Assembly: GCF_000420945.1 (NCBI RefSeq)
Contig: NZ_ATVX01000009.1
Location: 1-64,000, forward strand
Source of the DNA: Butyrivibrio sp. VCB2006
GTDB taxonomy: Bacteria > Bacillota > Clostridia > Lachnospirales > Lachnospiraceae
DNA: 64,000 nt
Direction: 5' to 3'
A model generated the notes under the pieces. That model saw only the letters and a list, made by a program, of their open reading frames with translations, ran no database searches and was not told where the DNA came from. This document shows positions 1-64,000 of the stretch, piece after piece. The first letter of the stretch is position 1. Each line of letters starts with the position of its first letter. The position numbers were made by a program, and so were the translations under genes.

Positions 1-32
1 ATCCACTCGACAGAATGTTTCTTTTTGGCCAT
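1..32 (-). CDS. Start of a gene leaving the window (first ten codons only)
   Basis: Reading leftward from position 32 the sequence gives MAKKKHSVEW and then leaves the window. A GGGGG Shine-Dalgarno-like run lies about 7 nt before the ATG, which supports a real start. The basic N-terminus could fit a transposase or another DNA-binding protein, but ten residues cannot show function. A strong inverted repeat lies directly upstream and overlaps the ribosome site. Confidence 0.4.
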   Translation of the reverse strand, partial: MAKKKHSVEW

Positions 33-40
33 AAAAAATC

Positions 41-84
41 CCCCTAAAGGAGACTTTGGTTATTTCCATTGTCTACTTTAGGGG
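41..84 (-). promoter_or_regulatory. Inverted repeat covering the ribosome site of the leftmost gene
   Basis: The arms CCCCTAAAGGAGAC (41-54) and GTCTACTTTAGGGG (71-84) pair over 14 bp with one mismatch around a 16-nt loop. Read on the minus strand the second arm contains the G-rich ribosome site of the gene starting at 32, so the folded RNA would hide it. It could be a translational control hairpin or the terminal repeat of an insertion sequence. There is no T-run on the minus strand, so it is not a normal terminator for leftward transcription. Confidence 0.45.
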
Positions 85-187
85 AATCATATCAAATTCC
101 AACATCCTCTTTAAAACTTTTCCCTCATGTTACAATGCTAACTTAATGACATTGCGCATCTCTGCAGTGAAGCCCATTTGTCCATAT

Positions 188-415
188 TCAGTTAAATGCC
201 TGTCTTCCTACAATTCTGTAGCTTTTATTCCACTTTTGCTCAACGCCTCTCCAGCTGTAAGTGAGTTCTCCATTCGGATAAAGGCAGATTGACTTCGATG
301 TTATCTCAGAAGGATTATCTTTGGAGTCATAATATGCTCCTCCACTTGCCCTCTGGGACATCTTTTTGTAAACGAAACCATCAATAGTTATTACTTCCGG
401 GAACTGTGTGATCAT
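188..415 (-). CDS. Small hypothetical protein (75 aa)
   Basis: Unrecognised small soluble protein beginning MITQFPEVITIDGF. The start at 415 is chosen because GGAG lies 7 nt before it. A longer reading from 436 has no better site. The sequence alternates short hydrophobic and polar stretches with several Tyr and Trp residues, suggesting a small beta-rich fold. There are no Cys clusters, signal peptide or membrane segment. Neighbours give no functional hint. Confidence 0.5.
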   Translation of the reverse strand: MITQFPEVITIDGFVYKKMSQRASGGAYYDSKDNPSEITSKSICLYPNGELTYSWRGVEQKWNKSYRIVGRQAFN

Positions 416-454
416 GATCACTCTCCATTGGAACAAATAAAGTTTACGGGTTTC

Positions 455-529
455 TTATACATAATATTGTAGTACTGATATTGATATAATACAAGATAGT
501 GTATTTAACCATTCTTTTTGTTCAGACAT
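455..529 (-). CDS. Possible 24-residue peptide or gene remnant with strong RBS
   Basis: A strong ribosome site (AGGAGGGAGAGGTG) precedes an ATG at 529 that opens only 24 codons (MSEQKEWLNTLSCIISISVLQYYV). The polar N-terminus is followed by a hydrophobic tail. It may be a truncated gene whose 3' part is lost, or a real membrane micropeptide. Only the ribosome site argues for translation. Confidence 0.25.
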   Translation of the reverse strand: MSEQKEWLNTLSCIISISVLQYYV

Positions 530-896
530 CACCTCTCCCTCCTGTGAACAATTTGGCACAGGAAGAAGGGAGTCTATCAAATATATGTAAAGCTCATTTT
601 GAGCTATTTCGAGGGAGGTTTGCTGCCAGTAAAAGCTTGCTGGCAGCATATGTGTTATGAAAATGTGTGTGGGGGTGGAACATCTCTGTTCCTTATAGAT
701 TCATATTATATGTTCTGCCTTAAATTATCCTAAAAATATTATGTGGAACTCGTATCCATCACATTTCTGTCATGCATTCTCTAAAAAAGTAAAATAAGCC
801 AGCTTATCACACTACATCTGTCATATATTTTCGCTATTCCCTGTTCTACTATGGTATTAGCAAGAGTTCACCTTGAACATGTATGGAGGAACAGTT
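530..896. other. Intergenic stretch with one stem-loop, no gene seen
   Basis: About 370 bp without a supportable gene. It holds an inverted repeat TGCTGCCAG (621-629) / CTGGCAGCA (640-648) with a 10-nt loop. No T-run follows on either strand, so it is not a convincing intrinsic terminator. The AT-rich right half probably contains the promoter for the plus-strand gene at 897, but I could not fix hexamers. Confidence 0.4.
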
Positions 897-1310
897 ATGT
901 ACGACATGAGAACAAGAGAAATACAAGAAGCAATTGAAGCTGCTGATGAGGCACTTAATCATCTTGAAAGAGCAAAGAGAAGCCTTTCAAGTGCCAGTGG
1001 ATGGGGACTTTTTGATACTCTTGGAGGCGGATTTATCAGTGGCCTGATCAAGCACGGCAAAATGAGCGATCCCGAGTATGAAATTAATGAAGCAAAAAAG
1101 GCATTATCCAGGTTCTCGAAGGAACTTCGCGACGTTGACGGATATTCATCGGTTCATATTAACGGATTCCTTACATTTGGAGATCTCTTCTGCGATGGCT
1201 TTTTGATGGATGTACTTGTACAGTCCCAGATCGGAAAGGCCAAAAGGGAATGCGAAAATGCAATCTCACAGGTTACAAAAATCCGCAATGACCTGAAGAA
1301 AATGCTTTAA
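897..1310 (+). CDS. Hypothetical helical protein (137 aa)
   Basis: Unrecognised cytoplasmic protein. The start at 897 (MYDMRTREIQEA) is preferred over an upstream ATG at 873 because GGAGG lies 7 nt before it. It has a charged N-terminal helix (residues 1-35), a Gly-rich middle (SGWGLFDTLGGGFISGLIKHGKM) and a long C-terminal helix with a Lys-rich end. The pattern resembles small helical proteins common in Firmicutes. It is one of only two clear plus-strand genes in the first 19 kb, followed after 36 bp by a short LexA-like fragment. Confidence 0.6.
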   Translation: MYDMRTREIQEAIEAADEALNHLERAKRSLSSASGWGLFDTLGGGFISGLIKHGKMSDPEYEINEAKKALSRFSKELRDVDGYSSVHINGFLTFGDLFCDGFLMDVLVQSQIGKAKRECENAISQVTKIRNDLKKML

Positions 1311-1346
1311 TTTTTCTATAATTATGTATTAAAGGGGATTACACAA

Positions 1347-1568
1347 ATGGAAAAACTTGAATCACATATTGCAGAGTTTGTCGGAAATTATACGCGAAGA
1401 CATGGATATCCGCCAACTGTAGAGGAGCTTATAAACACGTTCGGTATCTTCCATATCATGTGTGTGATGTTTTATGTGCTGAGCCTGTACAGAATTGGTA
1501 TGATTAGAAACTCACTGTTCTTTGGAACTGGCAATCTTCAGCTCATTACAATGAGGCTTAGTAACTGA
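1347..1568 (+). pseudogene. LexA-type HTH fragment, probably a broken gene (73 aa)
   Basis: Residues 1-35 (EFVGNYTRRHGYPPTVEEL) resemble the N-terminal winged helix of LexA-like repressors, where a GYPPSVREI-type motif is typical. After about residue 35 the protein becomes an unrelated hydrophobic tail, and no peptidase domain follows. An AAAGGGG ribosome site precedes the ATG. A truncated or frameshifted regulator is the simplest reading, though a short HTH protein with a membrane tail is possible. A hairpin follows the stop codon at once. Confidence 0.4.
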
Positions 1569-1589
1569 GGGGGCTTTAACTAAGCCCTC
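1567..1589 (+). terminator. Hairpin terminator between convergent genes
   Basis: GAGGGGGCTT pairs with AAGCCCTC around a short TAACT loop, followed on the plus strand by a weak T-rich tract. It lies between the plus-strand genes ending at 1568 and the minus-strand gene ending at 1600. Confidence 0.5.
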
Positions 1590-1599
1590 TTAACACTTT

Positions 1600-1941
1600 T
1601 CATTCAACGGCATTTTGTTCGTAGCTCCACTTTGCAATCTCAGCTATAAGTTCGTATGGAATCTCTTTGTTATATGGAAACTGTATAGCACCTTTGCTGG
1701 TATTAAAATCAGTAAGCCTTCCGGCGAATGCTTCTATTGCATCAGGACCGGGATAAATTCCTAAGTGTTTCTTTGCCGGAGCAAAATGTATTATGTTTTT
1801 ACCCTTTCTGAATGTCGGCATATTCCATGAAATACACTCTTCTGCATCAGGAATGGCTTCCCTGATTGTTTTATATACGTCATTAAGAATCTCTTTGATC
1901 TTTGGATCCGACTGTAAATTGATAAAATCAGTGATTGTCAT
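1600..1941 (-). CDS. DUF1801 / YdhG-like protein (113 aa)
   Basis: Matches the YdhG/DUF1801 family of small frataxin-like proteins. Visible signature: CISWNMPTFRKGKNIIHFAPAK, followed by a HLGIYPGP loop and a final helix with IPYELIAEIAKW. The start at 1941 (MTITDFINL) is chosen because a GAGAGGGAAAG ribosome site precedes it, and the longer reading to 2013 lacks one. B. subtilis members of this family have been linked to iron handling. Whether this one binds iron is inference. It stands alone between small unrelated genes. Confidence 0.75.
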   Translation of the reverse strand: MTITDFINLQSDPKIKEILNDVYKTIREAIPDAEECISWNMPTFRKGKNIIHFAPAKKHLGIYPGPDAIEAFAGRLTDFNTSKGAIQFPYNKEIPYELIAEIAKWSYEQNAVE

Positions 1942-2060
1942 GCACTTTCCCTCTCTATAAGCATTTCTAGGGCAACGCTCTATATTTAACAACCATATCC
2001 TCGTTTTTGTCAATAAAAAACTCCCCCACTACCCATGAATAGCGAAAGAGTTAATTATAT

Positions 2061-2330
2061 TTAGTATTCCTGCGAATCCAAGTATTCTTCTGAAATATAC
2101 TTCTCTATTTCCGCATATCCCTTTTCACCTATTCCCTTTATACTTCCAAGTGTACCCTTGTTGTATATATGTATTAGGGCAAAAACATCGGTTATATTGT
2201 TTCTGCGCAGAGCCCAGCATGTCCGGTTGCAGAAGCCACAGGACTCAATTGCTCTTTCTTTGTATATATTCTTTTCCGTAATTCTTTTTCCCACTTTTGT
2301 TTCCTCTGCTACATCAGGTCCCAAAAGCAT
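2061..2330 (-). CDS. Orphan RNA polymerase alpha-CTD-like protein (89 aa)
   Basis: Residues 29-79 resemble the helix-hairpin-helix C-terminal domain of the RNA polymerase alpha subunit: a CWALRRNNITDVFAL helix pair followed by a GSIKGIGEKGYAEIEKY hairpin. The alpha N-terminal dimerization domain is absent, so this is a stand-alone DNA- or activator-contacting module. No clear Shine-Dalgarno precedes the ATG at 2330, so the start is uncertain. A second stand-alone alpha-CTD gene lies at 10459-10839. Confidence 0.6.
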   Translation of the reverse strand: MLLGPDVAEETKVGKRITEKNIYKERAIESCGFCNRTCWALRRNNITDVFALIHIYNKGTLGSIKGIGEKGYAEIEKYISEEYLDSQEY

Positions 2331-2417
2331 TATATCAACGTATTATAAACCCATAATAAACGTTATATTATATATAAATTAACTCGCAGCTCCCTATGTA
2401 AAACTGGTAAGTTTTAG

Positions 2418-2984
2418 TTAATAACCATAAGAATATACACTGACCAAAACAAAGCCGCATATAATTCCAACTATCAGTCCGGTAAAGTGTCCGATTGAGT
2501 CTATCCTCTTTGATGTAGTCATTGCGATAAGAAGGATTATTGTCGGTATAAGAGATCTTATGCCTCCAAACCCAAACACTCTAAATGCGATCACCATATA
2601 TATCCCCAATAGACCGCATATCACTCCGGATGCTCCAATGGAATATGTAAAAGGCGAGCCTTTTTTATGGAAACGTGCGGAAAAATAGCCTCCGAACAGC
2701 ATGATTACGATGTAACATATAGAATATAGTTTTGTAGAAAGGACATGCTCAAGGACTGTTCCAATGTTATAAAGCGAGTACATATTACAGGCAAGATGCA
2801 ACACTTCCTTCTGGGTAAACGCACTACTCACTATCCTGTAATACTGTCTGTTCTGTATAGTATCCATATATGAAGATCCGAGCATTTTTACATCAAACGC
2901 CCGAAGGTTTACCAAGGCAAATATAATGATATTGATCCCAATGATGACAATAGTTGCGGGAGAATTAAGGAATATGCTGTTCAT
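2418..2984 (-). CDS. Rhomboid-family intramembrane serine protease (188 aa)
   Basis: A multi-pass membrane protein with the rhomboid catalytic dyad: GASG with the nucleophile at about Ser119, and the His in DSIGHFTG at about 166. HLACN near residues 63-67 fits the HxxxN element of the oxyanion side. Short loops join about six hydrophobic segments, as in a minimal bacterial rhomboid. The gene overlaps the upstream Nudix gene by 4 nt (ATGA), so the two are probably co-translated. Substrates cannot be told from sequence. Confidence 0.88.
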   Translation of the reverse strand: MNSIFLNSPATIVIIGINIIIFALVNLRAFDVKMLGSSYMDTIQNRQYYRIVSSAFTQKEVLHLACNMYSLYNIGTVLEHVLSTKLYSICYIVIMLFGGYFSARFHKKGSPFTYSIGASGVICGLLGIYMVIAFRVFGFGGIRSLIPTIILLIAMTTSKRIDSIGHFTGLIVGIICGFVLVSVYSYGY

Positions 2985-3448
2985 TTTACTTCTACTTCCT
3001 TTATGCCTTTAGCCCAATCAAGAATCGGTCTTGCGTCTGGAACAAACAGCTCCTTTGGAATAGTATCTCTGTCAAAGAATCTATGCTCCAATGCTTCACC
3101 ATCGGGAACCGATATCTCTCCCGAATAATTTGTCGTAATAAAAATAATGGAGAGCGAATATACCACATCTCCATTCGGATAATGTATTTCCCTGTCAGCA
3201 CCTGAATACAGCCCAAAGAGCTTTAGGTCTGAAACCAATATTCCTGTTTCTTCTTTCAGTTCTCTTGTTGCTGCTTCTATATATGTTTCTCCAGGCTCAA
3301 GAGCGCCACCTGGTACACACCACTGTCCGGTGTCACTCCTTCTCTGAAGAAGGAGCTCTCCCTTTTCGTTTTCTATTAACACGCCACATCCGACAGTCAT
3401 AACCAGATCATGACCTACGTGCTTTCTCATTTCTGCAATATAATTCAT
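2981..3448 (-). CDS. Nudix hydrolase (155 aa)
   Basis: A complete Nudix box is visible (Gly48, Glu54, then REL-EE-GI at residues 62-70), which binds the metal and hydrolyses a nucleoside diphosphate linked to a variable group. The domain fills the protein. WCVPGGALEPGE and the following RELKEETGI are typical of MutT/ADP-ribose-type members, but the substrate is not predictable. GGGAG precedes the ATG at a good distance. It overlaps the rhomboid gene downstream by 4 nt. Confidence 0.9.
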   Translation of the reverse strand: MNYIAEMRKHVGHDLVMTVGCGVLIENEKGELLLQRRSDTGQWCVPGGALEPGETYIEAATRELKEETGILVSDLKLFGLYSGADREIHYPNGDVVYSLSIIFITTNYSGEISVPDGEALEHRFFDRDTIPKELFVPDARPILDWAKGIKEVEVK

Positions 3449-3577
3449 CTGTTCATTCTCCCATCGCCCTTGATGGATCTATTTCCAATCGCTTACAATC
3501 CTCTTTATTTCTGTAAAAACAAAATGATCAGTTAAAGCATGGCTGAGAAGTCGTCACATGATTCGACTTTTCAGCCT

Positions 3578-3802
3578 TTAATCTGCCCTATTGGGGTTCT
3601 TTAGGTTTTCACAGTCCGGAGGCGAATTTACCAGGTCATTGTTTCTGACCTTACAGGAAGCATTCCGGCAATCCCTGCATCTAAAGCTCACATGGTTGCC
3701 ATACATCCTCTTACATGACAGTGAGCAGAACATAGCTCCTCCATGTTGGGCTGTAAACTTCCTTCCACAATTAACACATAATCTGGGAACATTTCTCGCC
3801 AT
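3578..3802 (-). CDS. Small zinc-finger protein (74 aa)
   Basis: A small basic protein with CVNC, then CSLSC and CRDC pairs plus a later Cys, consistent with one or two zinc-binding knuckles (residues about 9-50). The ribosome site AGGAGATGCT precedes the ATG. The middle resembles treble-clef zinc fingers that carry a FCSxxC motif. The Asn-rich tail has no visible motif. DNA or RNA binding is inferred from the zinc knuckles only. Confidence 0.6.
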   Translation of the reverse strand: MARNVPRLCVNCGRKFTAQHGGAMFCSLSCKRMYGNHVSFRCRDCRNASCKVRNNDLVNSPPDCENLKNPNRAD

Positions 3803-3837
3803 AGCATCTCCTGCTTAGCTTGAGGGAAATTGTGACC

Positions 3838-4485
3838 TTACCTCAATTTTAAGCCTGCTATTCCCTCATAGATCTTTACAAACTCGATGGACATCTCTCT
3901 TGCATTAACGCTATCCTGCCCGTCAAATCCATGGCCTGCACCACGTATCTCTTTAAGCGTGGCATATCCATAGTTGGCTGCAGCTTCCCTTGAATACTCT
4001 ATTGGCACCACGTCATCCCTATCCCCATGTATAAGAAGAACCGGCTTCCCAAAGCCTCTTTGGAGCTGCTTAACATCTATATTCTTTGCGACATTATCAT
4101 ATTCAGCAGTTATTTCCCTGCCAAACATGCTCGAATTTCCTGTTTCCAGTCTTTTTCTGGCATCGTCCGGTATGACAAATGCCGGATACCACAGGATAAG
4201 ACCCTTTATATCACTTTTCCTTCTTGCGCCAACAATGGCCGATACAAAGCCGCCCTGGCTTTCACCTTGGAGATATATGGCTTCGCTATTGATATACGGG
4301 AGCTCTATTACAGTATCAAGCACTGCATCAAGATCGGCAGCTTCCGTCTCAATAGTCATATTTTTCATATCTCCGTCACTTGTGGATGCTGTTCCACCTC
4401 CACAGAAGTCGAAAAACACGCAAACAATCCCACTTTCTGCAAAACCTTCCCCATGATGGATGCGTAATTCTTTTAATCTGCTCAT
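3838..4485 (-). CDS. Alpha/beta hydrolase, N-terminally short (215 aa)
   Basis: An alpha/beta-hydrolase-fold protein resembling the FAE/dipeptidyl-peptidase-like esterase group. The nucleophile elbow GESQGG is at 74-79 (Ser76), the acid is in HGDRDDVVP and the catalytic His is in GAGHGF. Compared with the family the first 30-40 residues, normally carrying the first strands and the HGF oxyanion loop, are missing. Yet GAGGAG lies 8 nt before this ATG, so the short form is probably what is translated. It may be folded differently or inactive. It is separated from hsp20 by a strong terminator. Confidence 0.75.
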   Translation of the reverse strand: MSRLKELRIHHGEGFAESGIVCVFFDFCGGGTASTSDGDMKNMTIETEAADLDAVLDTVIELPYINSEAIYLQGESQGGFVSAIVGARRKSDIKGLILWYPAFVIPDDARKRLETGNSSMFGREITAEYDNVAKNIDVKQLQRGFGKPVLLIHGDRDDVVPIEYSREAAANYGYATLKEIRGAGHGFDGQDSVNAREMSIEFVKIYEGIAGLKLR

Positions 4486-4548
4486 TTATTAAACTCCTCG
4501 TACAATGCTTTTTTCCTTTAAATTATAACATTCTGAGGTGTTTAGTAG

Positions 4549-4581
4549 AAAAGGCACCCGGTACTGATTGTACCGGGTGCC
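4549..4581 (-). terminator. Intrinsic terminator of the Hsp20 gene
   Basis: A perfect 12-bp stem GGCACCCGGTAC / GTACCGGGTGCC (4553-4564 with 4570-4581) has a 5-nt loop and is followed on the minus strand by TTTTCT. It lies just after the Hsp20 stop codon. Confidence 0.9.
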
Positions 4582-4597
4582 TTAAAATAAAGCTTTT

Positions 4598-5056
4598 TCA
4601 TCCTTCAATAGCTATCAGATTCTTTTCCGGGATCTTCTTTTCCAGGGCTTTCTTAGGAACTGTCACCGTAAGAACTCCGTGCCTGTAGGTTGCCTCGATA
4701 TCGCCCTTCTCTACATTGTCTCCAATATAGAAGCTCCTTGTCATGGATCCTGCATATCTCTCCTGACGGATAAGTTTGCCCTTCTTGTTCTCGTCCTTAT
4801 CAAGGCCCTTTGCTGCGCTGATGGTAAGATAGCCGTTATCAAGTTCTACTGTTATCTCTTCCTTCTTGAAGCCTGGCAGGTCAACTGATACTTCGTAGTT
4901 ATCATCCTTTTCCCTGATATCGGTCTTCATCATCCTGTTTGCTTTTCTTCCATAGAGCTTACGCTCCATGTTCCTCTCCATGTCGTCAAATTCATTCATT
5001 GGGAATCCAAACAGATCATCGATAAAATTCTCTTCAAAAATACTGGGTGCTAACAT
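4598..5056 (-). CDS. hsp20: Hsp20 / alpha-crystallin small heat-shock protein (152 aa)
   Basis: An ATP-independent chaperone that holds unfolding proteins. The alpha-crystallin domain covers roughly residues 40-145: NYEVSVDLPGFKKEEI, DNGYLTISA, then RSFYIGDNVEKGDIEATYRHGVLTVTVPK. The C-terminal tail has KKIPEKNL near an IxI-type anchor. The start at 5056 (MLAPSIFEE) follows AAAGGAGG. A longer reading to 5104 has no such site. The gene stands alone between a CIRCE-overlapped promoter and a strong terminator, so HrcA-controlled heat induction is expected. Confidence 0.92.
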   Translation of the reverse strand: MLAPSIFEENFIDDLFGFPMNEFDDMERNMERKLYGRKANRMMKTDIREKDDNYEVSVDLPGFKKEEITVELDNGYLTISAAKGLDKDENKKGKLIRQERYAGSMTRSFYIGDNVEKGDIEATYRHGVLTVTVPKKALEKKIPEKNLIAIEG

Positions 5057-5174
5057 AATACATACCTCCTTTGCATCAAAAACATTATCTATGTTAATGA
5101 GCAATGGGACGGAGGGTTTAGATCTTAGGAAAGTTAAGTCCTAACGGTCTTCTCTGTTCCTTTGTTCTACAAAC

Positions 5175-5203
5175 ACTATAACACCGCAATTAGCACTCGT
5201 CAA
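5175..5203 (-). promoter_or_regulatory. Sigma-A-type promoter of the Hsp20 gene
   Basis: On the minus strand TTGACG (-35, positions 5198-5203) and TATAGT (-10, positions 5175-5180) are separated by exactly 17 bp, about 120 nt upstream of the Hsp20 start. The -35 box overlaps the CIRCE operator. Confidence 0.8.
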
Positions 5204-5216
5204 CCGAGAGTGCTAA
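5190..5216. promoter_or_regulatory. CIRCE operator (HrcA binding site)
   Basis: A perfect match to the CIRCE consensus: TTAGCACTC (5190-5198), 9-nt spacer, GAGTGCTAA (5208-5216). CIRCE is the binding site of the heat-shock repressor HrcA. The site covers the -35 region of the Hsp20 promoter, so repression would block polymerase directly. Confidence 0.95.
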
Positions 5217-5266
5217 TTTGGATAAAATAGTATTGTACTTCTTATTACAAATTTATCATTCCGGCA

Positions 5267-5291
5267 CAAAAAAGAGGCATCCCTGCCTCTT
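5267..5291 (-). terminator. Terminator after the rhodanese-like gene
   Basis: AAGAGGCA (5272-5279) and TGCCTCTT (5284-5291) form an 8-bp stem with a 4-nt loop. On the minus strand it is followed by TTTTTT. The stem overlaps the end of the gene ending at 5290. Confidence 0.75.
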
Positions 5292-5511
5292 AATCTAGTA
5301 CTGTTAATCCTTTATATGACGCGATTCCGCCTATACTTCTGGCTCTTTTATAGCCAAAAGTCTTCAGTTTCTTTACAGCGCTTATGCTTCTGCTTCCTCT
5401 TAGGCAATATACATAAATCTCCGCATCATGATCCTTTATGATACCGAACAGTAAACATACCGGTATTATCGTAGCAACCAAAACAAGAATCAATAAAACC
5501 TTTGCAGTCAT
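5290..5511 (-). CDS. Membrane-anchored half rhodanese (73 aa)
   Basis: Residues 1-25 form one hydrophobic segment (VLLILVLVATIIPVCLLFGII). Residues 28-68 match the C-terminal half of a rhodanese domain, with the active-site loop CLRGSR (Cys36) and the GYKRARSIGG strand-loop. The N-terminal half of a normal domain of about 100 residues is missing. GGAGGG precedes the start and a terminator follows, so the short gene is probably expressed. It may be an internally deleted thiosulfate sulfurtransferase or a minimal persulfide carrier. Confidence 0.6.
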   Translation of the reverse strand: MTAKVLLILVLVATIIPVCLLFGIIKDHDAEIYVYCLRGSRSISAVKKLKTFGYKRARSIGGIASYKGLTVLD

Positions 5512-5722
5512 TATTATAAGCCCTCCAACAATTTTGATGTTGAAATCATTATATCTTAGTTCAGAAGGCTCATATATAACTATATCGGTGATTATCAGGC
5601 ATTTAATTTACTATCTATGCAAATCAAGAACTTATTCTTATCACCAATAGTTTCTGCGTCTATCTGTTCTTTTTCCTTGTTATGGTTCTTCCAGGTATCT
5701 AACCTCTTTGCCATGTCAGAGA

Positions 5723-6166
5723 TTATAAATTCTTGTAAAACTCCACTGCAACCTGAAGCTCTTCCTCTGTAGGATGCCCCTTCTGAAGCCCTCCTACAAT
5801 CTTGAACGGGCCAAAGGTGTCAAACCCACCACACTGGAATCTTCCGATCTCGTTACAGTGTTTCTCTTTAGTAGCTGCCACGATAGAATTAAAGTTGTGA
5901 TTTATAGGATTACCTGCAGTTGCGATAAAAAACACATCCTTACCGGTAGGCAGATTAACCTTCGCAAAGTTGTGAAGCTGCTCTGCAAACTTCCCAAAAT
6001 AAATGCCACTTGCAAATCCTATCCGGTCGTATCCTGTCAGATCCACTTCATGCTTCTCAGTTACATCAATAAGCATAATGTCGTTATCATAACCAGCAAT
6101 TGCATCCAGGACCTTCTTAGTATTTCCATGATGTTGGCTATAATAAACGATAGCTGTCTTTCCCAT
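5723..6166 (-). CDS. Flavodoxin-like protein (147 aa)
   Basis: A small electron carrier or NAD(P)H-linked reductase of the flavodoxin fold. The phosphate-binding loop of FMN is visible at residues 9-16 (YSQHHGNTKK), and a later segment GYDRIGFASGIYFGKF matches the second flavin loop. The length is typical of one flavodoxin domain. GGAGGAG lies 9 nt before the ATG. There is no partner gene next to it. Confidence 0.85.
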   Translation of the reverse strand: MGKTAIVYYSQHHGNTKKVLDAIAGYDNDIMLIDVTEKHEVDLTGYDRIGFASGIYFGKFAEQLHNFAKVNLPTGKDVFFIATAGNPINHNFNSIVAATKEKHCNEIGRFQCGGFDTFGPFKIVGGLQKGHPTEEELQVAVEFYKNL

Positions 6167-6270
6167 TAACTAAACTCCTCCAAAACAGTTATATCCATTA
6201 TAACCCTAACAGCTCTGTTTCACTCATAAAAAATGGACTGGAACTCTCATATGTCCCAGCCCGAATGCCA

Positions 6271-6552
6271 TCACAAATCTTCGTTTTCTTTATAAACAAG
6301 ACCATGTTTCTTAAGATTTCTTACCATAGTATTTCCAAGATTATTCATGTGTGATAGCGGTTGTCCTGCCCGGTTTTTAGCATTATTCATTATTTCTATG
6401 AACTCTTCTTCCGTTTTGGACTCCACTTCACATAAATCCTTAAATCCCGCACAAATCAAAAAATGTCTATAATGTGGGTGCATAGGCATTCCATCAAATT
6501 CACAATCATTTGGTCCTGCCTGTCGTATTCTTGTTTTCTGTTCATCTGTCAT
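6271..6552 (-). CDS. Hypothetical protein (93 aa)
   Basis: Unrecognised, Asn- and Met-rich, no signal peptide. The start at 6552 (MTDEQKTRIRQAG) is chosen because AAGGCGG precedes it. The upstream extension to 6603 lacks a site. Two Cys and three His residues in the middle (PNDCEFDGMPMHPHYRHFLIC) could bind a metal, but spacing matches no family I know. Confidence 0.5.
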   Translation of the reverse strand: MTDEQKTRIRQAGPNDCEFDGMPMHPHYRHFLICAGFKDLCEVESKTEEEFIEIMNNAKNRAGQPLSHMNNLGNTMVRNLKKHGLVYKENEDL

Positions 6553-6702
6553 TATAAAACCGCCTTCACAAGTTTTAGAAAGGAGTAGCCCGGCTGATCT
6601 CACGAAATCCCCTACCAGACCGCACGCCCTGTGGCAACAAATCCTTACTATCCAGAGGATGGATCATTTCATTCAGGATCTGATATGTCAAAACACACAC
6701 GA

Positions 6703-7020
6703 TTAAAAATCATCTCCAAAGTCGTCTCCGAAATCATCATCGAAGTCGTCCGTGTCATATCCAGCATCCTCAAGCGCTTCTCTGCGCTCTTTCGGACTCA
6801 TAAACTCTAACTCATCTTCCAGATCTTCGTCATCATCCCAGTGATGTGATTTGGAATCAGAGCTTTCTGTCATCATTTCATACATCATATCGTCATGAAC
6901 TCTTCTGCAGTTTTCCTCGAAGATACTCATTTCTCCATCATGGTCAAAATCCCATCTATCTGCGCCGCCATCATATCTTTCCATTCCCATATGATGAAAT
7001 TCATTAAAAGAGATACCCAT
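6703..7020 (-). CDS. Acidic single EF-hand protein (105 aa)
   Basis: One canonical EF-hand calcium loop, DFDHDGEMSIFE, with Asp at 1, 3 and 5, Gly at 6 and Glu at 12, lies near residues 25-36. A very acidic tail follows, with the motif ELEFM..ERREALEDAG and a run of DDF repeats. The start at 7020 follows AAAGGAAGG. The same tail occurs in the EF-hand protein at 9501-9782, so the two are paralogues. The gene lies 23 nt after a secreted Lys/Ser-rich protein, the same arrangement as the second copy. Calcium binding is likely; the role is unknown. Confidence 0.7.
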   Translation of the reverse strand: MGISFNEFHHMGMERYDGGADRWDFDHDGEMSIFEENCRRVHDDMMYEMMTESSDSKSHHWDDDEDLEDELEFMSPKERREALEDAGYDTDDFDDDFGDDFGDDF

Positions 7021-7043
7021 ATTTCCTTCCTTTCCGGCAATCG

Positions 7044-7430
7044 TCAATAATTGTCGTTCCAGTAATCTTCAGCTGCATCATAAGCTTCGTCTTCATCTTC
7101 GTAGTCATCTTCGTAATCGTAGAACTCTTCGTACTTGTCATCTGCAAAGTCCTGTGCTGACTTGTAGTTATGTACGTCGTATGAATCATAGGATTTCTTT
7201 GATGACTTAGAACTGCTCTTCTTAGATGAACTCTTGCTGCTTGATGATTTTGAAGAGCTCTTGTTCTTTGACTTTGAGCTTGTTGTTTTCTTTTTTGTGC
7301 TCTTCTTGCTCGATGAATAACTGCTAGTTGTTTTATTCTTGCCAGCTGCCTCTACAGATACTGATGTCATTCCCACAGATGTTATCATCATCATCACTGC
7401 TACTAAAATGCTTAATAATGTCCTCTTCAT
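7044..7430 (-). CDS. Secreted Lys/Ser-rich protein with acidic C-terminus (128 aa)
   Basis: The start at 7430 follows TGGAGGTAGTGG. Residues 1-25 form a signal peptide (KR, then LLSILVAVMMMITSVGM, then a VEAAG cleavage region). Then comes a long low-complexity K/S/T stretch and an acidic, Tyr-rich tail containing SAQDFADDKYEEFYDYEDDY. The charge split suggests a surface or wall-associated spacer binding polyanions on one side and cations on the other. The paralogue at 9859-10242 keeps the tail almost exactly. Function unknown. Confidence 0.65.
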   Translation of the reverse strand: MKRTLLSILVAVMMMITSVGMTSVSVEAAGKNKTTSSYSSSKKSTKKKTTSSKSKNKSSSKSSSSKSSSKKSSSKSSKKSYDSYDVHNYKSAQDFADDKYEEFYDYEDDYEDEDEAYDAAEDYWNDNY

Positions 7431-7753
7431 AACCACTACCTCCATTTCAGGTGAAAAGAGTTTTATCCTGTTATAAGCTTACCGCCAAGCCTTCATGTAA
7501 TACATGGTTACTTCAGCGAGATTCTCTGTGTTATTTTGCTAAAACAGTGATAAAAAATGTTTTGCTTTGTTCTGATGATACTATCATGCCACACAAGGAG
7601 TCCCATATTCCTCCCTGGATACACGTACTTATGCGAAGATGCGAAGAGCGGAGAGCGTCCAAGTTCTTGGATCAGCTCTCCGCACTACGTTATAACCATA
7701 TTCCAGTCGCCGAGTCGGCGACACATCCACAACAAACAACTACTACAATGTAA
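7431..7753. other. Intergenic stretch with two tandem hairpins
   Basis: No supportable gene. It contains a long stem-loop, GCGGAGAGC (7648-7656) with GCTCTCCGC (7675-7683), enclosing a second small stem TCCAAG/CTTGGA. This is followed by GTCGCCGA / TCGGCGAC (7706-7713, 7715-7722) around a single G. They lie downstream of the minus-strand gene ending at 7754 and may terminate or protect its transcript, although no T-run follows. The left end should hold the promoter for the gene starting at 7430. Confidence 0.5.
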
Positions 7754-8227
7754 TCAATCACCAATACAAGGACATTTGAATTGATATAGCACACTGTTGA
7801 TCAGATCTATATCATAAATCCGCTTTGACAGAAAGTATCTCAGGATCATATCACCTCTGTTATTCGAGGCAAAGGAATAGCTTGCAAGTCCGAGCAATTC
7901 AACACTTTCAAGATAATCCAGACCAAAAGCAATACATAAAGCAAACACTGTTTTCTTTGAAGGATGATACCTGCGATTCTTAATTATCTTGTGAAACAAC
8001 CTCCTGTCAATATAGGCTCTCTCGTAGAGATCTTTCGTAGTAAGCCGCTTGGTGTCCATATAGTAGCGGACCATGGATGAAAAAGTTGTTGTTTCATCTA
8101 TATCAGAAAGCATGCTATTCACTTCAGCAACAATCTTGGATTCGGTAACATCTTTGTTTATCGCCTCTTTGACGTCATTATCCGGATTTTCAAGATCAAA
8201 CAGATAAAAAATGTGTTCTTGTTTCAT
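7754..8227 (-). CDS. HTH protein of the macro/Ter-associated type (157 aa)
   Basis: Residues about 45-157 match a helical domain often fused to or encoded with macro-domain (ADP-ribose) proteins in Firmicutes: FSSMVRYYMDTKRLTTKDLYERA, DRRLFHKIIKNRRYHPSKKT, then a final SKRIYDIDLINSVLYQF segment. An XRE-like HTH lies in the centre. The N-terminal 45 residues are acidic and unmatched. No strong ribosome site lies close to the ATG. It is divergent from the gene at 8246, with only 18 bp between the starts. A regulatory or stress role is inferred. Confidence 0.6.
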   Translation of the reverse strand: MKQEHIFYLFDLENPDNDVKEAINKDVTESKIVAEVNSMLSDIDETTTFSSMVRYYMDTKRLTTKDLYERAYIDRRLFHKIIKNRRYHPSKKTVFALCIAFGLDYLESVELLGLASYSFASNNRGDMILRYFLSKRIYDIDLINSVLYQFKCPCIGD

Positions 8228-8245
8228 GCTAAAAGGAGCCTCTCA

Positions 8246-8752
8246 ATGAAAATTATTATTATCGACACAAGCCACAATTCATCGATAACAAAGGTAAGAG
8301 CTTTTCTCAATCATCACAGTGATGCAGAAAAAGTCTTTACATTTGATGCTATGTCATGGGAATACTCTACTGTCGAAGACCTTGAAGAAGATCTTGATGA
8401 ATGCCCCGAAGAATTCTTCTCAAAGCCCTGCGCATACTATGATCTCGTTGTGGCTATCCTTGGTAAAGTAAGAAAAACCGGCGCTGATTCAATTATAGTT
8501 TACTCTCCACAAATAGATGAATGCAGCAGACTATCAAGTGAATTCCTTTTTGATAATTTCATCCGGCACTTTGATATGTATAATCCCGGGATTCTAGACA
8601 TCAATTATTCAAACCTCGAGTATATTCCACGTCTTGCGAAGGTCAAAAATCCAATAAAAGATCTGCTAAGCCACTTTTCACTTCCAAGATTGGATTTGTT
8701 CGGACTTGATAACGATTCAGATGAATATGATGATTTCTACTCCGCCAGTTAA
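8246..8752 (+). CDS. Hypothetical protein divergent from the HTH gene (168 aa)
   Basis: Unrecognised. The start at 8246 follows AAAGGAG and gives MKIIIIDTSHNSSITKVRAF, an N-terminal beta strand followed by a polar loop as in Rossmann-like or PIN-like folds. A second strand, ADSIIVYSPQID, precedes a possible acidic site. The C-terminus is very acidic (DNDSDEYDDF). It is one of the few plus-strand genes here and lies 18 bp from the divergent HTH gene, suggesting joint regulation. Two hairpins follow it. Confidence 0.6.
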   Translation: MKIIIIDTSHNSSITKVRAFLNHHSDAEKVFTFDAMSWEYSTVEDLEEDLDECPEEFFSKPCAYYDLVVAILGKVRKTGADSIIVYSPQIDECSRLSSEFLFDNFIRHFDMYNPGILDINYSNLEYIPRLAKVKNPIKDLLSHFSLPRLDLFGLDNDSDEYDDFYSAS

Positions 8753-8791
8753 ATCCCCAACACTAAAAATATACCTTATAACATTTACATT

Positions 8792-8844
8792 TTTGTCGCC
8801 AAAAGAGCGACAAAGAGTCGGGATGCCTTGTTCGATCCCGACTC
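8792..8844 (+). terminator. Tandem hairpins after the plus-strand gene
   Basis: Two stems back to back: TTTGTCGC / GCGACAAA (8792-8799, 8807-8814), then GAGTCGGGAT / ATCCCGACTC (8815-8824, 8835-8844). The second is 10 bp and GC-rich. No T-run follows, so termination is plausible but not certain. A similar pair lies on the far side of the divergent gene pair at 7648-7722. Confidence 0.5.
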
Positions 8845-8893
8845 AGCAATGCACATAATCAATTTGCAAAACCAGTCTTACTTACGTTAATAC

Positions 8894-9259
8894 TTATCTC
8901 CAAAAATCAAACACACTCCCCAATATGTATAATCCAAACAACACCAATGCTCCTATGATATTGTTCCCAACAAATAGCCATATCGCAGCAATAACAATTA
9001 TAGCGAACAATATATGCCCTGACTTTTCTGCCTGAACATCTCTGCGAAGCTTCTCCATGTCAGCATTCATTTTCTTCCGCTCTTCAGCTGTAGGATACCA
9101 ACCACCGCCACCAATGTCATCGCCATCATCGATGTCTACACTGCCGCCTTCATCACTTTCTTTGTAAAAAGTATCGTAAATATATGCAGCTTCATTGGAA
9201 TCTATATGTCCATCATGGTTCAAATCAAAAGGAGTATTCTCAAAATTATCGTATGCCAT
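8894..9259 (-). CDS. EF-hand protein with C-terminal membrane segments (121 aa)
   Basis: A canonical EF-hand loop DLNHDGHIDSNE lies at residues 12-23, followed by an acidic, Gly-rich linker, a charged helix (EERKKMNADMEKLRRDV) and two adjacent hydrophobic segments in the last 40 residues (HILFAIIVIAAIWLFV and IIGALVLFGLYILGSV). This predicts a small inner-membrane protein with a cytoplasmic calcium-binding head. It is the last gene of the 10242-8894 cassette. Function unknown. Confidence 0.7.
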   Translation of the reverse strand: MAYDNFENTPFDLNHDGHIDSNEAAYIYDTFYKESDEGGSVDIDDGDDIGGGGWYPTAEERKKMNADMEKLRRDVQAEKSGHILFAIIVIAAIWLFVGNNIIGALVLFGLYILGSVFDFWR

Positions 9260-9282
9260 AGCTCCCTCACTTTCCCAGGAAA

Positions 9283-9477
9283 TTAGAACATTCTCTTTCC
9301 TGTCTTTGCCAGGATATATGCCTCATCATAAGTACACTTGTTTTCCATGGCGAACTGGTATAGTGCGCTGTCAAGATCCGGGTATTTGCGTGGATCTACG
9401 TATCCTCTGTTGCAGTCATACCAAGCTCTTTTATATAAAGCCTTTATTCTGTCTTCATTTACATCTAATAATCCCAT
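9283..9477 (-). CDS. Conserved 64-residue protein, copy A
   Basis: Begins MGLLDVNEDRIKALYKRAW after an AAAGAGG ribosome site. The same protein, with most residues kept (RGYVDPRKYP, LDxALYxFA, CTYDEAY, LAKTGK), is encoded at 13006-13200. It is short, helical, has two Cys and no membrane segment. The same gene type sits in both the EF-hand cassette and the J-domain/HIRAN operon, suggesting the two belong to one system. I do not recognise the family. Confidence 0.7.
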   Translation of the reverse strand: MGLLDVNEDRIKALYKRAWYDCNRGYVDPRKYPDLDSALYQFAMENKCTYDEAYILAKTGKRMF

Positions 9478-9500
9478 AATTCTTACCTCTTTATCTGCAA

Positions 9501-9782
9501 TCAAAACTCATCGTCAAAATCATCTGGATCAAGCCCAGCATCCTCAAGAGCTTCCCTGCGTTCATCTTCATCCATGAACTCGAGCTCGTCCCTGTCGAGA
9601 CCTGCCATCTCGATCTCATCTAAAACGTCGTCATCTTCCTCAACGTTGCTTCCAGTTGAAATTCCATTATTGTCTTCAAAAAACGTGTCGTTAATAAAAG
9701 CCCATTCTGCTCCATCAATCTTTCCATCGCGGTTTAAATCAAATGCCGAATGTCCAAATAATCTATCCATAGGTCCTTCCAT
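9501..9782 (-). CDS. Acidic EF-hand protein, paralogue (93 aa)
   Basis: An EF-hand loop DLNRDGKIDGAE lies at about residues 15-26, followed by a highly acidic tail with the ELEFM-ERREALEDAG-DDFDD signature shared with the protein at 6703-7020. AGGAGG lies 7 nt before the ATG at 9782. The protein is largely charged and probably soluble. The downstream neighbour is the 64-residue protein, and the upstream one the secreted Lys/Ser-rich paralogue. Confidence 0.7.
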   Translation of the reverse strand: MEGPMDRLFGHSAFDLNRDGKIDGAEWAFINDTFFEDNNGISTGSNVEEDDDVLDEIEMAGLDRDELEFMDEDERREALEDAGLDPDDFDDEF

Positions 9783-9858
9783 GACTAAATCCTCCTGGTT
9801 TAAAATGGGGAAACAGCTCCAAGCTATCTCCCCCGTTGTCTTTCCCTAAATATTCTCC

Positions 9859-10242
9859 TCAGTCGTAAAGATCGTTCCAGTAATCCTCAGCTGCCTCGTA
9901 AGCTTCGTCGTAATCATCGTAGTCATCTTCGTAATCGTAGAACTCTTCATACTTATCATCTGCGAAATCCTGGGCTGATTTATACTTGTCTGAATTATAG
10001 TAATCACTGCTGGACTTCTTTGATTTTGACTTTGATGAACTACTCTTCTTGGAACTCTTTGAACTCTTGGAAGATTTACTCTTCTTGGAAGAGGAGCTTG
10101 TTGTCTTATTTTTCTTTGATTTCTTCGAATATGAAGTTGTTGTCCTTGTCTTGTTTGATGCTTCTACAGTTACAGGTGAAGCGCTGACTGTCAGGAACAT
10201 CATTGCTAATGCTATCATCAAACCAATCATTGTCTTTTTCAT
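9859..10242 (-). CDS. Secreted Lys/Ser-rich protein, paralogue (127 aa)
   Basis: Signal peptide at residues 1-28 (MKKTMIGLMIALAMMFLTV, then ASPVTVEAS), then a repetitive S/K stretch and an acidic tail with SAQDFADDKYEEFYDYEDDY shared with the protein at 7044-7430. AAGGAGG precedes the start. It is the first gene of a four-gene cassette (secreted, EF-hand, 64-residue, EF-hand-membrane). The conserved tail argues for selection on it; the K/S region varies in length, as expected for a spacer. Confidence 0.65.
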   Translation of the reverse strand: MKKTMIGLMIALAMMFLTVSASPVTVEASNKTRTTTSYSKKSKKNKTTSSSSKKSKSSKSSKSSKKSSSSKSKSKKSSSDYYNSDKYKSAQDFADDKYEEFYDYEDDYDDYDEAYEAAEDYWNDLYD

Positions 10243-10274
10243 GGTTTCTGTCCTCCTTATGGGTGAACTGTGTG

Positions 10275-10481
10275 TTATCTTATTACTAGGATAAAGCCTG
10301 GGCTCTTTGGAATAAATGTTGCCTTCCGCTGCTTAACCCGTTTTAAATCGCTGTTTTGGAAAAAGATTTTTCTCCCTTGCTTTATCTTATGACCTAAGTC
10401 TAATACTCTATCAGGGTTATAAACCTCCCTATATTCACGAACAATAGTTCTCTTGCCCTCAGGAGCCCTGTTTTGCGGCAT
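10275..10481 (-). CDS. Possible small basic protein containing a repeated REVYNP motif (68 aa)
   Basis: Begins inside the end of the alpha-CTD gene (23-nt overlap) and is Lys/Arg-rich. The segment VREYREVYNPDRVLDLGHK has a relative at 52.1 kb (VRTSREVYNPVKDLDCNHNK), where it is a fragment without a start. The DNA match includes an identical 16-mer, CAGGGTTATAAACCTC, while several differences are synonymous. That hints at a conserved peptide, or at a dispersed element that merely reads open. No good ribosome site is visible. Confidence 0.35.
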   Translation of the reverse strand: MPQNRAPEGKRTIVREYREVYNPDRVLDLGHKIKQGRKIFFQNSDLKRVKQRKATFIPKSPGFILVIR

Positions 10482-10839
10482 TCATCTGCACAACTTCAAG
10501 GATATATTTAGCTCTTTTCTCCTGTGGAAGAGCACTGTACTGGTATAAAAAGAGCTTTTCCATTATCTCTCTGCAGCTCTTGGAGCCACAGTTCCTGATC
10601 TTACTGATTTCTGTTCCACCGGCGATTGCCTCTGCTAGATCTCCGATAGTTCCGTATCCAGCTCTTTTTAAACTGTTATATGCTCTGACTCCAAGGTCCA
10701 ATGCCTCAATTGGCGTCTCGCTCATCTTGGAATTCAGGTAAATATTGAAAAAGAACTTCCCGCCCTTTTTCTCATGAATCCTGTCCCCGGTTATCTGCTC
10801 GATTATCTGTGACAGTGTCTGGCTCTGATCTGCGCTCAT
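10459..10839 (-). CDS. Stand-alone RNA polymerase alpha-CTD protein (126 aa)
   Basis: Residues about 45-105 match the alpha C-terminal domain: IEALDLGVRAYNSLKRAG, then a GTIGDL strand-turn, then KIRNCGSKSCREI of the second helix-hairpin-helix. In RNA polymerase this domain binds UP elements and activators. Here it lacks the assembly domain, so it could act as a decoy, activator or anti-activator. The start at 10839 follows GGAGGAATTG. It overlaps the end of the Lrp/AsnC gene by 68 nt, an unusually long overlap implying tight coupling. Confidence 0.75.
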   Translation of the reverse strand: MSADQSQTLSQIIEQITGDRIHEKKGGKFFFNIYLNSKMSETPIEALDLGVRAYNSLKRAGYGTIGDLAEAIAGGTEISKIRNCGSKSCREIMEKLFLYQYSALPQEKRAKYILEVVQMNAAKQGS

Positions 10840-11278
10840 ATTCAATTCCTCCGTAGACGTCCTTGATAATCTCCCGGACCTGGCGCGCATGATATTCAAC
10901 GATATCATCAATGCAGGCCTTTTTGATTATCTTGGCCATGTAATTGATTTGCTCTAGAGAATCGGATACAGCAACAAGATGAATATGATATTCCTTGAGA
11001 GTGGTGTAGATCTGACGCACATACACTGTTCTTGTGGCGACATATTCCAGCACCCTGTCAAAACCTTCGGGAGTTGTAATGATATCGATCAGCATCGTTA
11101 TCTCATCATCTCTCTTTATGTAGGTGTTATACTGGCGGATGATTCCGGCTTCCTCAAGCTTTGCAATTCTCTTCTTGGCAGCCACTCTGGAAATTCCCAG
11201 AGCATCGCCAATCTCCTGGTAGCTCTTGCGGGCATCGCCTTTGATCATATTCAAAATCTGCTTATCTTTTTCATCCAT
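10772..11278 (-). CDS. Lrp/AsnC-family transcription regulator (168 aa)
   Basis: N-terminal AsnC-type winged helix (DEKDKQILNMIKGDARKSYQEIGDALGISRVAAKKRIAKLEE region, residues 1-50) followed by a RAM/ligand-binding-like segment (residues 65-140, VLEYVATRTVYVRQIYTT and HIHLVAV). The last 25 residues are charged and may be an extension into the overlap with the alpha-CTD gene. AAGGAGC precedes the start at 11278. A perfect 15-bp palindrome 75 nt upstream is a candidate autoregulatory operator. Confidence 0.85.
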   Translation of the reverse strand: MDEKDKQILNMIKGDARKSYQEIGDALGISRVAAKKRIAKLEEAGIIRQYNTYIKRDDEITMLIDIITTPEGFDRVLEYVATRTVYVRQIYTTLKEYHIHLVAVSDSLEQINYMAKIIKKACIDDIVEYHARQVREIIKDVYGGIEYERRSEPDTVTDNRADNRGQDS

Positions 11279-11352
11279 GCATTTGCTCCTTATCAGTGTC
11301 GACTCTGATGAGCACATTATATTGAGCACATATATTTATGGCAATAGCAAAG

Positions 11353-11388
11353 GTTACGAAACGTAACTCTTCGGTTTCATTCCGTAAC
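11353..11388. promoter_or_regulatory. Candidate operator of the Lrp/AsnC regulator
   Basis: A perfect palindrome GTTACGAAACGTAAC (11353-11367), plus another CGTAAC (11383-11388) 21 bp, or two helical turns, from the equivalent half-site. The spacing suits a multimeric Lrp-type regulator. The sites lie upstream of the regulator gene at 11278. Binding is inferred. Confidence 0.55.
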
Positions 11389-11476
11389 CACAACAATCAA
11401 AAATCCTCAAAAAGCCTGTACTAGCAACGTTTCTACTGCTTATGACAGAGTGGAATTTAGTTTTGCAATAGTCGTC

Positions 11477-11899
11477 TTAATCACACATATAAACATCAAT
11501 GTAAATCTCAATCCAGGAATCCCGTTCGTCAAGATGGTCCCCTATATCACCACCATGAACAATTCCGAACAGTTCCTTTCCTGCATCCATCAAATGATAG
11601 AGCACTTCGTTCTTAACCCTGGGGATATATCCAAGCTTTTTCCCCTTAGGATCAAGAACAAGAATAGCTTTCTCATCATACTTATTCTTTGGCTCCAACA
11701 GCAGTTTGAGCCTGTCGCCCTTCTTTAATGCCTTTGCCTGCTTGTAAATAGTCTTCACATGCATAGCACCATTGATCATTGTATTCATCAAAAAGATATC
11801 CCTGGAAAACGGAAGGCTTGTATCTATGCCATTCTTACTGAGTATGCTTGATGTAAGTGCTGCACTCTGAACATTGGCAAGTTCCTTGTTTTCTCCCAT
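11477..11899 (-). CDS. HIRAN-domain protein (140 aa)
   Basis: Residues about 45-115 form a HIRAN domain: HVKTIYKQAKALKKGDRLKL, then EPKNKYDEKAILVLDPKGKKLGYIPR, then LMDAGKELFGIVHGG. HIRAN domains recognise DNA 3' ends or damaged and stalled DNA in eukaryotic HLTF/Rad5, and bacterial stand-alone versions are known but poorly understood. It is the last gene of the seven-gene operon, 3 bp after the J-domain gene. The two-domain HIRAN protein at 16293-17150 opens the same operon. Confidence 0.8.
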   Translation of the reverse strand: MGENKELANVQSAALTSSILSKNGIDTSLPFSRDIFLMNTMINGAMHVKTIYKQAKALKKGDRLKLLLEPKNKYDEKAILVLDPKGKKLGYIPRVKNEVLYHLMDAGKELFGIVHGGDIGDHLDERDSWIEIYIDVYMCD

Positions 11900-11902
11900 T
11901 GG

Positions 11903-13006
11903 CTACTCCTTTTTTGCTTTACGTTTCTTGGCTTCTTTCTCGTTCTTTTCTGCTACTTTGCTGAGCTCAAGGATCTTTTCTTGAAGCTCAATAATCTTAT
12001 CTGCACACTGCCTGTTATACTCTGCCAGCTCTTCCTGCCTTGCTTTAACAGCATCCTCATTAGCGAGGAAGTCCTTCTCAGTATAAGGGAAGCTGTTCTT
12101 GATCTCATCAATATGAGCCAAGAGGATCTCGACCTTTTCGGCAAGTTTTGCTCTGAGCTCCCGGAGCTTGGCTATATCATCAGGATTATCGCTGTATTTC
12201 TCAGTAATATCCGTATCATCCAACTGGTCTGCTATCTCACGAAGAGTCTCAAGATCACCTTCCGCATATGCTTTCTGTGCCTTTAACAAAAGAGCCTTAT
12301 CCTTCTCCGTGGCATTTGGATTAGCATCAGGATGAAGCTTCTTCATGATCATTCTGTAAAGACGCTTAAGCTCCTCCTTTGGAGTTTCATGAATGGTCTC
12401 GCTGTCATTACCAAGACCTGCATCCTCCGCTTTTTCTCTGTCCTCACTATTCGTTTCTGAAGACTTTTCATCCTCTTTTTTGTCCTTATCTTTCGATGAA
12501 TCCTCTTTATCAGCTGATTCACCATCTTTACCGCCAGAGGCCTTTCCCCTCGTATCCTTTCCTTCTTCCCTGGCTTTTCTCTCTTCCTCGGCTTTTTCTT
12601 CGTTCTTTTTATCCTGCTTAGCACGACGTTCCTTGTATTCCTTGTCGCGCTTCATGTCTTCGGCCTTCTTGTTCAGGTCTTCTTCATACTGCTTGTACTC
12701 CTGCTCGACCTTCTTCTGAACTTCTTCATACTTGGCCGCTTCCTGACGATTGATAGCTGCCTGTAGCAGTTCTATAGCTCTCTTCAGACGAGCGATTTCA
12801 AGCCTGTAGGCCTGCGCCTGATACTCCAGGTTACCAACCTTCTGGTCATAGTCTGCCCTCAGCTCAACGCATATATGATTCTCCAGGTCATCAATCTCCT
12901 CTGCAAGAGCCGCCAGCTTAAGTTCAAGCTCGAGGATTTCCTCTATAAGCTTGTCATATTCACTTATAACCGGAACAATGCCCGCATGATCAGTAGTTTT
13001 TCCCAT
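11903..13006 (-). CDS. Coiled-coil J-domain protein, copy A (367 aa)
   Basis: The N-terminal 130 residues are coiled coil (EILELELKLAALAEEID and on), followed by a charged low-complexity linker (KEDSSKDKDKKEDE). Then a J-domain at about 210-270 carries KRLYRMIMKKLHPDANPNA with the HPD tripeptide that stimulates Hsp70 ATPase. A second coiled coil forms the C-terminus. The ATG shares its A with the TAA stop of the upstream 64-residue gene. The paralogue at 15240-16289 has the same domain order. Recruitment of DnaK to the HIRAN/AAA+ partners is inferred. Confidence 0.82.
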   Translation of the reverse strand: MGKTTDHAGIVPVISEYDKLIEEILELELKLAALAEEIDDLENHICVELRADYDQKVGNLEYQAQAYRLEIARLKRAIELLQAAINRQEAAKYEEVQKKVEQEYKQYEEDLNKKAEDMKRDKEYKERRAKQDKKNEEKAEEERKAREEGKDTRGKASGGKDGESADKEDSSKDKDKKEDEKSSETNSEDREKAEDAGLGNDSETIHETPKEELKRLYRMIMKKLHPDANPNATEKDKALLLKAQKAYAEGDLETLREIADQLDDTDITEKYSDNPDDIAKLRELRAKLAEKVEILLAHIDEIKNSFPYTEKDFLANEDAVKARQEELAEYNRQCADKIIELQEKILELSKVAEKNEKEAKKRKAKKE

Positions 13007-13200
13007 TAAAAGAACTTCTTTCCTGTCTTGGCTAGTAGATAAGCCTCATCATAAGTGCAGTTATTCTCTCTGGCAAAGATATACAGTGCCTTATCGAGAT
13101 AAGGATACTTCCTTGGATCAACATATCCCCTGTTGCACTCAAGCCAAGCCCTATGATAAAAAGCCTGTAGTTTAGTTTCATCAACATCAAATAAGCCCAT
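13006..13200 (-). CDS. Conserved 64-residue protein, copy B
   Basis: Paralogue of the protein at 9283-9477 (shared RGYVDPRKYP, CTYDEAY, AKTGK). It overlaps the downstream J-domain gene by one base, so it is translated with it. No catalytic motif is visible; it could be a small adaptor. Confidence 0.72.
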   Translation of the reverse strand: MGLFDVDETKLQAFYHRAWLECNRGYVDPRKYPYLDKALYIFARENNCTYDEAYLLAKTGKKFF

Positions 13201-13236
13201 AGTATTCCCCTACTCTGTCCAACAGTTGGACAACTA

Positions 13237-14637
13237 TCACATAATTCCTTCCACATCCGCCAGCTCCAGCGTACTCAGCTGCTCATTGGTAGGATCCTTA
13301 ATCTCAAATAGCCTATCTGCCTGATTCATCATAGCTGTCTCAAAGAAGTTCCTGATTTCGCGGGCATTAGCAAAGTTCTTGCTACGGTTCTGGTATTTCT
13401 TCTCAAAGGTATATGCGCAGTGCTTGATCACTTCCTCAGTTGGAATATATCCTGCATGCTTGCACATGAGCTTAAAGATCTCAAGAAGCTCTATGTCGTC
13501 ATAGTCCTCAAAGTTAATATACTTGTTAAACCTTGATCTCAGGCCTGGGTTTGAATCAATAAATTCAGCCATTAGCTCCGGATAACCGGCAACGATAACT
13601 ATAAAGTCATCTCTATGGTCTTCCATAAACTTCAAAAGCGTATCCACAGCCTCAGCGCCATAGTCGTTACCACTATCGCTCCTTGTCAGGGAATATGCCT
13701 CATCTATAAATAGTACTCCGCCAAGAGCCTTCTGAGCCACTTCCTGAACCTTTAGAGCAGTCTGACCAACATATCCGGCAACAAGACCCGAGCGATCCGT
13801 TTCAATAAACTGTCCCTTCGAAAGAATTCCCATCACGTGGTAAATCTGTGCCAGAAGTCTCGCTACTGTAGTCTTTCCGGTTCCAGGATTGCCATAGAAC
13901 ACAAGGTGATTTGATACTGGAATCTCCTTAAGGCCACGTTCTTTACGAAGCTTCTTAATCTCCTGCATATGTATCAGAGTATTGACATCCTTCTTAACTG
14001 ACTCAAGACCGATTAGTTCGTTAAGCTCCTCCAGCAGCTCTTCCAAGGTCTTCTCTTTGTTTCCTTCTGCATCAAACTTAGGAATGGTCTCTCCAGGATG
14101 CACATCGCTGATATCTATTGAGCCTTTCACCTTGTCGGAGAAAGAGCTGTGTTCTCTCTTATATTTCCTAAGCGTATCCATATAAGTTGAGAAATCCTCA
14201 ATCTCCTGCTTCTCAGCCTCACCATCGCAAACGATGAACTCTTTGCCCAAGCAATCAAATACATCAATGTATGATGCACTGGCAGAGACAGATAGTTCCA
14301 ATCTCTGTTTAAACGCATTGTTATCCTGTTCAATCAGCCTTACCAGCGTACCAGGCGCTTTCTTCTCAAAAGCAGTGGAATAGATTCCATTTTTTTCAAT
14401 ATATGCCTTCAGCTCCTCTACTGAATAATTAAGGCTAAAATACTCATTTATGAAAGAAGTCTCAACCTCTGATATAGTCCCATCTGCAGCAGAAAGGTAT
14501 GACAAAAAGTCCACCATTTCTGTCTTCATTGCTTCCCTTTCTGAACTATTACTGGCAGCTGCCCCGCTTACGGATGCTCCATTCGGATCGCACAGTGTAT
14601 ATAATTCATCCATTACTCTCTTAAGTGCTGTATTCAT
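13237..14637 (-). CDS. TerB-like/CbxX-type AAA+ ATPase (466 aa)
   Basis: Residues about 37-160 contain two TerB-like halves (SAADGTISEVE and VCDGEAEKQEIEDF). Residues 205-466 form a CbxX/CfqX (CbbX, SpoVK-like) AAA+ module: Walker A GNPGTGKT at 249-256, Walker B VLFIDEAY at 308-315, an arginine region in GLRSRFNKYINF and a helical lid. Relatives remodel protein complexes through a hexameric pore. It sits centrally in the operon between two J-domain genes and after another TerB-like gene. I infer a remodelling machine fed by J-domain adaptors. Confidence 0.88.
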   Translation of the reverse strand: MNTALKRVMDELYTLCDPNGASVSGAAASNSSEREAMKTEMVDFLSYLSAADGTISEVETSFINEYFSLNYSVEELKAYIEKNGIYSTAFEKKAPGTLVRLIEQDNNAFKQRLELSVSASASYIDVFDCLGKEFIVCDGEAEKQEIEDFSTYMDTLRKYKREHSSFSDKVKGSIDISDVHPGETIPKFDAEGNKEKTLEELLEELNELIGLESVKKDVNTLIHMQEIKKLRKERGLKEIPVSNHLVFYGNPGTGKTTVARLLAQIYHVMGILSKGQFIETDRSGLVAGYVGQTALKVQEVAQKALGGVLFIDEAYSLTRSDSGNDYGAEAVDTLLKFMEDHRDDFIVIVAGYPELMAEFIDSNPGLRSRFNKYINFEDYDDIELLEIFKLMCKHAGYIPTEEVIKHCAYTFEKKYQNRSKNFANAREIRNFFETAMMNQADRLFEIKDPTNEQLSTLELADVEGIM

Positions 14638-14652
14638 AGTAAAATCCTCTCT

Positions 14653-15219
14653 TTAACTCTTCTTAGGTGCCGGAACACCCTTCTTTGCAGGATTAACAAA
14701 TATCTCCTCATCCCTTCCATTCCTGATTCCTGGATCATCCGAGTTGTCTCTCCTGAACTTCTCTACCATTTCCAAGAATCTATCCAGCTTCCCCTGCCTC
14801 TTCTCATCAGTGAAACCTTTTATGTTAACTAGAGTCTCTCCAACAAGCTTATAAACCTCATATGCGGCGTTATATGCTGTCATTTCCTCGCCAATCCCAT
14901 ACAGCATATTGTCAACATCCACCATCACCGAGAATGTGTGCGGTGGTTGCAAAAGATATTTTTCCTCTGACTCTACTCTTCCCAGCTCCATGATCTCATT
15001 CCAATGATTTCTGTTTACTTTAAATCCGGAAGCTTCCTCTATAAGCTCCAGCTCCTTTTCATCAAAAGAACCTTCATCAAAAATGAGATACATCCCAAAG
15101 AATGCAATCTCTGCTCTCGCAGGTTCCACAAGATCTGAATCGGCGTTTGATTTCTCCTGGATGAGCTTCATTGCCCGTCCGAAATCATTTATTGTGCTTT
15201 TTAATTCCTGTATATCCAT
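14653..15219 (-). CDS. TerB-like helical protein (188 aa)
   Basis: Not matched to a named family with certainty. Residues 30-65 (AEIAFFGMYLIFDEGSFDEKELELIEE) have the acidic, helical pattern of TerB-type domains and resemble the N-terminal half of the AAA+ protein encoded 15 bp downstream. The C-terminus is a basic, Pro-containing tail. It probably partners the AAA+ enzyme. TerB domains are linked to membrane and metal-stress (tellurite) systems. Confidence 0.55.
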   Translation of the reverse strand: MDIQELKSTINDFGRAMKLIQEKSNADSDLVEPARAEIAFFGMYLIFDEGSFDEKELELIEEASGFKVNRNHWNEIMELGRVESEEKYLLQPPHTFSVMVDVDNMLYGIGEEMTAYNAAYEVYKLVGETLVNIKGFTDEKRQGKLDRFLEMVEKFRRDNSDDPGIRNGRDEEIFVNPAKKGVPAPKKS

Positions 15220-15239
15220 GACTTATCCTCAAACAATAA

Positions 15240-16289
15240 TCAACTACTCATCTGCTCCTGCAGTATAGCTATCCTCTCTTTAAGTGCTGAAATCGTATTC
15301 TTGCAGCTTTCAATTATCTTATTAAGCTCTTCCTGCTTAGCTGCAACAGCTTCATCGTCAGCAAGGAAATCCTTCTCATTGTACGGAAAGCTATTCTTGA
15401 TATGCTGAACCTCTCTTTGAAGATACATCAACCTGGTCTTAAGTCTATATTTCAAATTCTTAAGAGCTTCGATATCTTCTGGAGTATTCTTAAATCTCTT
15501 TTCGATATCTTCATCTTCAATCATCTCAGCAATCTGACGAAGCCTTTCCAAATTGCCTTCCTCAAAGGCCTTCTTTGCTTCCATCAAAAGCTCGTCATCC
15601 TTGGGTGTTCTATTCTTCTTGTTATCAGGGTGGAGCGCCTTCACAATCTTACGGTACAGGCTTTTAAGCTCTTTTGCCGGATTGACATTTTTCTTTGCTG
15701 AAGCACCCTGGTCATAGGATTCTGATCTCGAATAATCTCCGCTGCTTTCTGAGCCTCCACCAAAGGCATTTCCAAAAGCTCTAAAGAAATTCTCAAATGC
15801 CTTATTGAAATCATCTATGTTCTTGAAGAACTCATCCCAATCAAATGGCTCATCGTCCTCAGGTTCATCTTCGCTATATCCGGCATCTTGGGCGTTCCTT
15901 TCATCCTGCTCAGCACGCTTCTTGGCAAACTCCTCATCTTCCTTGGCCTGCTCGGCTCTTTTACCCAGGTCATCATAGAAGTTTTTCAGCTTCTCATCTG
16001 CTTCTTTCCCTGCATCTTCAGGCGTGATCTTTTCATCCCTATTGACTGCCGCCTGTATACTTTCAATAATTGAGCGAAGTCTTTCAATCTCAAGATTATA
16101 GCTGGTGATCTGCAACTCGAGATGACCTATCTTTTCATCATATTCCGCCCTGAGTCTTCTGCAGACATTGAGCTCCAGATCATCCTTTTCTGCCTCTAGC
16201 GCAGCAACTACCATTTTCAGCTTCTGCACTTCCTGTATCAGAGACTCATATTCATCAATGACCTGCGATAATACAATCTCATTTCCCAT
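15240..16289 (-). CDS. Coiled-coil J-domain protein, copy B (349 aa)
   Basis: Same order as copy A: N-terminal coiled coil (residues 1-105), acidic linker with a Phe-rich patch (FDWDEFFKNIDDFNKAFENF), J-domain near 205-260 with LKSLYRKIVKALHPDNKKN (HPD present), then a C-terminal coiled coil. The linkers of the two copies differ completely, while the coiled coils and J-domains align, indicating an old duplication with different partners. It starts 3 bp after the HIRAN gene stop. Confidence 0.82.
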   Translation of the reverse strand: MGNEIVLSQVIDEYESLIQEVQKLKMVVAALEAEKDDLELNVCRRLRAEYDEKIGHLELQITSYNLEIERLRSIIESIQAAVNRDEKITPEDAGKEADEKLKNFYDDLGKRAEQAKEDEEFAKKRAEQDERNAQDAGYSEDEPEDDEPFDWDEFFKNIDDFNKAFENFFRAFGNAFGGGSESSGDYSRSESYDQGASAKKNVNPAKELKSLYRKIVKALHPDNKKNRTPKDDELLMEAKKAFEEGNLERLRQIAEMIEDEDIEKRFKNTPEDIEALKNLKYRLKTRLMYLQREVQHIKNSFPYNEKDFLADDEAVAAKQEELNKIIESCKNTISALKERIAILQEQMSS

Positions 16290-16292
16290 AAA

Positions 16293-17150
16293 TCACTTAT
16301 CCTCAACATAAATATCAAAGTCATAATGCAAAAGATGTGGAACAGACGCCCTCTGCCTATTTCTTACAACGCCATAAACATGCTTTCCCTCATCAAGCAT
16401 ATGCGAAAGGATCTTAGTATCCCGGGAATCCATGTGTCCATAAAATCGTTTCTTGTCCTCACTCCAGACTTCAATGGCCCAGGGGTTGTCTTCAGTTGCT
16501 CTTTTTATCAGCCTTAAATGATCATTTACTTCCATCTGGCCAATTGCTTCACTCATGCCGTCAAGATACTTAGAATTCCTGTCAGGAAAAGAATATGCCA
16601 GCCAAATAGCATTACCATTCTTCTCCATAACTTCACCCTTTGTCTCACCTATTTCGAAGGTATTGGCCAAATTAAGCGGTTTAGACTCTTCCATCCAGTA
16701 CAGGTCAAGCGTAACTGCCTTCTGCGTGTCCAGCTCTTCCATTGGCATATCCACGTTTAATGAATGCACCTTTGCATAAAGGTGCTTCCCTGCCTTCATA
16801 AGTTCAGCCATAACATATCTCTCCGGAGGCTGAATATATCCCAGACATAACCCTGCCAGCGTATGAACCCTTATTGATGATCCATCATCAGGAAATGCAG
16901 ACGCTACTGCTGTGCAATCAGGAGATTCACTATTATATTTTCGATAAAGAGTTACCCAATCACCTATCTGAAGTCCCTGGACATTCTCAAGCAGATACTC
17001 CTTGTTCCTAAGTCCGTATACTTTCACTACTCCGAGATATGTCTTTCTCTCGAATGTAATCTGCTTTATTGCCTCTCCGAGTTCTGTATGATGCAAAAAA
17101 GTTGAGACCCCGGATGAAGAATATTCTCTAATAGCGCCATTATCTTCCAT
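16293..17150 (-). CDS. Protein with two HIRAN-like domains (285 aa)
   Basis: Two HIRAN-like units: residues about 30-135 (KTYLGVVKVYGL, GDWVTLYRKYNSE, LGYIQPPERYVMAELMKAGKHLYAKV) and about 180-285 (GNAIWLAYSF, NDHLRLIKRATEDNP, FYGHMDSRDTKILSHMLDEGKHVYGVV). The second is the more divergent. First gene of the operon; GGAGAAAGG lies upstream. DNA-end or lesion sensing is inferred from the family. Confidence 0.72.
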   Translation of the reverse strand: MEDNGAIREYSSSGVSTFLHHTELGEAIKQITFERKTYLGVVKVYGLRNKEYLLENVQGLQIGDWVTLYRKYNSESPDCTAVASAFPDDGSSIRVHTLAGLCLGYIQPPERYVMAELMKAGKHLYAKVHSLNVDMPMEELDTQKAVTLDLYWMEESKPLNLANTFEIGETKGEVMEKNGNAIWLAYSFPDRNSKYLDGMSEAIGQMEVNDHLRLIKRATEDNPWAIEVWSEDKKRFYGHMDSRDTKILSHMLDEGKHVYGVVRNRQRASVPHLLHYDFDIYVEDK

Positions 17151-17228
17151 GACGTGTTACCTTTCTCCCCAGTGCCCCAACAACTTTTGTAGTTCTTATA
17201 ATTCTTATAATTCTATTGTACTCAAATG

Positions 17229-17294
17229 CTGTCCTATAATAATGACAGCTCGCAAGATCAGAATTTCTCTGCATTTATCAGCTTTTTCTGATCT
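17229..17294. other. Two stem-loops between operons
   Basis: GCTGTC / GACAGC (17229-17234, 17244-17249) and AGATCAGAA / TTCTGATCT (17255-17263, 17286-17294) lie between the gene ending at 17297 and the operon starting at 17150. Neither has a clean T-run on the minus strand, so they are weak terminators or processing sites. Confidence 0.4.
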
Positions 17295-17296
17295 AA

Positions 17297-17479
17297 TTAC
17301 CCAAATACAGTTACTAATATTATTATAATACCCAGGGCTAAAAATATCGAACCAACAATCGTTCCATCAGACTCGCAGAAATTATATCCTCCACAATTCC
17401 CATAAAAGTAATAATGATCATGATGGGAGTCATGTCCACAATGGTCATGATCATGATGACAGTCACAGTTATGTCCCAT
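17297..17479 (-). CDS. His/Cys-rich membrane micro-protein (60 aa)
   Basis: The start at 17479 follows AAGGAGGTGAG. The N-terminal half is extremely His/Cys/Asp-rich (NCDCHHDHDHCGHDSHHDH), suggesting zinc, nickel or copper binding. The C-terminal half is one hydrophobic segment (IVGSIFLALGIIIILVTVFG). A membrane-tethered metal buffer is a fair guess. It follows another small membrane protein after 13 bp. Confidence 0.6.
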   Translation of the reverse strand: MGHNCDCHHDHDHCGHDSHHDHYYFYGNCGGYNFCESDGTIVGSIFLALGIIIILVTVFG

Positions 17480-17492
17480 TCTGCTCACCTCC

Positions 17493-17651
17493 TTATATGA
17501 TCCCAAACATACACCAAACAATAATTCCAACAATCATTACGGCTAGGCCAAGTCCTCTATTAGCTTCCTGCTTCTTATCTACAAGAAGATAAAATCCGAA
17601 GAATGGCATTCCGAAAATCAGTAATATAAAAATAGCGATAAACTCTAACAT
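17493..17651 (-). CDS. Small two-segment membrane protein (52 aa)
   Basis: The start at 17651 follows AAAGGGAG. Two hydrophobic segments (LEFIAIFILLIFGMPFFGFYLL and GLAVMIVGIIVWCMFGII) flank a short basic loop (DKKQEANR). Unrecognised. It is encoded with the His-rich membrane protein, so the two may interact. Confidence 0.55.
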   Translation of the reverse strand: MLEFIAIFILLIFGMPFFGFYLLVDKKQEANRGLGLAVMIVGIIVWCMFGII

Positions 17652-17683
17652 AATATGCTCCCTTTCCTGGCAATCAGTGCCTT

Positions 17684-17995
17684 TTAACAACACCGGCATA
17701 AATGATCATGATATTCATGAGTGCAATACAGTTTCTTGCCCTTATCTGAAATAATGTAATCAAGTTCCCCTGCAGAAATCAGATTATCCATCATTCTTCT
17801 TGTCTCGTCTTTAGACAACCTTGCAAACATTCCGTAATACGGTTTTGTGACGAAAAATGGTGCGATATAAGCGGATTCCTTGCCTACCAGAATGTTTCTA
17901 ATGGTTGTAACGTAAGAATAGCCATTATATTTTCCGCGTGTCATTTCAAGATCTCTAACCATTGATACAAGTAATGAATTATCTGTGTTATTCAT
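17684..17995 (-). CDS. RQC-like winged-helix protein (103 aa)
   Basis: Residues 15-90 resemble a stand-alone RQC winged helix, the DNA-binding domain found C-terminally in RecQ helicases. Visible are a conserved N-terminal helix, the TIRNILVGKES stretch, a YYGMFARLSKDETRRMMDNLISAGEL helix-turn-helix and a DKGKKLYCT wing. The tail is His/Cys-rich. No helicase domain is attached. Such RQC-minor proteins are known from Firmicutes but have no assigned role that I know. Confidence 0.6.
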   Translation of the reverse strand: MNNTDNSLLVSMVRDLEMTRGKYNGYSYVTTIRNILVGKESAYIAPFFVTKPYYGMFARLSKDETRRMMDNLISAGELDYIISDKGKKLYCTHEYHDHLCRCC

Positions 17996-18039
17996 TGATT
18001 ATCTCTCCCCATTCCAGAGCCCCTTAACAATACCTTCCG

Positions 18040-18291
18040 TTACTGTAGTTCACTCTTCTTGTTTTTGTTGTAGTCAATTATCATGTCAAGACATGTCTCT
18101 ATTGAGTTTATTATTCCCATAACTTCTTCCAGGCTGCAGTATGGCTCCAACACATTTTTGCTGTTTGCAAAGATGATGTCATACTTGAAATTGTACGGAT
18201 CATCTTCAGTACATCTCTTTGCCTGAAGAAGAAAGCCATATTTTCTTAAGCGGCCGAGCTCTTTTGTCAGTTTCCACTCATCCTTTTTCAT
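18040..18291 (-). CDS. Hypothetical protein (83 aa)
   Basis: Unrecognised small protein with Lys-rich ends (MKKDEWKLTKELGRLRKYGF, KNKKSELQ). No signal peptide, membrane span or metal motif. It lies between the RQC-like gene and two further small genes and probably shares their transcript. Confidence 0.45.
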   Translation of the reverse strand: MKKDEWKLTKELGRLRKYGFLLQAKRCTEDDPYNFKYDIIFANSKNVLEPYCSLEEVMGIINSIETCLDMIIDYNKNKKSELQ

Positions 18292-18366
18292 AGGCGCCTC
18301 CTATCATTTGCCTAAACGTGACAATGTAACGATCCAAGCCAACTCTTTTTCATACATATTCAGCTA

Positions 18367-18567
18367 CTATCCACTAGCCTTCAAGTTGATACTTCCTTTC
18401 ACCCCGTTTTTAGTAGTCTCAACACTAAGATTTACTCCATAGCCTTCTGTTATTGCAGTTACAACAACCATTTCAAGAGCACCTATAATAGCAAGTGCTA
18501 TAAGATTGTTTCCTGACAACTGCACCGGTACCTGAACCGATTTAAGTGTATTTATTACTTCGTTCAT
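18367..18567 (-). CDS. Small protein with one hydrophobic helix (66 aa)
   Basis: The start at 18567 (MNEVINTLKSVQVPVQ) follows GGGAGGG. A central hydrophobic helix (NLIALAIIGALEMVVVTAI) is followed by a beta-like tail (VNLSVETTKNGVKGSINLKA). Unrecognised; it could be membrane-associated or part of a small assembly. Confidence 0.45.
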   Translation of the reverse strand: MNEVINTLKSVQVPVQLSGNNLIALAIIGALEMVVVTAITEGYGVNLSVETTKNGVKGSINLKASG

Positions 18568-18578
18568 GGTCCCTCCCT

Positions 18579-18866
18579 TCATGCCGCAACTTCTAATCCA
18601 TAATATTCTGTCAGGTAAGGCAGCATCACATTAAGGTATTTAACAAGTCCCATTACGGAACGATTTCTGCTTCTCTTTGTAGAGATTTCGTTTACTCTTA
18701 TTCCGGATTTACAAATGTCATATATAGTATGTGTGTATCTTTTGCTGAATGCGTAGATATCTTCTTTCCCTGGTGCTGTGATGTAAAAATCAATCATCTT
18801 ATCCTCACCTTTGAAATTCTTAATACCTACAAGCTTTATCTGTTCCTTTAAAATAATCTTCTTCAT
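18579..18866 (-). CDS. Hypothetical protein (95 aa)
   Basis: The start at 18866 (MKKIILKEQIKLVG) follows GGAGGAC. A longer reading to 18962 has no good site. It has an N-terminal beta-rich region (LVGIKNFKGEDKMIDFYITAP), a central basic helix and a C-terminal hydrophobic helix. It ends 11 bp before the next gene. No function assigned. Confidence 0.45.
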   Translation of the reverse strand: MKKIILKEQIKLVGIKNFKGEDKMIDFYITAPGKEDIYAFSKRYTHTIYDICKSGIRVNEISTKRSRNRSVMGLVKYLNVMLPYLTEYYGLEVAA

Positions 18867-18885
18867 ATTCTTAGTCCTCCATTCT

Positions 18886-19029
18886 TCACTTTGACTCATA
18901 GTACTGATACTTGTAACATTCCCAGCAATACCAAACATCGCTACGCCAACAGCGTCCTCCACAACTCATGCATCTGTTACCTACTGTGTGCCTTGCATTA
19001 CTGTGTGACTTCTTTTTCATCTTTGCCAT
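18886..19029 (-). CDS. Tiny zinc-ribbon protein (47 aa)
   Basis: Reads MAKMKKKSHSNARH, then RCMSCGGRC and WYCWECYKYQYYESK. Two CxxC pairs (CMSC and CWEC) form a zinc ribbon and the N-terminus is basic. GGAGGTACGGG lies at a good distance before the ATG. It is first in a run of small genes leading to 17297. Nucleic-acid binding is likely but unproven. Confidence 0.6.
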   Translation of the reverse strand: MAKMKKKSHSNARHTVGNRCMSCGGRCWRSDVWYCWECYKYQYYESK

Positions 19030-19105
19030 GTTCCCGTACCTCCGTTTTGTTTAAGCATCTCTTTGTTATGAGTTGATGATACGACAAACGGATTTTTTTC
19101 TAATT

Positions 19106-19150
19106 AAAAAAACGATGCGAAAATGATTTCTCAAATTCGCACCGTTTTTT
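19106..19150 (-). terminator. Bidirectional terminator ending the 30.8-kb operon
   Basis: An 11-bp stem with one mismatch, AACGATGCGAA (19111-19121) with TTCGCACCGTT (19136-19146), is followed by TTTTTTT on the minus strand and TTTTTT on the plus strand. It lies directly after the stop of the last gene of the big cluster at 19155. Confidence 0.85.
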
Positions 19151-19154
19151 ACAC

Positions 19155-21443
19155 TCAGTGTTTTATTCTTTTTCCACACTTTGGACAAACGGGAATGTAT
19201 TTAATTCTATGATCCGGTTGCTCCTCAAACTCAAAATCTGTAATTGTCAGCCTGTCGAAGATTATTTCTTTCTTAAGCATCAAGTCAAAGTAATCGAGAT
19301 TTCTAATATCGTCTCGTTTTATCTCTACAAATGGTCTGGACCACTCGTAGCTCATTCCGCAGCCGTCAGCATGCTTGGTTTTACCAAAGATTACTCCACA
19401 CTCCGGATTTTTGCACCTCCAGTTATTGTCACCCTCATCCAGACAATCCTTTGAGCCACAGATAGGGCACATCACACTTCCTCTACTCCATTTTATCTGA
19501 AGCCTTGCAGAATGCGATGAGACGAGCTTCATGAGCCTTTGAGCAGAATTCATCTCAGATTGAGCAACAGGTATTATTCCTGCCTTATAATCTCCCCATC
19601 GCTTTGCATCTTCATCACAATACTTCTCTCCATAGCTCAAAAGTCGTGAAATCAGCTTGTCTGATTTAATGCTCTTTTTATAATCGCTCAAATCTATCGG
19701 AAAAATGAACACCACTCGATCATTTATTGAATCAAGTGCATTCTGTGTAAACCTATCCACAGCAGCTTCCGTGTTTTCAATTTTTGCAAACTGCGGAACT
19801 ATGCGTAAAGCCTCTTTTCTTTGCTCCTTGAATCCAGTCGATGCAAAAAGTTCTTCAAGCTCAACTCTCCAAACTTTATCTGCTTCATCTAGCAAGCGCT
19901 TTTCTTGCTGTGTTAGCCCCTTTTCCTCTGACTTACTCATGTGGAACAGATTTTTCATCTTTTTCTGTTCAGTAGCATCTGGCTTTGAAGTAAAGATTAT
20001 GCTTTTGCCAGTTTTATCTATAGCAGCCCCATATGGAAGTGCAGTCCTTATTTTATTCATGTAACTGGCAGCTTTCGCTGGAATCAGATATTCGACTGTA
20101 TTTTTTTCTACATACTCCAGGAATAGTCCCACATCACTGTCAGATTCTGACATAGTCTTCAAATGGCATGTTATTGTTTCTGATGAAAATAATGCATCAA
20201 CCCCCAATGTACCATCAATATTCATCGTAAACTTAGATCCGGGCTCAATACTGTATTCAAGCAGCTTAAACACGTACATGAGAAGCACTGTAACATACAT
20301 TTCGTAACAATGATTAAAACTTAAATCAACGGATCCTTGAACCCCCATCTCATCCTGATGATTTTGAACAATCTGTCTTTGGATCTCACCCCAAAGTCTG
20401 TATAAAGCATTATATCTTGAATCCTTTTTTAGAATATTTGTCGGCTGAATATTCCTGCTGATTCTCTTCTTTTTATCAATGCTCCTATAAAACTTTGATG
20501 CTTCTACAGTAGAAAAACTGCGCTCAAGTTTCTCCCATTGCTTCAGAAGATCTTTCAACGTCCCATTCTCTTCGGTCTTTATTTTTAGATTATAATCTGG
20601 CAGGAGTTGTTCAAAAATCCTTGTACGTTTATAATCTGATAAATCCTTTCCATATTTATTCCAATCTATGGTACTATCGTTCTGCTGTATAGTTTTCTCG
20701 AGACTAACTACCTGCCTATGGACATACCTAAGCACATCGTCCACCGCCATCCTAAAAAACAAGTTTTCGTAAATGCTTATTTCATCTTCATATACATCTG
20801 TTCTCAATCTGTTAGGCACCAATCCGTTCAGCGTCCTAGCCTTCCAATGTTCTGAATGAGACGCAAGATGATCCATGGTTCTGGAATTAATACCTTTAAC
20901 TATGTTGACATCCAATACTGCCTCCTCGGTCTTGAGGCTTTTCTTAGGATGAGAACATATATCCATTACCATCGGAACCACTTCAGCAATTTTCCTTAAC
21001 AAGGATTGGTCATCGTATCCTGCATACGGTGTTTTCTCGATAATAAGAGACACTTGGTCTTCTTTAATCGCGTTATATAACGTTTCTACTGAGTATTCCT
21101 TGCCAATTCTAAACGCCTCTTCCATCTGCTCTTCAAATTTGAAGAGATTAATAATATCCTCTTCATCCAAAGGAATCGTGTTCTGCAAGATAAATGTATA
21201 TTTAAAATAGACAGAGTTATACCATACCGTAATATTACACCGGTTTTGCTTATCTAAAAGTACAGGAAACACATACTCTCCAGCGCCTGTAAACTCTTCC
21301 TCACAATAGCTCGATGATATTTTTACACTTTCGTCATTTCCAAGCTTAATCTGAAGAATATTATCATACAAAAGCAGCTCTGTTTTGCAGTTTTCTTCTG
21401 GCAATTGTTCGATGCCCATTGTATTTTTAACAAATATCTGCAT
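19155..21443 (-). CDS. DUF2357/McrC-like protein with zinc ribbon (762 aa)
   Basis: Last gene of the operon. The N-terminal 250 residues resemble DUF2357/McrC-like scaffold proteins (LVPNRLRTDVYEDEISIYEN, FFRMAVDDVLRYVHRQV). A nuclease-like core begins with LSFNHCYEMYVTVLLMYVFK, but I cannot find the expected acidic-x-Lys pair of a PD-(D/E)XK site, so it may be degenerate. A zinc ribbon (CPICGSKDC, then CKNPEC) lies at about 660-690 and another CPKC ends the protein. The McrB-like gene ends 6 bp upstream. I infer the effector or target-recognition partner. Confidence 0.7.
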   Translation of the reverse strand: MQIFVKNTMGIEQLPEENCKTELLLYDNILQIKLGNDESVKISSSYCEEEFTGAGEYVFPVLLDKQNRCNITVWYNSVYFKYTFILQNTIPLDEEDIINLFKFEEQMEEAFRIGKEYSVETLYNAIKEDQVSLIIEKTPYAGYDDQSLLRKIAEVVPMVMDICSHPKKSLKTEEAVLDVNIVKGINSRTMDHLASHSEHWKARTLNGLVPNRLRTDVYEDEISIYENLFFRMAVDDVLRYVHRQVVSLEKTIQQNDSTIDWNKYGKDLSDYKRTRIFEQLLPDYNLKIKTEENGTLKDLLKQWEKLERSFSTVEASKFYRSIDKKKRISRNIQPTNILKKDSRYNALYRLWGEIQRQIVQNHQDEMGVQGSVDLSFNHCYEMYVTVLLMYVFKLLEYSIEPGSKFTMNIDGTLGVDALFSSETITCHLKTMSESDSDVGLFLEYVEKNTVEYLIPAKAASYMNKIRTALPYGAAIDKTGKSIIFTSKPDATEQKKMKNLFHMSKSEEKGLTQQEKRLLDEADKVWRVELEELFASTGFKEQRKEALRIVPQFAKIENTEAAVDRFTQNALDSINDRVVFIFPIDLSDYKKSIKSDKLISRLLSYGEKYCDEDAKRWGDYKAGIIPVAQSEMNSAQRLMKLVSSHSARLQIKWSRGSVMCPICGSKDCLDEGDNNWRCKNPECGVIFGKTKHADGCGMSYEWSRPFVEIKRDDIRNLDYFDLMLKKEIIFDRLTITDFEFEEQPDHRIKYIPVCPKCGKRIKH

Positions 21444-21449
21444 TATATA

Positions 21450-23792
21450 TTACCCTGAAATCTTTTCTATTAGCTTTTCTATCTTGCTAATACTCTGCTT
21501 AAATACACCATTCCCATAAATTTCATTCAAGCCATTTTTCAAGTCTTCGAGCCTATTCAAAAGATATGGTTCATACCTTTCATCTAGTTTTCTAAGAATC
21601 TTATGAGTCAAAAGATAATCCACAGCTGCTTCCTTCGTTCCACCACAAGCAATATACACAGGAACAAACTCCTCCATTTGACTCATTATTCTATTACCAA
21701 AAGTAATATCCATATCTTTGAGAAGATCATCCACCAGCTCAATCTTTTCTTTGTCAGATTTGTTAAGCTTGTTTTTTGTTGTAGATTTAGCGGCATTAAA
21801 AAGATCTAACATCTCATCCATATCAACAGCAATCTTCTTTACTGTCTCTCCCTTAAATGGATCTACACGGCTATCCATATCCAGAACCTGTGCACGGTCA
21901 TAAACCTTATCTGTTATGATCGATGTTGAGTCATCATTATTGGCTGTTCCAACAAACCATATATTATTGCTAACGATGATATTTGCTGCCTCATTTGAGT
22001 AATCAAGATATTTAGGTTTCTGGTCCTCGGCTAATTCTGAATAACCAGATACAAGTGGAACAATCCATTCATTCTGATTTGGTTTTTCCAATACAGATAA
22101 GAAATCAGCAAAATAATACTCTATTCTGGCCAAATTCATTTCATCTAGCACAATAAAAAACATTTTATTTCTATTCTCAAGAGCCGATGCCTCATACAGA
22201 TATTTAGTAAACTCAGTTTCCTTGAATCTGTTTGTAAAATCATTGTCATATCCAAGTAACTCTCTGTTATCTCTCCATGAAGGCTGTACAGGAACAAACT
22301 TACACTCTGTTCCAAGCGCCTCAGCCACAAGTCTGGGAAGACTAGATTTTCCAGTTCCGCTCAGTCCCTGTAATATTAGTAACCTGGATGCACTTTCTGA
22401 TGCAGCAAGAGAAGCCAAGAACACCCTGATGGTATCAACGGAATAGTAAAGCCCCTTCTTAGTAGCTCCATAATTTCTTATATACTCGCATAGCTCCTCT
22501 AAAGAGCCATTGAATCCAGAAGGATTGAATATTTTCTGGTTTTCAATCTCTTTATCTATATCAAGAAGTACCTTAAACTTGCTCTCCTGTGTACTCTTAT
22601 ACTGCTCGCTTATGTACTTAAGCTTCATCTGAAGCTGATTGTTAAGAGATTCCAATGAAGCTGCAGCAACACGAGCATTCTCCAATTCACGAGTACTCAT
22701 TGCATAGGCACTTATCTTAGCCTCTGCCTCTGTTCTCTTCTGCTTTTCGTCGTCAAGAGCTATTCTAACAGCCTCCAATTCCTTAGTATTTGCACGGAGT
22801 CTCTCAATCTCTTCCTCGGATGGCATATTTGCCAGCTCATCATTTCTGCGCTTTGCTTCCTCAAGCTTTGCTTCTAATTCCTGCATTCTCGCAACCATGG
22901 ATTCGCCATTATCATCCAAAAGTGCGCTCTCCATTTTTGTTGCCTTTTCCCTCTGTTCCTTAATAATCTCTGAATATGCATCTATCTGTTGCTCATAATG
23001 TGCAATTTGTTCCTGTAGCTTAATAACTTCCTTTTCAGAATACTGACTATATTTAGCCTTAAGCTCTTTAACGTATTCTGCTTCTTCATCCAGATCAGCC
23101 TTCTGCTCGGCCATTTCTTCCATTTTTTTCTCAAGTTCGGCTTTTCTAGATGATAGTTCTTTTATTCTCGCTTCATATTCCTTAGAAAGTTCTGTACGCT
23201 TCTCTTCTATGGATTTATTTGCTTCACGAATAATCTCAATCTTGCTTTCCTCTGCAGCATTCCTCTCTTCATGAGCTTTTTGATACTCTTCATCAATTTT
23301 TTCACGCTGAGACTTGATATAATCATTAAGCTCAACTCTCTGCGCAGTCTTATCGGCTTCCCATTCAGCATAAATAGCCGACTTCTCTTTCTCTCTGATT
23401 CCTCTTTCATCAGCTTTAATACGTGCAATCTCCTCCGCAACAGCAGATTCACACTCCTTCTTAACCTGGGCCTGAGTGTTTAATAATTCTTTTGCCTTCT
23501 TCTCCTGGTCATCCTTCTGTTTATTTAACACTTGTTCTTTTAGGTCCAGATCAGCCTGCTTTTTTTCATAGTCTTTCTTAAGGCTTTCTTCTTTTTCCTT
23601 ATAATCTGCCTCCAAAGATTCTTTTGCGGCCTCCAATTCAGCCACCTTATTTGCCACTCGTTCATCTGTAATAAGTGCAGCATCTATCTTATCCTTTTGA
23701 GCTTGCTTTAAGTCTTCGATTCTTTCTGCCTGAGATTTTTGGCTATCATTTTTCTGATTTCCAAATAGTGCATTTTGCTTTTTCTTACTCAT
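21450..23792 (-). CDS. Coiled-coil McrB-type AAA+ NTPase (780 aa)
   Basis: Residues 1-410 are almost continuous coiled coil. Residues about 450-760 are an McrB-type AAA+ module: Walker A GLSGTGKSS near 474, Walker B FFIVLDEMNLARIEYY near 545, and sensor NIWFVGTANNDDSTS. McrB enzymes translocate DNA after binding modified bases through an N-terminal domain. Here that domain is replaced by the coiled coil, so recognition is probably by another subunit. It is followed by a McrC-like gene, the standard order. The coiled coil resembles SMC-like or gasdermin-style sensors in length only. Confidence 0.85.
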   Translation of the reverse strand: MSKKKQNALFGNQKNDSQKSQAERIEDLKQAQKDKIDAALITDERVANKVAELEAAKESLEADYKEKEESLKKDYEKKQADLDLKEQVLNKQKDDQEKKAKELLNTQAQVKKECESAVAEEIARIKADERGIREKEKSAIYAEWEADKTAQRVELNDYIKSQREKIDEEYQKAHEERNAAEESKIEIIREANKSIEEKRTELSKEYEARIKELSSRKAELEKKMEEMAEQKADLDEEAEYVKELKAKYSQYSEKEVIKLQEQIAHYEQQIDAYSEIIKEQREKATKMESALLDDNGESMVARMQELEAKLEEAKRRNDELANMPSEEEIERLRANTKELEAVRIALDDEKQKRTEAEAKISAYAMSTRELENARVAAASLESLNNQLQMKLKYISEQYKSTQESKFKVLLDIDKEIENQKIFNPSGFNGSLEELCEYIRNYGATKKGLYYSVDTIRVFLASLAASESASRLLILQGLSGTGKSSLPRLVAEALGTECKFVPVQPSWRDNRELLGYDNDFTNRFKETEFTKYLYEASALENRNKMFFIVLDEMNLARIEYYFADFLSVLEKPNQNEWIVPLVSGYSELAEDQKPKYLDYSNEAANIIVSNNIWFVGTANNDDSTSIITDKVYDRAQVLDMDSRVDPFKGETVKKIAVDMDEMLDLFNAAKSTTKNKLNKSDKEKIELVDDLLKDMDITFGNRIMSQMEEFVPVYIACGGTKEAAVDYLLTHKILRKLDERYEPYLLNRLEDLKNGLNEIYGNGVFKQSISKIEKLIEKISG

Positions 23793-25430
23793 TTAAACCG
23801 CCTCCATGTATCTGTTATAAAGGGCAATAAAATTTCCTTCAAACTCACTATACTGTTTCTCTACTTCAGCTAAAGTAAACTCTAAATCTGCCAGCTCATC
23901 ACCGCCATGGGACGCAATATTTCCTGCACCTTTTCGCTTTGCCCCCTTATATGCATTAAGGTTTGACGTATATTCTTTTATTGATAAAGGCAACAATGGA
24001 AGGCTTCTTAAAAGCTCCATAGAAACTCCATTTTTATTCTCCCATGCATCTATCAAGATCATAGCCATGTATCCAGGAGCATTTCCATCGTCATCGTTAC
24101 ATTTCAGCATGTTGTTATATACGTATTTATACTCTCTAAGTATGTCATCAGACAAAAAAGAGTAGGATTTCACTAATGTCTTAAGTTTTTGGTTATATTC
24201 CCAAAACTCTAGCTTTTGGCATTCGTACAAATGCTTGTTATGCTTAACCAAAAGCCTTAGACTCGCTTCGTAAGCTTTCCTCATATTTTGCGCAAATTCA
24301 GCCGATTCATCTTCTCCGTTTTCGAAACGATACTTACTCTTCGTAAGAAGTTCAATTGTCCTCTTTACTGCTTTATATTCAGAGTCATTGCATATATATG
24401 GATACTTGTCAAAAAGAGCAATATCCAAATTATTACCGAATGCAATAGAGTCTTTAAGCTCTTCTTTCTTCTCCATTAGGAACAACTGTATCTCATCTTC
24501 AAAATCCTTGTTGCATGCCCTCATTCTGTTAATAACAGTTCTAAACCAATCGTCAAGGCGCTTCCCAAAAGGTGAAACAATTATTAGTTCATCTGGAGCA
24601 TTTTTGTTAATTGCTATAAATCCTCTGGCTGAATAATACTCCGGTGAATCGTCCAAAATTGTTAGATTTGTAATCTGTTCCAAGTCATGCTTCTGTTTAT
24701 CTTCCGCTTCTTTTTCAGCTAGTGTCTTAACATCTTCTTCGACGCTCCCATCTTCCTGGATTGTTTCCCAATCAATTTCATCCTCAAATGGAATATATCC
24801 ATCCATCTGAGCTGTATCTACAGTGACTTCTGAGCAGTCAATGGTATTTGATCCAGTCTCTTCGCCACGCCTCAAATTATTACACAGTTTCGCCCAATAT
24901 CTCATGGCTGTGCGAATCGCAGCACTTTTGGGTTTTTTCCCATAGTTGTTCTCATACTTTACTTCTAAAGCACCAGGATCTTCCAAATAATAATCCGGCA
25001 ATTTCGTGATATCAAAAACCGGAATAACACTTTTTGTAACCATATCCTGAATCATATATATTTTTCTATTCTTCTTAGAAGCTTCTAAATCGCTTAAATA
25101 TGGGTTATCATACTTAGCCACCATGCTTTTCCCATCATTACTAAGTCTCAATTCCTTAGTTCTTTTATCGAAATATCCTTCATTTCTGCAGGACTCAATA
25201 GCTGCGTCTACTAAGTCCTTATTAAAGCCTATTTGGGAACACAATATAGCCTTGGGGTTATTTATGCCGTTATTGACAAGTTGTAATATCAGATGTTCAA
25301 GGATATTTATGTCCTGAACATCGCTCTCTGGTATATAGCACGTCCATACCGCTACAGGCCATGCAAACGCCCTTCTCTCATTGGCACTGACATTTCTATA
25401 ATCAGCACCAAAATCATACAATTTGGCCAT
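23793..25430 (-). CDS. Unknown protein with N-terminal winged-helix-like region (545 aa)
   Basis: No family recognised. The first 120 residues (ILEHLILQLVNNGINNPKAILCSQIGFNKDLVDAAIESCRNEGYF) look like a winged helix. Around 200-270 there is an acidic linker, and 280-540 is helical with ELIIVSPFGKRLDDWF and a TLVKSYSFLSDDILREYKYVYN stretch. An AAAGGAG site precedes the ATG. It lies one base from the helicase and abuts the McrB gene, so it is a fixed subunit of that module. A DNA or modified-base reader is possible. Confidence 0.6.
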   Translation of the reverse strand: MAKLYDFGADYRNVSANERRAFAWPVAVWTCYIPESDVQDINILEHLILQLVNNGINNPKAILCSQIGFNKDLVDAAIESCRNEGYFDKRTKELRLSNDGKSMVAKYDNPYLSDLEASKKNRKIYMIQDMVTKSVIPVFDITKLPDYYLEDPGALEVKYENNYGKKPKSAAIRTAMRYWAKLCNNLRRGEETGSNTIDCSEVTVDTAQMDGYIPFEDEIDWETIQEDGSVEEDVKTLAEKEAEDKQKHDLEQITNLTILDDSPEYYSARGFIAINKNAPDELIIVSPFGKRLDDWFRTVINRMRACNKDFEDEIQLFLMEKKEELKDSIAFGNNLDIALFDKYPYICNDSEYKAVKRTIELLTKSKYRFENGEDESAEFAQNMRKAYEASLRLLVKHNKHLYECQKLEFWEYNQKLKTLVKSYSFLSDDILREYKYVYNNMLKCNDDDGNAPGYMAMILIDAWENKNGVSMELLRSLPLLPLSIKEYTSNLNAYKGAKRKGAGNIASHGGDELADLEFTLAEVEKQYSEFEGNFIALYNRYMEAV

Positions 25431-25431
25431 A

Positions 25432-28400
25432 TTACTGCTCCTTTATCACATGACTTTTCTTATACATTTCAAGTAATGGCTTTACATATTCATGTTCTTC
25501 ATCAAATGCAACTGTTTCTGAATCCCCTACTGCTATCAGTAGTCTCTTAGCTCTACTAAATGCCACACAAAGTCGATTGTTATTATTCAGGAATCCAACT
25601 CTGTTTTTCATATCCTTCTCTCTGTTAGCACGAACTACAGATAATAAAACAACATCAAATTCCTTTCCCTGAAATGCATCTACAGTACCAACCTGAATTC
25701 GGTGAATGTCGCTTGGAAAATTTGCACGAACCATTTCATTGAGGAGTTCAGCCTGTTTGCTATAGAAAGTGATGATACCGATTTCATATTCTGAGTTTTT
25801 TGCCAGTATCTTGGACAATTCCTTTTGTATCTGGTCAACCTCACATTTTCTGCTAGCGCTTTGTTTTTTTACTTCTGCAGGGAACTTTTCTGAAAGCGGG
25901 AGATCTATCCAAACAAGCGCATCATTATCATATAATCCTAAATTATGCTGTTTGTTCTCTATCTTACACATGGTATCAAGTTTTCCATCATAAAAGACAT
26001 TAACCAACTCGCATATATCCGGATGCATTCTGTACTGCTCAGTGAGCATAGCTGTTCTGTCTATACCAAGTTTCTTATCTTCAGAACCAATAAGCGCATT
26101 TAATCTCATGAACAGTGACTCTTCCAACACTGTTTCTACATTTTTCCCGTCAATCTTGCTGGCAACTGCCTCCACAATATCCCTCTCAACCATATGTGGA
26201 AGCTGCTTATGATCTCCAACCAAAATGATTTTTTTGCCCATAGACATAGGAATAAGTAAATCCAACGGATTTGATCTTGCAGCCTCGTCAACAATTACGA
26301 AATCGTAATCATCATCGAATCCTTCCATAGATGGACTTAAATTAGGATTTGCAGACTGTTGACAAGTTGCAGCATTTATCTTCGAGTACTTTCTTATTAG
26401 TCTATCTACGTTATTACTATTTGTAAGCTCTTGCTTGAATTCCCATATAATATTAGCCAGTGAAGCACCGTCATCATTTCCTTTGGAAACAAGTTCTAAA
26501 CGGTATCCCCTAATCAAGTCTTGTATGTCCTTATCAAGAAGCTCATTATTAACTACTGTCATTCCAGGACATAAGGCTTCCAATCTTTCACAATCCGCTT
26601 TCAAATTCTCTAAATAGCCATCCAATTCAGCACAGTCATCTGTAACCTTCTCAAGTTTTTTCCAATAATCAGGTATGTCAAATTCCAGTTCGCTATCAAA
26701 CTTCAGATAACGTTCTAATTGCTTTAATTGAATCGCTCCATCATCAAGATAAGCCTCTTTACTTAATCTTTGGCCATTTATCAAAGCTGGCAATGGATTC
26801 TCTTCGCTTTCAGGTGCATTACAAACTGAAGCCAGCTCAGAAATCACCATCGCATACTGCTTATGTAGTTCCGGACTCAGTTCCATATCAGCTGTCAAAA
26901 TGTCACATTCTTCTAAGAGTTTCTTGATTGTCATATAATCATTAGAAGTCTCTATTAGAACAAGCTTTTCAAATAATTCCCTCACCTTACTTCTGGAATT
27001 ATCTTCCTGCTGCGCAAGCCAGCCTTCACATGAATCCATCATCTTATCTATCCAGTCATAGATAAGGTAATTGCCGTCCTCTCTCCCTTTTCGTACTGCT
27101 ATTCGATTAACTGGAACACCGCCATAATTAACCTCTTTTACCGCGTTATCTACTGCATCGTGCTGTGTAGACGTAATAAGAATCTTGGCTTTACTGTTCG
27201 AAAGCTCATCTATTCTTTTTACTATAGCTTTTATAACCGATGTCTTTCCCGTTCCAGGAGGCCCCTGAATAACAGCAATGTCCGGTGTGTTAATAGCCAC
27301 ATCAATTGCATGCTTTTGTTTCTCGGTAAAATGATCCTCTTTATTCTCAAACACAGTCTGTTCAAGATCCGCAGAAATCGGCTGATTCCGACGTCCTATC
27401 ACCCCAACCTGCACGCCACCTTGGATTACACTTTTTAATCCAGGTAATCTGCATTTGTTAGAAAGGATATTTCTCTGCGCCTTTAATCTACGCTTTCGTT
27501 GTATTTCTGATCCAGTCAAGCTTGGAAGAAGATAACCTGACGAAGGTAGGATACACGTTGTATCCATATCTTCTTTTATCCTGAATTCGTTTGTGTTAAC
27601 ACAGCTATAGTCTATCTCAGAGCCAACAATAGTTGCGGCCTTGAAATTATATCCGAGGGGATCGAGAGGATCTATATTCTGAATTGCGACATAGTACATG
27701 TTATCTATACAGAACTCTCGTCTTGTATAGCATTTATCTAGGGAGAAAACTATAACCCCATTGGCATATCTGAACCCTTTGTACTTTAAGAAGCCCATTT
27801 CTGATGCTTCTTGCTTTATACTTTCCATCTCCAGCTCGTTATATAAATTCCACAAGCTGATAAATTCATTATCGGAGCTGATCATTTTAGCATATTGCTC
27901 ATCAGCTCTGGCCGTAAGCATCGCAGCATCGTTTATCTCATCAACAATCTCAATGTTACCTTTTACCAGCATAATAGGAGAATCTATCCTGCTTTTATTG
28001 GTTCTCTTAATAATCTGAATGATGTGAAGATAATGTTGAGGCGTCTCTACAATTGTGACTGTATATCTATCGCCGACTATCTGTAGCTTGCCATCCTCTT
28101 TTTCATTTTTATATGCAAAAAGATACTTGCCTCCTTCATCAACAATCAGCTGCTTTCTCATCTCATTTGCAGCGTTTTCCTTCTCTATATCATTGGCCAT
28201 AAGATCAGCAGCAATTGCCTGATCAATCACAATTCTAAGCGGATTCTCCTCATCATAATTTACAGCATCAGAAAACTCCATGAGTGTAAAGGAAATATCT
28301 GCTCCATCTATTAAGTCCGCTCTAAGGAGAGCTCTTCCATATGAAGAACGAAGTCTTGATATTACTGTCTGCATTTCAGCAGTAATGCCAACTCGAATAA

Positions 28401-28545
28401 AGGCTCCATCCGCATCTTTAATAAAAAGATCGTCCTGTGGAATCTGATAATCAACTATCCCTGTCTTTATCTTCCCTTCGGCGTTATCTATACTTGCCAT
28501 GAAACAAAACTCATTTGCAAATTTTATTCTGTTGCTTCTCATCAA
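25432..28545 (-). CDS. DNA2/NAM7-type superfamily 1 helicase (1037 aa)
   Basis: Motif I GPPGTGKTS near residue 430, motif II VDEAARS near 750 (Ala in the usual last position, as in UPF1/DNA2 relatives), motif III GDHKQLPH, motif IV LTEQYRMHP, motif V VGTVDAFQGKEFDVV and motif VI AFSRAKRLL. The 400-residue N-terminus is unmatched. ATP-dependent unwinding or translocation on DNA or RNA is expected. It overlaps the kinase gene by 4 nt. Confidence 0.9.
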   Translation of the reverse strand: MMRSNRIKFANEFCFMASIDNAEGKIKTGIVDYQIPQDDLFIKDADGAFIRVGITAEMQTVISRLRSSYGRALLRADLIDGADISFTLMEFSDAVNYDEENPLRIVIDQAIAADLMANDIEKENAANEMRKQLIVDEGGKYLFAYKNEKEDGKLQIVGDRYTVTIVETPQHYLHIIQIIKRTNKSRIDSPIMLVKGNIEIVDEINDAAMLTARADEQYAKMISSDNEFISLWNLYNELEMESIKQEASEMGFLKYKGFRYANGVIVFSLDKCYTRREFCIDNMYYVAIQNIDPLDPLGYNFKAATIVGSEIDYSCVNTNEFRIKEDMDTTCILPSSGYLLPSLTGSEIQRKRRLKAQRNILSNKCRLPGLKSVIQGGVQVGVIGRRNQPISADLEQTVFENKEDHFTEKQKHAIDVAINTPDIAVIQGPPGTGKTSVIKAIVKRIDELSNSKAKILITSTQHDAVDNAVKEVNYGGVPVNRIAVRKGREDGNYLIYDWIDKMMDSCEGWLAQQEDNSRSKVRELFEKLVLIETSNDYMTIKKLLEECDILTADMELSPELHKQYAMVISELASVCNAPESEENPLPALINGQRLSKEAYLDDGAIQLKQLERYLKFDSELEFDIPDYWKKLEKVTDDCAELDGYLENLKADCERLEALCPGMTVVNNELLDKDIQDLIRGYRLELVSKGNDDGASLANIIWEFKQELTNSNNVDRLIRKYSKINAATCQQSANPNLSPSMEGFDDDYDFVIVDEAARSNPLDLLIPMSMGKKIILVGDHKQLPHMVERDIVEAVASKIDGKNVETVLEESLFMRLNALIGSEDKKLGIDRTAMLTEQYRMHPDICELVNVFYDGKLDTMCKIENKQHNLGLYDNDALVWIDLPLSEKFPAEVKKQSASRKCEVDQIQKELSKILAKNSEYEIGIITFYSKQAELLNEMVRANFPSDIHRIQVGTVDAFQGKEFDVVLLSVVRANREKDMKNRVGFLNNNNRLCVAFSRAKRLLIAVGDSETVAFDEEHEYVKPLLEMYKKSHVIKEQ

Positions 28546-30032
28546 TCCTCCTGCCTGATCAGTATGAACTTACTGATTTCGGTTGTTCCATAGAATTTCT
28601 CAATCTGTTTTGTATCTATGAATTCACTGTCAGTGGTCACATCGATATTTTTATCCAAAAACATAAACTGTTTTCCCGGTGTTTCATCTATTACCGACGG
28701 AATCGTAACACCCTTTTTATATAAAGACACTTCTCTTGGTTTCGACATCTTTGAGTCGTTGAGAATTATCTTGGTATTTGACAGATTAATCACTGCTAGC
28801 TTTCCGTCTTTTGTTCTTGCTACAGCTGCAAGAGTCTGATCAGATTCAAAGGGAATATTTTCGTCAAAAAAGCTTCGATTTATATATTTCATTTCCTTTG
28901 TCACAGCCATGTTTCCTACTACATCAGAATAGACGTCAAGCGGCTGCATTTCTTTTGCGGCATCCAAGGGTATCAGAATTTTTCCTTTAGTCCTTACCAT
29001 GTTTCTGCTTGTAAGTAGATATACCTTTTTTATATGTTCGTCACACAATGGGCAGTTACAGTCTTTGCCTGTATAATAATACTCTGCATCACAGTCCTGA
29101 TTATCACACTGTATAACGTGATTCCTAGCATGCGCACAAGCTCGCATGAACTCAATAAGCGTCGGCCTTCTTGAACTTTCGAGCTTACCGTCTACAAAAG
29201 TTCTCCTGAAAAGCTCCAACAATTCATCCGTCAGAAAGACTTTTGTGTTTTCAAAATTGCTGTTTTTGTTCTTATCGCTATTCGGATCACCAATATAATC
29301 AAGCTTTCCCCTGTCTACAGACTCCTGAACCCACTCAGGATTAGCATCCTCAGCATCATCTCCAATGAATGGATGACAAGTCGTTAACATCTTGAAAAGC
29401 AAAACAGCGTATGAGTATGTATCAGTTACTGTATTGGCAACTGCTGCTTTGTTCGCAATTTCGGGCGCCATATAGAAATTGGTTCCATCAATCAGAGGAC
29501 TGTAAACACCTGAAGTAATATTGTCTGAATCTATTATGGCAAGACTATTTTTATCTCTTGAAACAAAAATATTGCTAGGCGATATGTCAACATATGCGTA
29601 TCCGTTGATATGCAGATACCTTAAGCTTTTTGCTAACAAACCACCAATTTGCAATCTCTTGGTTAAGCCACCAGTAGCATTAAAATACCAATCCCACAAA
29701 TCTTCTATTTCTTCAGGCTTCTCTACATAATCATTAAGAGAAACATGACCTTTGGCCTCTTTCATAACGTAACCAACAAATGGTTCTTCCAAAATTGCAA
29801 TCGGAAATGCAATCCTTGTTTCCTTTGGAAGCTGTGAGCCTTTTTTCTGCAGCCAACGATACCTCTCAGCGTATTTGTCCTTATCAATCGAAGTGTTTAT
29901 CTTGATCAAGTAATCCTCCGAAGTTCTGTAGACAACACCCTGTCCGCCTTTGCTCAAGACAGCGGTAATATGATATTCTCTGCCAAAAGTATCTTTAATT
30001 ACCTGACCAACGAGATCATTATCACTACCCAT
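28542..30032 (-). CDS. Ser/Thr protein kinase with zinc ribbon, TerY-P type (496 aa)
   Basis: The start at 30032 shares its A with the stop of the phosphatase gene (TGATG). Kinase fold at residues 1-290: Gly loop SKGGQGVVY (27-35), Lys45, catalytic segment YVDISPSNIF (Asp149) and IDSDN (Asp168/170 in place of DFG). A zinc ribbon (CDNQDC then CPLCDEH) lies at about 325-350 and a beta-rich C-terminus follows. This matches kinases of the TerY-P triad. Targets are unknown; co-encoded helicases and nucleases are the obvious candidates. Confidence 0.85.
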   Translation of the reverse strand: MGSDNDLVGQVIKDTFGREYHITAVLSKGGQGVVYRTSEDYLIKINTSIDKDKYAERYRWLQKKGSQLPKETRIAFPIAILEEPFVGYVMKEAKGHVSLNDYVEKPEEIEDLWDWYFNATGGLTKRLQIGGLLAKSLRYLHINGYAYVDISPSNIFVSRDKNSLAIIDSDNITSGVYSPLIDGTNFYMAPEIANKAAVANTVTDTYSYAVLLFKMLTTCHPFIGDDAEDANPEWVQESVDRGKLDYIGDPNSDKNKNSNFENTKVFLTDELLELFRRTFVDGKLESSRRPTLIEFMRACAHARNHVIQCDNQDCDAEYYYTGKDCNCPLCDEHIKKVYLLTSRNMVRTKGKILIPLDAAKEMQPLDVYSDVVGNMAVTKEMKYINRSFFDENIPFESDQTLAAVARTKDGKLAVINLSNTKIILNDSKMSKPREVSLYKKGVTIPSVIDETPGKQFMFLDKNIDVTTDSEFIDTKQIEKFYGTTEISKFILIRQED

Positions 30033-30793
30033 CAAATCCTCTTTTCTATAGACAGATAACAAATAGTCTTGTCATCACTATGGTTTTCTGTAGCCCAGTC
30101 ACCGAGCCAATCCTCCAGTTCACTTTGGAGTGCTGTCACTCCGTCATTTTCAATAGTCTCTTGAAAATAACCAGGTAATGTCAGTTTTTTCTCTGGAATA
30201 AGATCGTCAGCTATTCCATCAGTTGCCAGGATCATAATTGCCTTGGACTTAATATTGGCCTTATCTACAACTTCTGTAGAAAGCAATTCTGACACGTTTA
30301 TTGAACACATTGAATTTGTCACATTACTGAAAAGATCGTCAGCACTAGCAATATCCTTACATACAATCGAGTCATAACTTAGCAATGCCATGCCATCTCC
30401 GACTCCGCCAACAAGAAGACTTCCATTGTAAAAAACCGCAAAATGAACCGTCGAATCATAATCGTTTATTTCTTCTGCTTCATAGGAAGCCGTCCATTCC
30501 TGTACCATTCGCTTGGCTAATATATTTGCCACATTATTGCTCATAAAAGAATACTCAGGAAGCTTATCGACAACCCATTTCTCTACAATTTCTACTATCC
30601 TTGCTGAGCCTTTGTCTGAATTTCTGCAGGATCCAAGTCCATCAGCAACAACAATGTAGGCAAGCTTTTTTTCAGGTACCACTCCTATGGAAAACGCATC
30701 TTGGTTAACTTTTTTATCAACTCCGATCTGCGATAAACCGCCGATATCAATCTTATAATCTTCAAGCATCACAGATTTCACATTCTGATTCAT
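30032..30793 (-). CDS. PP2C-type protein phosphatase (253 aa)
   Basis: Metal-dependent Ser/Thr phosphatase: QIGVDKKVNQDAF near 23-34, VVADGLGSCRNSDKGS near 48-64, GGVGDGMALLS near 128 and MILATDGIADD near 190-205 give the aspartates of the Mn/Mg site. It lies between the vWA gene and the kinase, the order of a TerY-P triad, and would reverse kinase action. Confidence 0.9.
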   Translation of the reverse strand: MNQNVKSVMLEDYKIDIGGLSQIGVDKKVNQDAFSIGVVPEKKLAYIVVADGLGSCRNSDKGSARIVEIVEKWVVDKLPEYSFMSNNVANILAKRMVQEWTASYEAEEINDYDSTVHFAVFYNGSLLVGGVGDGMALLSYDSIVCKDIASADDLFSNVTNSMCSINVSELLSTEVVDKANIKSKAIMILATDGIADDLIPEKKLTLPGYFQETIENDGVTALQSELEDWLGDWATENHSDDKTICYLSIEKRI

Positions 30794-30811
30794 CTCTAAC
30801 TTATCCTATTC

Positions 30812-31522
30812 TTACAGACTGAGCAGGTATTCCACCTCATCTACTCCAAACATTTCCTTTGGATCTCCGATGACTGGCTCGTTCGGATTACTACTAACAG
30901 ATCTCTTGCTTATTGAATATGTAACCCATTGGAAAAACTTTGTGATTGTCGCTAGGTCATTTGCTTTTATTACTGGAACCTCCGGATTATTTATAAACGC
31001 ATTAAGCATTCTATAATTTGTTCCGTCACCTATTCCAAGCGCTAGTTTAGGGCACTTCTTGAGTCTTTCACTGGAATGTAACCTCTGTAACGGCTCCCAC
31101 TGCGAAAAATCATAATTCTTTGGATCAGTCCGCCCAGGACAATCAGACGGTAATCCATCACTAAGCAAAATTATGGTAGGAGTATATGCTCTTTCAGGAA
31201 CCTGGTTTCTGTCTTCAAGCATATCAATAGCCTTGTCTATCGCCTCTCCCATCCACGTCTTTCCAGCTGCCTGAAATTCCGGAACAACCGTTTCCTCAAT
31301 CCTTTTTATTGGCTGGACTATTTCAACAGTATTACCAAATGTTATTATTCCTACACTGATCTTACCCTTTGCATTCTTGATGCCGTTAAACTCAGCAATC
31401 ATTTCCTTAAGAGCCACATTTACAGTGTTTATCTTTTCATTTGCCATACTTCCACTATTATCTACCAATAACAGAACAGGTAATGGTCTTGCCTCTTTTA
31501 TAACAACATCCTTTAATCCCAT
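30812..31522 (-). CDS. TerY-like vWA-domain protein (236 aa)
   Basis: A von Willebrand factor A domain with an intact metal-dependent adhesion site: DNSGSM (21-26), the Thr loop in AAGKTWMGEA and the Asp in TIILLSDGLPSD. There is no signal peptide, so it is cytoplasmic. Together with the phosphatase and kinase it makes the TerY-P triad, thought to sense metal or stress and relay by phosphorylation. An 82-bp gap, the largest in the operon, precedes it. Confidence 0.88.
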   Translation of the reverse strand: MGLKDVVIKEARPLPVLLLVDNSGSMANEKINTVNVALKEMIAEFNGIKNAKGKISVGIITFGNTVEIVQPIKRIEETVVPEFQAAGKTWMGEAIDKAIDMLEDRNQVPERAYTPTIILLSDGLPSDCPGRTDPKNYDFSQWEPLQRLHSSERLKKCPKLALGIGDGTNYRMLNAFINNPEVPVIKANDLATITKFFQWVTYSISKRSVSSNPNEPVIGDPKEMFGVDEVEYLLSL

Positions 31523-31603
31523 AGCGAACCTCTCTCGTAATATTTATGTATATAATTTATCAAAAGCCCAAATAATTAACGGTAAAAAAACTGTGCGAAC
31601 TTA

Positions 31604-33682
31604 TCACAAATCCAAAAAGTGTTTCAACTCTGAAAAATCAAAGTGATTCCCAAAGTCATCCGTGTATATGTCATCCTCATTAACTTCACATCCTATCATC
31701 TCGTCTTTATGTTCATCAATTTCGCATTGCAACGCTTTTTCTTCTTCAATTTTATCTTCTTCAATAGCTCTTTCTTTGTTGTCATTTGCACGAATAGCAC
31801 TGTAGTCTTCTTCATTCATGACCACCCAAGGAATCTGTAACTCATCAGTCATTATCTTTACATTTTTGATAAAGCACTCATCTCCAGAATTCATTACCTC
31901 CGCCAATATTAGTGGAGCCTGATCTGGGTAGTTTATAAGTAATTGCTTTGCCACCCTGTGCTTTGGTGTCATATCTAAGCTATTCTGAGTATTAATCCAT
32001 CGGTTAAACAGAACTTCTGATTTATATGATGCAAGAATGTCTTCGCAATTATCGAGATTTACCCCCATTTCACAAAAAGCCATGTACAATTCCTCCATCA
32101 AAGGAAGTCCTGCATATGATTCTGCAAGCGTAATAAGCATGTCAAAGTATGGAGGCAAAATATCCATAACTGACACCTTCTTTTGCGCATTCTTTATTAT
32201 CTCTTTAAAATACTCTTCTAATTTATCTACATCCTCATCAGACAAATCATTATTACGCAAGTCCACCACACATTGCATCTCATTTGACCAACCTGCAGAT
32301 TCACTAGGTTCTATCCAAGTTATACTTACCTGAAGAATGTAATTTATTAAAGCCAAATCATTTATAGAATTAAGATATTCTCTTGCATCATTGCTAAACA
32401 AATCAAGATATGGGATGTATTCCAGAAAAGTCTCATCCACCTCTACGCGCTTCAATATTTCATTTTGAAGCCAATCATCATACAGCAGCTCCAGATTTGT
32501 CGAAATATAGCTCAAGTACTGAATCGAAAACTCCCCTTTTTTCATTTCAGCATAGATTTTTCCCTGCCCGGTCCTATCATTGGAAATTTTCTTCAAAAGC
32601 AATTCGGGGTAAGGTGAAATCATTCCTATTAGATCAATTGCTGTTTTATATAGCTTTTCATCTTCAAAATTCAGAGCCCCTATTTGATTTTCAAATTCAA
32701 TATCTTCATTTTTATACTCTTTACAGAAATCCAACAGAAATACACTTGGATTTCTTTTCATAGCAACAGAAAGAATTCTTCTCTTTTCAGTACCCTCAAC
32801 CTTTCCCAAATACTCGCGGAGTATCCAATCAATATCCTCATTTGTACTGACCAATGACTTTCTTGCATCGCTAGTAAATCTCTTATTACTGCTCTTTATA
32901 TATTCATCAATAAGGTGTCTAGCCTGCTTTTCTCCGTCGCTTTGCTCATCTCCCTGGGCGAAAAAGAGTCTATTTTGATGGTATAGCCAGGCTGAAAAAT
33001 AAATCGTGCTACATTTAGGACATTCTTTTCCCACAATAGTCTTGGTTTTTCCTTCATTATCCCTTATGAGATATATAAGATTGTATGTTTCATTTCCACA
33101 ATTATTACAGTTCTCAGGTAGTTTCCTTCCTGTAGGGATAAGGGTTGCTCTTATTTTTCCATCCTTTACATTTCTTACAATGGTTTCCTTATCAGAATTC
33201 TCTGCCTTAGTAATTGTATTGTTGTACTGTGATGGAGTTTCATCCGCCTTGATTGTTTCCTTAATCTCACCGCTCACAATCTTTCTCTCATGCAAGCTTT
33301 TTCTAAAATTCTCTTCTGATATTCTCTTAAGCTTTTTAAAGGCTCCAAAGTACTCTACATATGTATTTGTTTTAAACAATACTAAAGAGCAATTTTTACA
33401 TTTTACTCCAGTAATATCCTTTTGCTTTTCTAAAACCTCTCCTTTAAATATGTATTTCTCTGTTCTTTTTCCACATATAGGGCATTCGTCAGGAAGTACC
33501 TTTATCTCTTGCCCTAATACTTGGTATGTCAGTCCTGTCGCATCATCTACAAAAGTTGGCTTTCCCTTAATGGACTTTCTCCTTCTGTAATCCTCATCTA
33601 TAACAACGAGTGTCTTTTTATTCCTTGAATTTTTCAAAGAATAATTCTCTTTTTCTTTATCTTTTTTATTATTCTTACTCAT
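31604..33682 (-). CDS. Zinc-ribbon, helical-repeat-like protein (692 aa)
   Basis: Not recognised. The first 240 residues hold two related zinc-ribbon units: CPICGKR...CKNC and CNNCGNE...CPKC. Each unit is followed by a SIYF/VLF-type strand, so they look duplicated. The rest is long alpha-helical sequence resembling repeats (residues 300-640) with an acidic tail (EEDKIEEEK, DDIYTDDFG). Its fixed place before the vWA gene suggests a scaffold or sensor feeding the triad. RNA or DNA binding by the ribbons is possible. Confidence 0.6.
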   Translation of the reverse strand: MSKNNKKDKEKENYSLKNSRNKKTLVVIDEDYRRRKSIKGKPTFVDDATGLTYQVLGQEIKVLPDECPICGKRTEKYIFKGEVLEKQKDITGVKCKNCSLVLFKTNTYVEYFGAFKKLKRISEENFRKSLHERKIVSGEIKETIKADETPSQYNNTITKAENSDKETIVRNVKDGKIRATLIPTGRKLPENCNNCGNETYNLIYLIRDNEGKTKTIVGKECPKCSTIYFSAWLYHQNRLFFAQGDEQSDGEKQARHLIDEYIKSSNKRFTSDARKSLVSTNEDIDWILREYLGKVEGTEKRRILSVAMKRNPSVFLLDFCKEYKNEDIEFENQIGALNFEDEKLYKTAIDLIGMISPYPELLLKKISNDRTGQGKIYAEMKKGEFSIQYLSYISTNLELLYDDWLQNEILKRVEVDETFLEYIPYLDLFSNDAREYLNSINDLALINYILQVSITWIEPSESAGWSNEMQCVVDLRNNDLSDEDVDKLEEYFKEIIKNAQKKVSVMDILPPYFDMLITLAESYAGLPLMEELYMAFCEMGVNLDNCEDILASYKSEVLFNRWINTQNSLDMTPKHRVAKQLLINYPDQAPLILAEVMNSGDECFIKNVKIMTDELQIPWVVMNEEDYSAIRANDNKERAIEEDKIEEEKALQCEIDEHKDEMIGCEVNEDDIYTDDFGNHFDFSELKHFLDL

Positions 33683-33699
33683 CCTGACATAAACCTTTT

Positions 33700-34668
33700 T
33701 TATTCATACATCTTGCTTGCCGCTTGTATTCTGTTATAAACTTCCCTTTGTATAATCCTTGGCTCCATAACCACGACATAGCTTCCCAAAGAAAGTATGT
33801 TCTTGATAACTTCATTCTCATCAGCTCTAAAATATGATATTTCTAACTGATACTTGTTCTCTGCCTTATCATACCTTGCCTTTCGGTCATAATAAGAGAA
33901 CACCCTAAAGCACCGCTCAATAACATGTCCTACCGGTTCAACATCCAGTATTACCGTTTTGGTCTCACGCTTTATAAATTCCGTGTATCTCTCCATAAGG
34001 TCTATGCTTGCTGACTTATCAATAATCTTGATGTCATGCATGCTATCAAGATTCATCTTTACAAACCGGTCCTCATCCTCAAAGTATCCGCATATCCTAA
34101 ACCGGTCATTTACAAGAGAAAATTCTATTTTTACCGGAAACACTATTGATTTTTCTCTGTGCACACGTCCGGGCCTATCATAGTCATAGCAAATACCCTT
34201 CTGTTCACGAATAGCCTTGGCTATCAATGAAAGCTCGCTATTATAGGATTCTGTTACAGATGATGCTCCACCTGCAAACATGTTTTTAATAGTGATATCG
34301 TTGGGATTCCAGTCCATTGTAATGGACTTAGTGGCCGCTTTTAGTTTTTCTATTATTTCCGGAGACAAAAAATGATTCACATAAAGGCTACCTGCAAGCG
34401 ACTTAGCAGCTTCATTTTCAATCCTGCTATTTCGCACAGGAAATGTGCCCTCCATAACTGGAACAAGCCCATCGTTGTCCTTCATGTAAATCATTTCTTC
34501 GCCCTCTTTTGCAGAAAAAAGAGATTCTGTTACTTCAAAATCAGTTTCCCCGGGGCAATACTGTTCTATCATATCTGTTATTTCGCCATGTGTAAGCGCG
34601 CTTCCACTTTCAAGCAGGTATGCCAATAATTTGTAATATTTACTTTCGGCTTCATCAAAGAGAATCAT
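33700..34668 (-). CDS. WYL-domain-type regulator, copy B (322 aa)
   Basis: An N-terminal winged-helix-like part (residues 1-90), then a WYL-like region: AIREQKGICYDYDRPG, FPVKIEFSLVNDRFRICGYFED, then a C-terminal WCX-like part (VEPVGHVIERCFRVFSYYDRKA). WYL proteins often sense nucleic acids or nucleotides and regulate defence islands. It overlaps copy A by 14 nt. Confidence 0.72.
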   Translation of the reverse strand: MILFDEAESKYYKLLAYLLESGSALTHGEITDMIEQYCPGETDFEVTESLFSAKEGEEMIYMKDNDGLVPVMEGTFPVRNSRIENEAAKSLAGSLYVNHFLSPEIIEKLKAATKSITMDWNPNDITIKNMFAGGASSVTESYNSELSLIAKAIREQKGICYDYDRPGRVHREKSIVFPVKIEFSLVNDRFRICGYFEDEDRFVKMNLDSMHDIKIIDKSASIDLMERYTEFIKRETKTVILDVEPVGHVIERCFRVFSYYDRKARYDKAENKYQLEISYFRADENEVIKNILSLGSYVVVMEPRIIQREVYNRIQAASKMYE

Positions 34669-35932
34669 ACTTTTCTAATGCCCTCTTCCAATCTTCTTTT
34701 ATTTTCTCTTCTGTCTTCCTTTCCCCACTTGAGATGAGCTTTGCTCTCTCTCCAAAACTCCTGATCCAAGGAATCATTTCATCTGGATCCCTGACAGAAA
34801 TCCTATATTCATATAAACCATCAGATTTCTTCTCAATCGCCCCACCATGGCCTTCCGTCGATATTCTCCTTAAAATGTACGGTTCTTTCTCCTCATCAAA
34901 CATAAATTGGATCACCACTTCAGAAGTTTTATCTCCATATGATGAGGTGGCCCAGCATTCGTCTGAATAGTTGGCCATTTTTCTTGCTAATGACCGCTCT
35001 TCATCAGTCATTTCCCGGTCAATAGTTAACTCTCCAATCTTATCGATCCTGAGTGCCAAATATCTGTCTTCATCCGGGTAATAGCAGTACACATATTGCC
35101 TTCCATAAACACTATCATGTACTATTTCACCAGGAATAAGGCTCTTTGCCTTTTGACCGTAGGAATCAGCAACCTTTATCAATCTTGAATCAGCCTTAGC
35201 TCTGAGTATTCCAAGCAATACATCATTATCCAAAACATTGAACAGATGACTATGTTTAAAACTAAAAATCTTGTATTCTGGAACCTCTACTCCTCGCTCA
35301 GTTCTTAGGTAAAGCTTTATCTTGTCATACAGGAAGCAATATGGCATTTCAATCGGCGATACATTTTTCATGAATTCCAGGTAAGTACAAATATCCAACA
35401 GTTCATCTTCAGAAAAGTCGCTCCATATATCGCTACTAAGCTTATACTTTACATTTCTTCCATCTTTAACTGTTGTAATGAACCCCTTATCAACAAGCTC
35501 ATCAAGCTTCACTCTAAGATTATCCTTAGTAAAAATAACCTCCTCATTGAAATCCGGCAATAAGTCAAGGATCTCCCCCGCGGTCATCTCTGGTGTTTCA
35601 TTAAGTAATTCCTGAACAAAAAAGAAAGACATGACATCAAGCGCTGTAAATGACTTATTCCTGTAGGTATCAGCAAGATAATTCTCACTGCTCTCCATAC
35701 CATCATAAGTACAGTACAGCACCACCTTTTTATCTATTCTCCGCTTCCGGATAAACTTCTTAGGAAGATAAGCGCTTATTCTCTGCTGTTCCTTGTCATA
35801 TTTTCTGCCGCTAATGCCTTGCTTTTCTACATAATCATCCTTGGAAAAGCAGCCATAAATATATACATCCCTGAGAATAGATCTTATGTTTTCATAGTCC
35901 CTAATAAGAAGGGTGGATTTATTTAACGCCAT
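34655..35932 (-). CDS. WYL-domain-type regulator, copy A (425 aa)
   Basis: Layout of WYL transcription factors: a basic N-terminus with RKYDKEQQRISAYLPKKFIRKRR, a central winged-helix segment (ELVDKGFITTVKDGRNVKY), a WYL core near 230-310 (AKSLIPGEIVHDSVYGRQYVYCYYPDEDRYLALRID) and a WCX-like end (VVIQFMFDEEKEPYILRR, IPWIRSFGERAKLI). It may regulate the operon promoter or gate effector activity. A 59-bp gap separates it from the gene before. Confidence 0.75.
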   Translation of the reverse strand: MALNKSTLLIRDYENIRSILRDVYIYGCFSKDDYVEKQGISGRKYDKEQQRISAYLPKKFIRKRRIDKKVVLYCTYDGMESSENYLADTYRNKSFTALDVMSFFFVQELLNETPEMTAGEILDLLPDFNEEVIFTKDNLRVKLDELVDKGFITTVKDGRNVKYKLSSDIWSDFSEDELLDICTYLEFMKNVSPIEMPYCFLYDKIKLYLRTERGVEVPEYKIFSFKHSHLFNVLDNDVLLGILRAKADSRLIKVADSYGQKAKSLIPGEIVHDSVYGRQYVYCYYPDEDRYLALRIDKIGELTIDREMTDEERSLARKMANYSDECWATSSYGDKTSEVVIQFMFDEEKEPYILRRISTEGHGGAIEKKSDGLYEYRISVRDPDEMIPWIRSFGERAKLISSGERKTEEKIKEDWKRALEKYDSL

Positions 35933-35991
35933 ACATCATTCATCTCTCTTCTTGAAAAATAGTACAAAAAAAGTGAGCATTGATTGGTATT

Positions 35992-38616
35992 TCAAGAAAG
36001 TGTTTTGTAAGCTTCTAGCAAAGCTCTCCACTCGGAACACTCCTCAATCTGTTTATAAATCTCAACAAACTTCTTATCCCTATCTGAAACTTTTACTTCA
36101 GGATAATATGCCTCAAAAAAGCCATTACCAGGAATAAACGTATCCTTATTCACTACCAGCGCTGATATGGGTGGCAACCCATTTTCTTTACATGTAAATG
36201 ACACTTCCCCCAGTAACACTTCCACGTTTCTAGGATTTTCCGGGAAACTGAGTTTTTTGCATAAATCTCCATAAGTAATAAGCTTTTCTTGGCTATTTAG
36301 ATAATGCTCCAATAGCTTTATTGCAACTTCGACTGTATGTGGATTTCTATATTCTGTAGGAATCTCAAATTCTAGATTGCCTCCAGATTTCATGATATCT
36401 TTTGATTCCTGATCCTCCATGATATCGGATATCTCTTCTGATGCCTGTTCTACCTTTACTATTTCCAGATATTTTTTTATTCTGTCCTCTGTATCTGTTC
36501 CTTCATCATCCTGACATATATCAATTCTAGATATCTCCTCATTGTTTTCAGAACTGTAGGTTACGAATGCAGAGTTTTCGCATTGTACATAGGATCCATC
36601 ATATACAAGACGCAATCCAAAGTCATCTTTAGAAATATGATTTGAATCAATCGCTTTCAAAAATGGCTGGTACGAATTCTGTGACAAGTTTCTTTCTGTC
36701 CACATAGCAACCATCTCATATGGTTTGCCTGTCAGGTTATCCCAGCTATATTTTCCATATCTACCGGTTCTGAAAACCTCATATTTTATATAATAGTACT
36801 TCCAATCATACCTTTGATTCTTTTCACGTTCTTTTAGGAAGTCACTAATCAATTTTTTCAACTTATCATCTGAAAACGAATCAAACTTTGAAAGGAGCAT
36901 GCGTAGACTTGTCTTAGTTGTCTCAAATCCTTCAGCCGAACTCCTATGAAAGAGATTTGTCCATGCTTTTGGCATCTTTTTCGATCCAAGCTGATATCTC
37001 CATTCATTCTTCTCTTTTTGAAGATAATTACCCATCGTTAATAATGCGCAATCTATCAAGTCCCAATTGCACTTAAACAAAGACTCAAACCTGCTAAAAT
37101 ACTCAGGTTTATCCAGTCCAACCACTTCAATTTGCCCATAAAGCAAATAATGGTCCTCAAGTTTGTACAAATCATCAGCCTTACTTGGATTGTTATAAAC
37201 CCAAATCAGCTTTTCATTTTCTTCGTTTATTTGAACTGCATTAAAGTTTCTCTCAAGTTTTAGGTTAAGCCTTCCGTCCACCATAACCGAATCAACCTGC
37301 TTTAAAATATTCGGCATACGATTTCCACCAGCTCTTGTCTCACTATTACTCATTTCAAATTCAGAGTTTAGAGTGAGATTATTGATTATCCTAAATCTAC
37401 GTATAAATTGTTCTTCACTAACTTTACCCTTATTAAGCAGGTATACAACGACTGCATATAGCAAAATAACTCGATTTAAAGCAAAAGATCTATTACCATT
37501 TCCAAGCCAATCGCCATTATTTCTTAGACAATCTTCAAAAATATCAATCTTGTATCTTTCCTCGATCATAACCTTTCCGACTTCATGGCGGTTACTAAGC
37601 ACTCTCTCAAAGAAGTCTTGAGGCTTTTCATTCATGGAAGCCCAACAATCAAAATATGATTCCATGAGTTCTATGTTTGAGATTGCATTTTTATTTTCCG
37701 CACTAAAAAATAGCTTTATTAGCGCAAACTCATCCAGATCCTTTCCTAATGGAGTGTCTCCGGCCTTATAATATAAAATGTCACATATAAAATGAAAATA
37801 GCGAAGGAACTCATCATCAATAAGGTTATCGTCCCCTCGATATCTCCAGAGCATATCTGTCCAATCCAGATCAATCTTAGAAATAACTCTTTTAGCAGCC
37901 GCCTTATCAACCTTATTAAGTTCACGCTCTAACTCTGCCTTAAAATGCTCAAATAATGTAAGCGGCTTTCCCCTAGAATTCATCTTTATATACAATTCAT
38001 CAGTTAAGCCCATATCCTTGATAGGAAGAAAATAAAAGGATATTGCTCCGGATTTTAATTTCTTCCAAATATCTGAAACATCCGAAAACTTCTCATCTAT
38101 AGCGTCTATCATAACAAGCATCGCGGCTATTGTAGGATCCTGCATCCAATCAAGAGGAAACCATGCCTGATCTATTATTTCTTCAGATATTTTGATAGCA
38201 AAAGAAGGCTCATGCTTTATCAGGTATGAGCAAAAATCCCTAGCGCTATAACGTGTTACATAGGAAAAATTATTTAAAAATGCGTACTCTTCGGATGATA
38301 TCTTCTCCTTCTTTGCTGCATACCAATGGAGAAGAAAGAGCGTAGTGAGCCTCTGCTGTCCATCCAAGGGAGTTAACACGCCATCAGAATTCAAATCACC
38401 ATATACGAAGTCAAGCGTAATTGGTGTCCTTTCAATAGCCTCATATAGCGCATCTAAAAAGCGTGTTCTTACTCTTGCTATATCAGTTTCTCTTCTGCCC
38501 TGAGCATAGTCCCTCTGTATTATTGGAATAACAATCTTACTAAGTTTTATCGGTTCTTCCTCGCCTTCAAAGGAAGCATCAAATATGTCTATAAACGTGT
38601 GAAGTGATGTTGCCAT
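35992..38616 (-). CDS. DUF262 protein without HNH part (874 aa)
   Basis: N-terminal DUF262 (GmrS-type ParB-like NTPase): PIIQRDYAQGRRE at 31-43 and DGQQRLTTL at 85-93. No EHI-type HNH motif of DUF1524 is seen. The C-terminal 110 residues (ITYGDLCKKL, then a GLPPISALVVNKDTFIPGNGFFEAY run) match a small domain common in restriction and HNH-associated proteins. DUF262 enzymes use NTP hydrolysis to control cleavage of modified DNA. The preceding DUF262-DUF1524 gene lies one base away, so the two likely form a pair. Confidence 0.8.
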   Translation of the reverse strand: MATSLHTFIDIFDASFEGEEEPIKLSKIVIPIIQRDYAQGRRETDIARVRTRFLDALYEAIERTPITLDFVYGDLNSDGVLTPLDGQQRLTTLFLLHWYAAKKEKISSEEYAFLNNFSYVTRYSARDFCSYLIKHEPSFAIKISEEIIDQAWFPLDWMQDPTIAAMLVMIDAIDEKFSDVSDIWKKLKSGAISFYFLPIKDMGLTDELYIKMNSRGKPLTLFEHFKAELERELNKVDKAAAKRVISKIDLDWTDMLWRYRGDDNLIDDEFLRYFHFICDILYYKAGDTPLGKDLDEFALIKLFFSAENKNAISNIELMESYFDCWASMNEKPQDFFERVLSNRHEVGKVMIEERYKIDIFEDCLRNNGDWLGNGNRSFALNRVILLYAVVVYLLNKGKVSEEQFIRRFRIINNLTLNSEFEMSNSETRAGGNRMPNILKQVDSVMVDGRLNLKLERNFNAVQINEENEKLIWVYNNPSKADDLYKLEDHYLLYGQIEVVGLDKPEYFSRFESLFKCNWDLIDCALLTMGNYLQKEKNEWRYQLGSKKMPKAWTNLFHRSSAEGFETTKTSLRMLLSKFDSFSDDKLKKLISDFLKEREKNQRYDWKYYYIKYEVFRTGRYGKYSWDNLTGKPYEMVAMWTERNLSQNSYQPFLKAIDSNHISKDDFGLRLVYDGSYVQCENSAFVTYSSENNEEISRIDICQDDEGTDTEDRIKKYLEIVKVEQASEEISDIMEDQESKDIMKSGGNLEFEIPTEYRNPHTVEVAIKLLEHYLNSQEKLITYGDLCKKLSFPENPRNVEVLLGEVSFTCKENGLPPISALVVNKDTFIPGNGFFEAYYPEVKVSDRDKKFVEIYKQIEECSEWRALLEAYKTLS

Positions 38617-38617
38617 A

Positions 38618-40351
38618 TCAGTTTGCCTCCTTCTCTACAGATATCTGCTCTTCCAGATATTCACCAAGGACTTCATTTATAGCATTAACATATGCTATTC
38701 TGTCCGGCTGACCCCAGAAATGAATCTGCGTGCTCTCTGAAGGAGTGTAATATTTAAGAAAAACCATCTTAGTGCAGAACGGAATAAATTCACCCCTTTT
38801 ATCCATATCAATGATTTCATTACGCTTTACATCAAATGTAGAATTACTGAGAGCTGCATTGTTGCCGCTGTTAAGCAACGCCAAATTTGAAATTGAATGC
38901 ATATACTCAACATTTCCCTGCGTTGAAAGAATCGCTACAACCTCGGTCTGAATGCGTTCAAATTCGGTTCTATCAACCCTTTTAGTATTCACAACCTTCT
39001 GCATTCTCTCGATCAACTGCACATTATCCGGGGACAGATGCATTACAGAGCTCAAATGTAGTCTTATCCATTCAGTCCAATCTTCTTGGTTTTTCATACC
39101 TTCAGACTGCTGTGCATGAATATGTTCCAAGCTCCAACGGACCTTTCCACCATCTTGGAACTTAAACTTATCAAACGGGAACCATTGCGTCCTTTCTCCA
39201 TTCTTTCTAACAGATTCCACATTAAATAGAAGAAGTAATCTGCTGATTTTAGAGTAATCACCTGTCTTATCATAAGCCAGATCTGCGTAGTTTTCTCCAA
39301 TCTTTATACTATTCTTAATGGCATTGTCAAGCGCATCCATGAACTCTTTCTTGGTTTTCCCTTTAGACATTGCATAGATATCACCAAGAGTATTATTCCT
39401 GGATGCTATAAGATATCCTACCTTATGATAGAGCTCATGATTTCCATACCAATCTTTCAAAATGAGAAAAGTGTGCATTATATCTTGCCATATTGTATTC
39501 AAATCCTCGCTCCTGCGAAGATTGTCAAAATAAAAGAAGGTATAGTACTTTTCCTTGTTATCAAGGCCCTTATCAGATATGAGATCAAGAATCAAATCTA
39601 TTCTAGTCTGATAATTAAGCTTTTCATTATTTGTCAAAAAATACCATAAACTGTCATTATGAAGCTCTTTCTCCATGTTATCCCATTGCAGAGCAATTTC
39701 TTCCTGACGTTCTTTATCCATCGCCTTTCTGTTATCGCTGCTTAAGAACATCGCCTTCACAAGTTCCGCACTTGTTAGCGGAATCTTTCCTATGTTAAGA
39801 CGCGTAAATAGCGAAATTGCATCAACAGATTCATCTACTTCATACCAAATAACCTTTACATTCTCCGCAAAATATGTATTCAAGTGATTCATAACAACTG
39901 ACTTTTTGGCATCTATTGTGTTAAACCACTGTTCTACCTTTTTGTATGCATTACTAATAAACCAGAAATCTATGTTATCACCTGCCTGGTTATCATCCAT
40001 AGACTTCAAAAAGTCTTCAGATTTAGAGCGCGTCTCATATTTCAAGCTAAAACGAGGCTCTTCAATAAACCCGCCACTGGAATCACTCATATACTTGTAG
40101 ATAAGATAAAGCGTAGTCAAACGCTGCTGACCATCAATCAGCTCGTAGTCTTTTTCTCGCTTCTTAACTACAATGGGTTGTAAACAATAATTCCTGGTTG
40201 TCTTAGTCTCCTCGTCATATATTCCATAAATATCATCAAGAAGTCGTACAACCTCATCATCGCCCCATCGGTAGCCACGCTGATATGATGGAACAAAGAA
40301 ATCGCCTTCAATATCGCCAACAAATTTTGCATCAAGCATTATATTTGCCAT
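38618..40351 (-). CDS. GmrSD-like DUF262-DUF1524 protein (577 aa)
   Basis: DUF262 at residues 15-250 (VPSYQRGYRW at 20-29, DGQQRLTTL at 73-81) and an HNH-like DUF1524 region with WSLEHIHAQQ near 410, whose His is a candidate metal or catalytic residue. Known GmrSD enzymes cut glucosyl-hydroxymethylcytosine DNA of T-even phages; whether this one does is unknown. It is paired with the larger DUF262 gene downstream. Confidence 0.88.
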   Translation of the reverse strand: MANIMLDAKFVGDIEGDFFVPSYQRGYRWGDDEVVRLLDDIYGIYDEETKTTRNYCLQPIVVKKREKDYELIDGQQRLTTLYLIYKYMSDSSGGFIEEPRFSLKYETRSKSEDFLKSMDDNQAGDNIDFWFISNAYKKVEQWFNTIDAKKSVVMNHLNTYFAENVKVIWYEVDESVDAISLFTRLNIGKIPLTSAELVKAMFLSSDNRKAMDKERQEEIALQWDNMEKELHNDSLWYFLTNNEKLNYQTRIDLILDLISDKGLDNKEKYYTFFYFDNLRRSEDLNTIWQDIMHTFLILKDWYGNHELYHKVGYLIASRNNTLGDIYAMSKGKTKKEFMDALDNAIKNSIKIGENYADLAYDKTGDYSKISRLLLLFNVESVRKNGERTQWFPFDKFKFQDGGKVRWSLEHIHAQQSEGMKNQEDWTEWIRLHLSSVMHLSPDNVQLIERMQKVVNTKRVDRTEFERIQTEVVAILSTQGNVEYMHSISNLALLNSGNNAALSNSTFDVKRNEIIDMDKRGEFIPFCTKMVFLKYYTPSESTQIHFWGQPDRIAYVNAINEVLGEYLEEQISVEKEAN

Positions 40352-40374
40352 GAACTATACCCTCTCAATAATAA

Positions 40375-43122
40375 TTACCAGCCTTTTAACAGCTGCTCCA
40401 TCTTATCGTGCTTATCAAGCACTTTTTCACAAGCATTCCAATCTTCCGTTTTTGCTGGTTTCATTTCATATTTGACTGTAAAAGGATTATGATTCGGAAT
40501 CATATCAATTCTTTCTTTTGCCTTTTCAATATCATTATTGGCAATGTCAATCCAAACATCCTCCAAGGTGTCAGGTATCTGTCCGAACATGTTATAAATG
40601 CTATTAAGGCGTATTGAAAGTGCCTTGTGTACCTTATCCTCTACAGAATCTTTATATCTCATGTTAAATATTTTTACACTGTCACTTATTTGTCCTATTC
40701 GCTGTATTCTACCCTTTCTCTGTTCCAATCTTGTAGGATTCCATGGTAAATCCAGGTTTATCAATGTTGACAAAGACTGCAGGTTAAGACCTTCACTTGC
40801 TGCATCAGTACCAACCAGAATCTTCAATTCTCTCTTTTTTACCGATGCCTTAAGATCATTTTTTTCCATCCTAGTGAACTGCCCATTCTCAAAGATTCCC
40901 GACTTATCTCCACCGGCGTATAGTCCAATCCTTATCCCTGAGAGATCCCTAGATAACGACTCTGCTACAAAATGAGCACTATCATAATACTGTGAAAAAA
41001 TTATGCATCCAGCATCTTTCCAAGGCATTGCATCATCAATTCCAGATGTCAGTATTTCCAGCACCTTGTTATATTTCGGATCGCTATCTTTGTTTAAACC
41101 AAGAATTTTTACAAGCTCTTTGAGACAGTCAATTTCCTCAGCTGTAAGATTCTTTACCTCACTTCCGTCTTCCTCTATGGCTTCATCTTCAAAGTCCATA
41201 TCAAATTCATCTTCAAGAATCTGACGACCCTCTTCTGTCCATGCGAGCATTTTCCTAGCAGTATTATCGCCTGCAACAATTGTACTTCCTATACGCTTTA
41301 ACATCAGCGTTGACAAGAAACCGCCTGCCTTGACTCTCTTAGAAAGAAGATCACAAAACTCCTGCGCTTTTTCATATGCCTGGCGCTGATAACCTTCCAA
41401 AGGTAGAGAGTCTTCATTATCTTCGCCATAGAGTTTTACTTCAATCTTCTTTAGATAAGGTTCACCAGTCTCAGGATTAAGCGTGTTTTCCAAAAAATCC
41501 CTTGTCCTTCTTACAATATGCCTAATGTACGGATTATACGTATGAACAAAATCATCCGTCTCGTAGAGTGATCTGATCTTATCCTGTACTGACGGTCTTG
41601 AATGAATAAATAGTTCCGGTTCCAATACATATGTATCGTCTTCAATATCAAGTGCGTCTCGCAAACTATTTATCTTCACTGAGTCCGGAGTCCTTGCTGG
41701 TAAGGGATTACGCATTATGTCCCACATAGTCCGTTCACTCTCAGGGACTGCATCCTGGCCACATACCATATTAAGCATAGTCTGCGGCTTTGACCTCCAT
41801 TCACTGTATACATTTCCCATAATCTTATCAGTTGGAAGCGCGAGAATGTTCAGAAGATCAAATGCTTCTATAGTATTTACCTGCACCGGGGTTGCTGTTC
41901 CCAGTATCATACTCCTTGTATTGAAGGTAATCTCATTCAAAAATCTCAGAAGATAATTAGCATCAGCCTTATTAGTATCTGCGTCTCTACTAGCATTACG
42001 CCTTCGCGCACGGTGGCATTCATCAACAATAATGCATTCATATTTCTGTTGTTTAAGAAGATCTGCAGCTTCTGTTCTCCGAGCCACAAGTCCCTGTGAA
42101 ATAATCCCAATTCTCCTCGGACACCTAAGTATCGCTCTAGTGTTTTCTGCCTGGTAAAAATATCCATTCTCATCCTGCCAGCCTTTACCGGTCCAAACGG
42201 CAGACGGCATTTCCAGAAGAGACATCATTTCTTCCTGCCACTGGAATACCAGTGTTTTAGGAACAATAATAAGAATGGGCTTGTCACCATATAGCGCCAT
42301 TAGTTTTGCTGACATAGCCATTTGTATGGTTTTTCCCAAGCCAACCTGGTCTGCAAGAATAAATCTTGCTCCCCCAGACTTTTGGTGCTCACGAAACGCC
42401 AATTCTACAAAATACTTCTGGTGCTCCCATAAACCGAATTCTTTCCTGTATACAGGCTCTTCTACTGCAGCTGCAGCAAGTTCCTGAACAGCATTTTCCC
42501 TCCAATCATGCAAAGGAATAACATGTCTCTTAGCGATACGATTAATGTCATTTACCACATAATCGCATAATTCGACTGCATACTTATTATTCCAGAAGAA
42601 ATCAAATTCCTTCTGAACCCAATCTACAGACTCTTCCGAACTGTCTTCCCATATCATTTCGTAATTCAGTTTAAAGGCACTTTTGGTCTCGTTTATACTC
42701 CCGATAAAACTCGTTTTGGAACCATCGTTATATGTGATAACCCCTGCTTTACCATGCATCAGCCCATATACTTCATCCGGTATAACTCTTACCTGTAATT
42801 TCCCTGATGCGAGAAGTCGATACAAACGTGCAAGCCTATCCGATGCTTCAGGAGTACTGTATTTATTCTCTGGCTCATATTCACACCACTCCTGCTTCAT
42901 CTGCTGTGCTTTTACCGCAATATCAACATCCTCAGGCGACACACTAGAATTACATATCACTCTAACTTTTTCAGCCACAGCTTCAATATTCTCTCCAGCA
43001 ACTTCCAGTATCGACGAGCAGAAATACCCCGCAATACGGTCATAAAATCTGGCATTATGCAGTTTCTCAATCAGAAAACCCTCATCCAACTTCTGTTGCC
43101 GGGAAGAATATCTGTTAATCAT
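40375..43122 (-). CDS. PLD-domain SNF2-type helicase (915 aa)
   Basis: N-terminal PLD-like domain: GYFCSSILEVAG near 32-43 and HGKAGVITYNDG at 123-134, with a following GSINET. Then an SNF2/SF2 helicase: ADQVGLGKT (257-265), VDECHRAR (366-373), GTATPVQ, and motif VI QRKGRIQRIGQ. Related helicases occur in DISARM and in the DUF499/DUF1156 defence cluster. DNA translocation coupled to the methylase is likely. A 12-bp gap follows the methylase gene. Confidence 0.88.
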   Translation of the reverse strand: MINRYSSRQQKLDEGFLIEKLHNARFYDRIAGYFCSSILEVAGENIEAVAEKVRVICNSSVSPEDVDIAVKAQQMKQEWCEYEPENKYSTPEASDRLARLYRLLASGKLQVRVIPDEVYGLMHGKAGVITYNDGSKTSFIGSINETKSAFKLNYEMIWEDSSEESVDWVQKEFDFFWNNKYAVELCDYVVNDINRIAKRHVIPLHDWRENAVQELAAAAVEEPVYRKEFGLWEHQKYFVELAFREHQKSGGARFILADQVGLGKTIQMAMSAKLMALYGDKPILIIVPKTLVFQWQEEMMSLLEMPSAVWTGKGWQDENGYFYQAENTRAILRCPRRIGIISQGLVARRTEAADLLKQQKYECIIVDECHRARRRNASRDADTNKADANYLLRFLNEITFNTRSMILGTATPVQVNTIEAFDLLNILALPTDKIMGNVYSEWRSKPQTMLNMVCGQDAVPESERTMWDIMRNPLPARTPDSVKINSLRDALDIEDDTYVLEPELFIHSRPSVQDKIRSLYETDDFVHTYNPYIRHIVRRTRDFLENTLNPETGEPYLKKIEVKLYGEDNEDSLPLEGYQRQAYEKAQEFCDLLSKRVKAGGFLSTLMLKRIGSTIVAGDNTARKMLAWTEEGRQILEDEFDMDFEDEAIEEDGSEVKNLTAEEIDCLKELVKILGLNKDSDPKYNKVLEILTSGIDDAMPWKDAGCIIFSQYYDSAHFVAESLSRDLSGIRIGLYAGGDKSGIFENGQFTRMEKNDLKASVKKRELKILVGTDAASEGLNLQSLSTLINLDLPWNPTRLEQRKGRIQRIGQISDSVKIFNMRYKDSVEDKVHKALSIRLNSIYNMFGQIPDTLEDVWIDIANNDIEKAKERIDMIPNHNPFTVKYEMKPAKTEDWNACEKVLDKHDKMEQLLKGW

Positions 43123-43134
43123 TCGCTACCATCC

Positions 43135-46029
43135 TTAGATGCTATCATGTGTAACTAGTGCTAATAACTGTTCAGCTATTTCAGCAGAATCAGTCCAATG
43201 TGGTTGCATATTACTGATGTCCTTAATATTTACAAGAAATCCTAATATATGCTGTATCATTTCTCTCTTCTCCCAATAATTCGGAAGATCATTTTTGATA
43301 TAATTCAATCCTTGTGAAGGATTCATATCTTCTTTTATTGCAACGTATATTCCCAAAAAAATAGTTCTCATCAAAGATGATTCAAAATCAGGGACATCAC
43401 TCATGCTCCTACTAGCCATTTCAAAAGGAGTTTTGAGCCTTGCTGTATTAGCCTTTTCACTAGCCATCAGCTGTGAATAACCCCCGATAGAAAAGCCTCT
43501 AGCATACTCTTGGTAAGTACTGATAGAGTAGTCTCCCTGCTTTTCACTTTCGAGTCCTTTTATAAAAAACTTCTCTGCATTTGTAAGATCCCGCCATAAA
43601 TATCCATCAAACTCGGCAGGTATCACGCAATCATATGCAATTTTCTTAGCGTTTTCAATAATAGTTACAACTTTACTTCCTGCTGGATTTTTTATTGCTT
43701 GGTTGAGTTCATAATCCAGATCAAGATCTTCTATTTCCGCATATGCTGTAAGCACTTTTAGCGATGCAGCATATGCAGCCAACACATAATCTGGATCCGT
43801 AAAATTAGGTTCTTCTTTATCATCAAGTTGCTGCATACTTTCTATTTGATTCTTAACTTCATTTCGAATATCAGCATTTATTTCATCTAGAAATGCCATT
43901 CCATTGTTGCTTTGTTTTCTCAAAACAAGAAGAACTGTTCCTTTTACATAATTGCCTTTTTTTATACCTGCAGCATCTGTTTCGGTAGCAATATTCCAAG
44001 CAGCCGTAACTTTCAAACCTGCTTTCCACATAATTATCGCTAATTGTGCCCATACAGCCGGATCACTATGCGTAAACATGACAATCTGCATACCCTCGCA
44101 ACTCATATGCGATGCTAAATTGCTGTAAATTCCTATCATAGTATTTGAAAAGCTATCATCGCCTTTAACTGCTAGAACTCTTTTACTATCAACATACCAA
44201 TCTGGAAATGTTTCTGTCACTATTCTTCTGTCCCAAGCCAAGAAAAACTCAGTCAATTCATGATAATTCACAGCATCAGCATATGGGGGATCAGTAATCC
44301 AATAATCACATATATGATCAATGTCTCTAGCATCTTTTATCTGAACTTCACAAGTACTTCTCACATCAGATGGAAGTCTATCAATAGAAAGAAAAAAGAC
44401 TCCTTCCAGCAATGACAGTCCTCTTGCTCCATAATTCCACATTGTATTAAATGCCTGATTATAAAATGTCTGCGCCATAGATTCTCTTGCTTGGCCAACC
44501 CCCCAGCTGCACAACTTACTATTCCAATTGCAGCATCTATGAAGACATAGAAGTCCATATATCCGCTCTTCTTTTGTCTTGGCTAATCGAATTATATTTT
44601 CGTGCATCAATCCATGCAAAATTAGTTGTCTATAGTTAAATAACTGATGCCAATATTTCCATCCCTTCTCACGTTCAAGCCTAGTAGTCTCAACGCCATT
44701 TTCAATAGCTGCTGAAGGAATTATGCCCTCAGCTTGCCAATAAGATATGTTTTTTCTTAAATAGTCAATTATGAATCTTTCGTTATCTAAATCATGCTTA
44801 TCTGGCTCTTTATAATATCTTTTTCCACTTGGATCATTGTATCTGATGGCATAAAGTCTCTCTCCCAATAAATCATCGTCTCGATTGATAAACTCCTCCT
44901 TCTCCCAACATCTTAACCCATAAGATGGATTTCCATTCTTATCTACACCATCATGGCGAATACTAGAAATTGGCGTTTCTTTTCCACATGCAGGACATAC
45001 CATTGCATTTCCTGAAAGGGTACCACTTGATTTTGCCCTCTTAAGCTCATCAGCAGATGCATTCATTTTTATTCGTATCCGAATGTGCTTATCTTCTTTT
45101 TCTAATATAGCGACCGTCTTTGAGCCTTGGCCAATAAGCCAATTAGGTGCCAAAGGGACACGCATCCCGCATTCAGGGCATGTTGCTTCCGTACAGTATA
45201 AATAAGCATCCCCTCTATCTCCATTTTCAGCAGACTCAAACCCCATTTCCTCAATTTGAGAATCCAGTTCATCATATACTCTTTTTTGGAAGTTCTTTAA
45301 TCCAATTTGATCTTTTTTAGACAACAGTGAAAATGATAGATCTGCCCAGGTCAGTAATCCCGCCACTGGATTCAAATCACTTGCAAACACATCTGCGCCA
45401 ATCCTTGATGCCTCAAAAGGAATACTTCCACCTCCCGCAAAACAATCTCCCACTATTATTTTATGTCCATAACGCTTTATGGACATCTGCTCAACAAATT
45501 CCTCTAAAGACTTAGCAGTTGTACCACAATAACCATTAATATCATTCCAAGTTTCAGCAGAGATTACATTCATCTCTTCGGGGCGCAAGCAAAATTTCAG
45601 CTTTTCATCATATCCCAAATTTGAAAAAATCAACTTTTCAACTTGTTCCTTGTCTATGTGTTCCGATAGTTTAACTTTACCTTTGACTTCTTCGAACCAA
45701 TTGTCAATATTCATTACAAGATTGGAATTGTTCTTGCATATTTCGAATAGTTCTTGAGAAGATAGTGATTTCTGACTTCTTTCCCATAATGATTCATTAT
45801 CAATCATTAATAGCTTCTGAAAAATCTCCATATCTTTCTTTGGATTATCAGTAGCAGGCAGTAAACACCCCAGGATAGCAGCGCGCACTAATATTAAGGG
45901 TTTTCTCCCCCACCACTTACCCAATCCTGTTAACGTCTGGCTCTGGACTGCTTTTCTTTCTTTAAAGCTCTCTTTGCTAACTTTAGATACCGGAAACTGT
46001 ACCTCTATAAACGATTTACCTTCACTCAT
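43135..46029 (-). CDS. DUF1156 DNA methyltransferase (964 aa)
   Basis: The N-terminal DUF1156 motif GLGKWWGRKPLILVRA is at residues 35-50. SAM-binding motif VGDCFAGGGSIPFEA lies at 193-207, with FASDLNPVA after it. The catalytic ITDPPYAD, an amino-methylase (N6-adenine or N4-cytosine) motif, lies near 580. Two Cys-rich insertions (CPECG, CPACGK) probably bind zinc. Its role would be to mark host DNA as self, with target sequence unknown. It overlaps the DUF3780 gene by 8 nt. Confidence 0.92.
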   Translation of the reverse strand: MSEGKSFIEVQFPVSKVSKESFKERKAVQSQTLTGLGKWWGRKPLILVRAAILGCLLPATDNPKKDMEIFQKLLMIDNESLWERSQKSLSSQELFEICKNNSNLVMNIDNWFEEVKGKVKLSEHIDKEQVEKLIFSNLGYDEKLKFCLRPEEMNVISAETWNDINGYCGTTAKSLEEFVEQMSIKRYGHKIIVGDCFAGGGSIPFEASRIGADVFASDLNPVAGLLTWADLSFSLLSKKDQIGLKNFQKRVYDELDSQIEEMGFESAENGDRGDAYLYCTEATCPECGMRVPLAPNWLIGQGSKTVAILEKEDKHIRIRIKMNASADELKRAKSSGTLSGNAMVCPACGKETPISSIRHDGVDKNGNPSYGLRCWEKEEFINRDDDLLGERLYAIRYNDPSGKRYYKEPDKHDLDNERFIIDYLRKNISYWQAEGIIPSAAIENGVETTRLEREKGWKYWHQLFNYRQLILHGLMHENIIRLAKTKEERIYGLLCLHRCCNWNSKLCSWGVGQARESMAQTFYNQAFNTMWNYGARGLSLLEGVFFLSIDRLPSDVRSTCEVQIKDARDIDHICDYWITDPPYADAVNYHELTEFFLAWDRRIVTETFPDWYVDSKRVLAVKGDDSFSNTMIGIYSNLASHMSCEGMQIVMFTHSDPAVWAQLAIIMWKAGLKVTAAWNIATETDAAGIKKGNYVKGTVLLVLRKQSNNGMAFLDEINADIRNEVKNQIESMQQLDDKEEPNFTDPDYVLAAYAASLKVLTAYAEIEDLDLDYELNQAIKNPAGSKVVTIIENAKKIAYDCVIPAEFDGYLWRDLTNAEKFFIKGLESEKQGDYSISTYQEYARGFSIGGYSQLMASEKANTARLKTPFEMASRSMSDVPDFESSLMRTIFLGIYVAIKEDMNPSQGLNYIKNDLPNYWEKREMIQHILGFLVNIKDISNMQPHWTDSAEIAEQLLALVTHDSI

Positions 46030-46573
46030 TTAATTCTCCTCCAAGAAACTCTTGTATAGAAATCTGATTGTTTTCATTTACTGGGTTTTCGCATAAAGCA
46101 TAACGAAGCGCCATTCTCCATCCACGCTTGTCATTAATATCTCCGGTACTTGCATTGGTCATTGTATAAAGCCACCAGCGTTCTTCTGGCTGTAACCCCA
46201 GCCAATTTCTAATTGCAGTAGGAATACCTGAAGGGTCATTATTCTCTATCCCCCATAACAGAACCATAAGCTCTTTTCCAAGCAGTTTTTCTACAGGTAC
46301 TCCACCATTTACAAATTTCCCAGTTTTTTTCTTATCAGCTTTTAATCTGCTATTGAATTCTGTAGCAACTGCAGAAGCAAGTTTCGACCATTTATATCTT
46401 GAAATCTTTAGCTTTAAAACATCTTTACGGCTTATTACCTGCTCGCCATCTTCATCCCAATGAAATCGTTCATATATTGACACTTCTTCTTTCTTGTCCT
46501 CAGGAATAACAACATAGAAATGATTTTCATTATCAACAGGATTAAAGCCAAACCCCATTATTTGTTTATTCAT
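46022..46573 (-). CDS. DUF3780 defence-associated protein (183 aa)
   Basis: Matches DUF3780: GFGFNPVDNENHFYVVIPEDK at the N-terminus, FHWDEDGEQVISRKDVLKL, GGVPVEKLLGKELMVLLWGIE and WWLYTMTNASTGDINDKRGWRMALRYALC. The family is nearly always found between DUF499 and DUF1156 genes; its biochemical role is not known to me. It overlaps both neighbours by 4 and 8 nt. Confidence 0.88.
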   Translation of the reverse strand: MNKQIMGFGFNPVDNENHFYVVIPEDKKEEVSIYERFHWDEDGEQVISRKDVLKLKISRYKWSKLASAVATEFNSRLKADKKKTGKFVNGGVPVEKLLGKELMVLLWGIENNDPSGIPTAIRNWLGLQPEERWWLYTMTNASTGDINDKRGWRMALRYALCENPVNENNQISIQEFLGGELNE

Positions 46574-49500
46574 TGATTGATAGTTCCTTCCTTGTTAAGT
46601 GTATTCAAATCCTGCTTACACAACTCTACCCAAGTATTAAACTTCCTACCCTCGTCAAAGCGCAGTTCTTTATAGTCTATCGTCACAGTAATATCCTTAC
46701 CCTCAAAGCTTGTTTCACGAACAAGATCAATCATTGCTTTAAACGTGTCAGGTTTATACTGTACTCCAGATTGAATCTCCACATAATTAGCCTGATTCTC
46801 TTTTTCAAATATAAATGCGCTTACTCCAGACATCGTAAGTCCATCGATCTTAGCCAGATTTTCAAGATTTCTATAACTGGATTCAGTATCATCACATTTT
46901 TTCTTAGACTTATACTTAAATACCAATGGCTGATCTTCATCGATTTTCTTTTCTTCAGCTTGAGCCGAGTCCTTAGATATCGGTACATCCTTAGTTGTGA
47001 TCAATTTCTCTGCGTACATAAGAGCAATACGAACAAACCTACATTCATCCGGCACAAGTATTTCTTCTGTATATATTCCGCCATTCTCTTTAGGCTCACT
47101 ACCATCTGTAGTAAACCTGATTTCATACTTCTTATTTGTTCTTATCTCAAAGTATCTTCCCGATGGAGTACTTCTTTCCCCATACTTCAATGAAGGCTCA
47201 CCAAGGAACTCTTTTATATCACCTGTTTTTCTCTCGCCGGATGGGTCAATACAAGCAAATCTAAGCTCTGGCTCAGTTGTAACAAGAACTTGATCTGTTA
47301 GTTCTGAAGAGGCAGAAGTCGGATCAGCACCAATATCATAGTAAACTCGTCCACCAATACCTCTTACTGATAATGTAAATTCTTCAGTATCTTCGTTATA
47401 ACTTGTTTGGCTTACCTGCACACTAGTAGGCTCTTTTTCAAACGGCCCCTTCTGAAGATATCCACCAAGTTCTCTCCACTTATCAGTTTTCAGACAGTAT
47501 GCCTTCAGACTATCAAGCTGATCAGGATGATACCATCCCCATACAGCTTCCGTGGCTGCCCTGTCGACAATCTGGTTGTATGTCATCTCAGATGTAGTAA
47601 ACAACCTGGCTTCACACTTCTTTCTGAGCGTTTCCATGAAACCATCTTCCTTAGAAAACGCCTCATATTTCATCTCATCAGCCAGTGTTTTCTTTATCTG
47701 TTCTTCACCATCAAACTTGTTATCCTTAAACTCCAATTTAAATTCTGTAGATACGATTCCATTTTTTGATGGATAATATAGTGTTACAAAGGTCTCTCTT
47801 ATTGTTGAAAGAAGTGCCTGTGTAGCCTTATCAAGCTGGACATCAGCCTCTTTTCTTTGCTGATCATTTGCCGGAAGCCCCTCATCATCCATATTTTGTA
47901 CTATTGTTTGAATGGCTTTCAGCTTTTTGCTATTAGCATACAGTTTTTCCATAATGCTTCTCTCTCCTGAGAGGAACATCACTCTGTTCTTTAACGAACT
48001 ATTGTTGTAATAATTTGCTAAATCTGGATGTAATGTATTTCCCGGGTATGGTTCAAATATTACAAGTGAAATCTTCTTTGTATCGAGACTAATCTCATCA
48101 ACAGCAGGTAGTACATAAAGGAGTTCATAGCAATCCTTCATCTTGGGTGCAAAATTGTCCTTCAAAATTTGACGAAGTTCTTTCTTGGCATTCTCATTCG
48201 TATAAGAATCCACTAGGGTATTCATCTCAGCGACCATATTCTTGGTATTCTGGAAGTATAAGCGGCCTCTATTATCAGCTTTTATATACCAACACTGAGT
48301 TCTCAAGCTTTCTAGAGCGCTCTTCATAACATTCATGTCAGCCCCAGGTGCACTCATGAAACCTAAAGCCTCTGCTTCTGTTAAACCTAAAAGAGCATGA
48401 CTTGCCGTTGAAAGCGAAGACACAAGAAGTAGCTTAGCAAGTTGCTGAGCATTGTTACTCTTATCCTGGCTTTCTTCATCTATAATTTCAGCTATGGCCT
48501 GTTTATCCTGCGCAATATCATGACTTATAGCTTCTTCAAGAGAAGGATTAATCTGTCTAAAGAGAGATAAGAGATTGGGATTATTAAGGTTTACATCAAA
48601 AACATTTATGATATAAGCCTCTTTTGCTCTTCCACTTTCATAAAACTCACGGACAATCTGTCGCATGAGCTTGATAAGACCTCTTGTCTGCTGAAAATTC
48701 TGATTTTCCTTAAATCTCGCATACAAATCCCTTATCGAAGGATGGAAAGGATATGAATCATTGATTCCCCTATATACAGCTTCTCCTGTATATGATGTGA
48801 ATCCCATCTTCTTTGACGCTTCTACGGCATCTTTGAAACCTATAGCAACTTCATTCTTTTCCATTGCATAGTTTTCTACTAATGGCTGATCTTCAAATAA
48901 ACGCTTCTTTAGAATGTAATAAATCTCGTCACTGTTAAGGGAAACTGGAGCAACTTCGATAGCAATACGATTCGCTTCCTGCTCAAGTTCTTTAAAGCTG
49001 GACTGAAGCAAATCACTGCCTGATTCATAAGCTGCTCTCAGATCTGAGAACACAAGGCATACATTAGCAAGCTGAGCCTTTCCAAGTGCGGAGAAAAGAT
49101 TAGCAAGCGCTGCAATAGTTACTTTGCTTAGATCTGAATTGCCTACAGTAATAGAACGAGCATTTTCCAAGTATGGAGGAAGCTCATCTAACAGAATGAG
49201 TGTTTTATCTCCTTGAAGAAGATTAATCCATGCACTTTCTCCAGGTGCCTTAAGCGGAGAATAATATCCTGAGAACATTTCTTTTTTACCTAATTGCTCC
49301 GCGATACTACCCCATATTCCAAAATCTGCATTCTCTCTTCCAGAAAAAGTAACTACGTTTATTTTTCCTAAAGCTTTATAGTCATCACCAAGTATTTCCG
49401 CGCGAAGATCCACGTTATCTGCAAGTAACGCCAATGCAAGCATGCTATGCGTTTTACCACCACCCATAGCCTGTGTCAGTTTCACTACGCCAGTATCAGA

Positions 49501-49689
49501 TTCTCCCTTGAATCTCTTAAATGCCGTATCAAAAAGCATTGTCATGCCCTGAGTTTTAAAGTTTTCAGAAAAGAATTTATGGGCATCTATATTCCCTTCT
49601 GCGAAATCAGACAGATTTAAGACATCATCTCTGACTGTATCTGAAAATACGCTTTCTCTTGGCTTTAGCATCTCAGCTATAGATCTCAT
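46570..49689 (-). CDS. DUF499 P-loop ATPase (1039 aa)
   Basis: P-loop VVKLTQAMGGGKTHSML near residues 68-84 and Walker B TLILLDELPPYLE near 163-175. The remainder is DUF499-type helical sequence with a C-terminal beta region (KYEIRFTTDGSEPKENGG) that resembles a chitobiase/CHB_HEX-like repeat. DUF499 ATPases are the defining partner of DUF1156 methylases in defence clusters; loading or sensing on DNA is inferred. First large gene, coupled by 4 nt to both the HTH gene before and DUF3780 after. Confidence 0.9.
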   Translation of the reverse strand: MRSIAEMLKPRESVFSDTVRDDVLNLSDFAEGNIDAHKFFSENFKTQGMTMLFDTAFKRFKGESDTGVVKLTQAMGGGKTHSMLALALLADNVDLRAEILGDDYKALGKINVVTFSGRENADFGIWGSIAEQLGKKEMFSGYYSPLKAPGESAWINLLQGDKTLILLDELPPYLENARSITVGNSDLSKVTIAALANLFSALGKAQLANVCLVFSDLRAAYESGSDLLQSSFKELEQEANRIAIEVAPVSLNSDEIYYILKKRLFEDQPLVENYAMEKNEVAIGFKDAVEASKKMGFTSYTGEAVYRGINDSYPFHPSIRDLYARFKENQNFQQTRGLIKLMRQIVREFYESGRAKEAYIINVFDVNLNNPNLLSLFRQINPSLEEAISHDIAQDKQAIAEIIDEESQDKSNNAQQLAKLLLVSSLSTASHALLGLTEAEALGFMSAPGADMNVMKSALESLRTQCWYIKADNRGRLYFQNTKNMVAEMNTLVDSYTNENAKKELRQILKDNFAPKMKDCYELLYVLPAVDEISLDTKKISLVIFEPYPGNTLHPDLANYYNNSSLKNRVMFLSGERSIMEKLYANSKKLKAIQTIVQNMDDEGLPANDQQRKEADVQLDKATQALLSTIRETFVTLYYPSKNGIVSTEFKLEFKDNKFDGEEQIKKTLADEMKYEAFSKEDGFMETLRKKCEARLFTTSEMTYNQIVDRAATEAVWGWYHPDQLDSLKAYCLKTDKWRELGGYLQKGPFEKEPTSVQVSQTSYNEDTEEFTLSVRGIGGRVYYDIGADPTSASSELTDQVLVTTEPELRFACIDPSGERKTGDIKEFLGEPSLKYGERSTPSGRYFEIRTNKKYEIRFTTDGSEPKENGGIYTEEILVPDECRFVRIALMYAEKLITTKDVPISKDSAQAEEKKIDEDQPLVFKYKSKKKCDDTESSYRNLENLAKIDGLTMSGVSAFIFEKENQANYVEIQSGVQYKPDTFKAMIDLVRETSFEGKDITVTIDYKELRFDEGRKFNTWVELCKQDLNTLNKEGTINQ

Positions 49690-49892
49690 TTTGTACCCTC
49701 CGTATTTTTATTCTTCAGTTCTCTAGATTCTTTTGTTCGCCCATCTTCAGGCTTTTGAGCATCAATAGGAATTAAATACGCTCTTCCAACCTGTGACACA
49801 CCTTCAATCCTGCCTTCCTGACAAAGAAGCCGGACTCGTTGCGAAGAAATACCCCATTTCTCTGCAGCCTGCACTGTTGACATATACTCCAT
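49686..49892 (-). CDS. Excisionase-type HTH protein, first gene of the operon (68 aa)
   Basis: An HTH_17/MerR-like DNA-binding domain at residues 1-50: MSTVQAAEKWGISSQRVRLLCQEGRIEGVSQVGRAYLIP. The rest is a charged tail. The start at 49892 follows CGGAGG, and the stop overlaps the ATPase start by 4 nt. Placed 45 bp after a promoter with a palindromic spacer, it is the best candidate for an autoregulator of the cluster. Confidence 0.8.
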   Translation of the reverse strand: MEYMSTVQAAEKWGISSQRVRLLCQEGRIEGVSQVGRAYLIPIDAQKPEDGRTKESRELKNKNTEGTK

Positions 49893-49938
49893 AAAAGAAC
49901 CTCCGATAATGATTATCAACGCAAAAACTTACCCATTT

Positions 49939-49967
49939 ATTATATTGCGTTATCGCAACAATATCAA
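49939..49967 (-). promoter_or_regulatory. Strong promoter of the 30.8-kb operon with embedded palindrome
   Basis: On the minus strand TTGATA (-35, 49962-49967) and a perfect TATAAT (-10, 49939-49944) lie exactly 17 bp apart. The spacer contains the palindrome TTGCG-4-CGCAA (49945-49958), a likely repressor operator. The first gene starts 47 bp downstream. Confidence 0.82.
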
Positions 49968-50006
49968 CGAGAGGCCTTACGATTTAATAATAGTTTCATA
50001 ATCATT

Positions 50007-51104
50007 TCAACCCACATGATTAAGCACTCCAACAAACACCGGCAGCCTTGTCTCAGTGTGTATAATCGCATACACAAATGGCCTATCCAGATATACCTCC
50101 TTGAGATCAAAGTTCGGGCAACAGCCTGCCACAGCAAGCTCTTCCGTTATAGCTGCAGCCTTTGTTCCCTGGCTATCAACCTCAATATGGGCTTTATGAA
50201 TAATTGCATCCACCATAAGCTGTGCGCTTGATAATGGAGAAAAGTCTGCTTCTGGTGTAAATGGTGTTCTTATCCCCATGTCTTTGCACAACTGAGTCAG
50301 ATCTTCTCCAAAATCATAACTGAACTGTGGCATCGTCACTGATACCTCGCAGTACTCCATAGTGTTCATCAAGCTGGTGAAATCGATATTCCTAACTGCA
50401 CTCTGTAAAACAGCGGAATTCTCATGCTTCTTTGGAAGAAGCGCCATATATACATAGTCTCCGCCTTTGTAGGCCTTTATAAATCCGTTGAAACGGTCAT
50501 CTTCTATGTAGTAATCCTCGCTGCTAGCCATCATGTCTACTTCACAGGTTGTTCCATCAGCATTGTGGAATTCATCCTCAAATATCTCTTCGGCCTCATA
50601 TGGCCTTTCCCACTTTGCCTCGAAAGCAATTGCATTAATCAGGCAGGCCAACATATCCTTCATGGAATCATCGGCAGCTTCCTTGATCATTCCATTTGTC
50701 TTTTCTGAAACCCATTTGTTCACATCGTTCACTATGTTCTCTGAAACAAAGAGCTGGCCATCAAAGAACTCCTGAAGTTCTTTCTCATAATCAGGGTTAA
50801 TGGTCTGCTTTATTGAGTTGTTTACACAGACAGCGTTAGATGACTTCAGCCATTTGTCTCTACCAAACACACTCTGGAACTCCTTAAACAGCTCTTTTAC
50901 CTCATCAAAAGAAATCTCGCCGCCGAGAACACTTACTATTTCCTCTTTGGACTTCCCCTGAACAGCGCCAGCTGCTATTGCCAGCAGCATCACTATTGAT
51001 AATGGTGAGAAAACAATGTTCTCATTCTTCTTGCCTGATACAAAGTTGTTCAAAACAATATTTGTGAGTTCATTGTATTTTCCGATATAATCCTTAATCT
51101 GCAT
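50007..51104 (-). CDS. Serpin protease inhibitor (365 aa)
   Basis: Full-length serpin fold: NIVFSPLSIVMLLAIAAGA near 28-46, the VNKWVSEKTNGMIKEAAD shutter segment and the end EVYLDRPFVYAIIHTETRLPVFVGVLNHVG. The reactive loop hinge SQGTKAAAITEEL follows the inhibitory pattern (Gly-Thr-x-Ala-Ala-Ala) and is followed by Cys-Cys near the scissile region, unusual. No signal peptide, so it acts inside the cell. CTGGAGG lies before the ATG. A target could be a protease or caspase-like defence effector, which is speculation. Confidence 0.92.
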   Translation of the reverse strand: MQIKDYIGKYNELTNIVLNNFVSGKKNENIVFSPLSIVMLLAIAAGAVQGKSKEEIVSVLGGEISFDEVKELFKEFQSVFGRDKWLKSSNAVCVNNSIKQTINPDYEKELQEFFDGQLFVSENIVNDVNKWVSEKTNGMIKEAADDSMKDMLACLINAIAFEAKWERPYEAEEIFEDEFHNADGTTCEVDMMASSEDYYIEDDRFNGFIKAYKGGDYVYMALLPKKHENSAVLQSAVRNIDFTSLMNTMEYCEVSVTMPQFSYDFGEDLTQLCKDMGIRTPFTPEADFSPLSSAQLMVDAIIHKAHIEVDSQGTKAAAITEELAVAGCCPNFDLKEVYLDRPFVYAIIHTETRLPVFVGVLNHVG

Positions 51105-51207
51105 TTTTCACCTCCAGATATATACTCGCGTGCATCATGTTCTTTTTCTTAATTATACTGCCAGACCACATCCAAGAAGTCGCCTGTCAGGAGACCTGAC
51201 CATCAAT

Positions 51208-51327
51208 TTATTCAAGTTCTCCGTCTCTATGGCAGACATCATAATACTCGCAGGTAACGCAGAAATGTCTGCAGAACTTGTTGCGTCCCATTACGCATTT
51301 CCTGATCCAATATATAAATCGCTTCAT
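51208..51327 (-). CDS. Tiny Cys/His-rich protein (39 aa)
   Basis: Starts at 51327 after TTAGGAGGACTG and reads MKRFIYWIRKCVMG, then KFCRHFCVTCEYYDVCHRDG. A CxxxC-x2-C-x5-CH pattern suggests one zinc site. Such tiny proteins are frequent in Clostridia. A 45-nt hairpin separates it from the gene upstream. Confidence 0.55.
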   Translation of the reverse strand: MKRFIYWIRKCVMGRNKFCRHFCVTCEYYDVCHRDGELE

Positions 51328-51348
51328 AAGCTCAGTCCTCCTAAGCAC

Positions 51349-51393
51349 AAAAATGTTGAGTCTAAAACCATACGTTCCATCCCCAACATTTTT
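51349..51393 (-). terminator. AT-rich hairpin between two small genes
   Basis: AAAAATGTTG (51349-51358) pairs with CAACATTTTT (51384-51393); on the minus strand the stem itself ends in TTTTT. It lies after the gene ending at 51413 and just before the start at 51327. Confidence 0.5.
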
Positions 51394-51412
51394 CATTCTC
51401 CATCTTCTTGTG

Positions 51413-52054
51413 TTAGATAATATTAGCAGCCCTCTTAATAGTCAGATCATTTGTAACTCTGTCAGAAAAAGTTGCATAATCATCTGACCATGTAAGGTCG
51501 ATCTTTATAAGTGTCCTGATTGTGGGCTCAAGCCTAAACCCAACAGGTTCTGCCTCTTTTGTAGCTATAACAACGTAGTCGCCGCCCTCATTATCTGATA
51601 CTTTCTTAGCCTTGTCTTTTGCTATATCCTCTTCGTAGAATCCTCCCAGATATCTGATCTTGGACTTGTCGTCCTTATAGAAAATGTAAGTATAGTAAAC
51701 GTCCATGTTCTCAAAAGAACTCAGTAGTCCCTTCAGGTCATTATTGAGTTTTGAGGCCTTACCCTGAACATTGGATCCGGTCTTTGTTTTCCAAGATGTT
51801 CCCTGAACGTTTCTATCGCGGTTGGCCTTCTTTTCCTTGTTGATATACTCCCTCTTTTTCCAGTATGGATGTGAAAGATTCTTTTCCAGGTATTTACAAT
51901 TCTTCCTAAGGCATTCGTGGTTTTTCATCATGTCTACAGATAATGCTCCAACATGCATTCTGTGATGGCAGTATGCTACACAGTTCTCTTCACAAGGCTG
52001 ACCATTCATCTGTCTGGCTGGTCTTGGTTTTGTTGTTGTAATTGTTGTTTCCAT
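51413..52054 (-). CDS. Hypothetical protein with N-terminal Cys/His cluster (213 aa)
   Basis: Unrecognised. The first 60 residues carry a Cys/His cluster (CEENCVAYCHHRMH, then CLRKNCKYL) likely to bind zinc. A basic linker follows, then a C-terminal domain of beta strands (YYTYIFYKDDKSKIRYLGGFYEEDIA, DYVVIATK). AAGGAGC precedes the start. It is followed by a hairpin and the 39-residue Cys-rich gene, which may be related in role. Confidence 0.5.
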   Translation of the reverse strand: METTITTTKPRPARQMNGQPCEENCVAYCHHRMHVGALSVDMMKNHECLRKNCKYLEKNLSHPYWKKREYINKEKKANRDRNVQGTSWKTKTGSNVQGKASKLNNDLKGLLSSFENMDVYYTYIFYKDDKSKIRYLGGFYEEDIAKDKAKKVSDNEGGDYVVIATKEAEPVGFRLEPTIRTLIKIDLTWSDDYATFSDRVTNDLTIKRAANII

Positions 52055-52205
52055 TGAAAGCTCCTTTCTCTTTTATTCCCCTTTGAGCCCCCAATTGCTT
52101 ACTTTTTTCTTGTTGTGATTACAGTCTAAATCTTTAACAGGGTTATAAACCTCTCTAGATGTTCGAACGGATGTTTCTTGGGTTTTTCACGGAACGCCGG
52201 AACGC
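52055..52205. repeat. Second copy of the REVYNP coding-like segment
   Basis: On the minus strand a 37-codon open stretch without a start codon reads VRTSREVYNPVKDLDC near 52150-52100 and shares the 16-mer CAGGGTTATAAACCTC (plus strand) with 10.41 kb. It lies between the terminator at 52206 and the gene starting at 52054. The two copies differ at several third codon positions, so the peptide appears more conserved than the DNA. It may be a gene remnant or a dispersed element. Confidence 0.4.
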
Positions 52206-52242
52206 AAAAAAGAGCTCTAAAGCACATGCCTTAAAGCTCTTT
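52206..52242 (-). terminator. Intrinsic terminator of the zinc-ribbon gene
   Basis: AGAGCT...AGCTCT with extended A-T pairs forms a long stem (52209-52242), followed on the minus strand by TTTTTTGCG. It lies 32 bp after the stop codon at 52274. Confidence 0.7.
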
Positions 52243-52273
52243 CGACTCATTATTATTCTGTCTCATTGCTCAA

Positions 52274-52576
52274 TTATGGATGTCTGAACCCGCCTCGCAT
52301 ATCTCCTCTTCCCATTGGTGGATGTCCTGGTCTCGGGCCGGGTCTCATGCCAACGGGCGGTCTTCTGTTACTTGCAAGAACCGCTCCTCCTATTGCCGCG
52401 ATAGTACTACCCAATATTGTTCCAACACTACTCGTGTTTTCTTCAGCTTCATTATTTGTTCCGGTCATATTCCCACTGTCCTGTGAACAATCCGGCACAG
52501 GCAATGGCGCTCCACAATACGGACAGACATTTACGTCATCATTGCTTCTCTGTTCGCAATATTCACATCTAACCAT
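52274..52576 (-). CDS. Zinc-ribbon protein with Pro/Gly/Arg-rich tail (100 aa)
   Basis: N-terminal zinc ribbon CEYCEQR...CPYCG (residues 4-22), an acidic/Ser linker, a hydrophobic Gly/Ala segment (VGTILGSTIAAIGGAVLA) that could cross a membrane, and a PRPGHPPMGRG-type disordered tail. Placed 2 bp after the lipoprotein gene stop, so co-transcribed. Function unknown. Confidence 0.6.
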   Translation of the reverse strand: MVRCEYCEQRSNDDVNVCPYCGAPLPVPDCSQDSGNMTGTNNEAEENTSSVGTILGSTIAAIGGAVLASNRRPPVGMRPGPRPGHPPMGRGDMRGGFRHP

Positions 52577-52578
52577 AT

Positions 52579-53982
52579 TTACAACACCTGCTTTCCATTT
52601 ACATAAAGATGTTGCCCGTTGGCCGTAATGCTATCAAGGTCGCCTTCAAAATCAGATATATAGCTATCTCCGGTCAGGGTCCATGTGCTGCCATCATTCA
52701 AGTTTACAGTTACGTTTCCGGCTGCGCCATCTTCGTTGATGGCGCCTTCATAGGTACTATTACTCAGGTTGATCTCAAGACTAGAGATTTCATCTACCGT
52801 TATGCTGCCTTCCAGCTTCTGATCCGTGGCATTCATGGTACAATCGCCGCCGTTGTTTCCATCTTTTCCCCATCTTCCCGAAGAAACAATGAGCAGACTT
52901 CCTGCGTCTGACAATGTAAGGTCTGCATTATTAAGATTGATGGTACTGGCAGTATTAGTGCAATAGAACATTGCTCCGCTGTTTGAGGTCATGCTTCCGC
53001 CATTCATTGTAAAAACGCTGGTTCCTTCATCAGCATCACCCGAAGCACTTTGGTATAAAAGCACATTTGCCTTTATACTTCCTTCTTTGGTGGATTGATC
53101 ATTTCCAGTTAAAGTACAATCATTGAGGGTAACACTGTTTTTGCCTTCAATGATAACTGCTCTAGAGTTCTCTGAAATACAATCGGCATTGCTGACTGTG
53201 ATCTCTGCAGTACTATAAATAGCAGGGCATCCACTTGAACCTGTAGATGTATAAACTCCACCATCAACGACGAGTGTCCCTCCGCCTCTGTCTGATCTTA
53301 TTGCCGCCTTGCTGGCACTTGTCACTGTAAGATTATTTGCGTAAAGAGTTCCTCCTCCGGCAACCTGTATTCCTCCTGCGCCGCCACCTGTCACATCGAC
53401 AGTAGAATCAGAAATATAGATGGTGCCATTCTCATAGGCAAAGACGCCGGTAGCATTCTCGGCATCTGCAGTTATCTTGCTGTCTTTTATTGTGAGCGTA
53501 GCATTTCCATAAACTCTGACAGCAGCATTAACTCCATAAAAGCTTGAGTCATCTGCACTTGTTGCATCACCGCTGCTCTTTTGAATTGTGGACCCTGAGA
53601 TCGACGCCGTTATATCTCCGGATACATCAACTGCACTCTCGTCGCTTTCTGTTGCCGTGTATGTCTCTCCTGTTATTTCATCACCATCCTGAAGCGTAGA
53701 AGATGCAGCTGTTGTAGATGAATCTGATGACTCAGATTTCTTTTTTGAGCCGCCCTTTTCTTTTGATTTACTTTCAGAGTTTTTTTCTGAATGTTTATTC
53801 TCTGAGCTTTCTGAAGAAGCAGCATCCGCTGATGCCTCCTGCTCAGAATCCGTCTCAGAACTTGTGACAGATTCTGTTGCGCTGCTGCTCTCTTTTGCAT
53901 CAACTGTATTTGTATTTTCTCCGCAGGCAGTGAGCATTATGCTTCCACCAATTAGCAGAGCTGTTAGCATTTTTCTTTTCAT
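52579..53982 (-). CDS. Beta-helix surface lipoprotein (467 aa)
   Basis: The start at 53982 follows AGGAGGC. A lipoprotein signal ends in LTAC, giving lipid attachment at Cys20. A Ser/Glu/Lys-rich linker covers about 25-120. From 140 to the end the sequence is a right-handed beta-helix-like repeat with many NxT/S and LTIKDSKITAD-type strands, as in pectate-lyase-fold adhesins or carbohydrate-binding proteins. No catalytic residues are evident. Probably anchored outside the membrane; ligand unknown. Confidence 0.75.
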   Translation of the reverse strand: MKRKMLTALLIGGSIMLTACGENTNTVDAKESSSATESVTSSETDSEQEASADAASSESSENKHSEKNSESKSKEKGGSKKKSESSDSSTTAASSTLQDGDEITGETYTATESDESAVDVSGDITASISGSTIQKSSGDATSADDSSFYGVNAAVRVYGNATLTIKDSKITADAENATGVFAYENGTIYISDSTVDVTGGGAGGIQVAGGGTLYANNLTVTSASKAAIRSDRGGGTLVVDGGVYTSTGSSGCPAIYSTAEITVSNADCISENSRAVIIEGKNSVTLNDCTLTGNDQSTKEGSIKANVLLYQSASGDADEGTSVFTMNGGSMTSNSGAMFYCTNTASTINLNNADLTLSDAGSLLIVSSGRWGKDGNNGGDCTMNATDQKLEGSITVDEISSLEINLSNSTYEGAINEDGAAGNVTVNLNDGSTWTLTGDSYISDFEGDLDSITANGQHLYVNGKQVL

Positions 53983-54055
53983 GATAAAAGCCTCCTGACT
54001 ATCGTTGTCGTTACGATAATCATAGAGGCTCTTCCTAAAATTTCCCTTAATGTTT

Positions 54056-54544
54056 TTAACCATTTAATGCTTCTTTTGCGTGCCCAACATAAATGTCAGC
54101 ATTTTCTAATATCCTCTGCTTTTCTTCTTCGCTTAAGGCTCTTATAACTTTGGCCGGACTTCCATATGCCATCATTCCATCCGGTATGACCATATTTTCT
54201 GTTACCAGCGCCCCGGCTCCAATAATACAGTTATCTCCAATCTGAGCACCATTCATTATTATCGCGCCCATTCCAATCAAAACATTATTGCCAACAGTGC
54301 AGCCATGGACAATAGCACTATGACCTATAGTTACATTATCTCCAACGCTCAGCTTAAAATGCTTATCCACATGAAGGCATGCGAGATCCTGTATGTTTGT
54401 TCTTTCTCCTATCACAATTTCTCTGGAGTCACCTCTTATCACAGCGTTATACCAAACACCACAATCTTTTCCTATAGTTACGTCTCCAATAACCTGGGCC
54501 CCAGGTGCTATGAAAACACTTTTATCGATCATGTTTACATACAT
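54056..54544 (-). CDS. Gamma-carbonic-anhydrase-like hexapeptide protein (162 aa)
   Basis: A left-handed beta-helix protein of the PaaY/YrdA group. Visible hexapeptide repeats: VIGDVTIGKDCGVWYNAVIRGD, LACLHVD, VTIGHSAIVHGC, VLIGMGAIIMNGAQIGDNCIIGAGALV. The three metal-site His residues (in LHVD and GHSAIVHG) are present, so zinc or iron binding and possible carbonic anhydrase activity are expected. The start may be 54544 or 54532. Confidence 0.85.
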   Translation of the reverse strand: MYVNMIDKSVFIAPGAQVIGDVTIGKDCGVWYNAVIRGDSREIVIGERTNIQDLACLHVDKHFKLSVGDNVTIGHSAIVHGCTVGNNVLIGMGAIIMNGAQIGDNCIIGAGALVTENMVIPDGMMAYGSPAKVIRALSEEEKQRILENADIYVGHAKEALNG

Positions 54545-54709
54545 CCTTTCACTTATAATATAGACTTAATAACGCTGCTCAGTTCCTCAGCATATCTACA
54601 GCCTCTCAAGTCCTTCGTGGGCAAGTGTATCTGTGTCCGTATTCATTTTCTTGGCTGGCGATAAAATGATCTTCAATATCTTTTCTCCCCTTACGCATCA
54701 AGAACAACG

Positions 54710-55264
54710 TTAATGGAAAAATCCCGTTCCCCAGAACCCGGCTTTGGTTTCTTTTGCAAAAAGTTCTGCGGCTGCAAGCCGCTCTTTATATTTCGTATTT
54801 GGCTCTATGGTCATGGTCCTTGCATAACCATTTTTCAAAAGGATTTCATTTACCATTGTGCTCTTGTCATGAAGATAAACGTAGCACAAGGTGCGGCCGT
54901 ATTCGTCCAGGATTTCCTGATCAAATTCAAGATAAACGGTGTTACCTTCAAGAAGATTTGTCGTATACTCTGATGCCTCTTTTCCTTCTTCAGTGTTTTC
55001 TTTTACAGACTCATCTGCAACACTCTCAGGAGTATCAATACCTATAAGTCTTACCCTGGTATCCTGTCCATCGATGTCGACAATAATGGTGTCCCCATCG
55101 ACTACTCTGACAACTTCATATGGTCCTGACAGCTCTGCTGTCAGGTCACTAATCGTGCTCTTAGCGAAGAGGACCGCGATATAAATCATGAGGAGTATTG
55201 CCACGGTAGTGGCAACAGCAATTATATATTTAGCTGTCCTGTTTTTCTTTCTACGTTTCCCCAT
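54710..55264 (-). CDS. Membrane-anchored thermonuclease (SNc-type, 184 aa)
   Basis: A basic N-terminus and a membrane segment (residues 10-35) precede a staphylococcal-nuclease-like domain. The active site is complete: VDGDT (55-59), RLIGIDTPE (Arg72, Asp77, Glu80) and EYGRTLCYV (Arg). Calcium-dependent cleavage of DNA and RNA outside the membrane is expected. The start at 55264 sits 1 nt after the previous stop. Thermonucleases often accompany mobile elements. Confidence 0.85.
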   Translation of the reverse strand: MGKRRKKNRTAKYIIAVATTVAILLMIYIAVLFAKSTISDLTAELSGPYEVVRVVDGDTIIVDIDGQDTRVRLIGIDTPESVADESVKENTEEGKEASEYTTNLLEGNTVYLEFDQEILDEYGRTLCYVYLHDKSTMVNEILLKNGYARTMTIEPNTKYKERLAAAELFAKETKAGFWGTGFFH

Positions 55265-55265
55265 A

Positions 55266-55601
55266 TTAGAGCCCCAGAATTGTGAAGCAGCCATGTTCCT
55301 TCAGGACATCTTTTGCCCAGGCATCTGCTTCATCATAGAGATCTAAACTTTCGGTATCATCCTCTGGGATGAAACTCTTTACAGCCTTCCAGTTCTCTGC
55401 TGAAACCTCCACCATTTCATATGGATCATAGCCGGGCACGGCTTGATGAAGAGCATCATAAAAACCCTTATGATTCACCAGTTCATCATCATGAAGGTCG
55501 ATGGAATCCTTACTCCAGAAGGTTTCCTTATCCCATTTTCCTTTATAAAACTCGTGGTATGCCGTGCTTTCTCTCTGATCATCTGTCACAAAATATTTCA
55601 T
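55266..55601 (-). CDS. Hypothetical protein (111 aa)
   Basis: Unrecognised acidic, Asp/Glu/Trp-rich soluble protein: YHEFYKGKWDKETFWSKDSID, then PGYDPYEMVEV and DEADAWAKDVLKEHG. The start at 55601 is taken from a GGAAAG site. It is directly followed by the nuclease gene, so an inhibitor or partner role is possible but not shown. Confidence 0.5.
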   Translation of the reverse strand: MKYFVTDDQRESTAYHEFYKGKWDKETFWSKDSIDLHDDELVNHKGFYDALHQAVPGYDPYEMVEVSAENWKAVKSFIPEDDTESLDLYDEADAWAKDVLKEHGCFTILGL

Positions 55602-55660
55602 ATTCTTCTTTCCGCCTGAACTCAAGGCTGCAACTACGTTGTGGGTCTGCCAGATATGGC

Positions 55661-55706
55661 AAAAAGTGAACCGGACAGGGTGCCTAAGCACCCTGGTTCA
55701 CGTTTT
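55661..55706. terminator. Bidirectional terminator after the relaxase operon
   Basis: GTGAACC plus AGGGTGC pair with GCACCCT plus GGTTCAC (55666-55701, with a 4-nt bulge). The stem is flanked by TTTTT on the plus strand and AAAAA on the left, giving T-runs in both directions. Confidence 0.75.
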
Positions 55707-55719
55707 TGGCAAGCAATGC

Positions 55720-55844
55720 AACCGGGTACCCGGTTACATTTTTCCAAATTTCCGATCGGTCGGAATTTTGCAAAAATGCTTGTTAGGGGAGGCCCCTAAT
55801 ACCCCATTCAAATTTTCCAAATTTGAAGCAACGCCCTTCCGGGC
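55720..55844. other. Hairpin cluster downstream of the relaxase (candidate oriT or replication-related site)
   Basis: Four inverted repeats in 125 bp: perfect 16-bp palindrome AACCGGGTACCCGGTT (55720-55735); TTCCGA/TCGGAA (55750-55765); TTAGGGG/CCCCTAA (55783-55799); GCCC/GGGC (55833-55844). The region does not code. Its place beside the relaxase gene makes an origin of transfer possible, but no nic-site consensus is recognisable. Confidence 0.4.
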
Positions 55845-55874
55845 TAAGTACTGATTTCTGTTCACCAAGCAGGA

Positions 55875-57347
55875 TTATTTACTGCGCTCCCGCTCATCTT
55901 TTTCAAGGAAATCATGAACTCCGTCATGGTCTCTATCTAAGATTATATCAATATTTTTTCTCGCTACGGCAATTTCTGTATAATCTCTTCTGGCTTTTTG
56001 ATAATCCTTGTAAAGCTCAGATTTTTTAACTTTCAGCTCTGCATATTCAGCCTTTAATTCCTTGATGGTTGGAAGCTTACCACCCTCATATTCTTTGAAA
56101 TGTTTTCTGGCTTCCTCGTGATCCATGATGTCTTTCAGGAGCTCTTCTTTAACCTTTTTACTATATCCTGACTTCTTATATTTCTGATAGGAATCATTAG
56201 TCTGTATGTAAGTTATGATGGCGCCCTGGAGCTCTTTTATCTTTTCCATTCGTTCGTCCATGCCTTTGATTTTCAGCCTCAATGATTCGTAAGTATCAAA
56301 GAGTTTTTTGTGAACACTCTTCAGATCATCATAAGAATTCACGTCCATATCTGACAGAAAACTTAAGGTCTTGGCGGTCTGTTTCAGGTTGAATTGCTTT
56401 GCCCAGCGTTCATATCCGGAGCCTTTTCCTTCCTGGATCTTCTTCTGAACATCGATCAAAAGGCTAAGCTTTTCATCCCTTGACAATATGTCAGGAATCA
56501 TGGTTTTGATGCGTCTTCCAGCCAGTTCTTCGTACTGATTATCTTTTCCTTTTATCACAGGAACAGCTTCGCCACGGATCCTTTTTTCTATATCTTCACG
56601 AGTGTAACCTGCGCCCAAAGAACCTATTCTGGCAAAAGTTTTCTGCCCCTCGCACTTTAGTTTTGTATGTTTTCCGGACTCATCAACATCGATGTTGTAT
56701 TTTGTTTTTAGCAGTTCAACCAGTGCCTTAAATGACGCCGGTTTTTCTTTTAACGCATCGTCGATAGCGGTCCTGATATAGTCGCGATGTGAAGGTTTCT
56801 TATGATCACCGAGCCACTTGCCATAGGTGTTATTGCCATGCTTTGGATTCTTTATGACTGACAGATTATTCTCCAGACAGATGATGTCATTGACCTTCCT
56901 GAGAGCAAAACTCGAGCCCCAGAAGTTTCGAAATTTCTTCCTGGAATCCATAGAAACCGAGTTGAAAATAATGTGATTATGGATATGTTTTTTGTCTGTA
57001 TGCGTTGCCACAATGAACTGATAATTGCCCTTGGTGAACCTCATGGCCAGGTCATATCCAAGCTTATTAGCCTGTTCCGGAGATATCTCTCCCGGGGCAA
57101 AAGCCTGACGAATCTGATATGCAATCACATCAGATTTAGCTCCAATTTTGCCATGATCTCTGTCGTAAATCTGCCTGACAAAAGTAAATTCTTCGGTAAC
57201 AGTTTCCTGATCACAGCGGTAGGAACTTATGTATTTCCCCTCTTCCGTCTTATCAGGATTTTTTGCATAATCAGTCCTCAGACCAAGTGATGTTGTTAAT
57301 GATGTTCCGCTATGCGCATGCATGGGAATTAGTCTTGTTGTTGCCAT
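55875..57347 (-). CDS. MOBP-type relaxase (490 aa)
   Basis: Nicks and carries DNA at oriT in conjugative transfer. The N-terminal relaxase domain has the metal-binding triad HIHNH at residues 121-125. The N-terminal Tyr residues (Tyr27, Tyr39) are candidates for the nicking tyrosine. The C-terminal 200 residues are coiled coil (KIKELQGAIITYIQ, KVKKSELYKDYQKARRDY) that may contact the coupling apparatus. The start at 57347 follows TGGAGAAAAAC. It is directly downstream of mobC. Confidence 0.88.
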   Translation of the reverse strand: MATTRLIPMHAHSGTSLTTSLGLRTDYAKNPDKTEEGKYISSYRCDQETVTEEFTFVRQIYDRDHGKIGAKSDVIAYQIRQAFAPGEISPEQANKLGYDLAMRFTKGNYQFIVATHTDKKHIHNHIIFNSVSMDSRKKFRNFWGSSFALRKVNDIICLENNLSVIKNPKHGNNTYGKWLGDHKKPSHRDYIRTAIDDALKEKPASFKALVELLKTKYNIDVDESGKHTKLKCEGQKTFARIGSLGAGYTREDIEKRIRGEAVPVIKGKDNQYEELAGRRIKTMIPDILSRDEKLSLLIDVQKKIQEGKGSGYERWAKQFNLKQTAKTLSFLSDMDVNSYDDLKSVHKKLFDTYESLRLKIKGMDERMEKIKELQGAIITYIQTNDSYQKYKKSGYSKKVKEELLKDIMDHEEARKHFKEYEGGKLPTIKELKAEYAELKVKKSELYKDYQKARRDYTEIAVARKNIDIILDRDHDGVHDFLEKDERERSK

Positions 57348-57386
57348 GTTTTTCTCCAAAAAATGGCAGGCATTTGTAGCCCGCCA

Positions 57387-57737
57387 TCACGATTTTGTTA
57401 TCATGTTTACCTGTCTCAGGATTTCTTTTAAAGAGCCCCACAGCTCCTTGTAATTCTTCTGTATTTCTTCCAGATCGTTCTTATAAACGCCGCCGGTTTC
57501 ATTGGCATGTCTGGCAATCTGATTTAGGTTGTTTGAGGAATATCTAAGGAGCCTTATAGTCTCACTTATCCCTGTAATATCTACGTTTATCACGTAACCA
57601 TCAATAGCCATTTTCCTCAGATATGCACCTGTATTCCTGATGTTCGCCAGCTGTTTTTTCTCGCGGATCAGTCGAAGCTCTTCGTCCGAAACCCATAGTT
57701 TAATTTGATGTGGACGCTGTCTGGTATAGTTCTCCAT
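57387..57737 (-). CDS. mobC: MobC-type relaxosome accessory protein (116 aa)
   Basis: Ribbon-helix-helix-like N-terminus (HQIKLWVSDEELRLIREKKQLA) followed by the MobC helical part (GYVINVDITGISETIRLLRYSSNNLNQIARHANETGGVY), which melts DNA at oriT for the relaxase. It lies 40 bp upstream of the relaxase gene. The Asn-rich NNLNQIA motif is typical. Confidence 0.9.
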   Translation of the reverse strand: MENYTRQRPHQIKLWVSDEELRLIREKKQLANIRNTGAYLRKMAIDGYVINVDITGISETIRLLRYSSNNLNQIARHANETGGVYKNDLEEIQKNYKELWGSLKEILRQVNMITKS

Positions 57738-57740
57738 TCA

Positions 57741-58316
57741 TCACTTCTCCCTGTCAGGCGAATACATTTCAAGAGCCTTTATATCAAGCCTTATTGACTC
57801 CTTCAAATCATCAAGTCTCTTCTCTATTCTCTCGAGCTCTTTTTCAATACTGTTTTTCTGTTTTGCCTCCTTGTAATGCTTAGCTTTACCTACAACACCT
57901 TTATGAATATTTCTGCTTGGCTTAGAGCTCGAAATACTGTCTCTGTCGTCATAACCATCATGGGTATCAGGAACATCAACGCCCTGTTCCGTGTCCGAGT
58001 AAATCGTCTCTTCTTTTACATCTGGCTTCATCGTCATCTCCTCTTCCTTTCTGTCGAATCTGTGAAATCTGGGGCCTTTATCGGGTCTGTTTTGAAGGTA
58101 AGCATCCATCTTTTCTCTGGCATAGGAATCTAGCGCTGCAGCGTTCTTATCCTTTGCTATATGCCCCTTAAATTCATCTCTATGGGCACTTATGTATCCG
58201 TTTATGATATGAACATCTACGCCCTTTTTTGAAGCGTATTTTGCTATGTTCATAAATTCACCCGGGGATGAGTTTTTCTTTGAATCCGGGGCTATATTTT
58301 CGTTTTTCTCACTCAT
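57741..58316 (-). CDS. Mobile-element hypothetical protein (191 aa)
   Basis: Unrecognised but typical of the conjugative-element cargo in Clostridia. An N-terminal domain (MNIAKYASKKGVDVHIINGYISAHRDEFKGHI) resembles short HTH-like modules, a disordered acidic middle follows, and the last 50 residues form a coiled coil (EKELERIEKRLDDLKESIRLDIKALEMY). It overlaps its upstream neighbour by 8 nt. Confidence 0.55.
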   Translation of the reverse strand: MSEKNENIAPDSKKNSSPGEFMNIAKYASKKGVDVHIINGYISAHRDEFKGHIAKDKNAAALDSYAREKMDAYLQNRPDKGPRFHRFDRKEEEMTMKPDVKEETIYSDTEQGVDVPDTHDGYDDRDSISSSKPSRNIHKGVVGKAKHYKEAKQKNSIEKELERIEKRLDDLKESIRLDIKALEMYSPDREK

Positions 58317-58662
58317 TCTTTTGCCCTTTCTTCAAATCCAGCTCCTCATAAAACTTTGTATCCCGCTCCAGCATCTGGTCTGTAAAAGACTCCATTTTAT
58401 CCAGGCAATAATTTAGCCAAGGCTCATCATACAGAAGCCTTATATACATGTCTCTGATAGCCATGTAATCATCAAAAAACAGACATGTCCTGATGGTATC
58501 CGTCATCTTTTTAGTCTCTTTATCTCGGACCACATGCGAGAAACGGATTATTCTTTTATAGCGACTGTTTTTGTCGAGCTTTATTGCTGTCACTATCAGA
58601 TTGAACTCATCAAAACACAGCTCCTGTTTGAACTTTTCGTTTGTATGTATTGTGCTGATCAT
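58309..58662 (-). CDS. Mobile-element hypothetical protein (117 aa)
   Basis: Unrecognised. A mix of strands and helices: FDEFNLIVTAIKLDKNSRYKRIIRF and then TCLFFDDYMAIRDMYIRLLYDEPWLNYCLDKM. No metal or catalytic motif. It lies between the SSB gene and the coiled-coil gene with the same operon spacing. Confidence 0.5.
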   Translation of the reverse strand: MISTIHTNEKFKQELCFDEFNLIVTAIKLDKNSRYKRIIRFSHVVRDKETKKMTDTIRTCLFFDDYMAIRDMYIRLLYDEPWLNYCLDKMESFTDQMLERDTKFYEELDLKKGQKNE

Positions 58663-58708
58663 GCTGTCCTCTTTTTATGAAAGCCAGGGCAATGCCCTGG
58701 CCTTATCT

Positions 58709-59098
58709 TTACTTGAATGGCAGATTTTCATCGTCCGGCATAGAGAATGTTTCCTCTGCTTCTGATGATCCTGAGCCCTTGCTATCTGCAAATTCCTGAT
58801 CTTCTGCAACAACATCTGTCGTGTACACCCGCACACCATCCTTGTTGGTATAGCTGCCAGTCTGTATGCGACCTACAACAGCCACTTTCATTCCCTTTTT
58901 GAAATACTTTCCGGCAAAATCTGCGGAAGACCCGAAAGCAACTATGCCTATAAAATCAGCTGTCTGTTCCTCTTCTGTCTTCTTGGATCTTCTCCTGTCA
59001 ACCGCAAGTGTATACCTGGTTACAGATGTCGAATTGTCCTGGGCAGGCTTCACATCAGGATCCTTTGTGAGCCTCCCCATAAGTTCTACTTTGTTCAT
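58709..59098 (-). CDS. ssb: Single-stranded DNA-binding protein (129 aa)
   Basis: OB fold of SSB: MNKVELMGRLTKDPDVKP, TRYTLAVDRR, ADFIGIVAFGSSADFAGKYFKKGMKVAVVGRI, VVAEDQEF. The acidic C-terminus ends DDENLPFK, close to the DDxIPF tip used for partner docking. Conjugative elements often carry their own ssb for protecting transferred DNA. Confidence 0.93.
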   Translation of the reverse strand: MNKVELMGRLTKDPDVKPAQDNSTSVTRYTLAVDRRRSKKTEEEQTADFIGIVAFGSSADFAGKYFKKGMKVAVVGRIQTGSYTNKDGVRVYTTDVVAEDQEFADSKGSGSSEAEETFSMPDDENLPFK

Positions 59099-59110
59099 GG
59101 CTTCTCCTCC

Positions 59111-59746
59111 TTAGTCGAATGCATTTGTATCGTCATAAGATGTTTCCTGCTCATCCTCAAACTGATATGCTTCCTCAAATTCCTCCGCTTCTTCCTGATC
59201 TTTCTTTGGCTTATATACCCAGTAGTAGAAGATCACTCCAACTCCTGCCAGGCCTATGAGGATAAACACCATGATCAGGGAAGCACTTCCTGACTTCTTA
59301 GGCTGTTCCGGCTCAGGTTCCTGGGGAACTTCCGGCTCTTTGGGTTCTTCCACCAGAGGTGTCTCCTCTTCCTTAATCTGAACTGTTCCATCTTCTTCCT
59401 CTGCTTTTTCAGCGAGTGCTAACAAGTCTCTCTCCTTAGTCGTATCAAGGAAATAAACGTTATTGTTCTCTTTATCAAGATCGATGATCAGGTAGAATAC
59501 ATTTCCCGCATCAGTTGCTATTGTGTAGAACTGTTTTGAGCCATTCAGGACATTATCTATCACAGTGCCCGTTCCATCATATGACAGCGGTGTGTGGTCA
59601 TCCTCCTGCACAGGTGCGGTTTCAGGATTCTCCGGAAGGGTCTGTGTCTCTTCAGATTCAACCGGATCTCCCTGTGCCATTACAGGCACAGTAAACATGT
59701 TTATCAGAAGCCCCATCAGGGCTAATGTCTTAACCACTTTCTTCAT
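59111..59746 (-). CDS. CD1107/DUF4366-family mobile element membrane protein (211 aa)
   Basis: A signal peptide (residues 1-25), an extracytoplasmic domain (QFYTIATDAGNVFYLIIDLDKENNNVYFL), an acidic Pro/Glu spacer (EEPKEPEVPQEPEPEQPKK) and one membrane segment near residues 160-180. This matches the DUF4366 group in Tn1549-like conjugative transposons. Surface role in the transfer apparatus is inferred. It overlaps the DUF4315 gene by 4 nt. Confidence 0.8.
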   Translation of the reverse strand: MKKVVKTLALMGLLINMFTVPVMAQGDPVESEETQTLPENPETAPVQEDDHTPLSYDGTGTVIDNVLNGSKQFYTIATDAGNVFYLIIDLDKENNNVYFLDTTKERDLLALAEKAEEEDGTVQIKEEETPLVEEPKEPEVPQEPEPEQPKKSGSASLIMVFILIGLAGVGVIFYYWVYKPKKDQEEAEEFEEAYQFEDEQETSYDDTNAFD

Positions 59747-60021
59747 ACTGCTTTTTCCTCCAACTCTTCTTTCTGAGGTGCCTTTACAGGCTCTGAGACA
59801 GGCTTCCCTGACTTTATACTGGCCAAAAGAGCTCCCAGCTCCTCCGGGGAAATATTCAAAGCCCTTATACTTGAAACCATCTGGGCATTTTCAGCTTCCA
59901 GCCTCTTGTTCTCAAGGCTCCTTATCCTGTCGTTACAAGCTTTAAGTTTTTCTTCCAGTGCTTTCTTTTTCTCAAGCTCTTTCTCGATATCAACAGCAAT
60001 CTTCTCCATTACCTTATCCAT
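59743..60021 (-). CDS. DUF4315-family protein (92 aa)
   Basis: A coiled-coil protein: VMEKIAVDIEKELEKKKALEEKLKACNDRIRSLENKRLEAEN, then NISPEELGALLASIKSGKP, typical of DUF4315 found beside NlpC/P60 and DUF4366 genes in conjugative transposons. Structural or regulatory role unknown. Confidence 0.82.
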   Translation of the reverse strand: MDKVMEKIAVDIEKELEKKKALEEKLKACNDRIRSLENKRLEAENAQMVSSIRALNISPEELGALLASIKSGKPVSEPVKAPQKEELEEKAV

Positions 60022-60033
60022 CTACTCTCCTCC

Positions 60034-61719
60034 TTAAGCTCTATATCTGCCGTAGCTATAAAAATGTCGTCTCCACCATCCCGTAGTGATGTTGCAGTAT
60101 TTTACAGGGCTACCGCAGTTTATTACCATGTAATTTCCAACGTATATGCACACGTGAGTGACAGGATTACCGGATGCATATGTTCCTGATAAAAACACAA
60201 GATCCCCGGGTTTTACCTCATCTGCCGATATCGGATTGCAGTGGTTATACAATTCCTGTGCCGTTAGTCTCGGCATTGATGCGTATCCGGAAGTGTTATA
60301 CACGTAATAGACAAAGCCTGAGCAATCAAATCCATCAGGCGTAGTTCCTCCCCAGACATATGGGGTATCTATGAGACTATCTGCAAGTGAATACAAAGAA
60401 GCGAAAGCCGGATCATCACTAAGGATATTCGCAGGAGCCTTGTAAGTATTCCTGGAGCCTCTGCTCATGCCTTCTGAATCGTCAGCATTGTACCCGTCCC
60501 ACAGATACGCCTTATGCCCCTTTACTCCAAGCTGGACTGAAAACCTTTCATCACCCTGGCTATCAAGAAGCGCATACGCCGTCTTTACTTCTCCCTGGTT
60601 CTTCACATGGACATGCAGAATATGCACATTTACAATCTCAGTGCCTATATAAACGCCGTGTTCATCGTATTTTGGCTCTTCTCTCTCAACCCATTCATCA
60701 GTTGTGTACCAGTGATACTGGGTTTCAAAGAATGTATCTTCATAACCTGTTACAGCGCCTGCAGTAAACGGCTCATGAAGGAGCGCATTTAAATACGTTG
60801 CTATCGCATAGGGATTGTGCTCTATTGATGCCACATCTGAGTAGTCATACTCATCGTATCCCGGATAGTTGGTTTCAATGTTTGCAACCCAATCCCGTAA
60901 CTCATCCTCTCTTCCCTTGTAGTAATCCTCTGCGGCATATATATCCGAATCCTCCGCAAGATACGTTGTTGCAAGACCTGACGTCTCACCGGATGTAAAC
61001 ACCATGGAAAAAAGATTCAGGATCATGTTCGTAACAAGAACGACTATAAAGACCGCCCCGCCAATCAAGAGAAGATGCGGACGTTTTGCAATTTCTTTAG
61101 CAAGGCTCTTAAGCATATTCCCAGCCTTTGAAGCAAGGTTTTTTCCCTGCTTTTTGGCCGTCTGCCCAGCTTTATTAAGCGTTTTATGTTTTTGCTCAAA
61201 TATCTTCCTGGAAAACTTCCTCTGATTGGCTTTTTTACGGAACTCCTTGTATGCCTTATGGGAATCAAGCGGCTTGTCCTTGCTTATGACATCAGACACC
61301 TTGAAGTGCTTGTCTCCCTTTTGGAACCATTTCTCCAGCGATTTGGTATCTCCGGTCTCAAGAGCTTTCTTGTATTCCTTTTCAAATTCCTTGGTGGTGT
61401 ATCTCTGGGCCCTTACCGCCTTCGCCTTTTGTTTATGCAGCTGCCTGGATATAGCTTTTTGCATAGAGGTCTCAGAATCTACAATGAACGAACCATTACT
61501 ATCGCCATAAGAGTCCCTTGCGCTCTCCTTTGCAGCGAACTTAACAGTGGCAAGCTTCGCCCTTTTAAGCTTGATGGTAGCTTTTACTCCTCCTTTAGCA
61601 GCAATCTTCCCTGCTTCTAAAGTCTTTTCTGCCACAAACTCTTTTGCGTTTCCCATTTTTGCAGCACGGAATTTTGCCCCGGAATTCATGGGTGCGCTGC
61701 CACTTTTGAACTCAGCCAT
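60034..61719 (-). CDS. NlpC/P60 cell-wall hydrolase, CD1108-type (561 aa)
   Basis: The N-terminal half is very basic and helical (residues 1-210), then a membrane segment near 214-235 and an extracytoplasmic part. The last 120 residues are NlpC/P60: TPYVWGGTTPDGFDCSGFVYYVYN (catalytic Cys), then PGDLVFLSG and VTHVCIYVGNYMVI (His). It locally opens the peptidoglycan for the conjugation channel. It overlaps the VirB4 gene by 8 nt. Confidence 0.9.
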   Translation of the reverse strand: MAEFKSGSAPMNSGAKFRAAKMGNAKEFVAEKTLEAGKIAAKGGVKATIKLKRAKLATVKFAAKESARDSYGDSNGSFIVDSETSMQKAISRQLHKQKAKAVRAQRYTTKEFEKEYKKALETGDTKSLEKWFQKGDKHFKVSDVISKDKPLDSHKAYKEFRKKANQRKFSRKIFEQKHKTLNKAGQTAKKQGKNLASKAGNMLKSLAKEIAKRPHLLLIGGAVFIVVLVTNMILNLFSMVFTSGETSGLATTYLAEDSDIYAAEDYYKGREDELRDWVANIETNYPGYDEYDYSDVASIEHNPYAIATYLNALLHEPFTAGAVTGYEDTFFETQYHWYTTDEWVEREEPKYDEHGVYIGTEIVNVHILHVHVKNQGEVKTAYALLDSQGDERFSVQLGVKGHKAYLWDGYNADDSEGMSRGSRNTYKAPANILSDDPAFASLYSLADSLIDTPYVWGGTTPDGFDCSGFVYYVYNTSGYASMPRLTAQELYNHCNPISADEVKPGDLVFLSGTYASGNPVTHVCIYVGNYMVINCGSPVKYCNITTGWWRRHFYSYGRYRA

Positions 61720-64000
61720 TTACCACCTTCATTTCATCAGGTCTGGTCGTAAGCACGTCATAGATCTTGCCCTTGGGGAACTCATCCTTAAACGGGATTA
61801 TCATCGTTCCAAACCTCATGAGACCTTCTCCTGAATCAGTCTGGGTAACATAGTCCAGCTCTTCATCCGAGATAGACAGGGCTTCCGCCAGAATATCCTT
61901 ATCTCGCTTTGATTGAGGCAACATGTATATGAATTCGGAATTTGAAAAGATCTGCTCGATCTGTGACGACTTCAACAGGTCAGTAACGTTTTGTGTCAGG
62001 CCGGTCGGAACACCTCCCCACTTTCTGAATCGCTTCCAAAATTCCACAAAGTATATGGCTGTCTGCGGGTCGCGCAGCATCAAGTGAAATTCGTCTATGT
62101 CCAGTAGAGTCTTTTTCTTCTGATCTCTGTTAAAAGAGACTCTGGTCCATATGAAATTTATCAGTATGACAAGAGCTACCTCCCTCAGATTTGCAGTAAG
62201 ACGCTTTATGTTAAAGCAGACCACTCTGTTGTTAAGGTCTATGTCCGTATGATGATTGAAAACATTCAGCGTACCTGTAATGTATATCTGGAAACAATCA
62301 GCAATTCTCTGCGCTTTGGGATTAGGATGTTTCCTGAGCGCCTCGTAGAAGTCGCTTAGCGTAGGCATCTCCTCTGCTGTAGGATTTCTTTTCATGCCAT
62401 ACCAGTACTTCTCCCGAAGCTCCTCATACATATTCTTGGCAATCTCATCCACAATACTGGCCTCGTCGCCTTCCAAACCAGCTCTCACGCCATTTATCTT
62501 CTGACTTGCCACCTGCTCTGCGATTGAGAGAAGGAACTGGCTCTTCATTGCGATAGGATCCTCATCCTTAAATCCGACGTCAAAGTTGATATCCATTGGA
62601 TTTATGTGCTGCATAGAAGATGCTGAGAAATCCACCACCTGGCCGCCGATCAGCTCAACCATTCCCTGATACTCATCTTCCGGGTCGATGACCATGATGT
62701 CGCAAGAATCATAGTTAAGGAAATACATCAGCTTTTCACGCTTTCCGGCAAAAGACTTGCCACCTCCCGGGACACCCAGATACAGGCCATTGGGATTCTT
62801 AAGTGCTGTCCTGTCTGCCAGGATCAGCTCTTTTGTCAGCGGGTTTATGCCATAATATGGCGAATTTGGCATGAATATCTTTACTGCAGTAAATGGATTC
62901 AGCATGGCAAGCTGGCTTGTCATAATGGTTCTCTGAATCTCAATCTTGTTTACACCCAATGGAAGAGTCGATACGAAACCCTGTTCCTGCTGATCTCTTA
63001 AAAGAATAAGCTGGCAGGACTGCTTATTTGCTATCTTCTCAACGCTCTTCCATACTGCCGTAAGCTCTTTTGGAGACTGAGCAAAGCATGTGACTAGGAT
63101 TGTCATGTTAAAGAGGTTCTCATTACTGGAGTTGATCTCCTTAAGCATTTTGGCAGTATCCTCACCATTTGCAGTCAACTCCGGGGGAAGAATATCGATA
63201 TCATAACCTTCGTTAGAGGCATGCTTTTGCTCTTTTATCTTGGAAGAGTTCAGCTGCATATTTCTTTTTTCGATATATTTCTTAGCCTTTACTCTGTCGA
63301 TCGGATCCAGATGAATGCTAATGATTATAGGTGTTTCAATGTTAAGAATATCTGTGATCATCCTGTCATCAACCAATGGGCAATCCAGTGACAGCAGGGA
63401 CACATTTCCGAACACATCACCCATTCTGAAATACTTACCGTTTACAGGGAATCTAAAGGACATAGGTGCTATGAAATCCTTGGTATTTAAGCCATCCTTC
63501 GACAAAACATTCCAGTTAAAGCGGAACTTATCATCCCCTTCCGGGTGCATAGCCGAATGCAGGACTTTTAATCGTTCTGCTCCATTAAGAACATGGCTTC
63601 TGGCCTTAAGTCCAGCCTTCTTAAAGTTCTCCTGCACCGCGCTGTCTACATCCTTCATTTTCTTGGCCGCCAGCTCAGGGTCCTTCTCTTCAATGACGTA
63701 AGTCAGATACCTGTTCTTTTTGATTCCTTTATTACCTTTTCTCTCCTTGTCTAAAAGGATCTCAGACAATTCATCCCTGAGCTCATCATAGCCATCATCC
63801 TGTCCAAGGATATATAGTGCTTTTCTTATTTCTTCCGGGGTTATCCTCGTATTCATGTAGGTCATTTCAACATGGGTATCCTCGGTAAAGTAGTTATAAA
63901 GGTCAGAAAGCTTGGAAAATACTGTCTTTTTATCTTCATTGTCTTTTAGTTCATAATTGATATCTTCAAAGGCAATGGTCTTGGAAAAACTGTATCCATC
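61712..64000 (-). CDS. VirB4/TraE-type conjugation ATPase, 5' end outside the window
   Basis: The open frame runs to the last base; upstream codons (SFSKTIAFEDINYELKDN) continue past position 63865, so the ATG lies beyond the window. Walker A GVPGGGKSF is at about 62750-62780 and Walker B LLDIDEFHL at about 62085-62110. QNVTDLL matches the later motif. It powers assembly and DNA transfer of the type IV secretion channel. At least 763 residues are present. Confidence 0.93.
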   Translation of the reverse strand, partial: DGYSFSKTIAFEDINYELKDNEDKKTVFSKLSDLYNYFTEDTHVEMTYMNTRITPEEIRKALYILGQDDGYDELRDELSEILLDKERKGNKGIKKNRYLTYVIEEKDPELAAKKMKDVDSAVQENFKKAGLKARSHVLNGAERLKVLHSAMHPEGDDKFRFNWNVLSKDGLNTKDFIAPMSFRFPVNGKYFRMGDVFGNVSLLSLDCPLVDDRMITDILNIETPIIISIHLDPIDRVKAKKYIEKRNMQLNSSKIKEQKHASNEGYDIDILPPELTANGEDTAKMLKEINSSNENLFNMTILVTCFAQSPKELTAVWKSVEKIANKQSCQLILLRDQQEQGFVSTLPLGVNKIEIQRTIMTSQLAMLNPFTAVKIFMPNSPYYGINPLTKELILADRTALKNPNGLYLGVPGGGKSFAGKREKLMYFLNYDSCDIMVIDPEDEYQGMVELIGGQVVDFSASSMQHINPMDINFDVGFKDEDPIAMKSQFLLSIAEQVASQKINGVRAGLEGDEASIVDEIAKNMYEELREKYWYGMKRNPTAEEMPTLSDFYEALRKHPNPKAQRIADCFQIYITGTLNVFNHHTDIDLNNRVVCFNIKRLTANLREVALVILINFIWTRVSFNRDQKKKTLLDIDEFHLMLRDPQTAIYFVEFWKRFRKWGGVPTGLTQNVTDLLKSSQIEQIFSNSEFIYMLPQSKRDKDILAEALSISDEELDYVTQTDSGEGLMRFGTMIIPFKDEFPKGKIYDVLTTRPDEMKVVNG

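Follow-up and report, generated by a model that had tools for sequence, protein, structure and literature searches.

Coiled-coil nuclease tandems (CoCoNuTs) have been described in superoperons with upstream DNA-restriction systems, which extend upward of 40 kb and are consistent in gene direction (PMC11090510). In the Type II CoCoNuT, CnuH carries an SmpB-like OB fold at its N-terminus and an RNase-toxin-like domain, CnuE has an elongated wHTH and one HEPN domain, CnuB is a long coiled-coil fused to an McrB-like GTPase with an NxD motif, and CnuC combines DUF2357, a CPxC zinc ribbon, and an inactivated nuclease, with no Hsp70-like part (PMC11090510). A TerY-P triad in the same run is frequent but not core, and a 5' RtcR/CARF gene is frequent but not defining (PMC11090510). 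The Type-2 DUF499-centered BREX-related (BR) quartet has also been published (PMC12839542; NCBIfam NF042961-NF042964), and a standalone DUF3780 is a mark of such systems (PMC12839542). An island that combines BREX with GmrSD is regulated by BrxR, a WYL protein (PMC9122601).

The window analyzed here, a whole stretch of 64,000 nucleotides from Butyrivibrio sp. VCB2006, contains 17 minus-strand ORFs that run from a small helix-turn-helix gene (g01) to cnuC (g17) (Table 1). Six of the 16 junctions are overlaps, and two are gaps above 25 bp (59 bp at g07-g08, positions 35933 to 35991, and 81 bp at g10-g11, positions 31523 to 31603), which bears out the tight layout described in the first-pass annotation. 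The site TTGATA-17-TATAAT, upstream of g01, scored 11/12 and ranked at the top of the 47 sites in its 19-kb promoter scan. The annotation's strong promoter is thus the top-ranked site, although promoter-like sites overall showed no excess over shuffled sequence (47 sites versus 56.0 expected). The spacer of this site holds an operator-like inverted repeat, TTGCGTTATCGCAA (49945 to 49958), which has one match in the window (0.98 expected by chance at ≤1 mismatch) and, across 50 loci, is present only in the window's own locus, so that no shared operator was found.

Table 1. Genes and flanking signals of the 17-gene run, with positions in the window
Feature	Position	Strand	Basis
Promoter-like site TTGATA-17-TATAAT	49939..49967	-	consensus match only
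g01 small helix-turn-helix protein	49686..49919	-	HTH_17 26.0 bits, just below cut-off 27
g02 DUF499 AAA+ ATPase, quartet member	46570..49689	-	NF042962 735.8 bits, cut-off 1200
g03 DUF3780 protein	46022..46573	-	NF042961 161.3 bits, cut-off 200; Pfam DUF3780 166 bits, cut-off 27
g04 DUF1156 N6-adenine methyltransferase (DPPY)	43135..46029	-	NF042963 1233.7 bits, cut-off 1000
g05 PLD-nuclease/SNF2 helicase	40375..43122	-	NF042964 1253.4 bits, cut-off 1100
g06 GmrSD-like, GmrSD_N + GmrSD_C	38618..40351	-	GmrSD_N 117.0 bits, cut-off 33.2; GmrSD_C 30.5 bits, cut-off 23
g07 GmrSD-like, GmrSD_N only	35992..38616	-	GmrSD_N 67.9 bits
g08 (WYL425) WYL/WCX regulator, 425 aa	34655..35932	-	profile matches
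g09 (WYL322) WYL regulator, 322 aa	33700..34668	-	Pfam WYL 21.9 bits, cut-off 21.8
g10 692-aa protein	31604..33682	-	two CxxC...CxxC units resembling zinc ribbons, followed by predicted helices
g11 TerY-like VWA protein, MIDAS DNSGS	30812..31522	-	profile and motif
g12 PP2C phosphatase	30032..30793	-	profile and motif
g13 divergent Ser/Thr kinase	28542..30062	-	cysteine cluster near 325-340, zinc-ribbon-like
g14 CnuH, UPF1-like SF1 helicase	25432..28545	-	Pfam AAA_11/AAA_12 above cut-off
g15 CnuE	23793..25430	-	winged helix at 34-108; putative HEPN-like domain at the C-terminus
g16 CnuB, McrB-like GTPase with NxD motif	21450..23792	-	coiled-coil-like N half
g17 CnuC, McrC-like DUF2357	19155..21443	-	DUF2357 profile, two CPxC
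Terminator hairpin	19106..19150	-	folds on both strands

At the other end of the run, the hairpin 3' of cnuC folded better than all of 200 shuffles on the minus strand (-24 kcal/mol, z -6.85) and on the plus strand (-16 kcal/mol, z -5.86), in agreement with the proposed bidirectional terminator. The hairpin was absent from the output of a consensus terminator scanner; the same hairpin lies 3' of cnuC in Butyrivibrio sp. VCD2006. Internal signals that could break transcription were a concern of the earlier reading: neither the 59-bp nor the 81-bp gap showed a terminator fold (z +1.79 and -1.08, respectively), and promoter-like sites do exist within the run, at the chance level given by shuffled sequence. 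An Rfam search over the window gave no match. The layout and its flanking signals suggest that all 17 genes could lie on one transcript, as a superoperon.

Profile matches showed that the Type-2 BREX-related gene set is complete, with the DUF499 ATPase, the DUF1156 N6-methyltransferase, the HKD-helicase, and the standalone DUF3780; PADLOC names the four DUF499, DUF3780, DUF1156_MTase, and PLD_Helicase. The strict HxKx4D pattern was not matched in g05, and the form HGKAGVIT...DG is common to the window and to 6/6 relatives compared (as HGK or HAK). An FnIII-like stretch was located at residues 848 to 885 of the DUF499 protein. The small g01 product is 66 aa long from the ATG at 49886 or 77 aa from the TTG at 49919, and a relative of it (53% identity over 51 residues) is encoded upstream in another CoCoNuT locus (C10). 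Assignment of the first four genes to ARMADA was considered and rejected; as far as the accessible part of its description goes, the core of ARMADA is a YprA-like helicase, and neither DUF499 nor DUF1156 occurs in that part (PMC12458937). The order of the GmrSD-like pair that follows is kept in two other Clostridia loci.

The first-pass annotation had counted the TerY-P triad and the SF1 helicase/McrBC genes as two modules. By their profiles and motifs, however, g11 to g17 match one known seven-gene system, the Type II CoCoNuT: the order VWA-PP2C-STK-CnuH-CnuE-CnuB-CnuC is the same, as are the UPF1-like helicase, the NxD GTPase, the DUF2357 protein with two CPxC motifs, and, putatively, the HEPN-like domain (PMC11090510). 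CnuH scored 190.2 bits against TIGR00376 (IGHMBP2 family), below the cut-off of 348.9. CnuB has its Walker A motif at 476, Walker B at 546, and GTANNDD at 615; the composition of its N half is compatible with a coiled coil (375 residues with 1 Pro, 2 Gly, and 66% AEKQRL), and a simple heptad power test gave no peak. For an Hsp70-like part, CnuC had no Pfam match. A Foldseek search with CnuE returned no match at E 0.001, and CnuE was not found in plasmids, phages, or viral contigs. Mokosh was rejected as a name for this half, despite a good match of g14 to PADLOC MkoA across residues 79 to 1014 (381.8 bits) and weak matches of the g13 kinase to MkoA (26.7 bits) and of g15 to MkoB (18.8 bits): here the kinase, phosphatase, and VWA protein are separate genes, McrB/McrC-like genes stand behind them, and the surrounding genes are those of a CoCoNuT.

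Between the restriction genes and the CoCoNuT lies a regulator slot. No CARF match was obtained at E 0.001 in Pfam/PADLOC scans of the 16 large genes and a Pfam scan of g01; the WYL pair is present instead. Against the PDB, neither WYL protein gave anything credible, with no solved WYL chain at E 1, and g10 gave 0 matches at E 10. A structure predicted for g10 from two sequences had a pLDDT of 45 and is not reliable. The g10 relative in VCD2006 (406 aa, 32% identity) was missed by a single-protein search that recovered g10 itself only, the tool having scored just 7989 candidates. In a dN/dS comparison of the window with VCD2006, synonymous sites were saturated for WYL425 and g10, and fast evolution of g10 is therefore not separable from an older divergence of the segment. 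The comparison of WYL425 covered 120 of its 203 relatives. Between relatives, the content of the slot varies: it is filled by the WYL pair with a divergent zinc-ribbon protein, by a different trio of genes (two relatives), or by one WYL gene (a third relative). A WYL gene adjoining a Deinococcus quartet showed 23% identity over 101 residues to WYL425, and no more.

The distribution of the modules was examined in collections holding one genome per species, with a loose first-pass search; for these two reasons absences are weak. In the family sample (299 genomes), the only matches to CnuE and to the methyltransferase were in their own genome, and in the genus sample (79 genomes) CnuE matched 2 and the methyltransferase 1. 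A class sample of 391 genomes, searched with the methyltransferase and g07 but not CnuE, contained the methyltransferase in 8 other genomes and g07 in 5 others. Seven of the 8 methyltransferase loci (all but G668) and three of the 5 g07 loci (all but G538 and G602) were inspected. Relatives carry the quartet without CoCoNuT genes nearby, although only three of the seven inspected stretches (G422, G491, and G443) extend downstream far enough to cover the CoCoNuT's position in the window. The GmrSD pair also occurs alone. In 4/4 relatives in which the quartet's methyltransferase had no genomic match, all seven CoCoNuT genes were present. In VCD2006, the regulator-CoCoNuT block, with its WYL pair and g10 relative, sits behind an Ssp/Dnd cassette instead, and a predicted terminator and promoter lie between cassette and block; the single Rfam match over the VCD2006 leader (15.1 bits) was far below the cut-off of 50. 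Relaxase and transfer-type genes are found upstream of the region in the window, and for part of the relaxase gene a match of 73% lies upstream of the island in VCD2006.

The run is therefore not a new fixed 17-gene system, as the quartet, the GmrSD pair, and the CoCoNuT each occur in relatives without the others nearby. The earlier interpretation named the parts well, and their union in one gene run is real; the outcome that it had named as refuting, separate and shuffled modules in homologous regions, was largely observed. An obligate system that requires all its parts jointly, as might be suggested by the tight run of overlapping genes flanked by a single promoter-like site and a single terminator, is extremely unlikely given this distribution and the family and genus counts. 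The run brings together a Type-2 DUF499 quartet, a GmrSD-like pair, and a WYL-led Type II CoCoNuT, and we consider it probable (about 0.6) that the 17 genes form one superoperon for layered phage defense.

A less likely but real contender is plain stacking in a defense island, with modules that arrived singly on a mobile element, lie head to tail, and keep independent function and transcription. The separate occurrence of each module, the VCD2006 terminator and promoter, and the relaxase and transfer-type genes would all fit such a history, whereas the 59-bp junction without a terminator, the retention of the WYL pair and g10 relative with the CoCoNuT in VCD2006, and the consistent gene direction of CoCoNuT superoperons (PMC11090510) argue against it. 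That the downstream half is mainly a TerY-P-style stress or metal-response unit, with the restriction neighbors secondary, is very unlikely: work cited in PMC11090510 ties TerY-P triads to tellurite resistance and the sensing of metals, but helicase, CnuE/B-like, and DUF2357 genes come after the triad in 6/6 loci read.

In the layered-defense reading, the most likely role, judged from gene content, is DNA restriction first and RNase-driven dormancy as a back-up. The DUF1156 methyltransferase is predicted to mark the cell's own DNA, and the DUF499 ATPase and PLD-nuclease helicase would find and cut unmarked phage DNA; the GmrSD-like pair would then cut DNA with bases modified to evade this first layer. 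The two WYL proteins may repress or activate the downstream genes on binding a ligand born of infection or damage. The g10 zinc-ribbon protein might serve here as a sensor or coupler, and the VWA/phosphatase/kinase triad might act as a phosphorylation switch. Following the CoCoNuT analysis (PMC11090510), CnuH, CnuB, and CnuC are predicted to bring the HEPN-like RNase CnuE to RNA, and its cleavage would lead to dormancy or death when restriction fails. More tentatively, CoCoNuT islands might consist of three slots, namely, a DNA-restriction cassette and a sensor cassette that can each be swapped (the latter filled in related islands by a different trio of genes or by one WYL gene), and a TerY-P/CoCoNuT killing core that stays fixed; the window's WYL pair and strongly diverged zinc-ribbon protein would then trigger RNA-targeting suicide in a new way. 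The 692-residue g10 is a concrete candidate for such an unrecognized trigger. The same regulator-CoCoNuT block behind two DNA-restriction cassettes within one genus is a natural swap, which makes the published layered-defense idea directly testable.

Compared with the Type-2 BR system (PMC12839542), all four genes are present in the order found in other Clostridia, with the PLD domain at the helicase N-terminus and the FnIII-like stretch in DUF499; here, however, the DUF499 and DUF3780 proteins fall under the NCBI equivalog cut-offs, and GmrSD and then CoCoNuT genes come after the quartet. Like GmrSD-family type IV restriction enzymes, g06 and g07 have GmrSD_N and a DGQQR motif, and g06 has GmrSD_C, but they form a two-gene pair and GmrSD_C was not detected in g07. 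As with BrxR, HTH/WYL regulators adjoin BREX-like and GmrSD genes, although here a tandem WYL pair is sited between cassettes (PMC9122601). The first-pass annotation did not know the combination as a named system; its kind is published as the CoCoNuT superoperon, likewise placed behind DNA-restriction systems within one gene run (PMC11090510). DUF499, DUF1156, DUF3780, and Dnd are absent from the main text of that paper, and supplements of the cited papers, which were outside the search, may list the combination. Where the paper has RtcR/CARF genes, the slot here is occupied by two WYL proteins together with a zinc-ribbon protein, and the upstream partner is the DUF499 Type-2 quartet with the GmrSD pair. 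Within the scope of the searches, the Type-2 BREX-related set as a CoCoNuT partner and a regulator slot of changing content between relatives are both apparently new, and the VCB2006 run ties together two recently defined families, the DUF499 BREX-related systems and the CoCoNuTs.

The first-pass annotation had described one 30.8-kb, 17-gene operon. Its genes are here assigned as an HTH gene (g01), a BREX-related quartet (g02 to g05), a GmrSD-like pair (g06 and g07), the WYL genes WYL425 and WYL322 (g08 and g09), a zinc-ribbon gene (g10), and a seven-gene CoCoNuT core (g11 to g17). The tight same-strand run was confirmed: 17 minus-strand ORFs span 30.8 kb, with overlaps at 6 of the 16 junctions and only two gaps above 25 bp (59 and 81 bp). 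The bidirectional terminator behind them also held, being strong on both strands. The front promoter was upheld in part; its site ranked top of 47 in the scan, but the site total of the whole scan was at chance level. We infer a single transcript across the 17 genes. The window corresponds to bases 1-64000 of contig C9, which is 174,459 bases long; the genome measures 3.95 Mb.

Separation of the modules in homologous regions, named earlier as counter-evidence to the operon, was largely seen: the quartet, the GmrSD-like pair, and the CoCoNuT seven were each found apart. The quartet methyltransferase occurred in 8 other genomes (391 genomes of the class searched), and all seven stretches taken from those genomes carried at least two other quartet genes beside it. 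No homologues of g08 to g17 were found near the quartet relatives in these seven stretches, only three of which extend far enough downstream for a full test. One weak GmrSD-like gene neighbors a quartet relative (stretch L028). Within the pair, GmrSD_N is present in both proteins and GmrSD_C in g06. Relatives of g07 were found in five other genomes of the class; in two of the three examined, g06 and g07 relatives are adjacent and in the same order, and no other window genes were found beside these two pairs. The CoCoNuT order (VWA, g11; PP2C, g12; a divergent kinase carrying a cluster of cysteines, g13; CnuH; CnuE; CnuB; CnuC) is identical in all four relatives' loci, and the DUF1156 protein had no match in those four genomes. 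Within the genus collection (79 genomes), CnuE matched one other genome, and the match occupies the contig position that it has in Butyrivibrio sp. VCD2006.

VCD2006 retains the block from WYL425, WYL322, and a g10 relative through VWA to CnuC, together with its terminator and several downstream genes. Upstream of this block lie SspB, SspC, an SspD/BrxP-like gene, SspA/DndA, DndF, DndG, DndH, an HNH gene, and, as read by eye, a methyltransferase-like gene. At the cassette-WYL junction, promoter-like sites were at chance level (2 found versus 2.2 expected), and a 16-pair terminator-like hairpin was found once versus 0.1 expected. The equivalent window junction is 59 bp long and lacks a terminator; thus, one block can be either insulated or closely joined.

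Coordinates of features in the window and in related loci
Feature	Position	Description
Inverted repeat TTGCGTTATCGCAA	49945-49958	In the -35/-10 spacer of the front promoter
Serpin gene	50007-51104	Adjoins operon upstream; 87 bp ahead of longer HTH gene form (Pfam, 233.9 bits)
Downstream genes	11477-17150	Two HIRAN-domain and two DnaJ-like genes flanking a SpoVK/CbbX-type AAA gene
Downstream genes, VCD2006 (L005, L011)		HIRAN, DnaJ, and SpoVK relatives likewise trailing the CoCoNuT block
Mobile-element genes	55875-63865	MobA/VirD2-like relaxase, CD1107-like, NlpC/P60, TraG-like
ORFs past the window	to C9 position 74418	Coupling-protein-like, ParA-like, replication-initiator-like (by eye)
VCD2006 cassette	L010:2058-17931	Ssp modification genes (SspB, SspC, SspD/BrxP-like, SspA) in a run with DndFGH restriction genes
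VCD2006 leader	L010:19618-19771	Promoter-like site, then 16-pair hairpin, ahead of WYL425; attenuator or boundary
Regulator slot, L006	2065-3898	Small ORF, 205-aa gene, 295-aa gene
Regulator slot, L008	1531-3365	Small ORF, 205-aa gene, 295-aa gene

The slot upstream of VWA, occupied in the window by the WYL regulators g08 and g09 together with g10, varies among relatives. VCD2006 carries the WYL pair and g10 relative; L007, another relative's CoCoNuT locus, has a lone WYL gene separated from VWA by an opposite-strand gene. The slot proteins of L006 and L008 share 66% (205 aa) and 59% (295 aa) identity; by eye they appear CARF-like and sigma-like, respectively, readings unconfirmed by Pfam (nothing above the cutoff) and PDB. 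WYL425 matched one of the four genomes of these relatives. By identical longest-contig size, 5 of 59 CnuE relatives (VCD2006 and four more) paired with WYL425 relatives (120 listed), compared with an average of 0.31 and a maximum of 3 over 600 offsets, suggesting that the WYL-CoCoNuT tie recurs.

In a single-protein search, g10 itself was the only match listed. In the VCD2006 relative (406 aa, 32% identity), the C-terminal tail and the first of the two zinc-ribbon-like units are conserved; the remaining block genes are 68 to 99% identical. Because synonymous sites are saturated in g08 and g10 between the two strains, g10 divergence may partly reflect age rather than speed.

The relaxase/TraG-like/ParA-like gene set points to a conjugative element or large plasmid as the probable carrier of this region. 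By analogy with the layered defense proposed in PMC11090510, this operon would probably act in layers: predicted restriction of unmarked or modified DNA would come first and predicted RNA cleavage by CoCoNuT last, with the WYL/g10/TerY-P (VWA/PP2C/kinase) part as the switch. A regulatory role for the WYL proteins is plausible given the precedent of BrxR, a WYL protein that, according to PMC9122601, represses a plasmid island carrying BREX and a GmrSD-family enzyme.

The quartet matches PADLOC and NCBI anti-phage models for DUF499, DUF3780, DUF1156, and PLD helicase; the last two pass NCBI equivalog cutoffs, and DUF499 and DUF3780 fall below theirs. PMC12839542 describes such a set as a Type-2 DUF499-centered BREX-related system, recognized by DUF3780 and by a helicase carrying an HKD domain. 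The window shares both DUF3780 and the helicase PLD domain, whose histidine-lysine motif is common to the window and all six relatives compared; the strict HxKx4D form was not matched. The searched main text of PMC12839542 does not mention CoCoNuT, McrB, or TerY. That of PMC11090510 lacks DUF499, DUF1156, DUF3780, and Dnd, with WYL in the references only, and no title on this gene combination was among the literature matches listed. Type I RM, BREX, Druantia III, and other systems are already reported as partners in CoCoNuT superoperons by PMC11090510, which also names GmrSD as a common neighbor of Type III-A CoCoNuTs. This kind of superoperon is therefore known, while the present combination of parts is apparently new within the main texts and titles searched.
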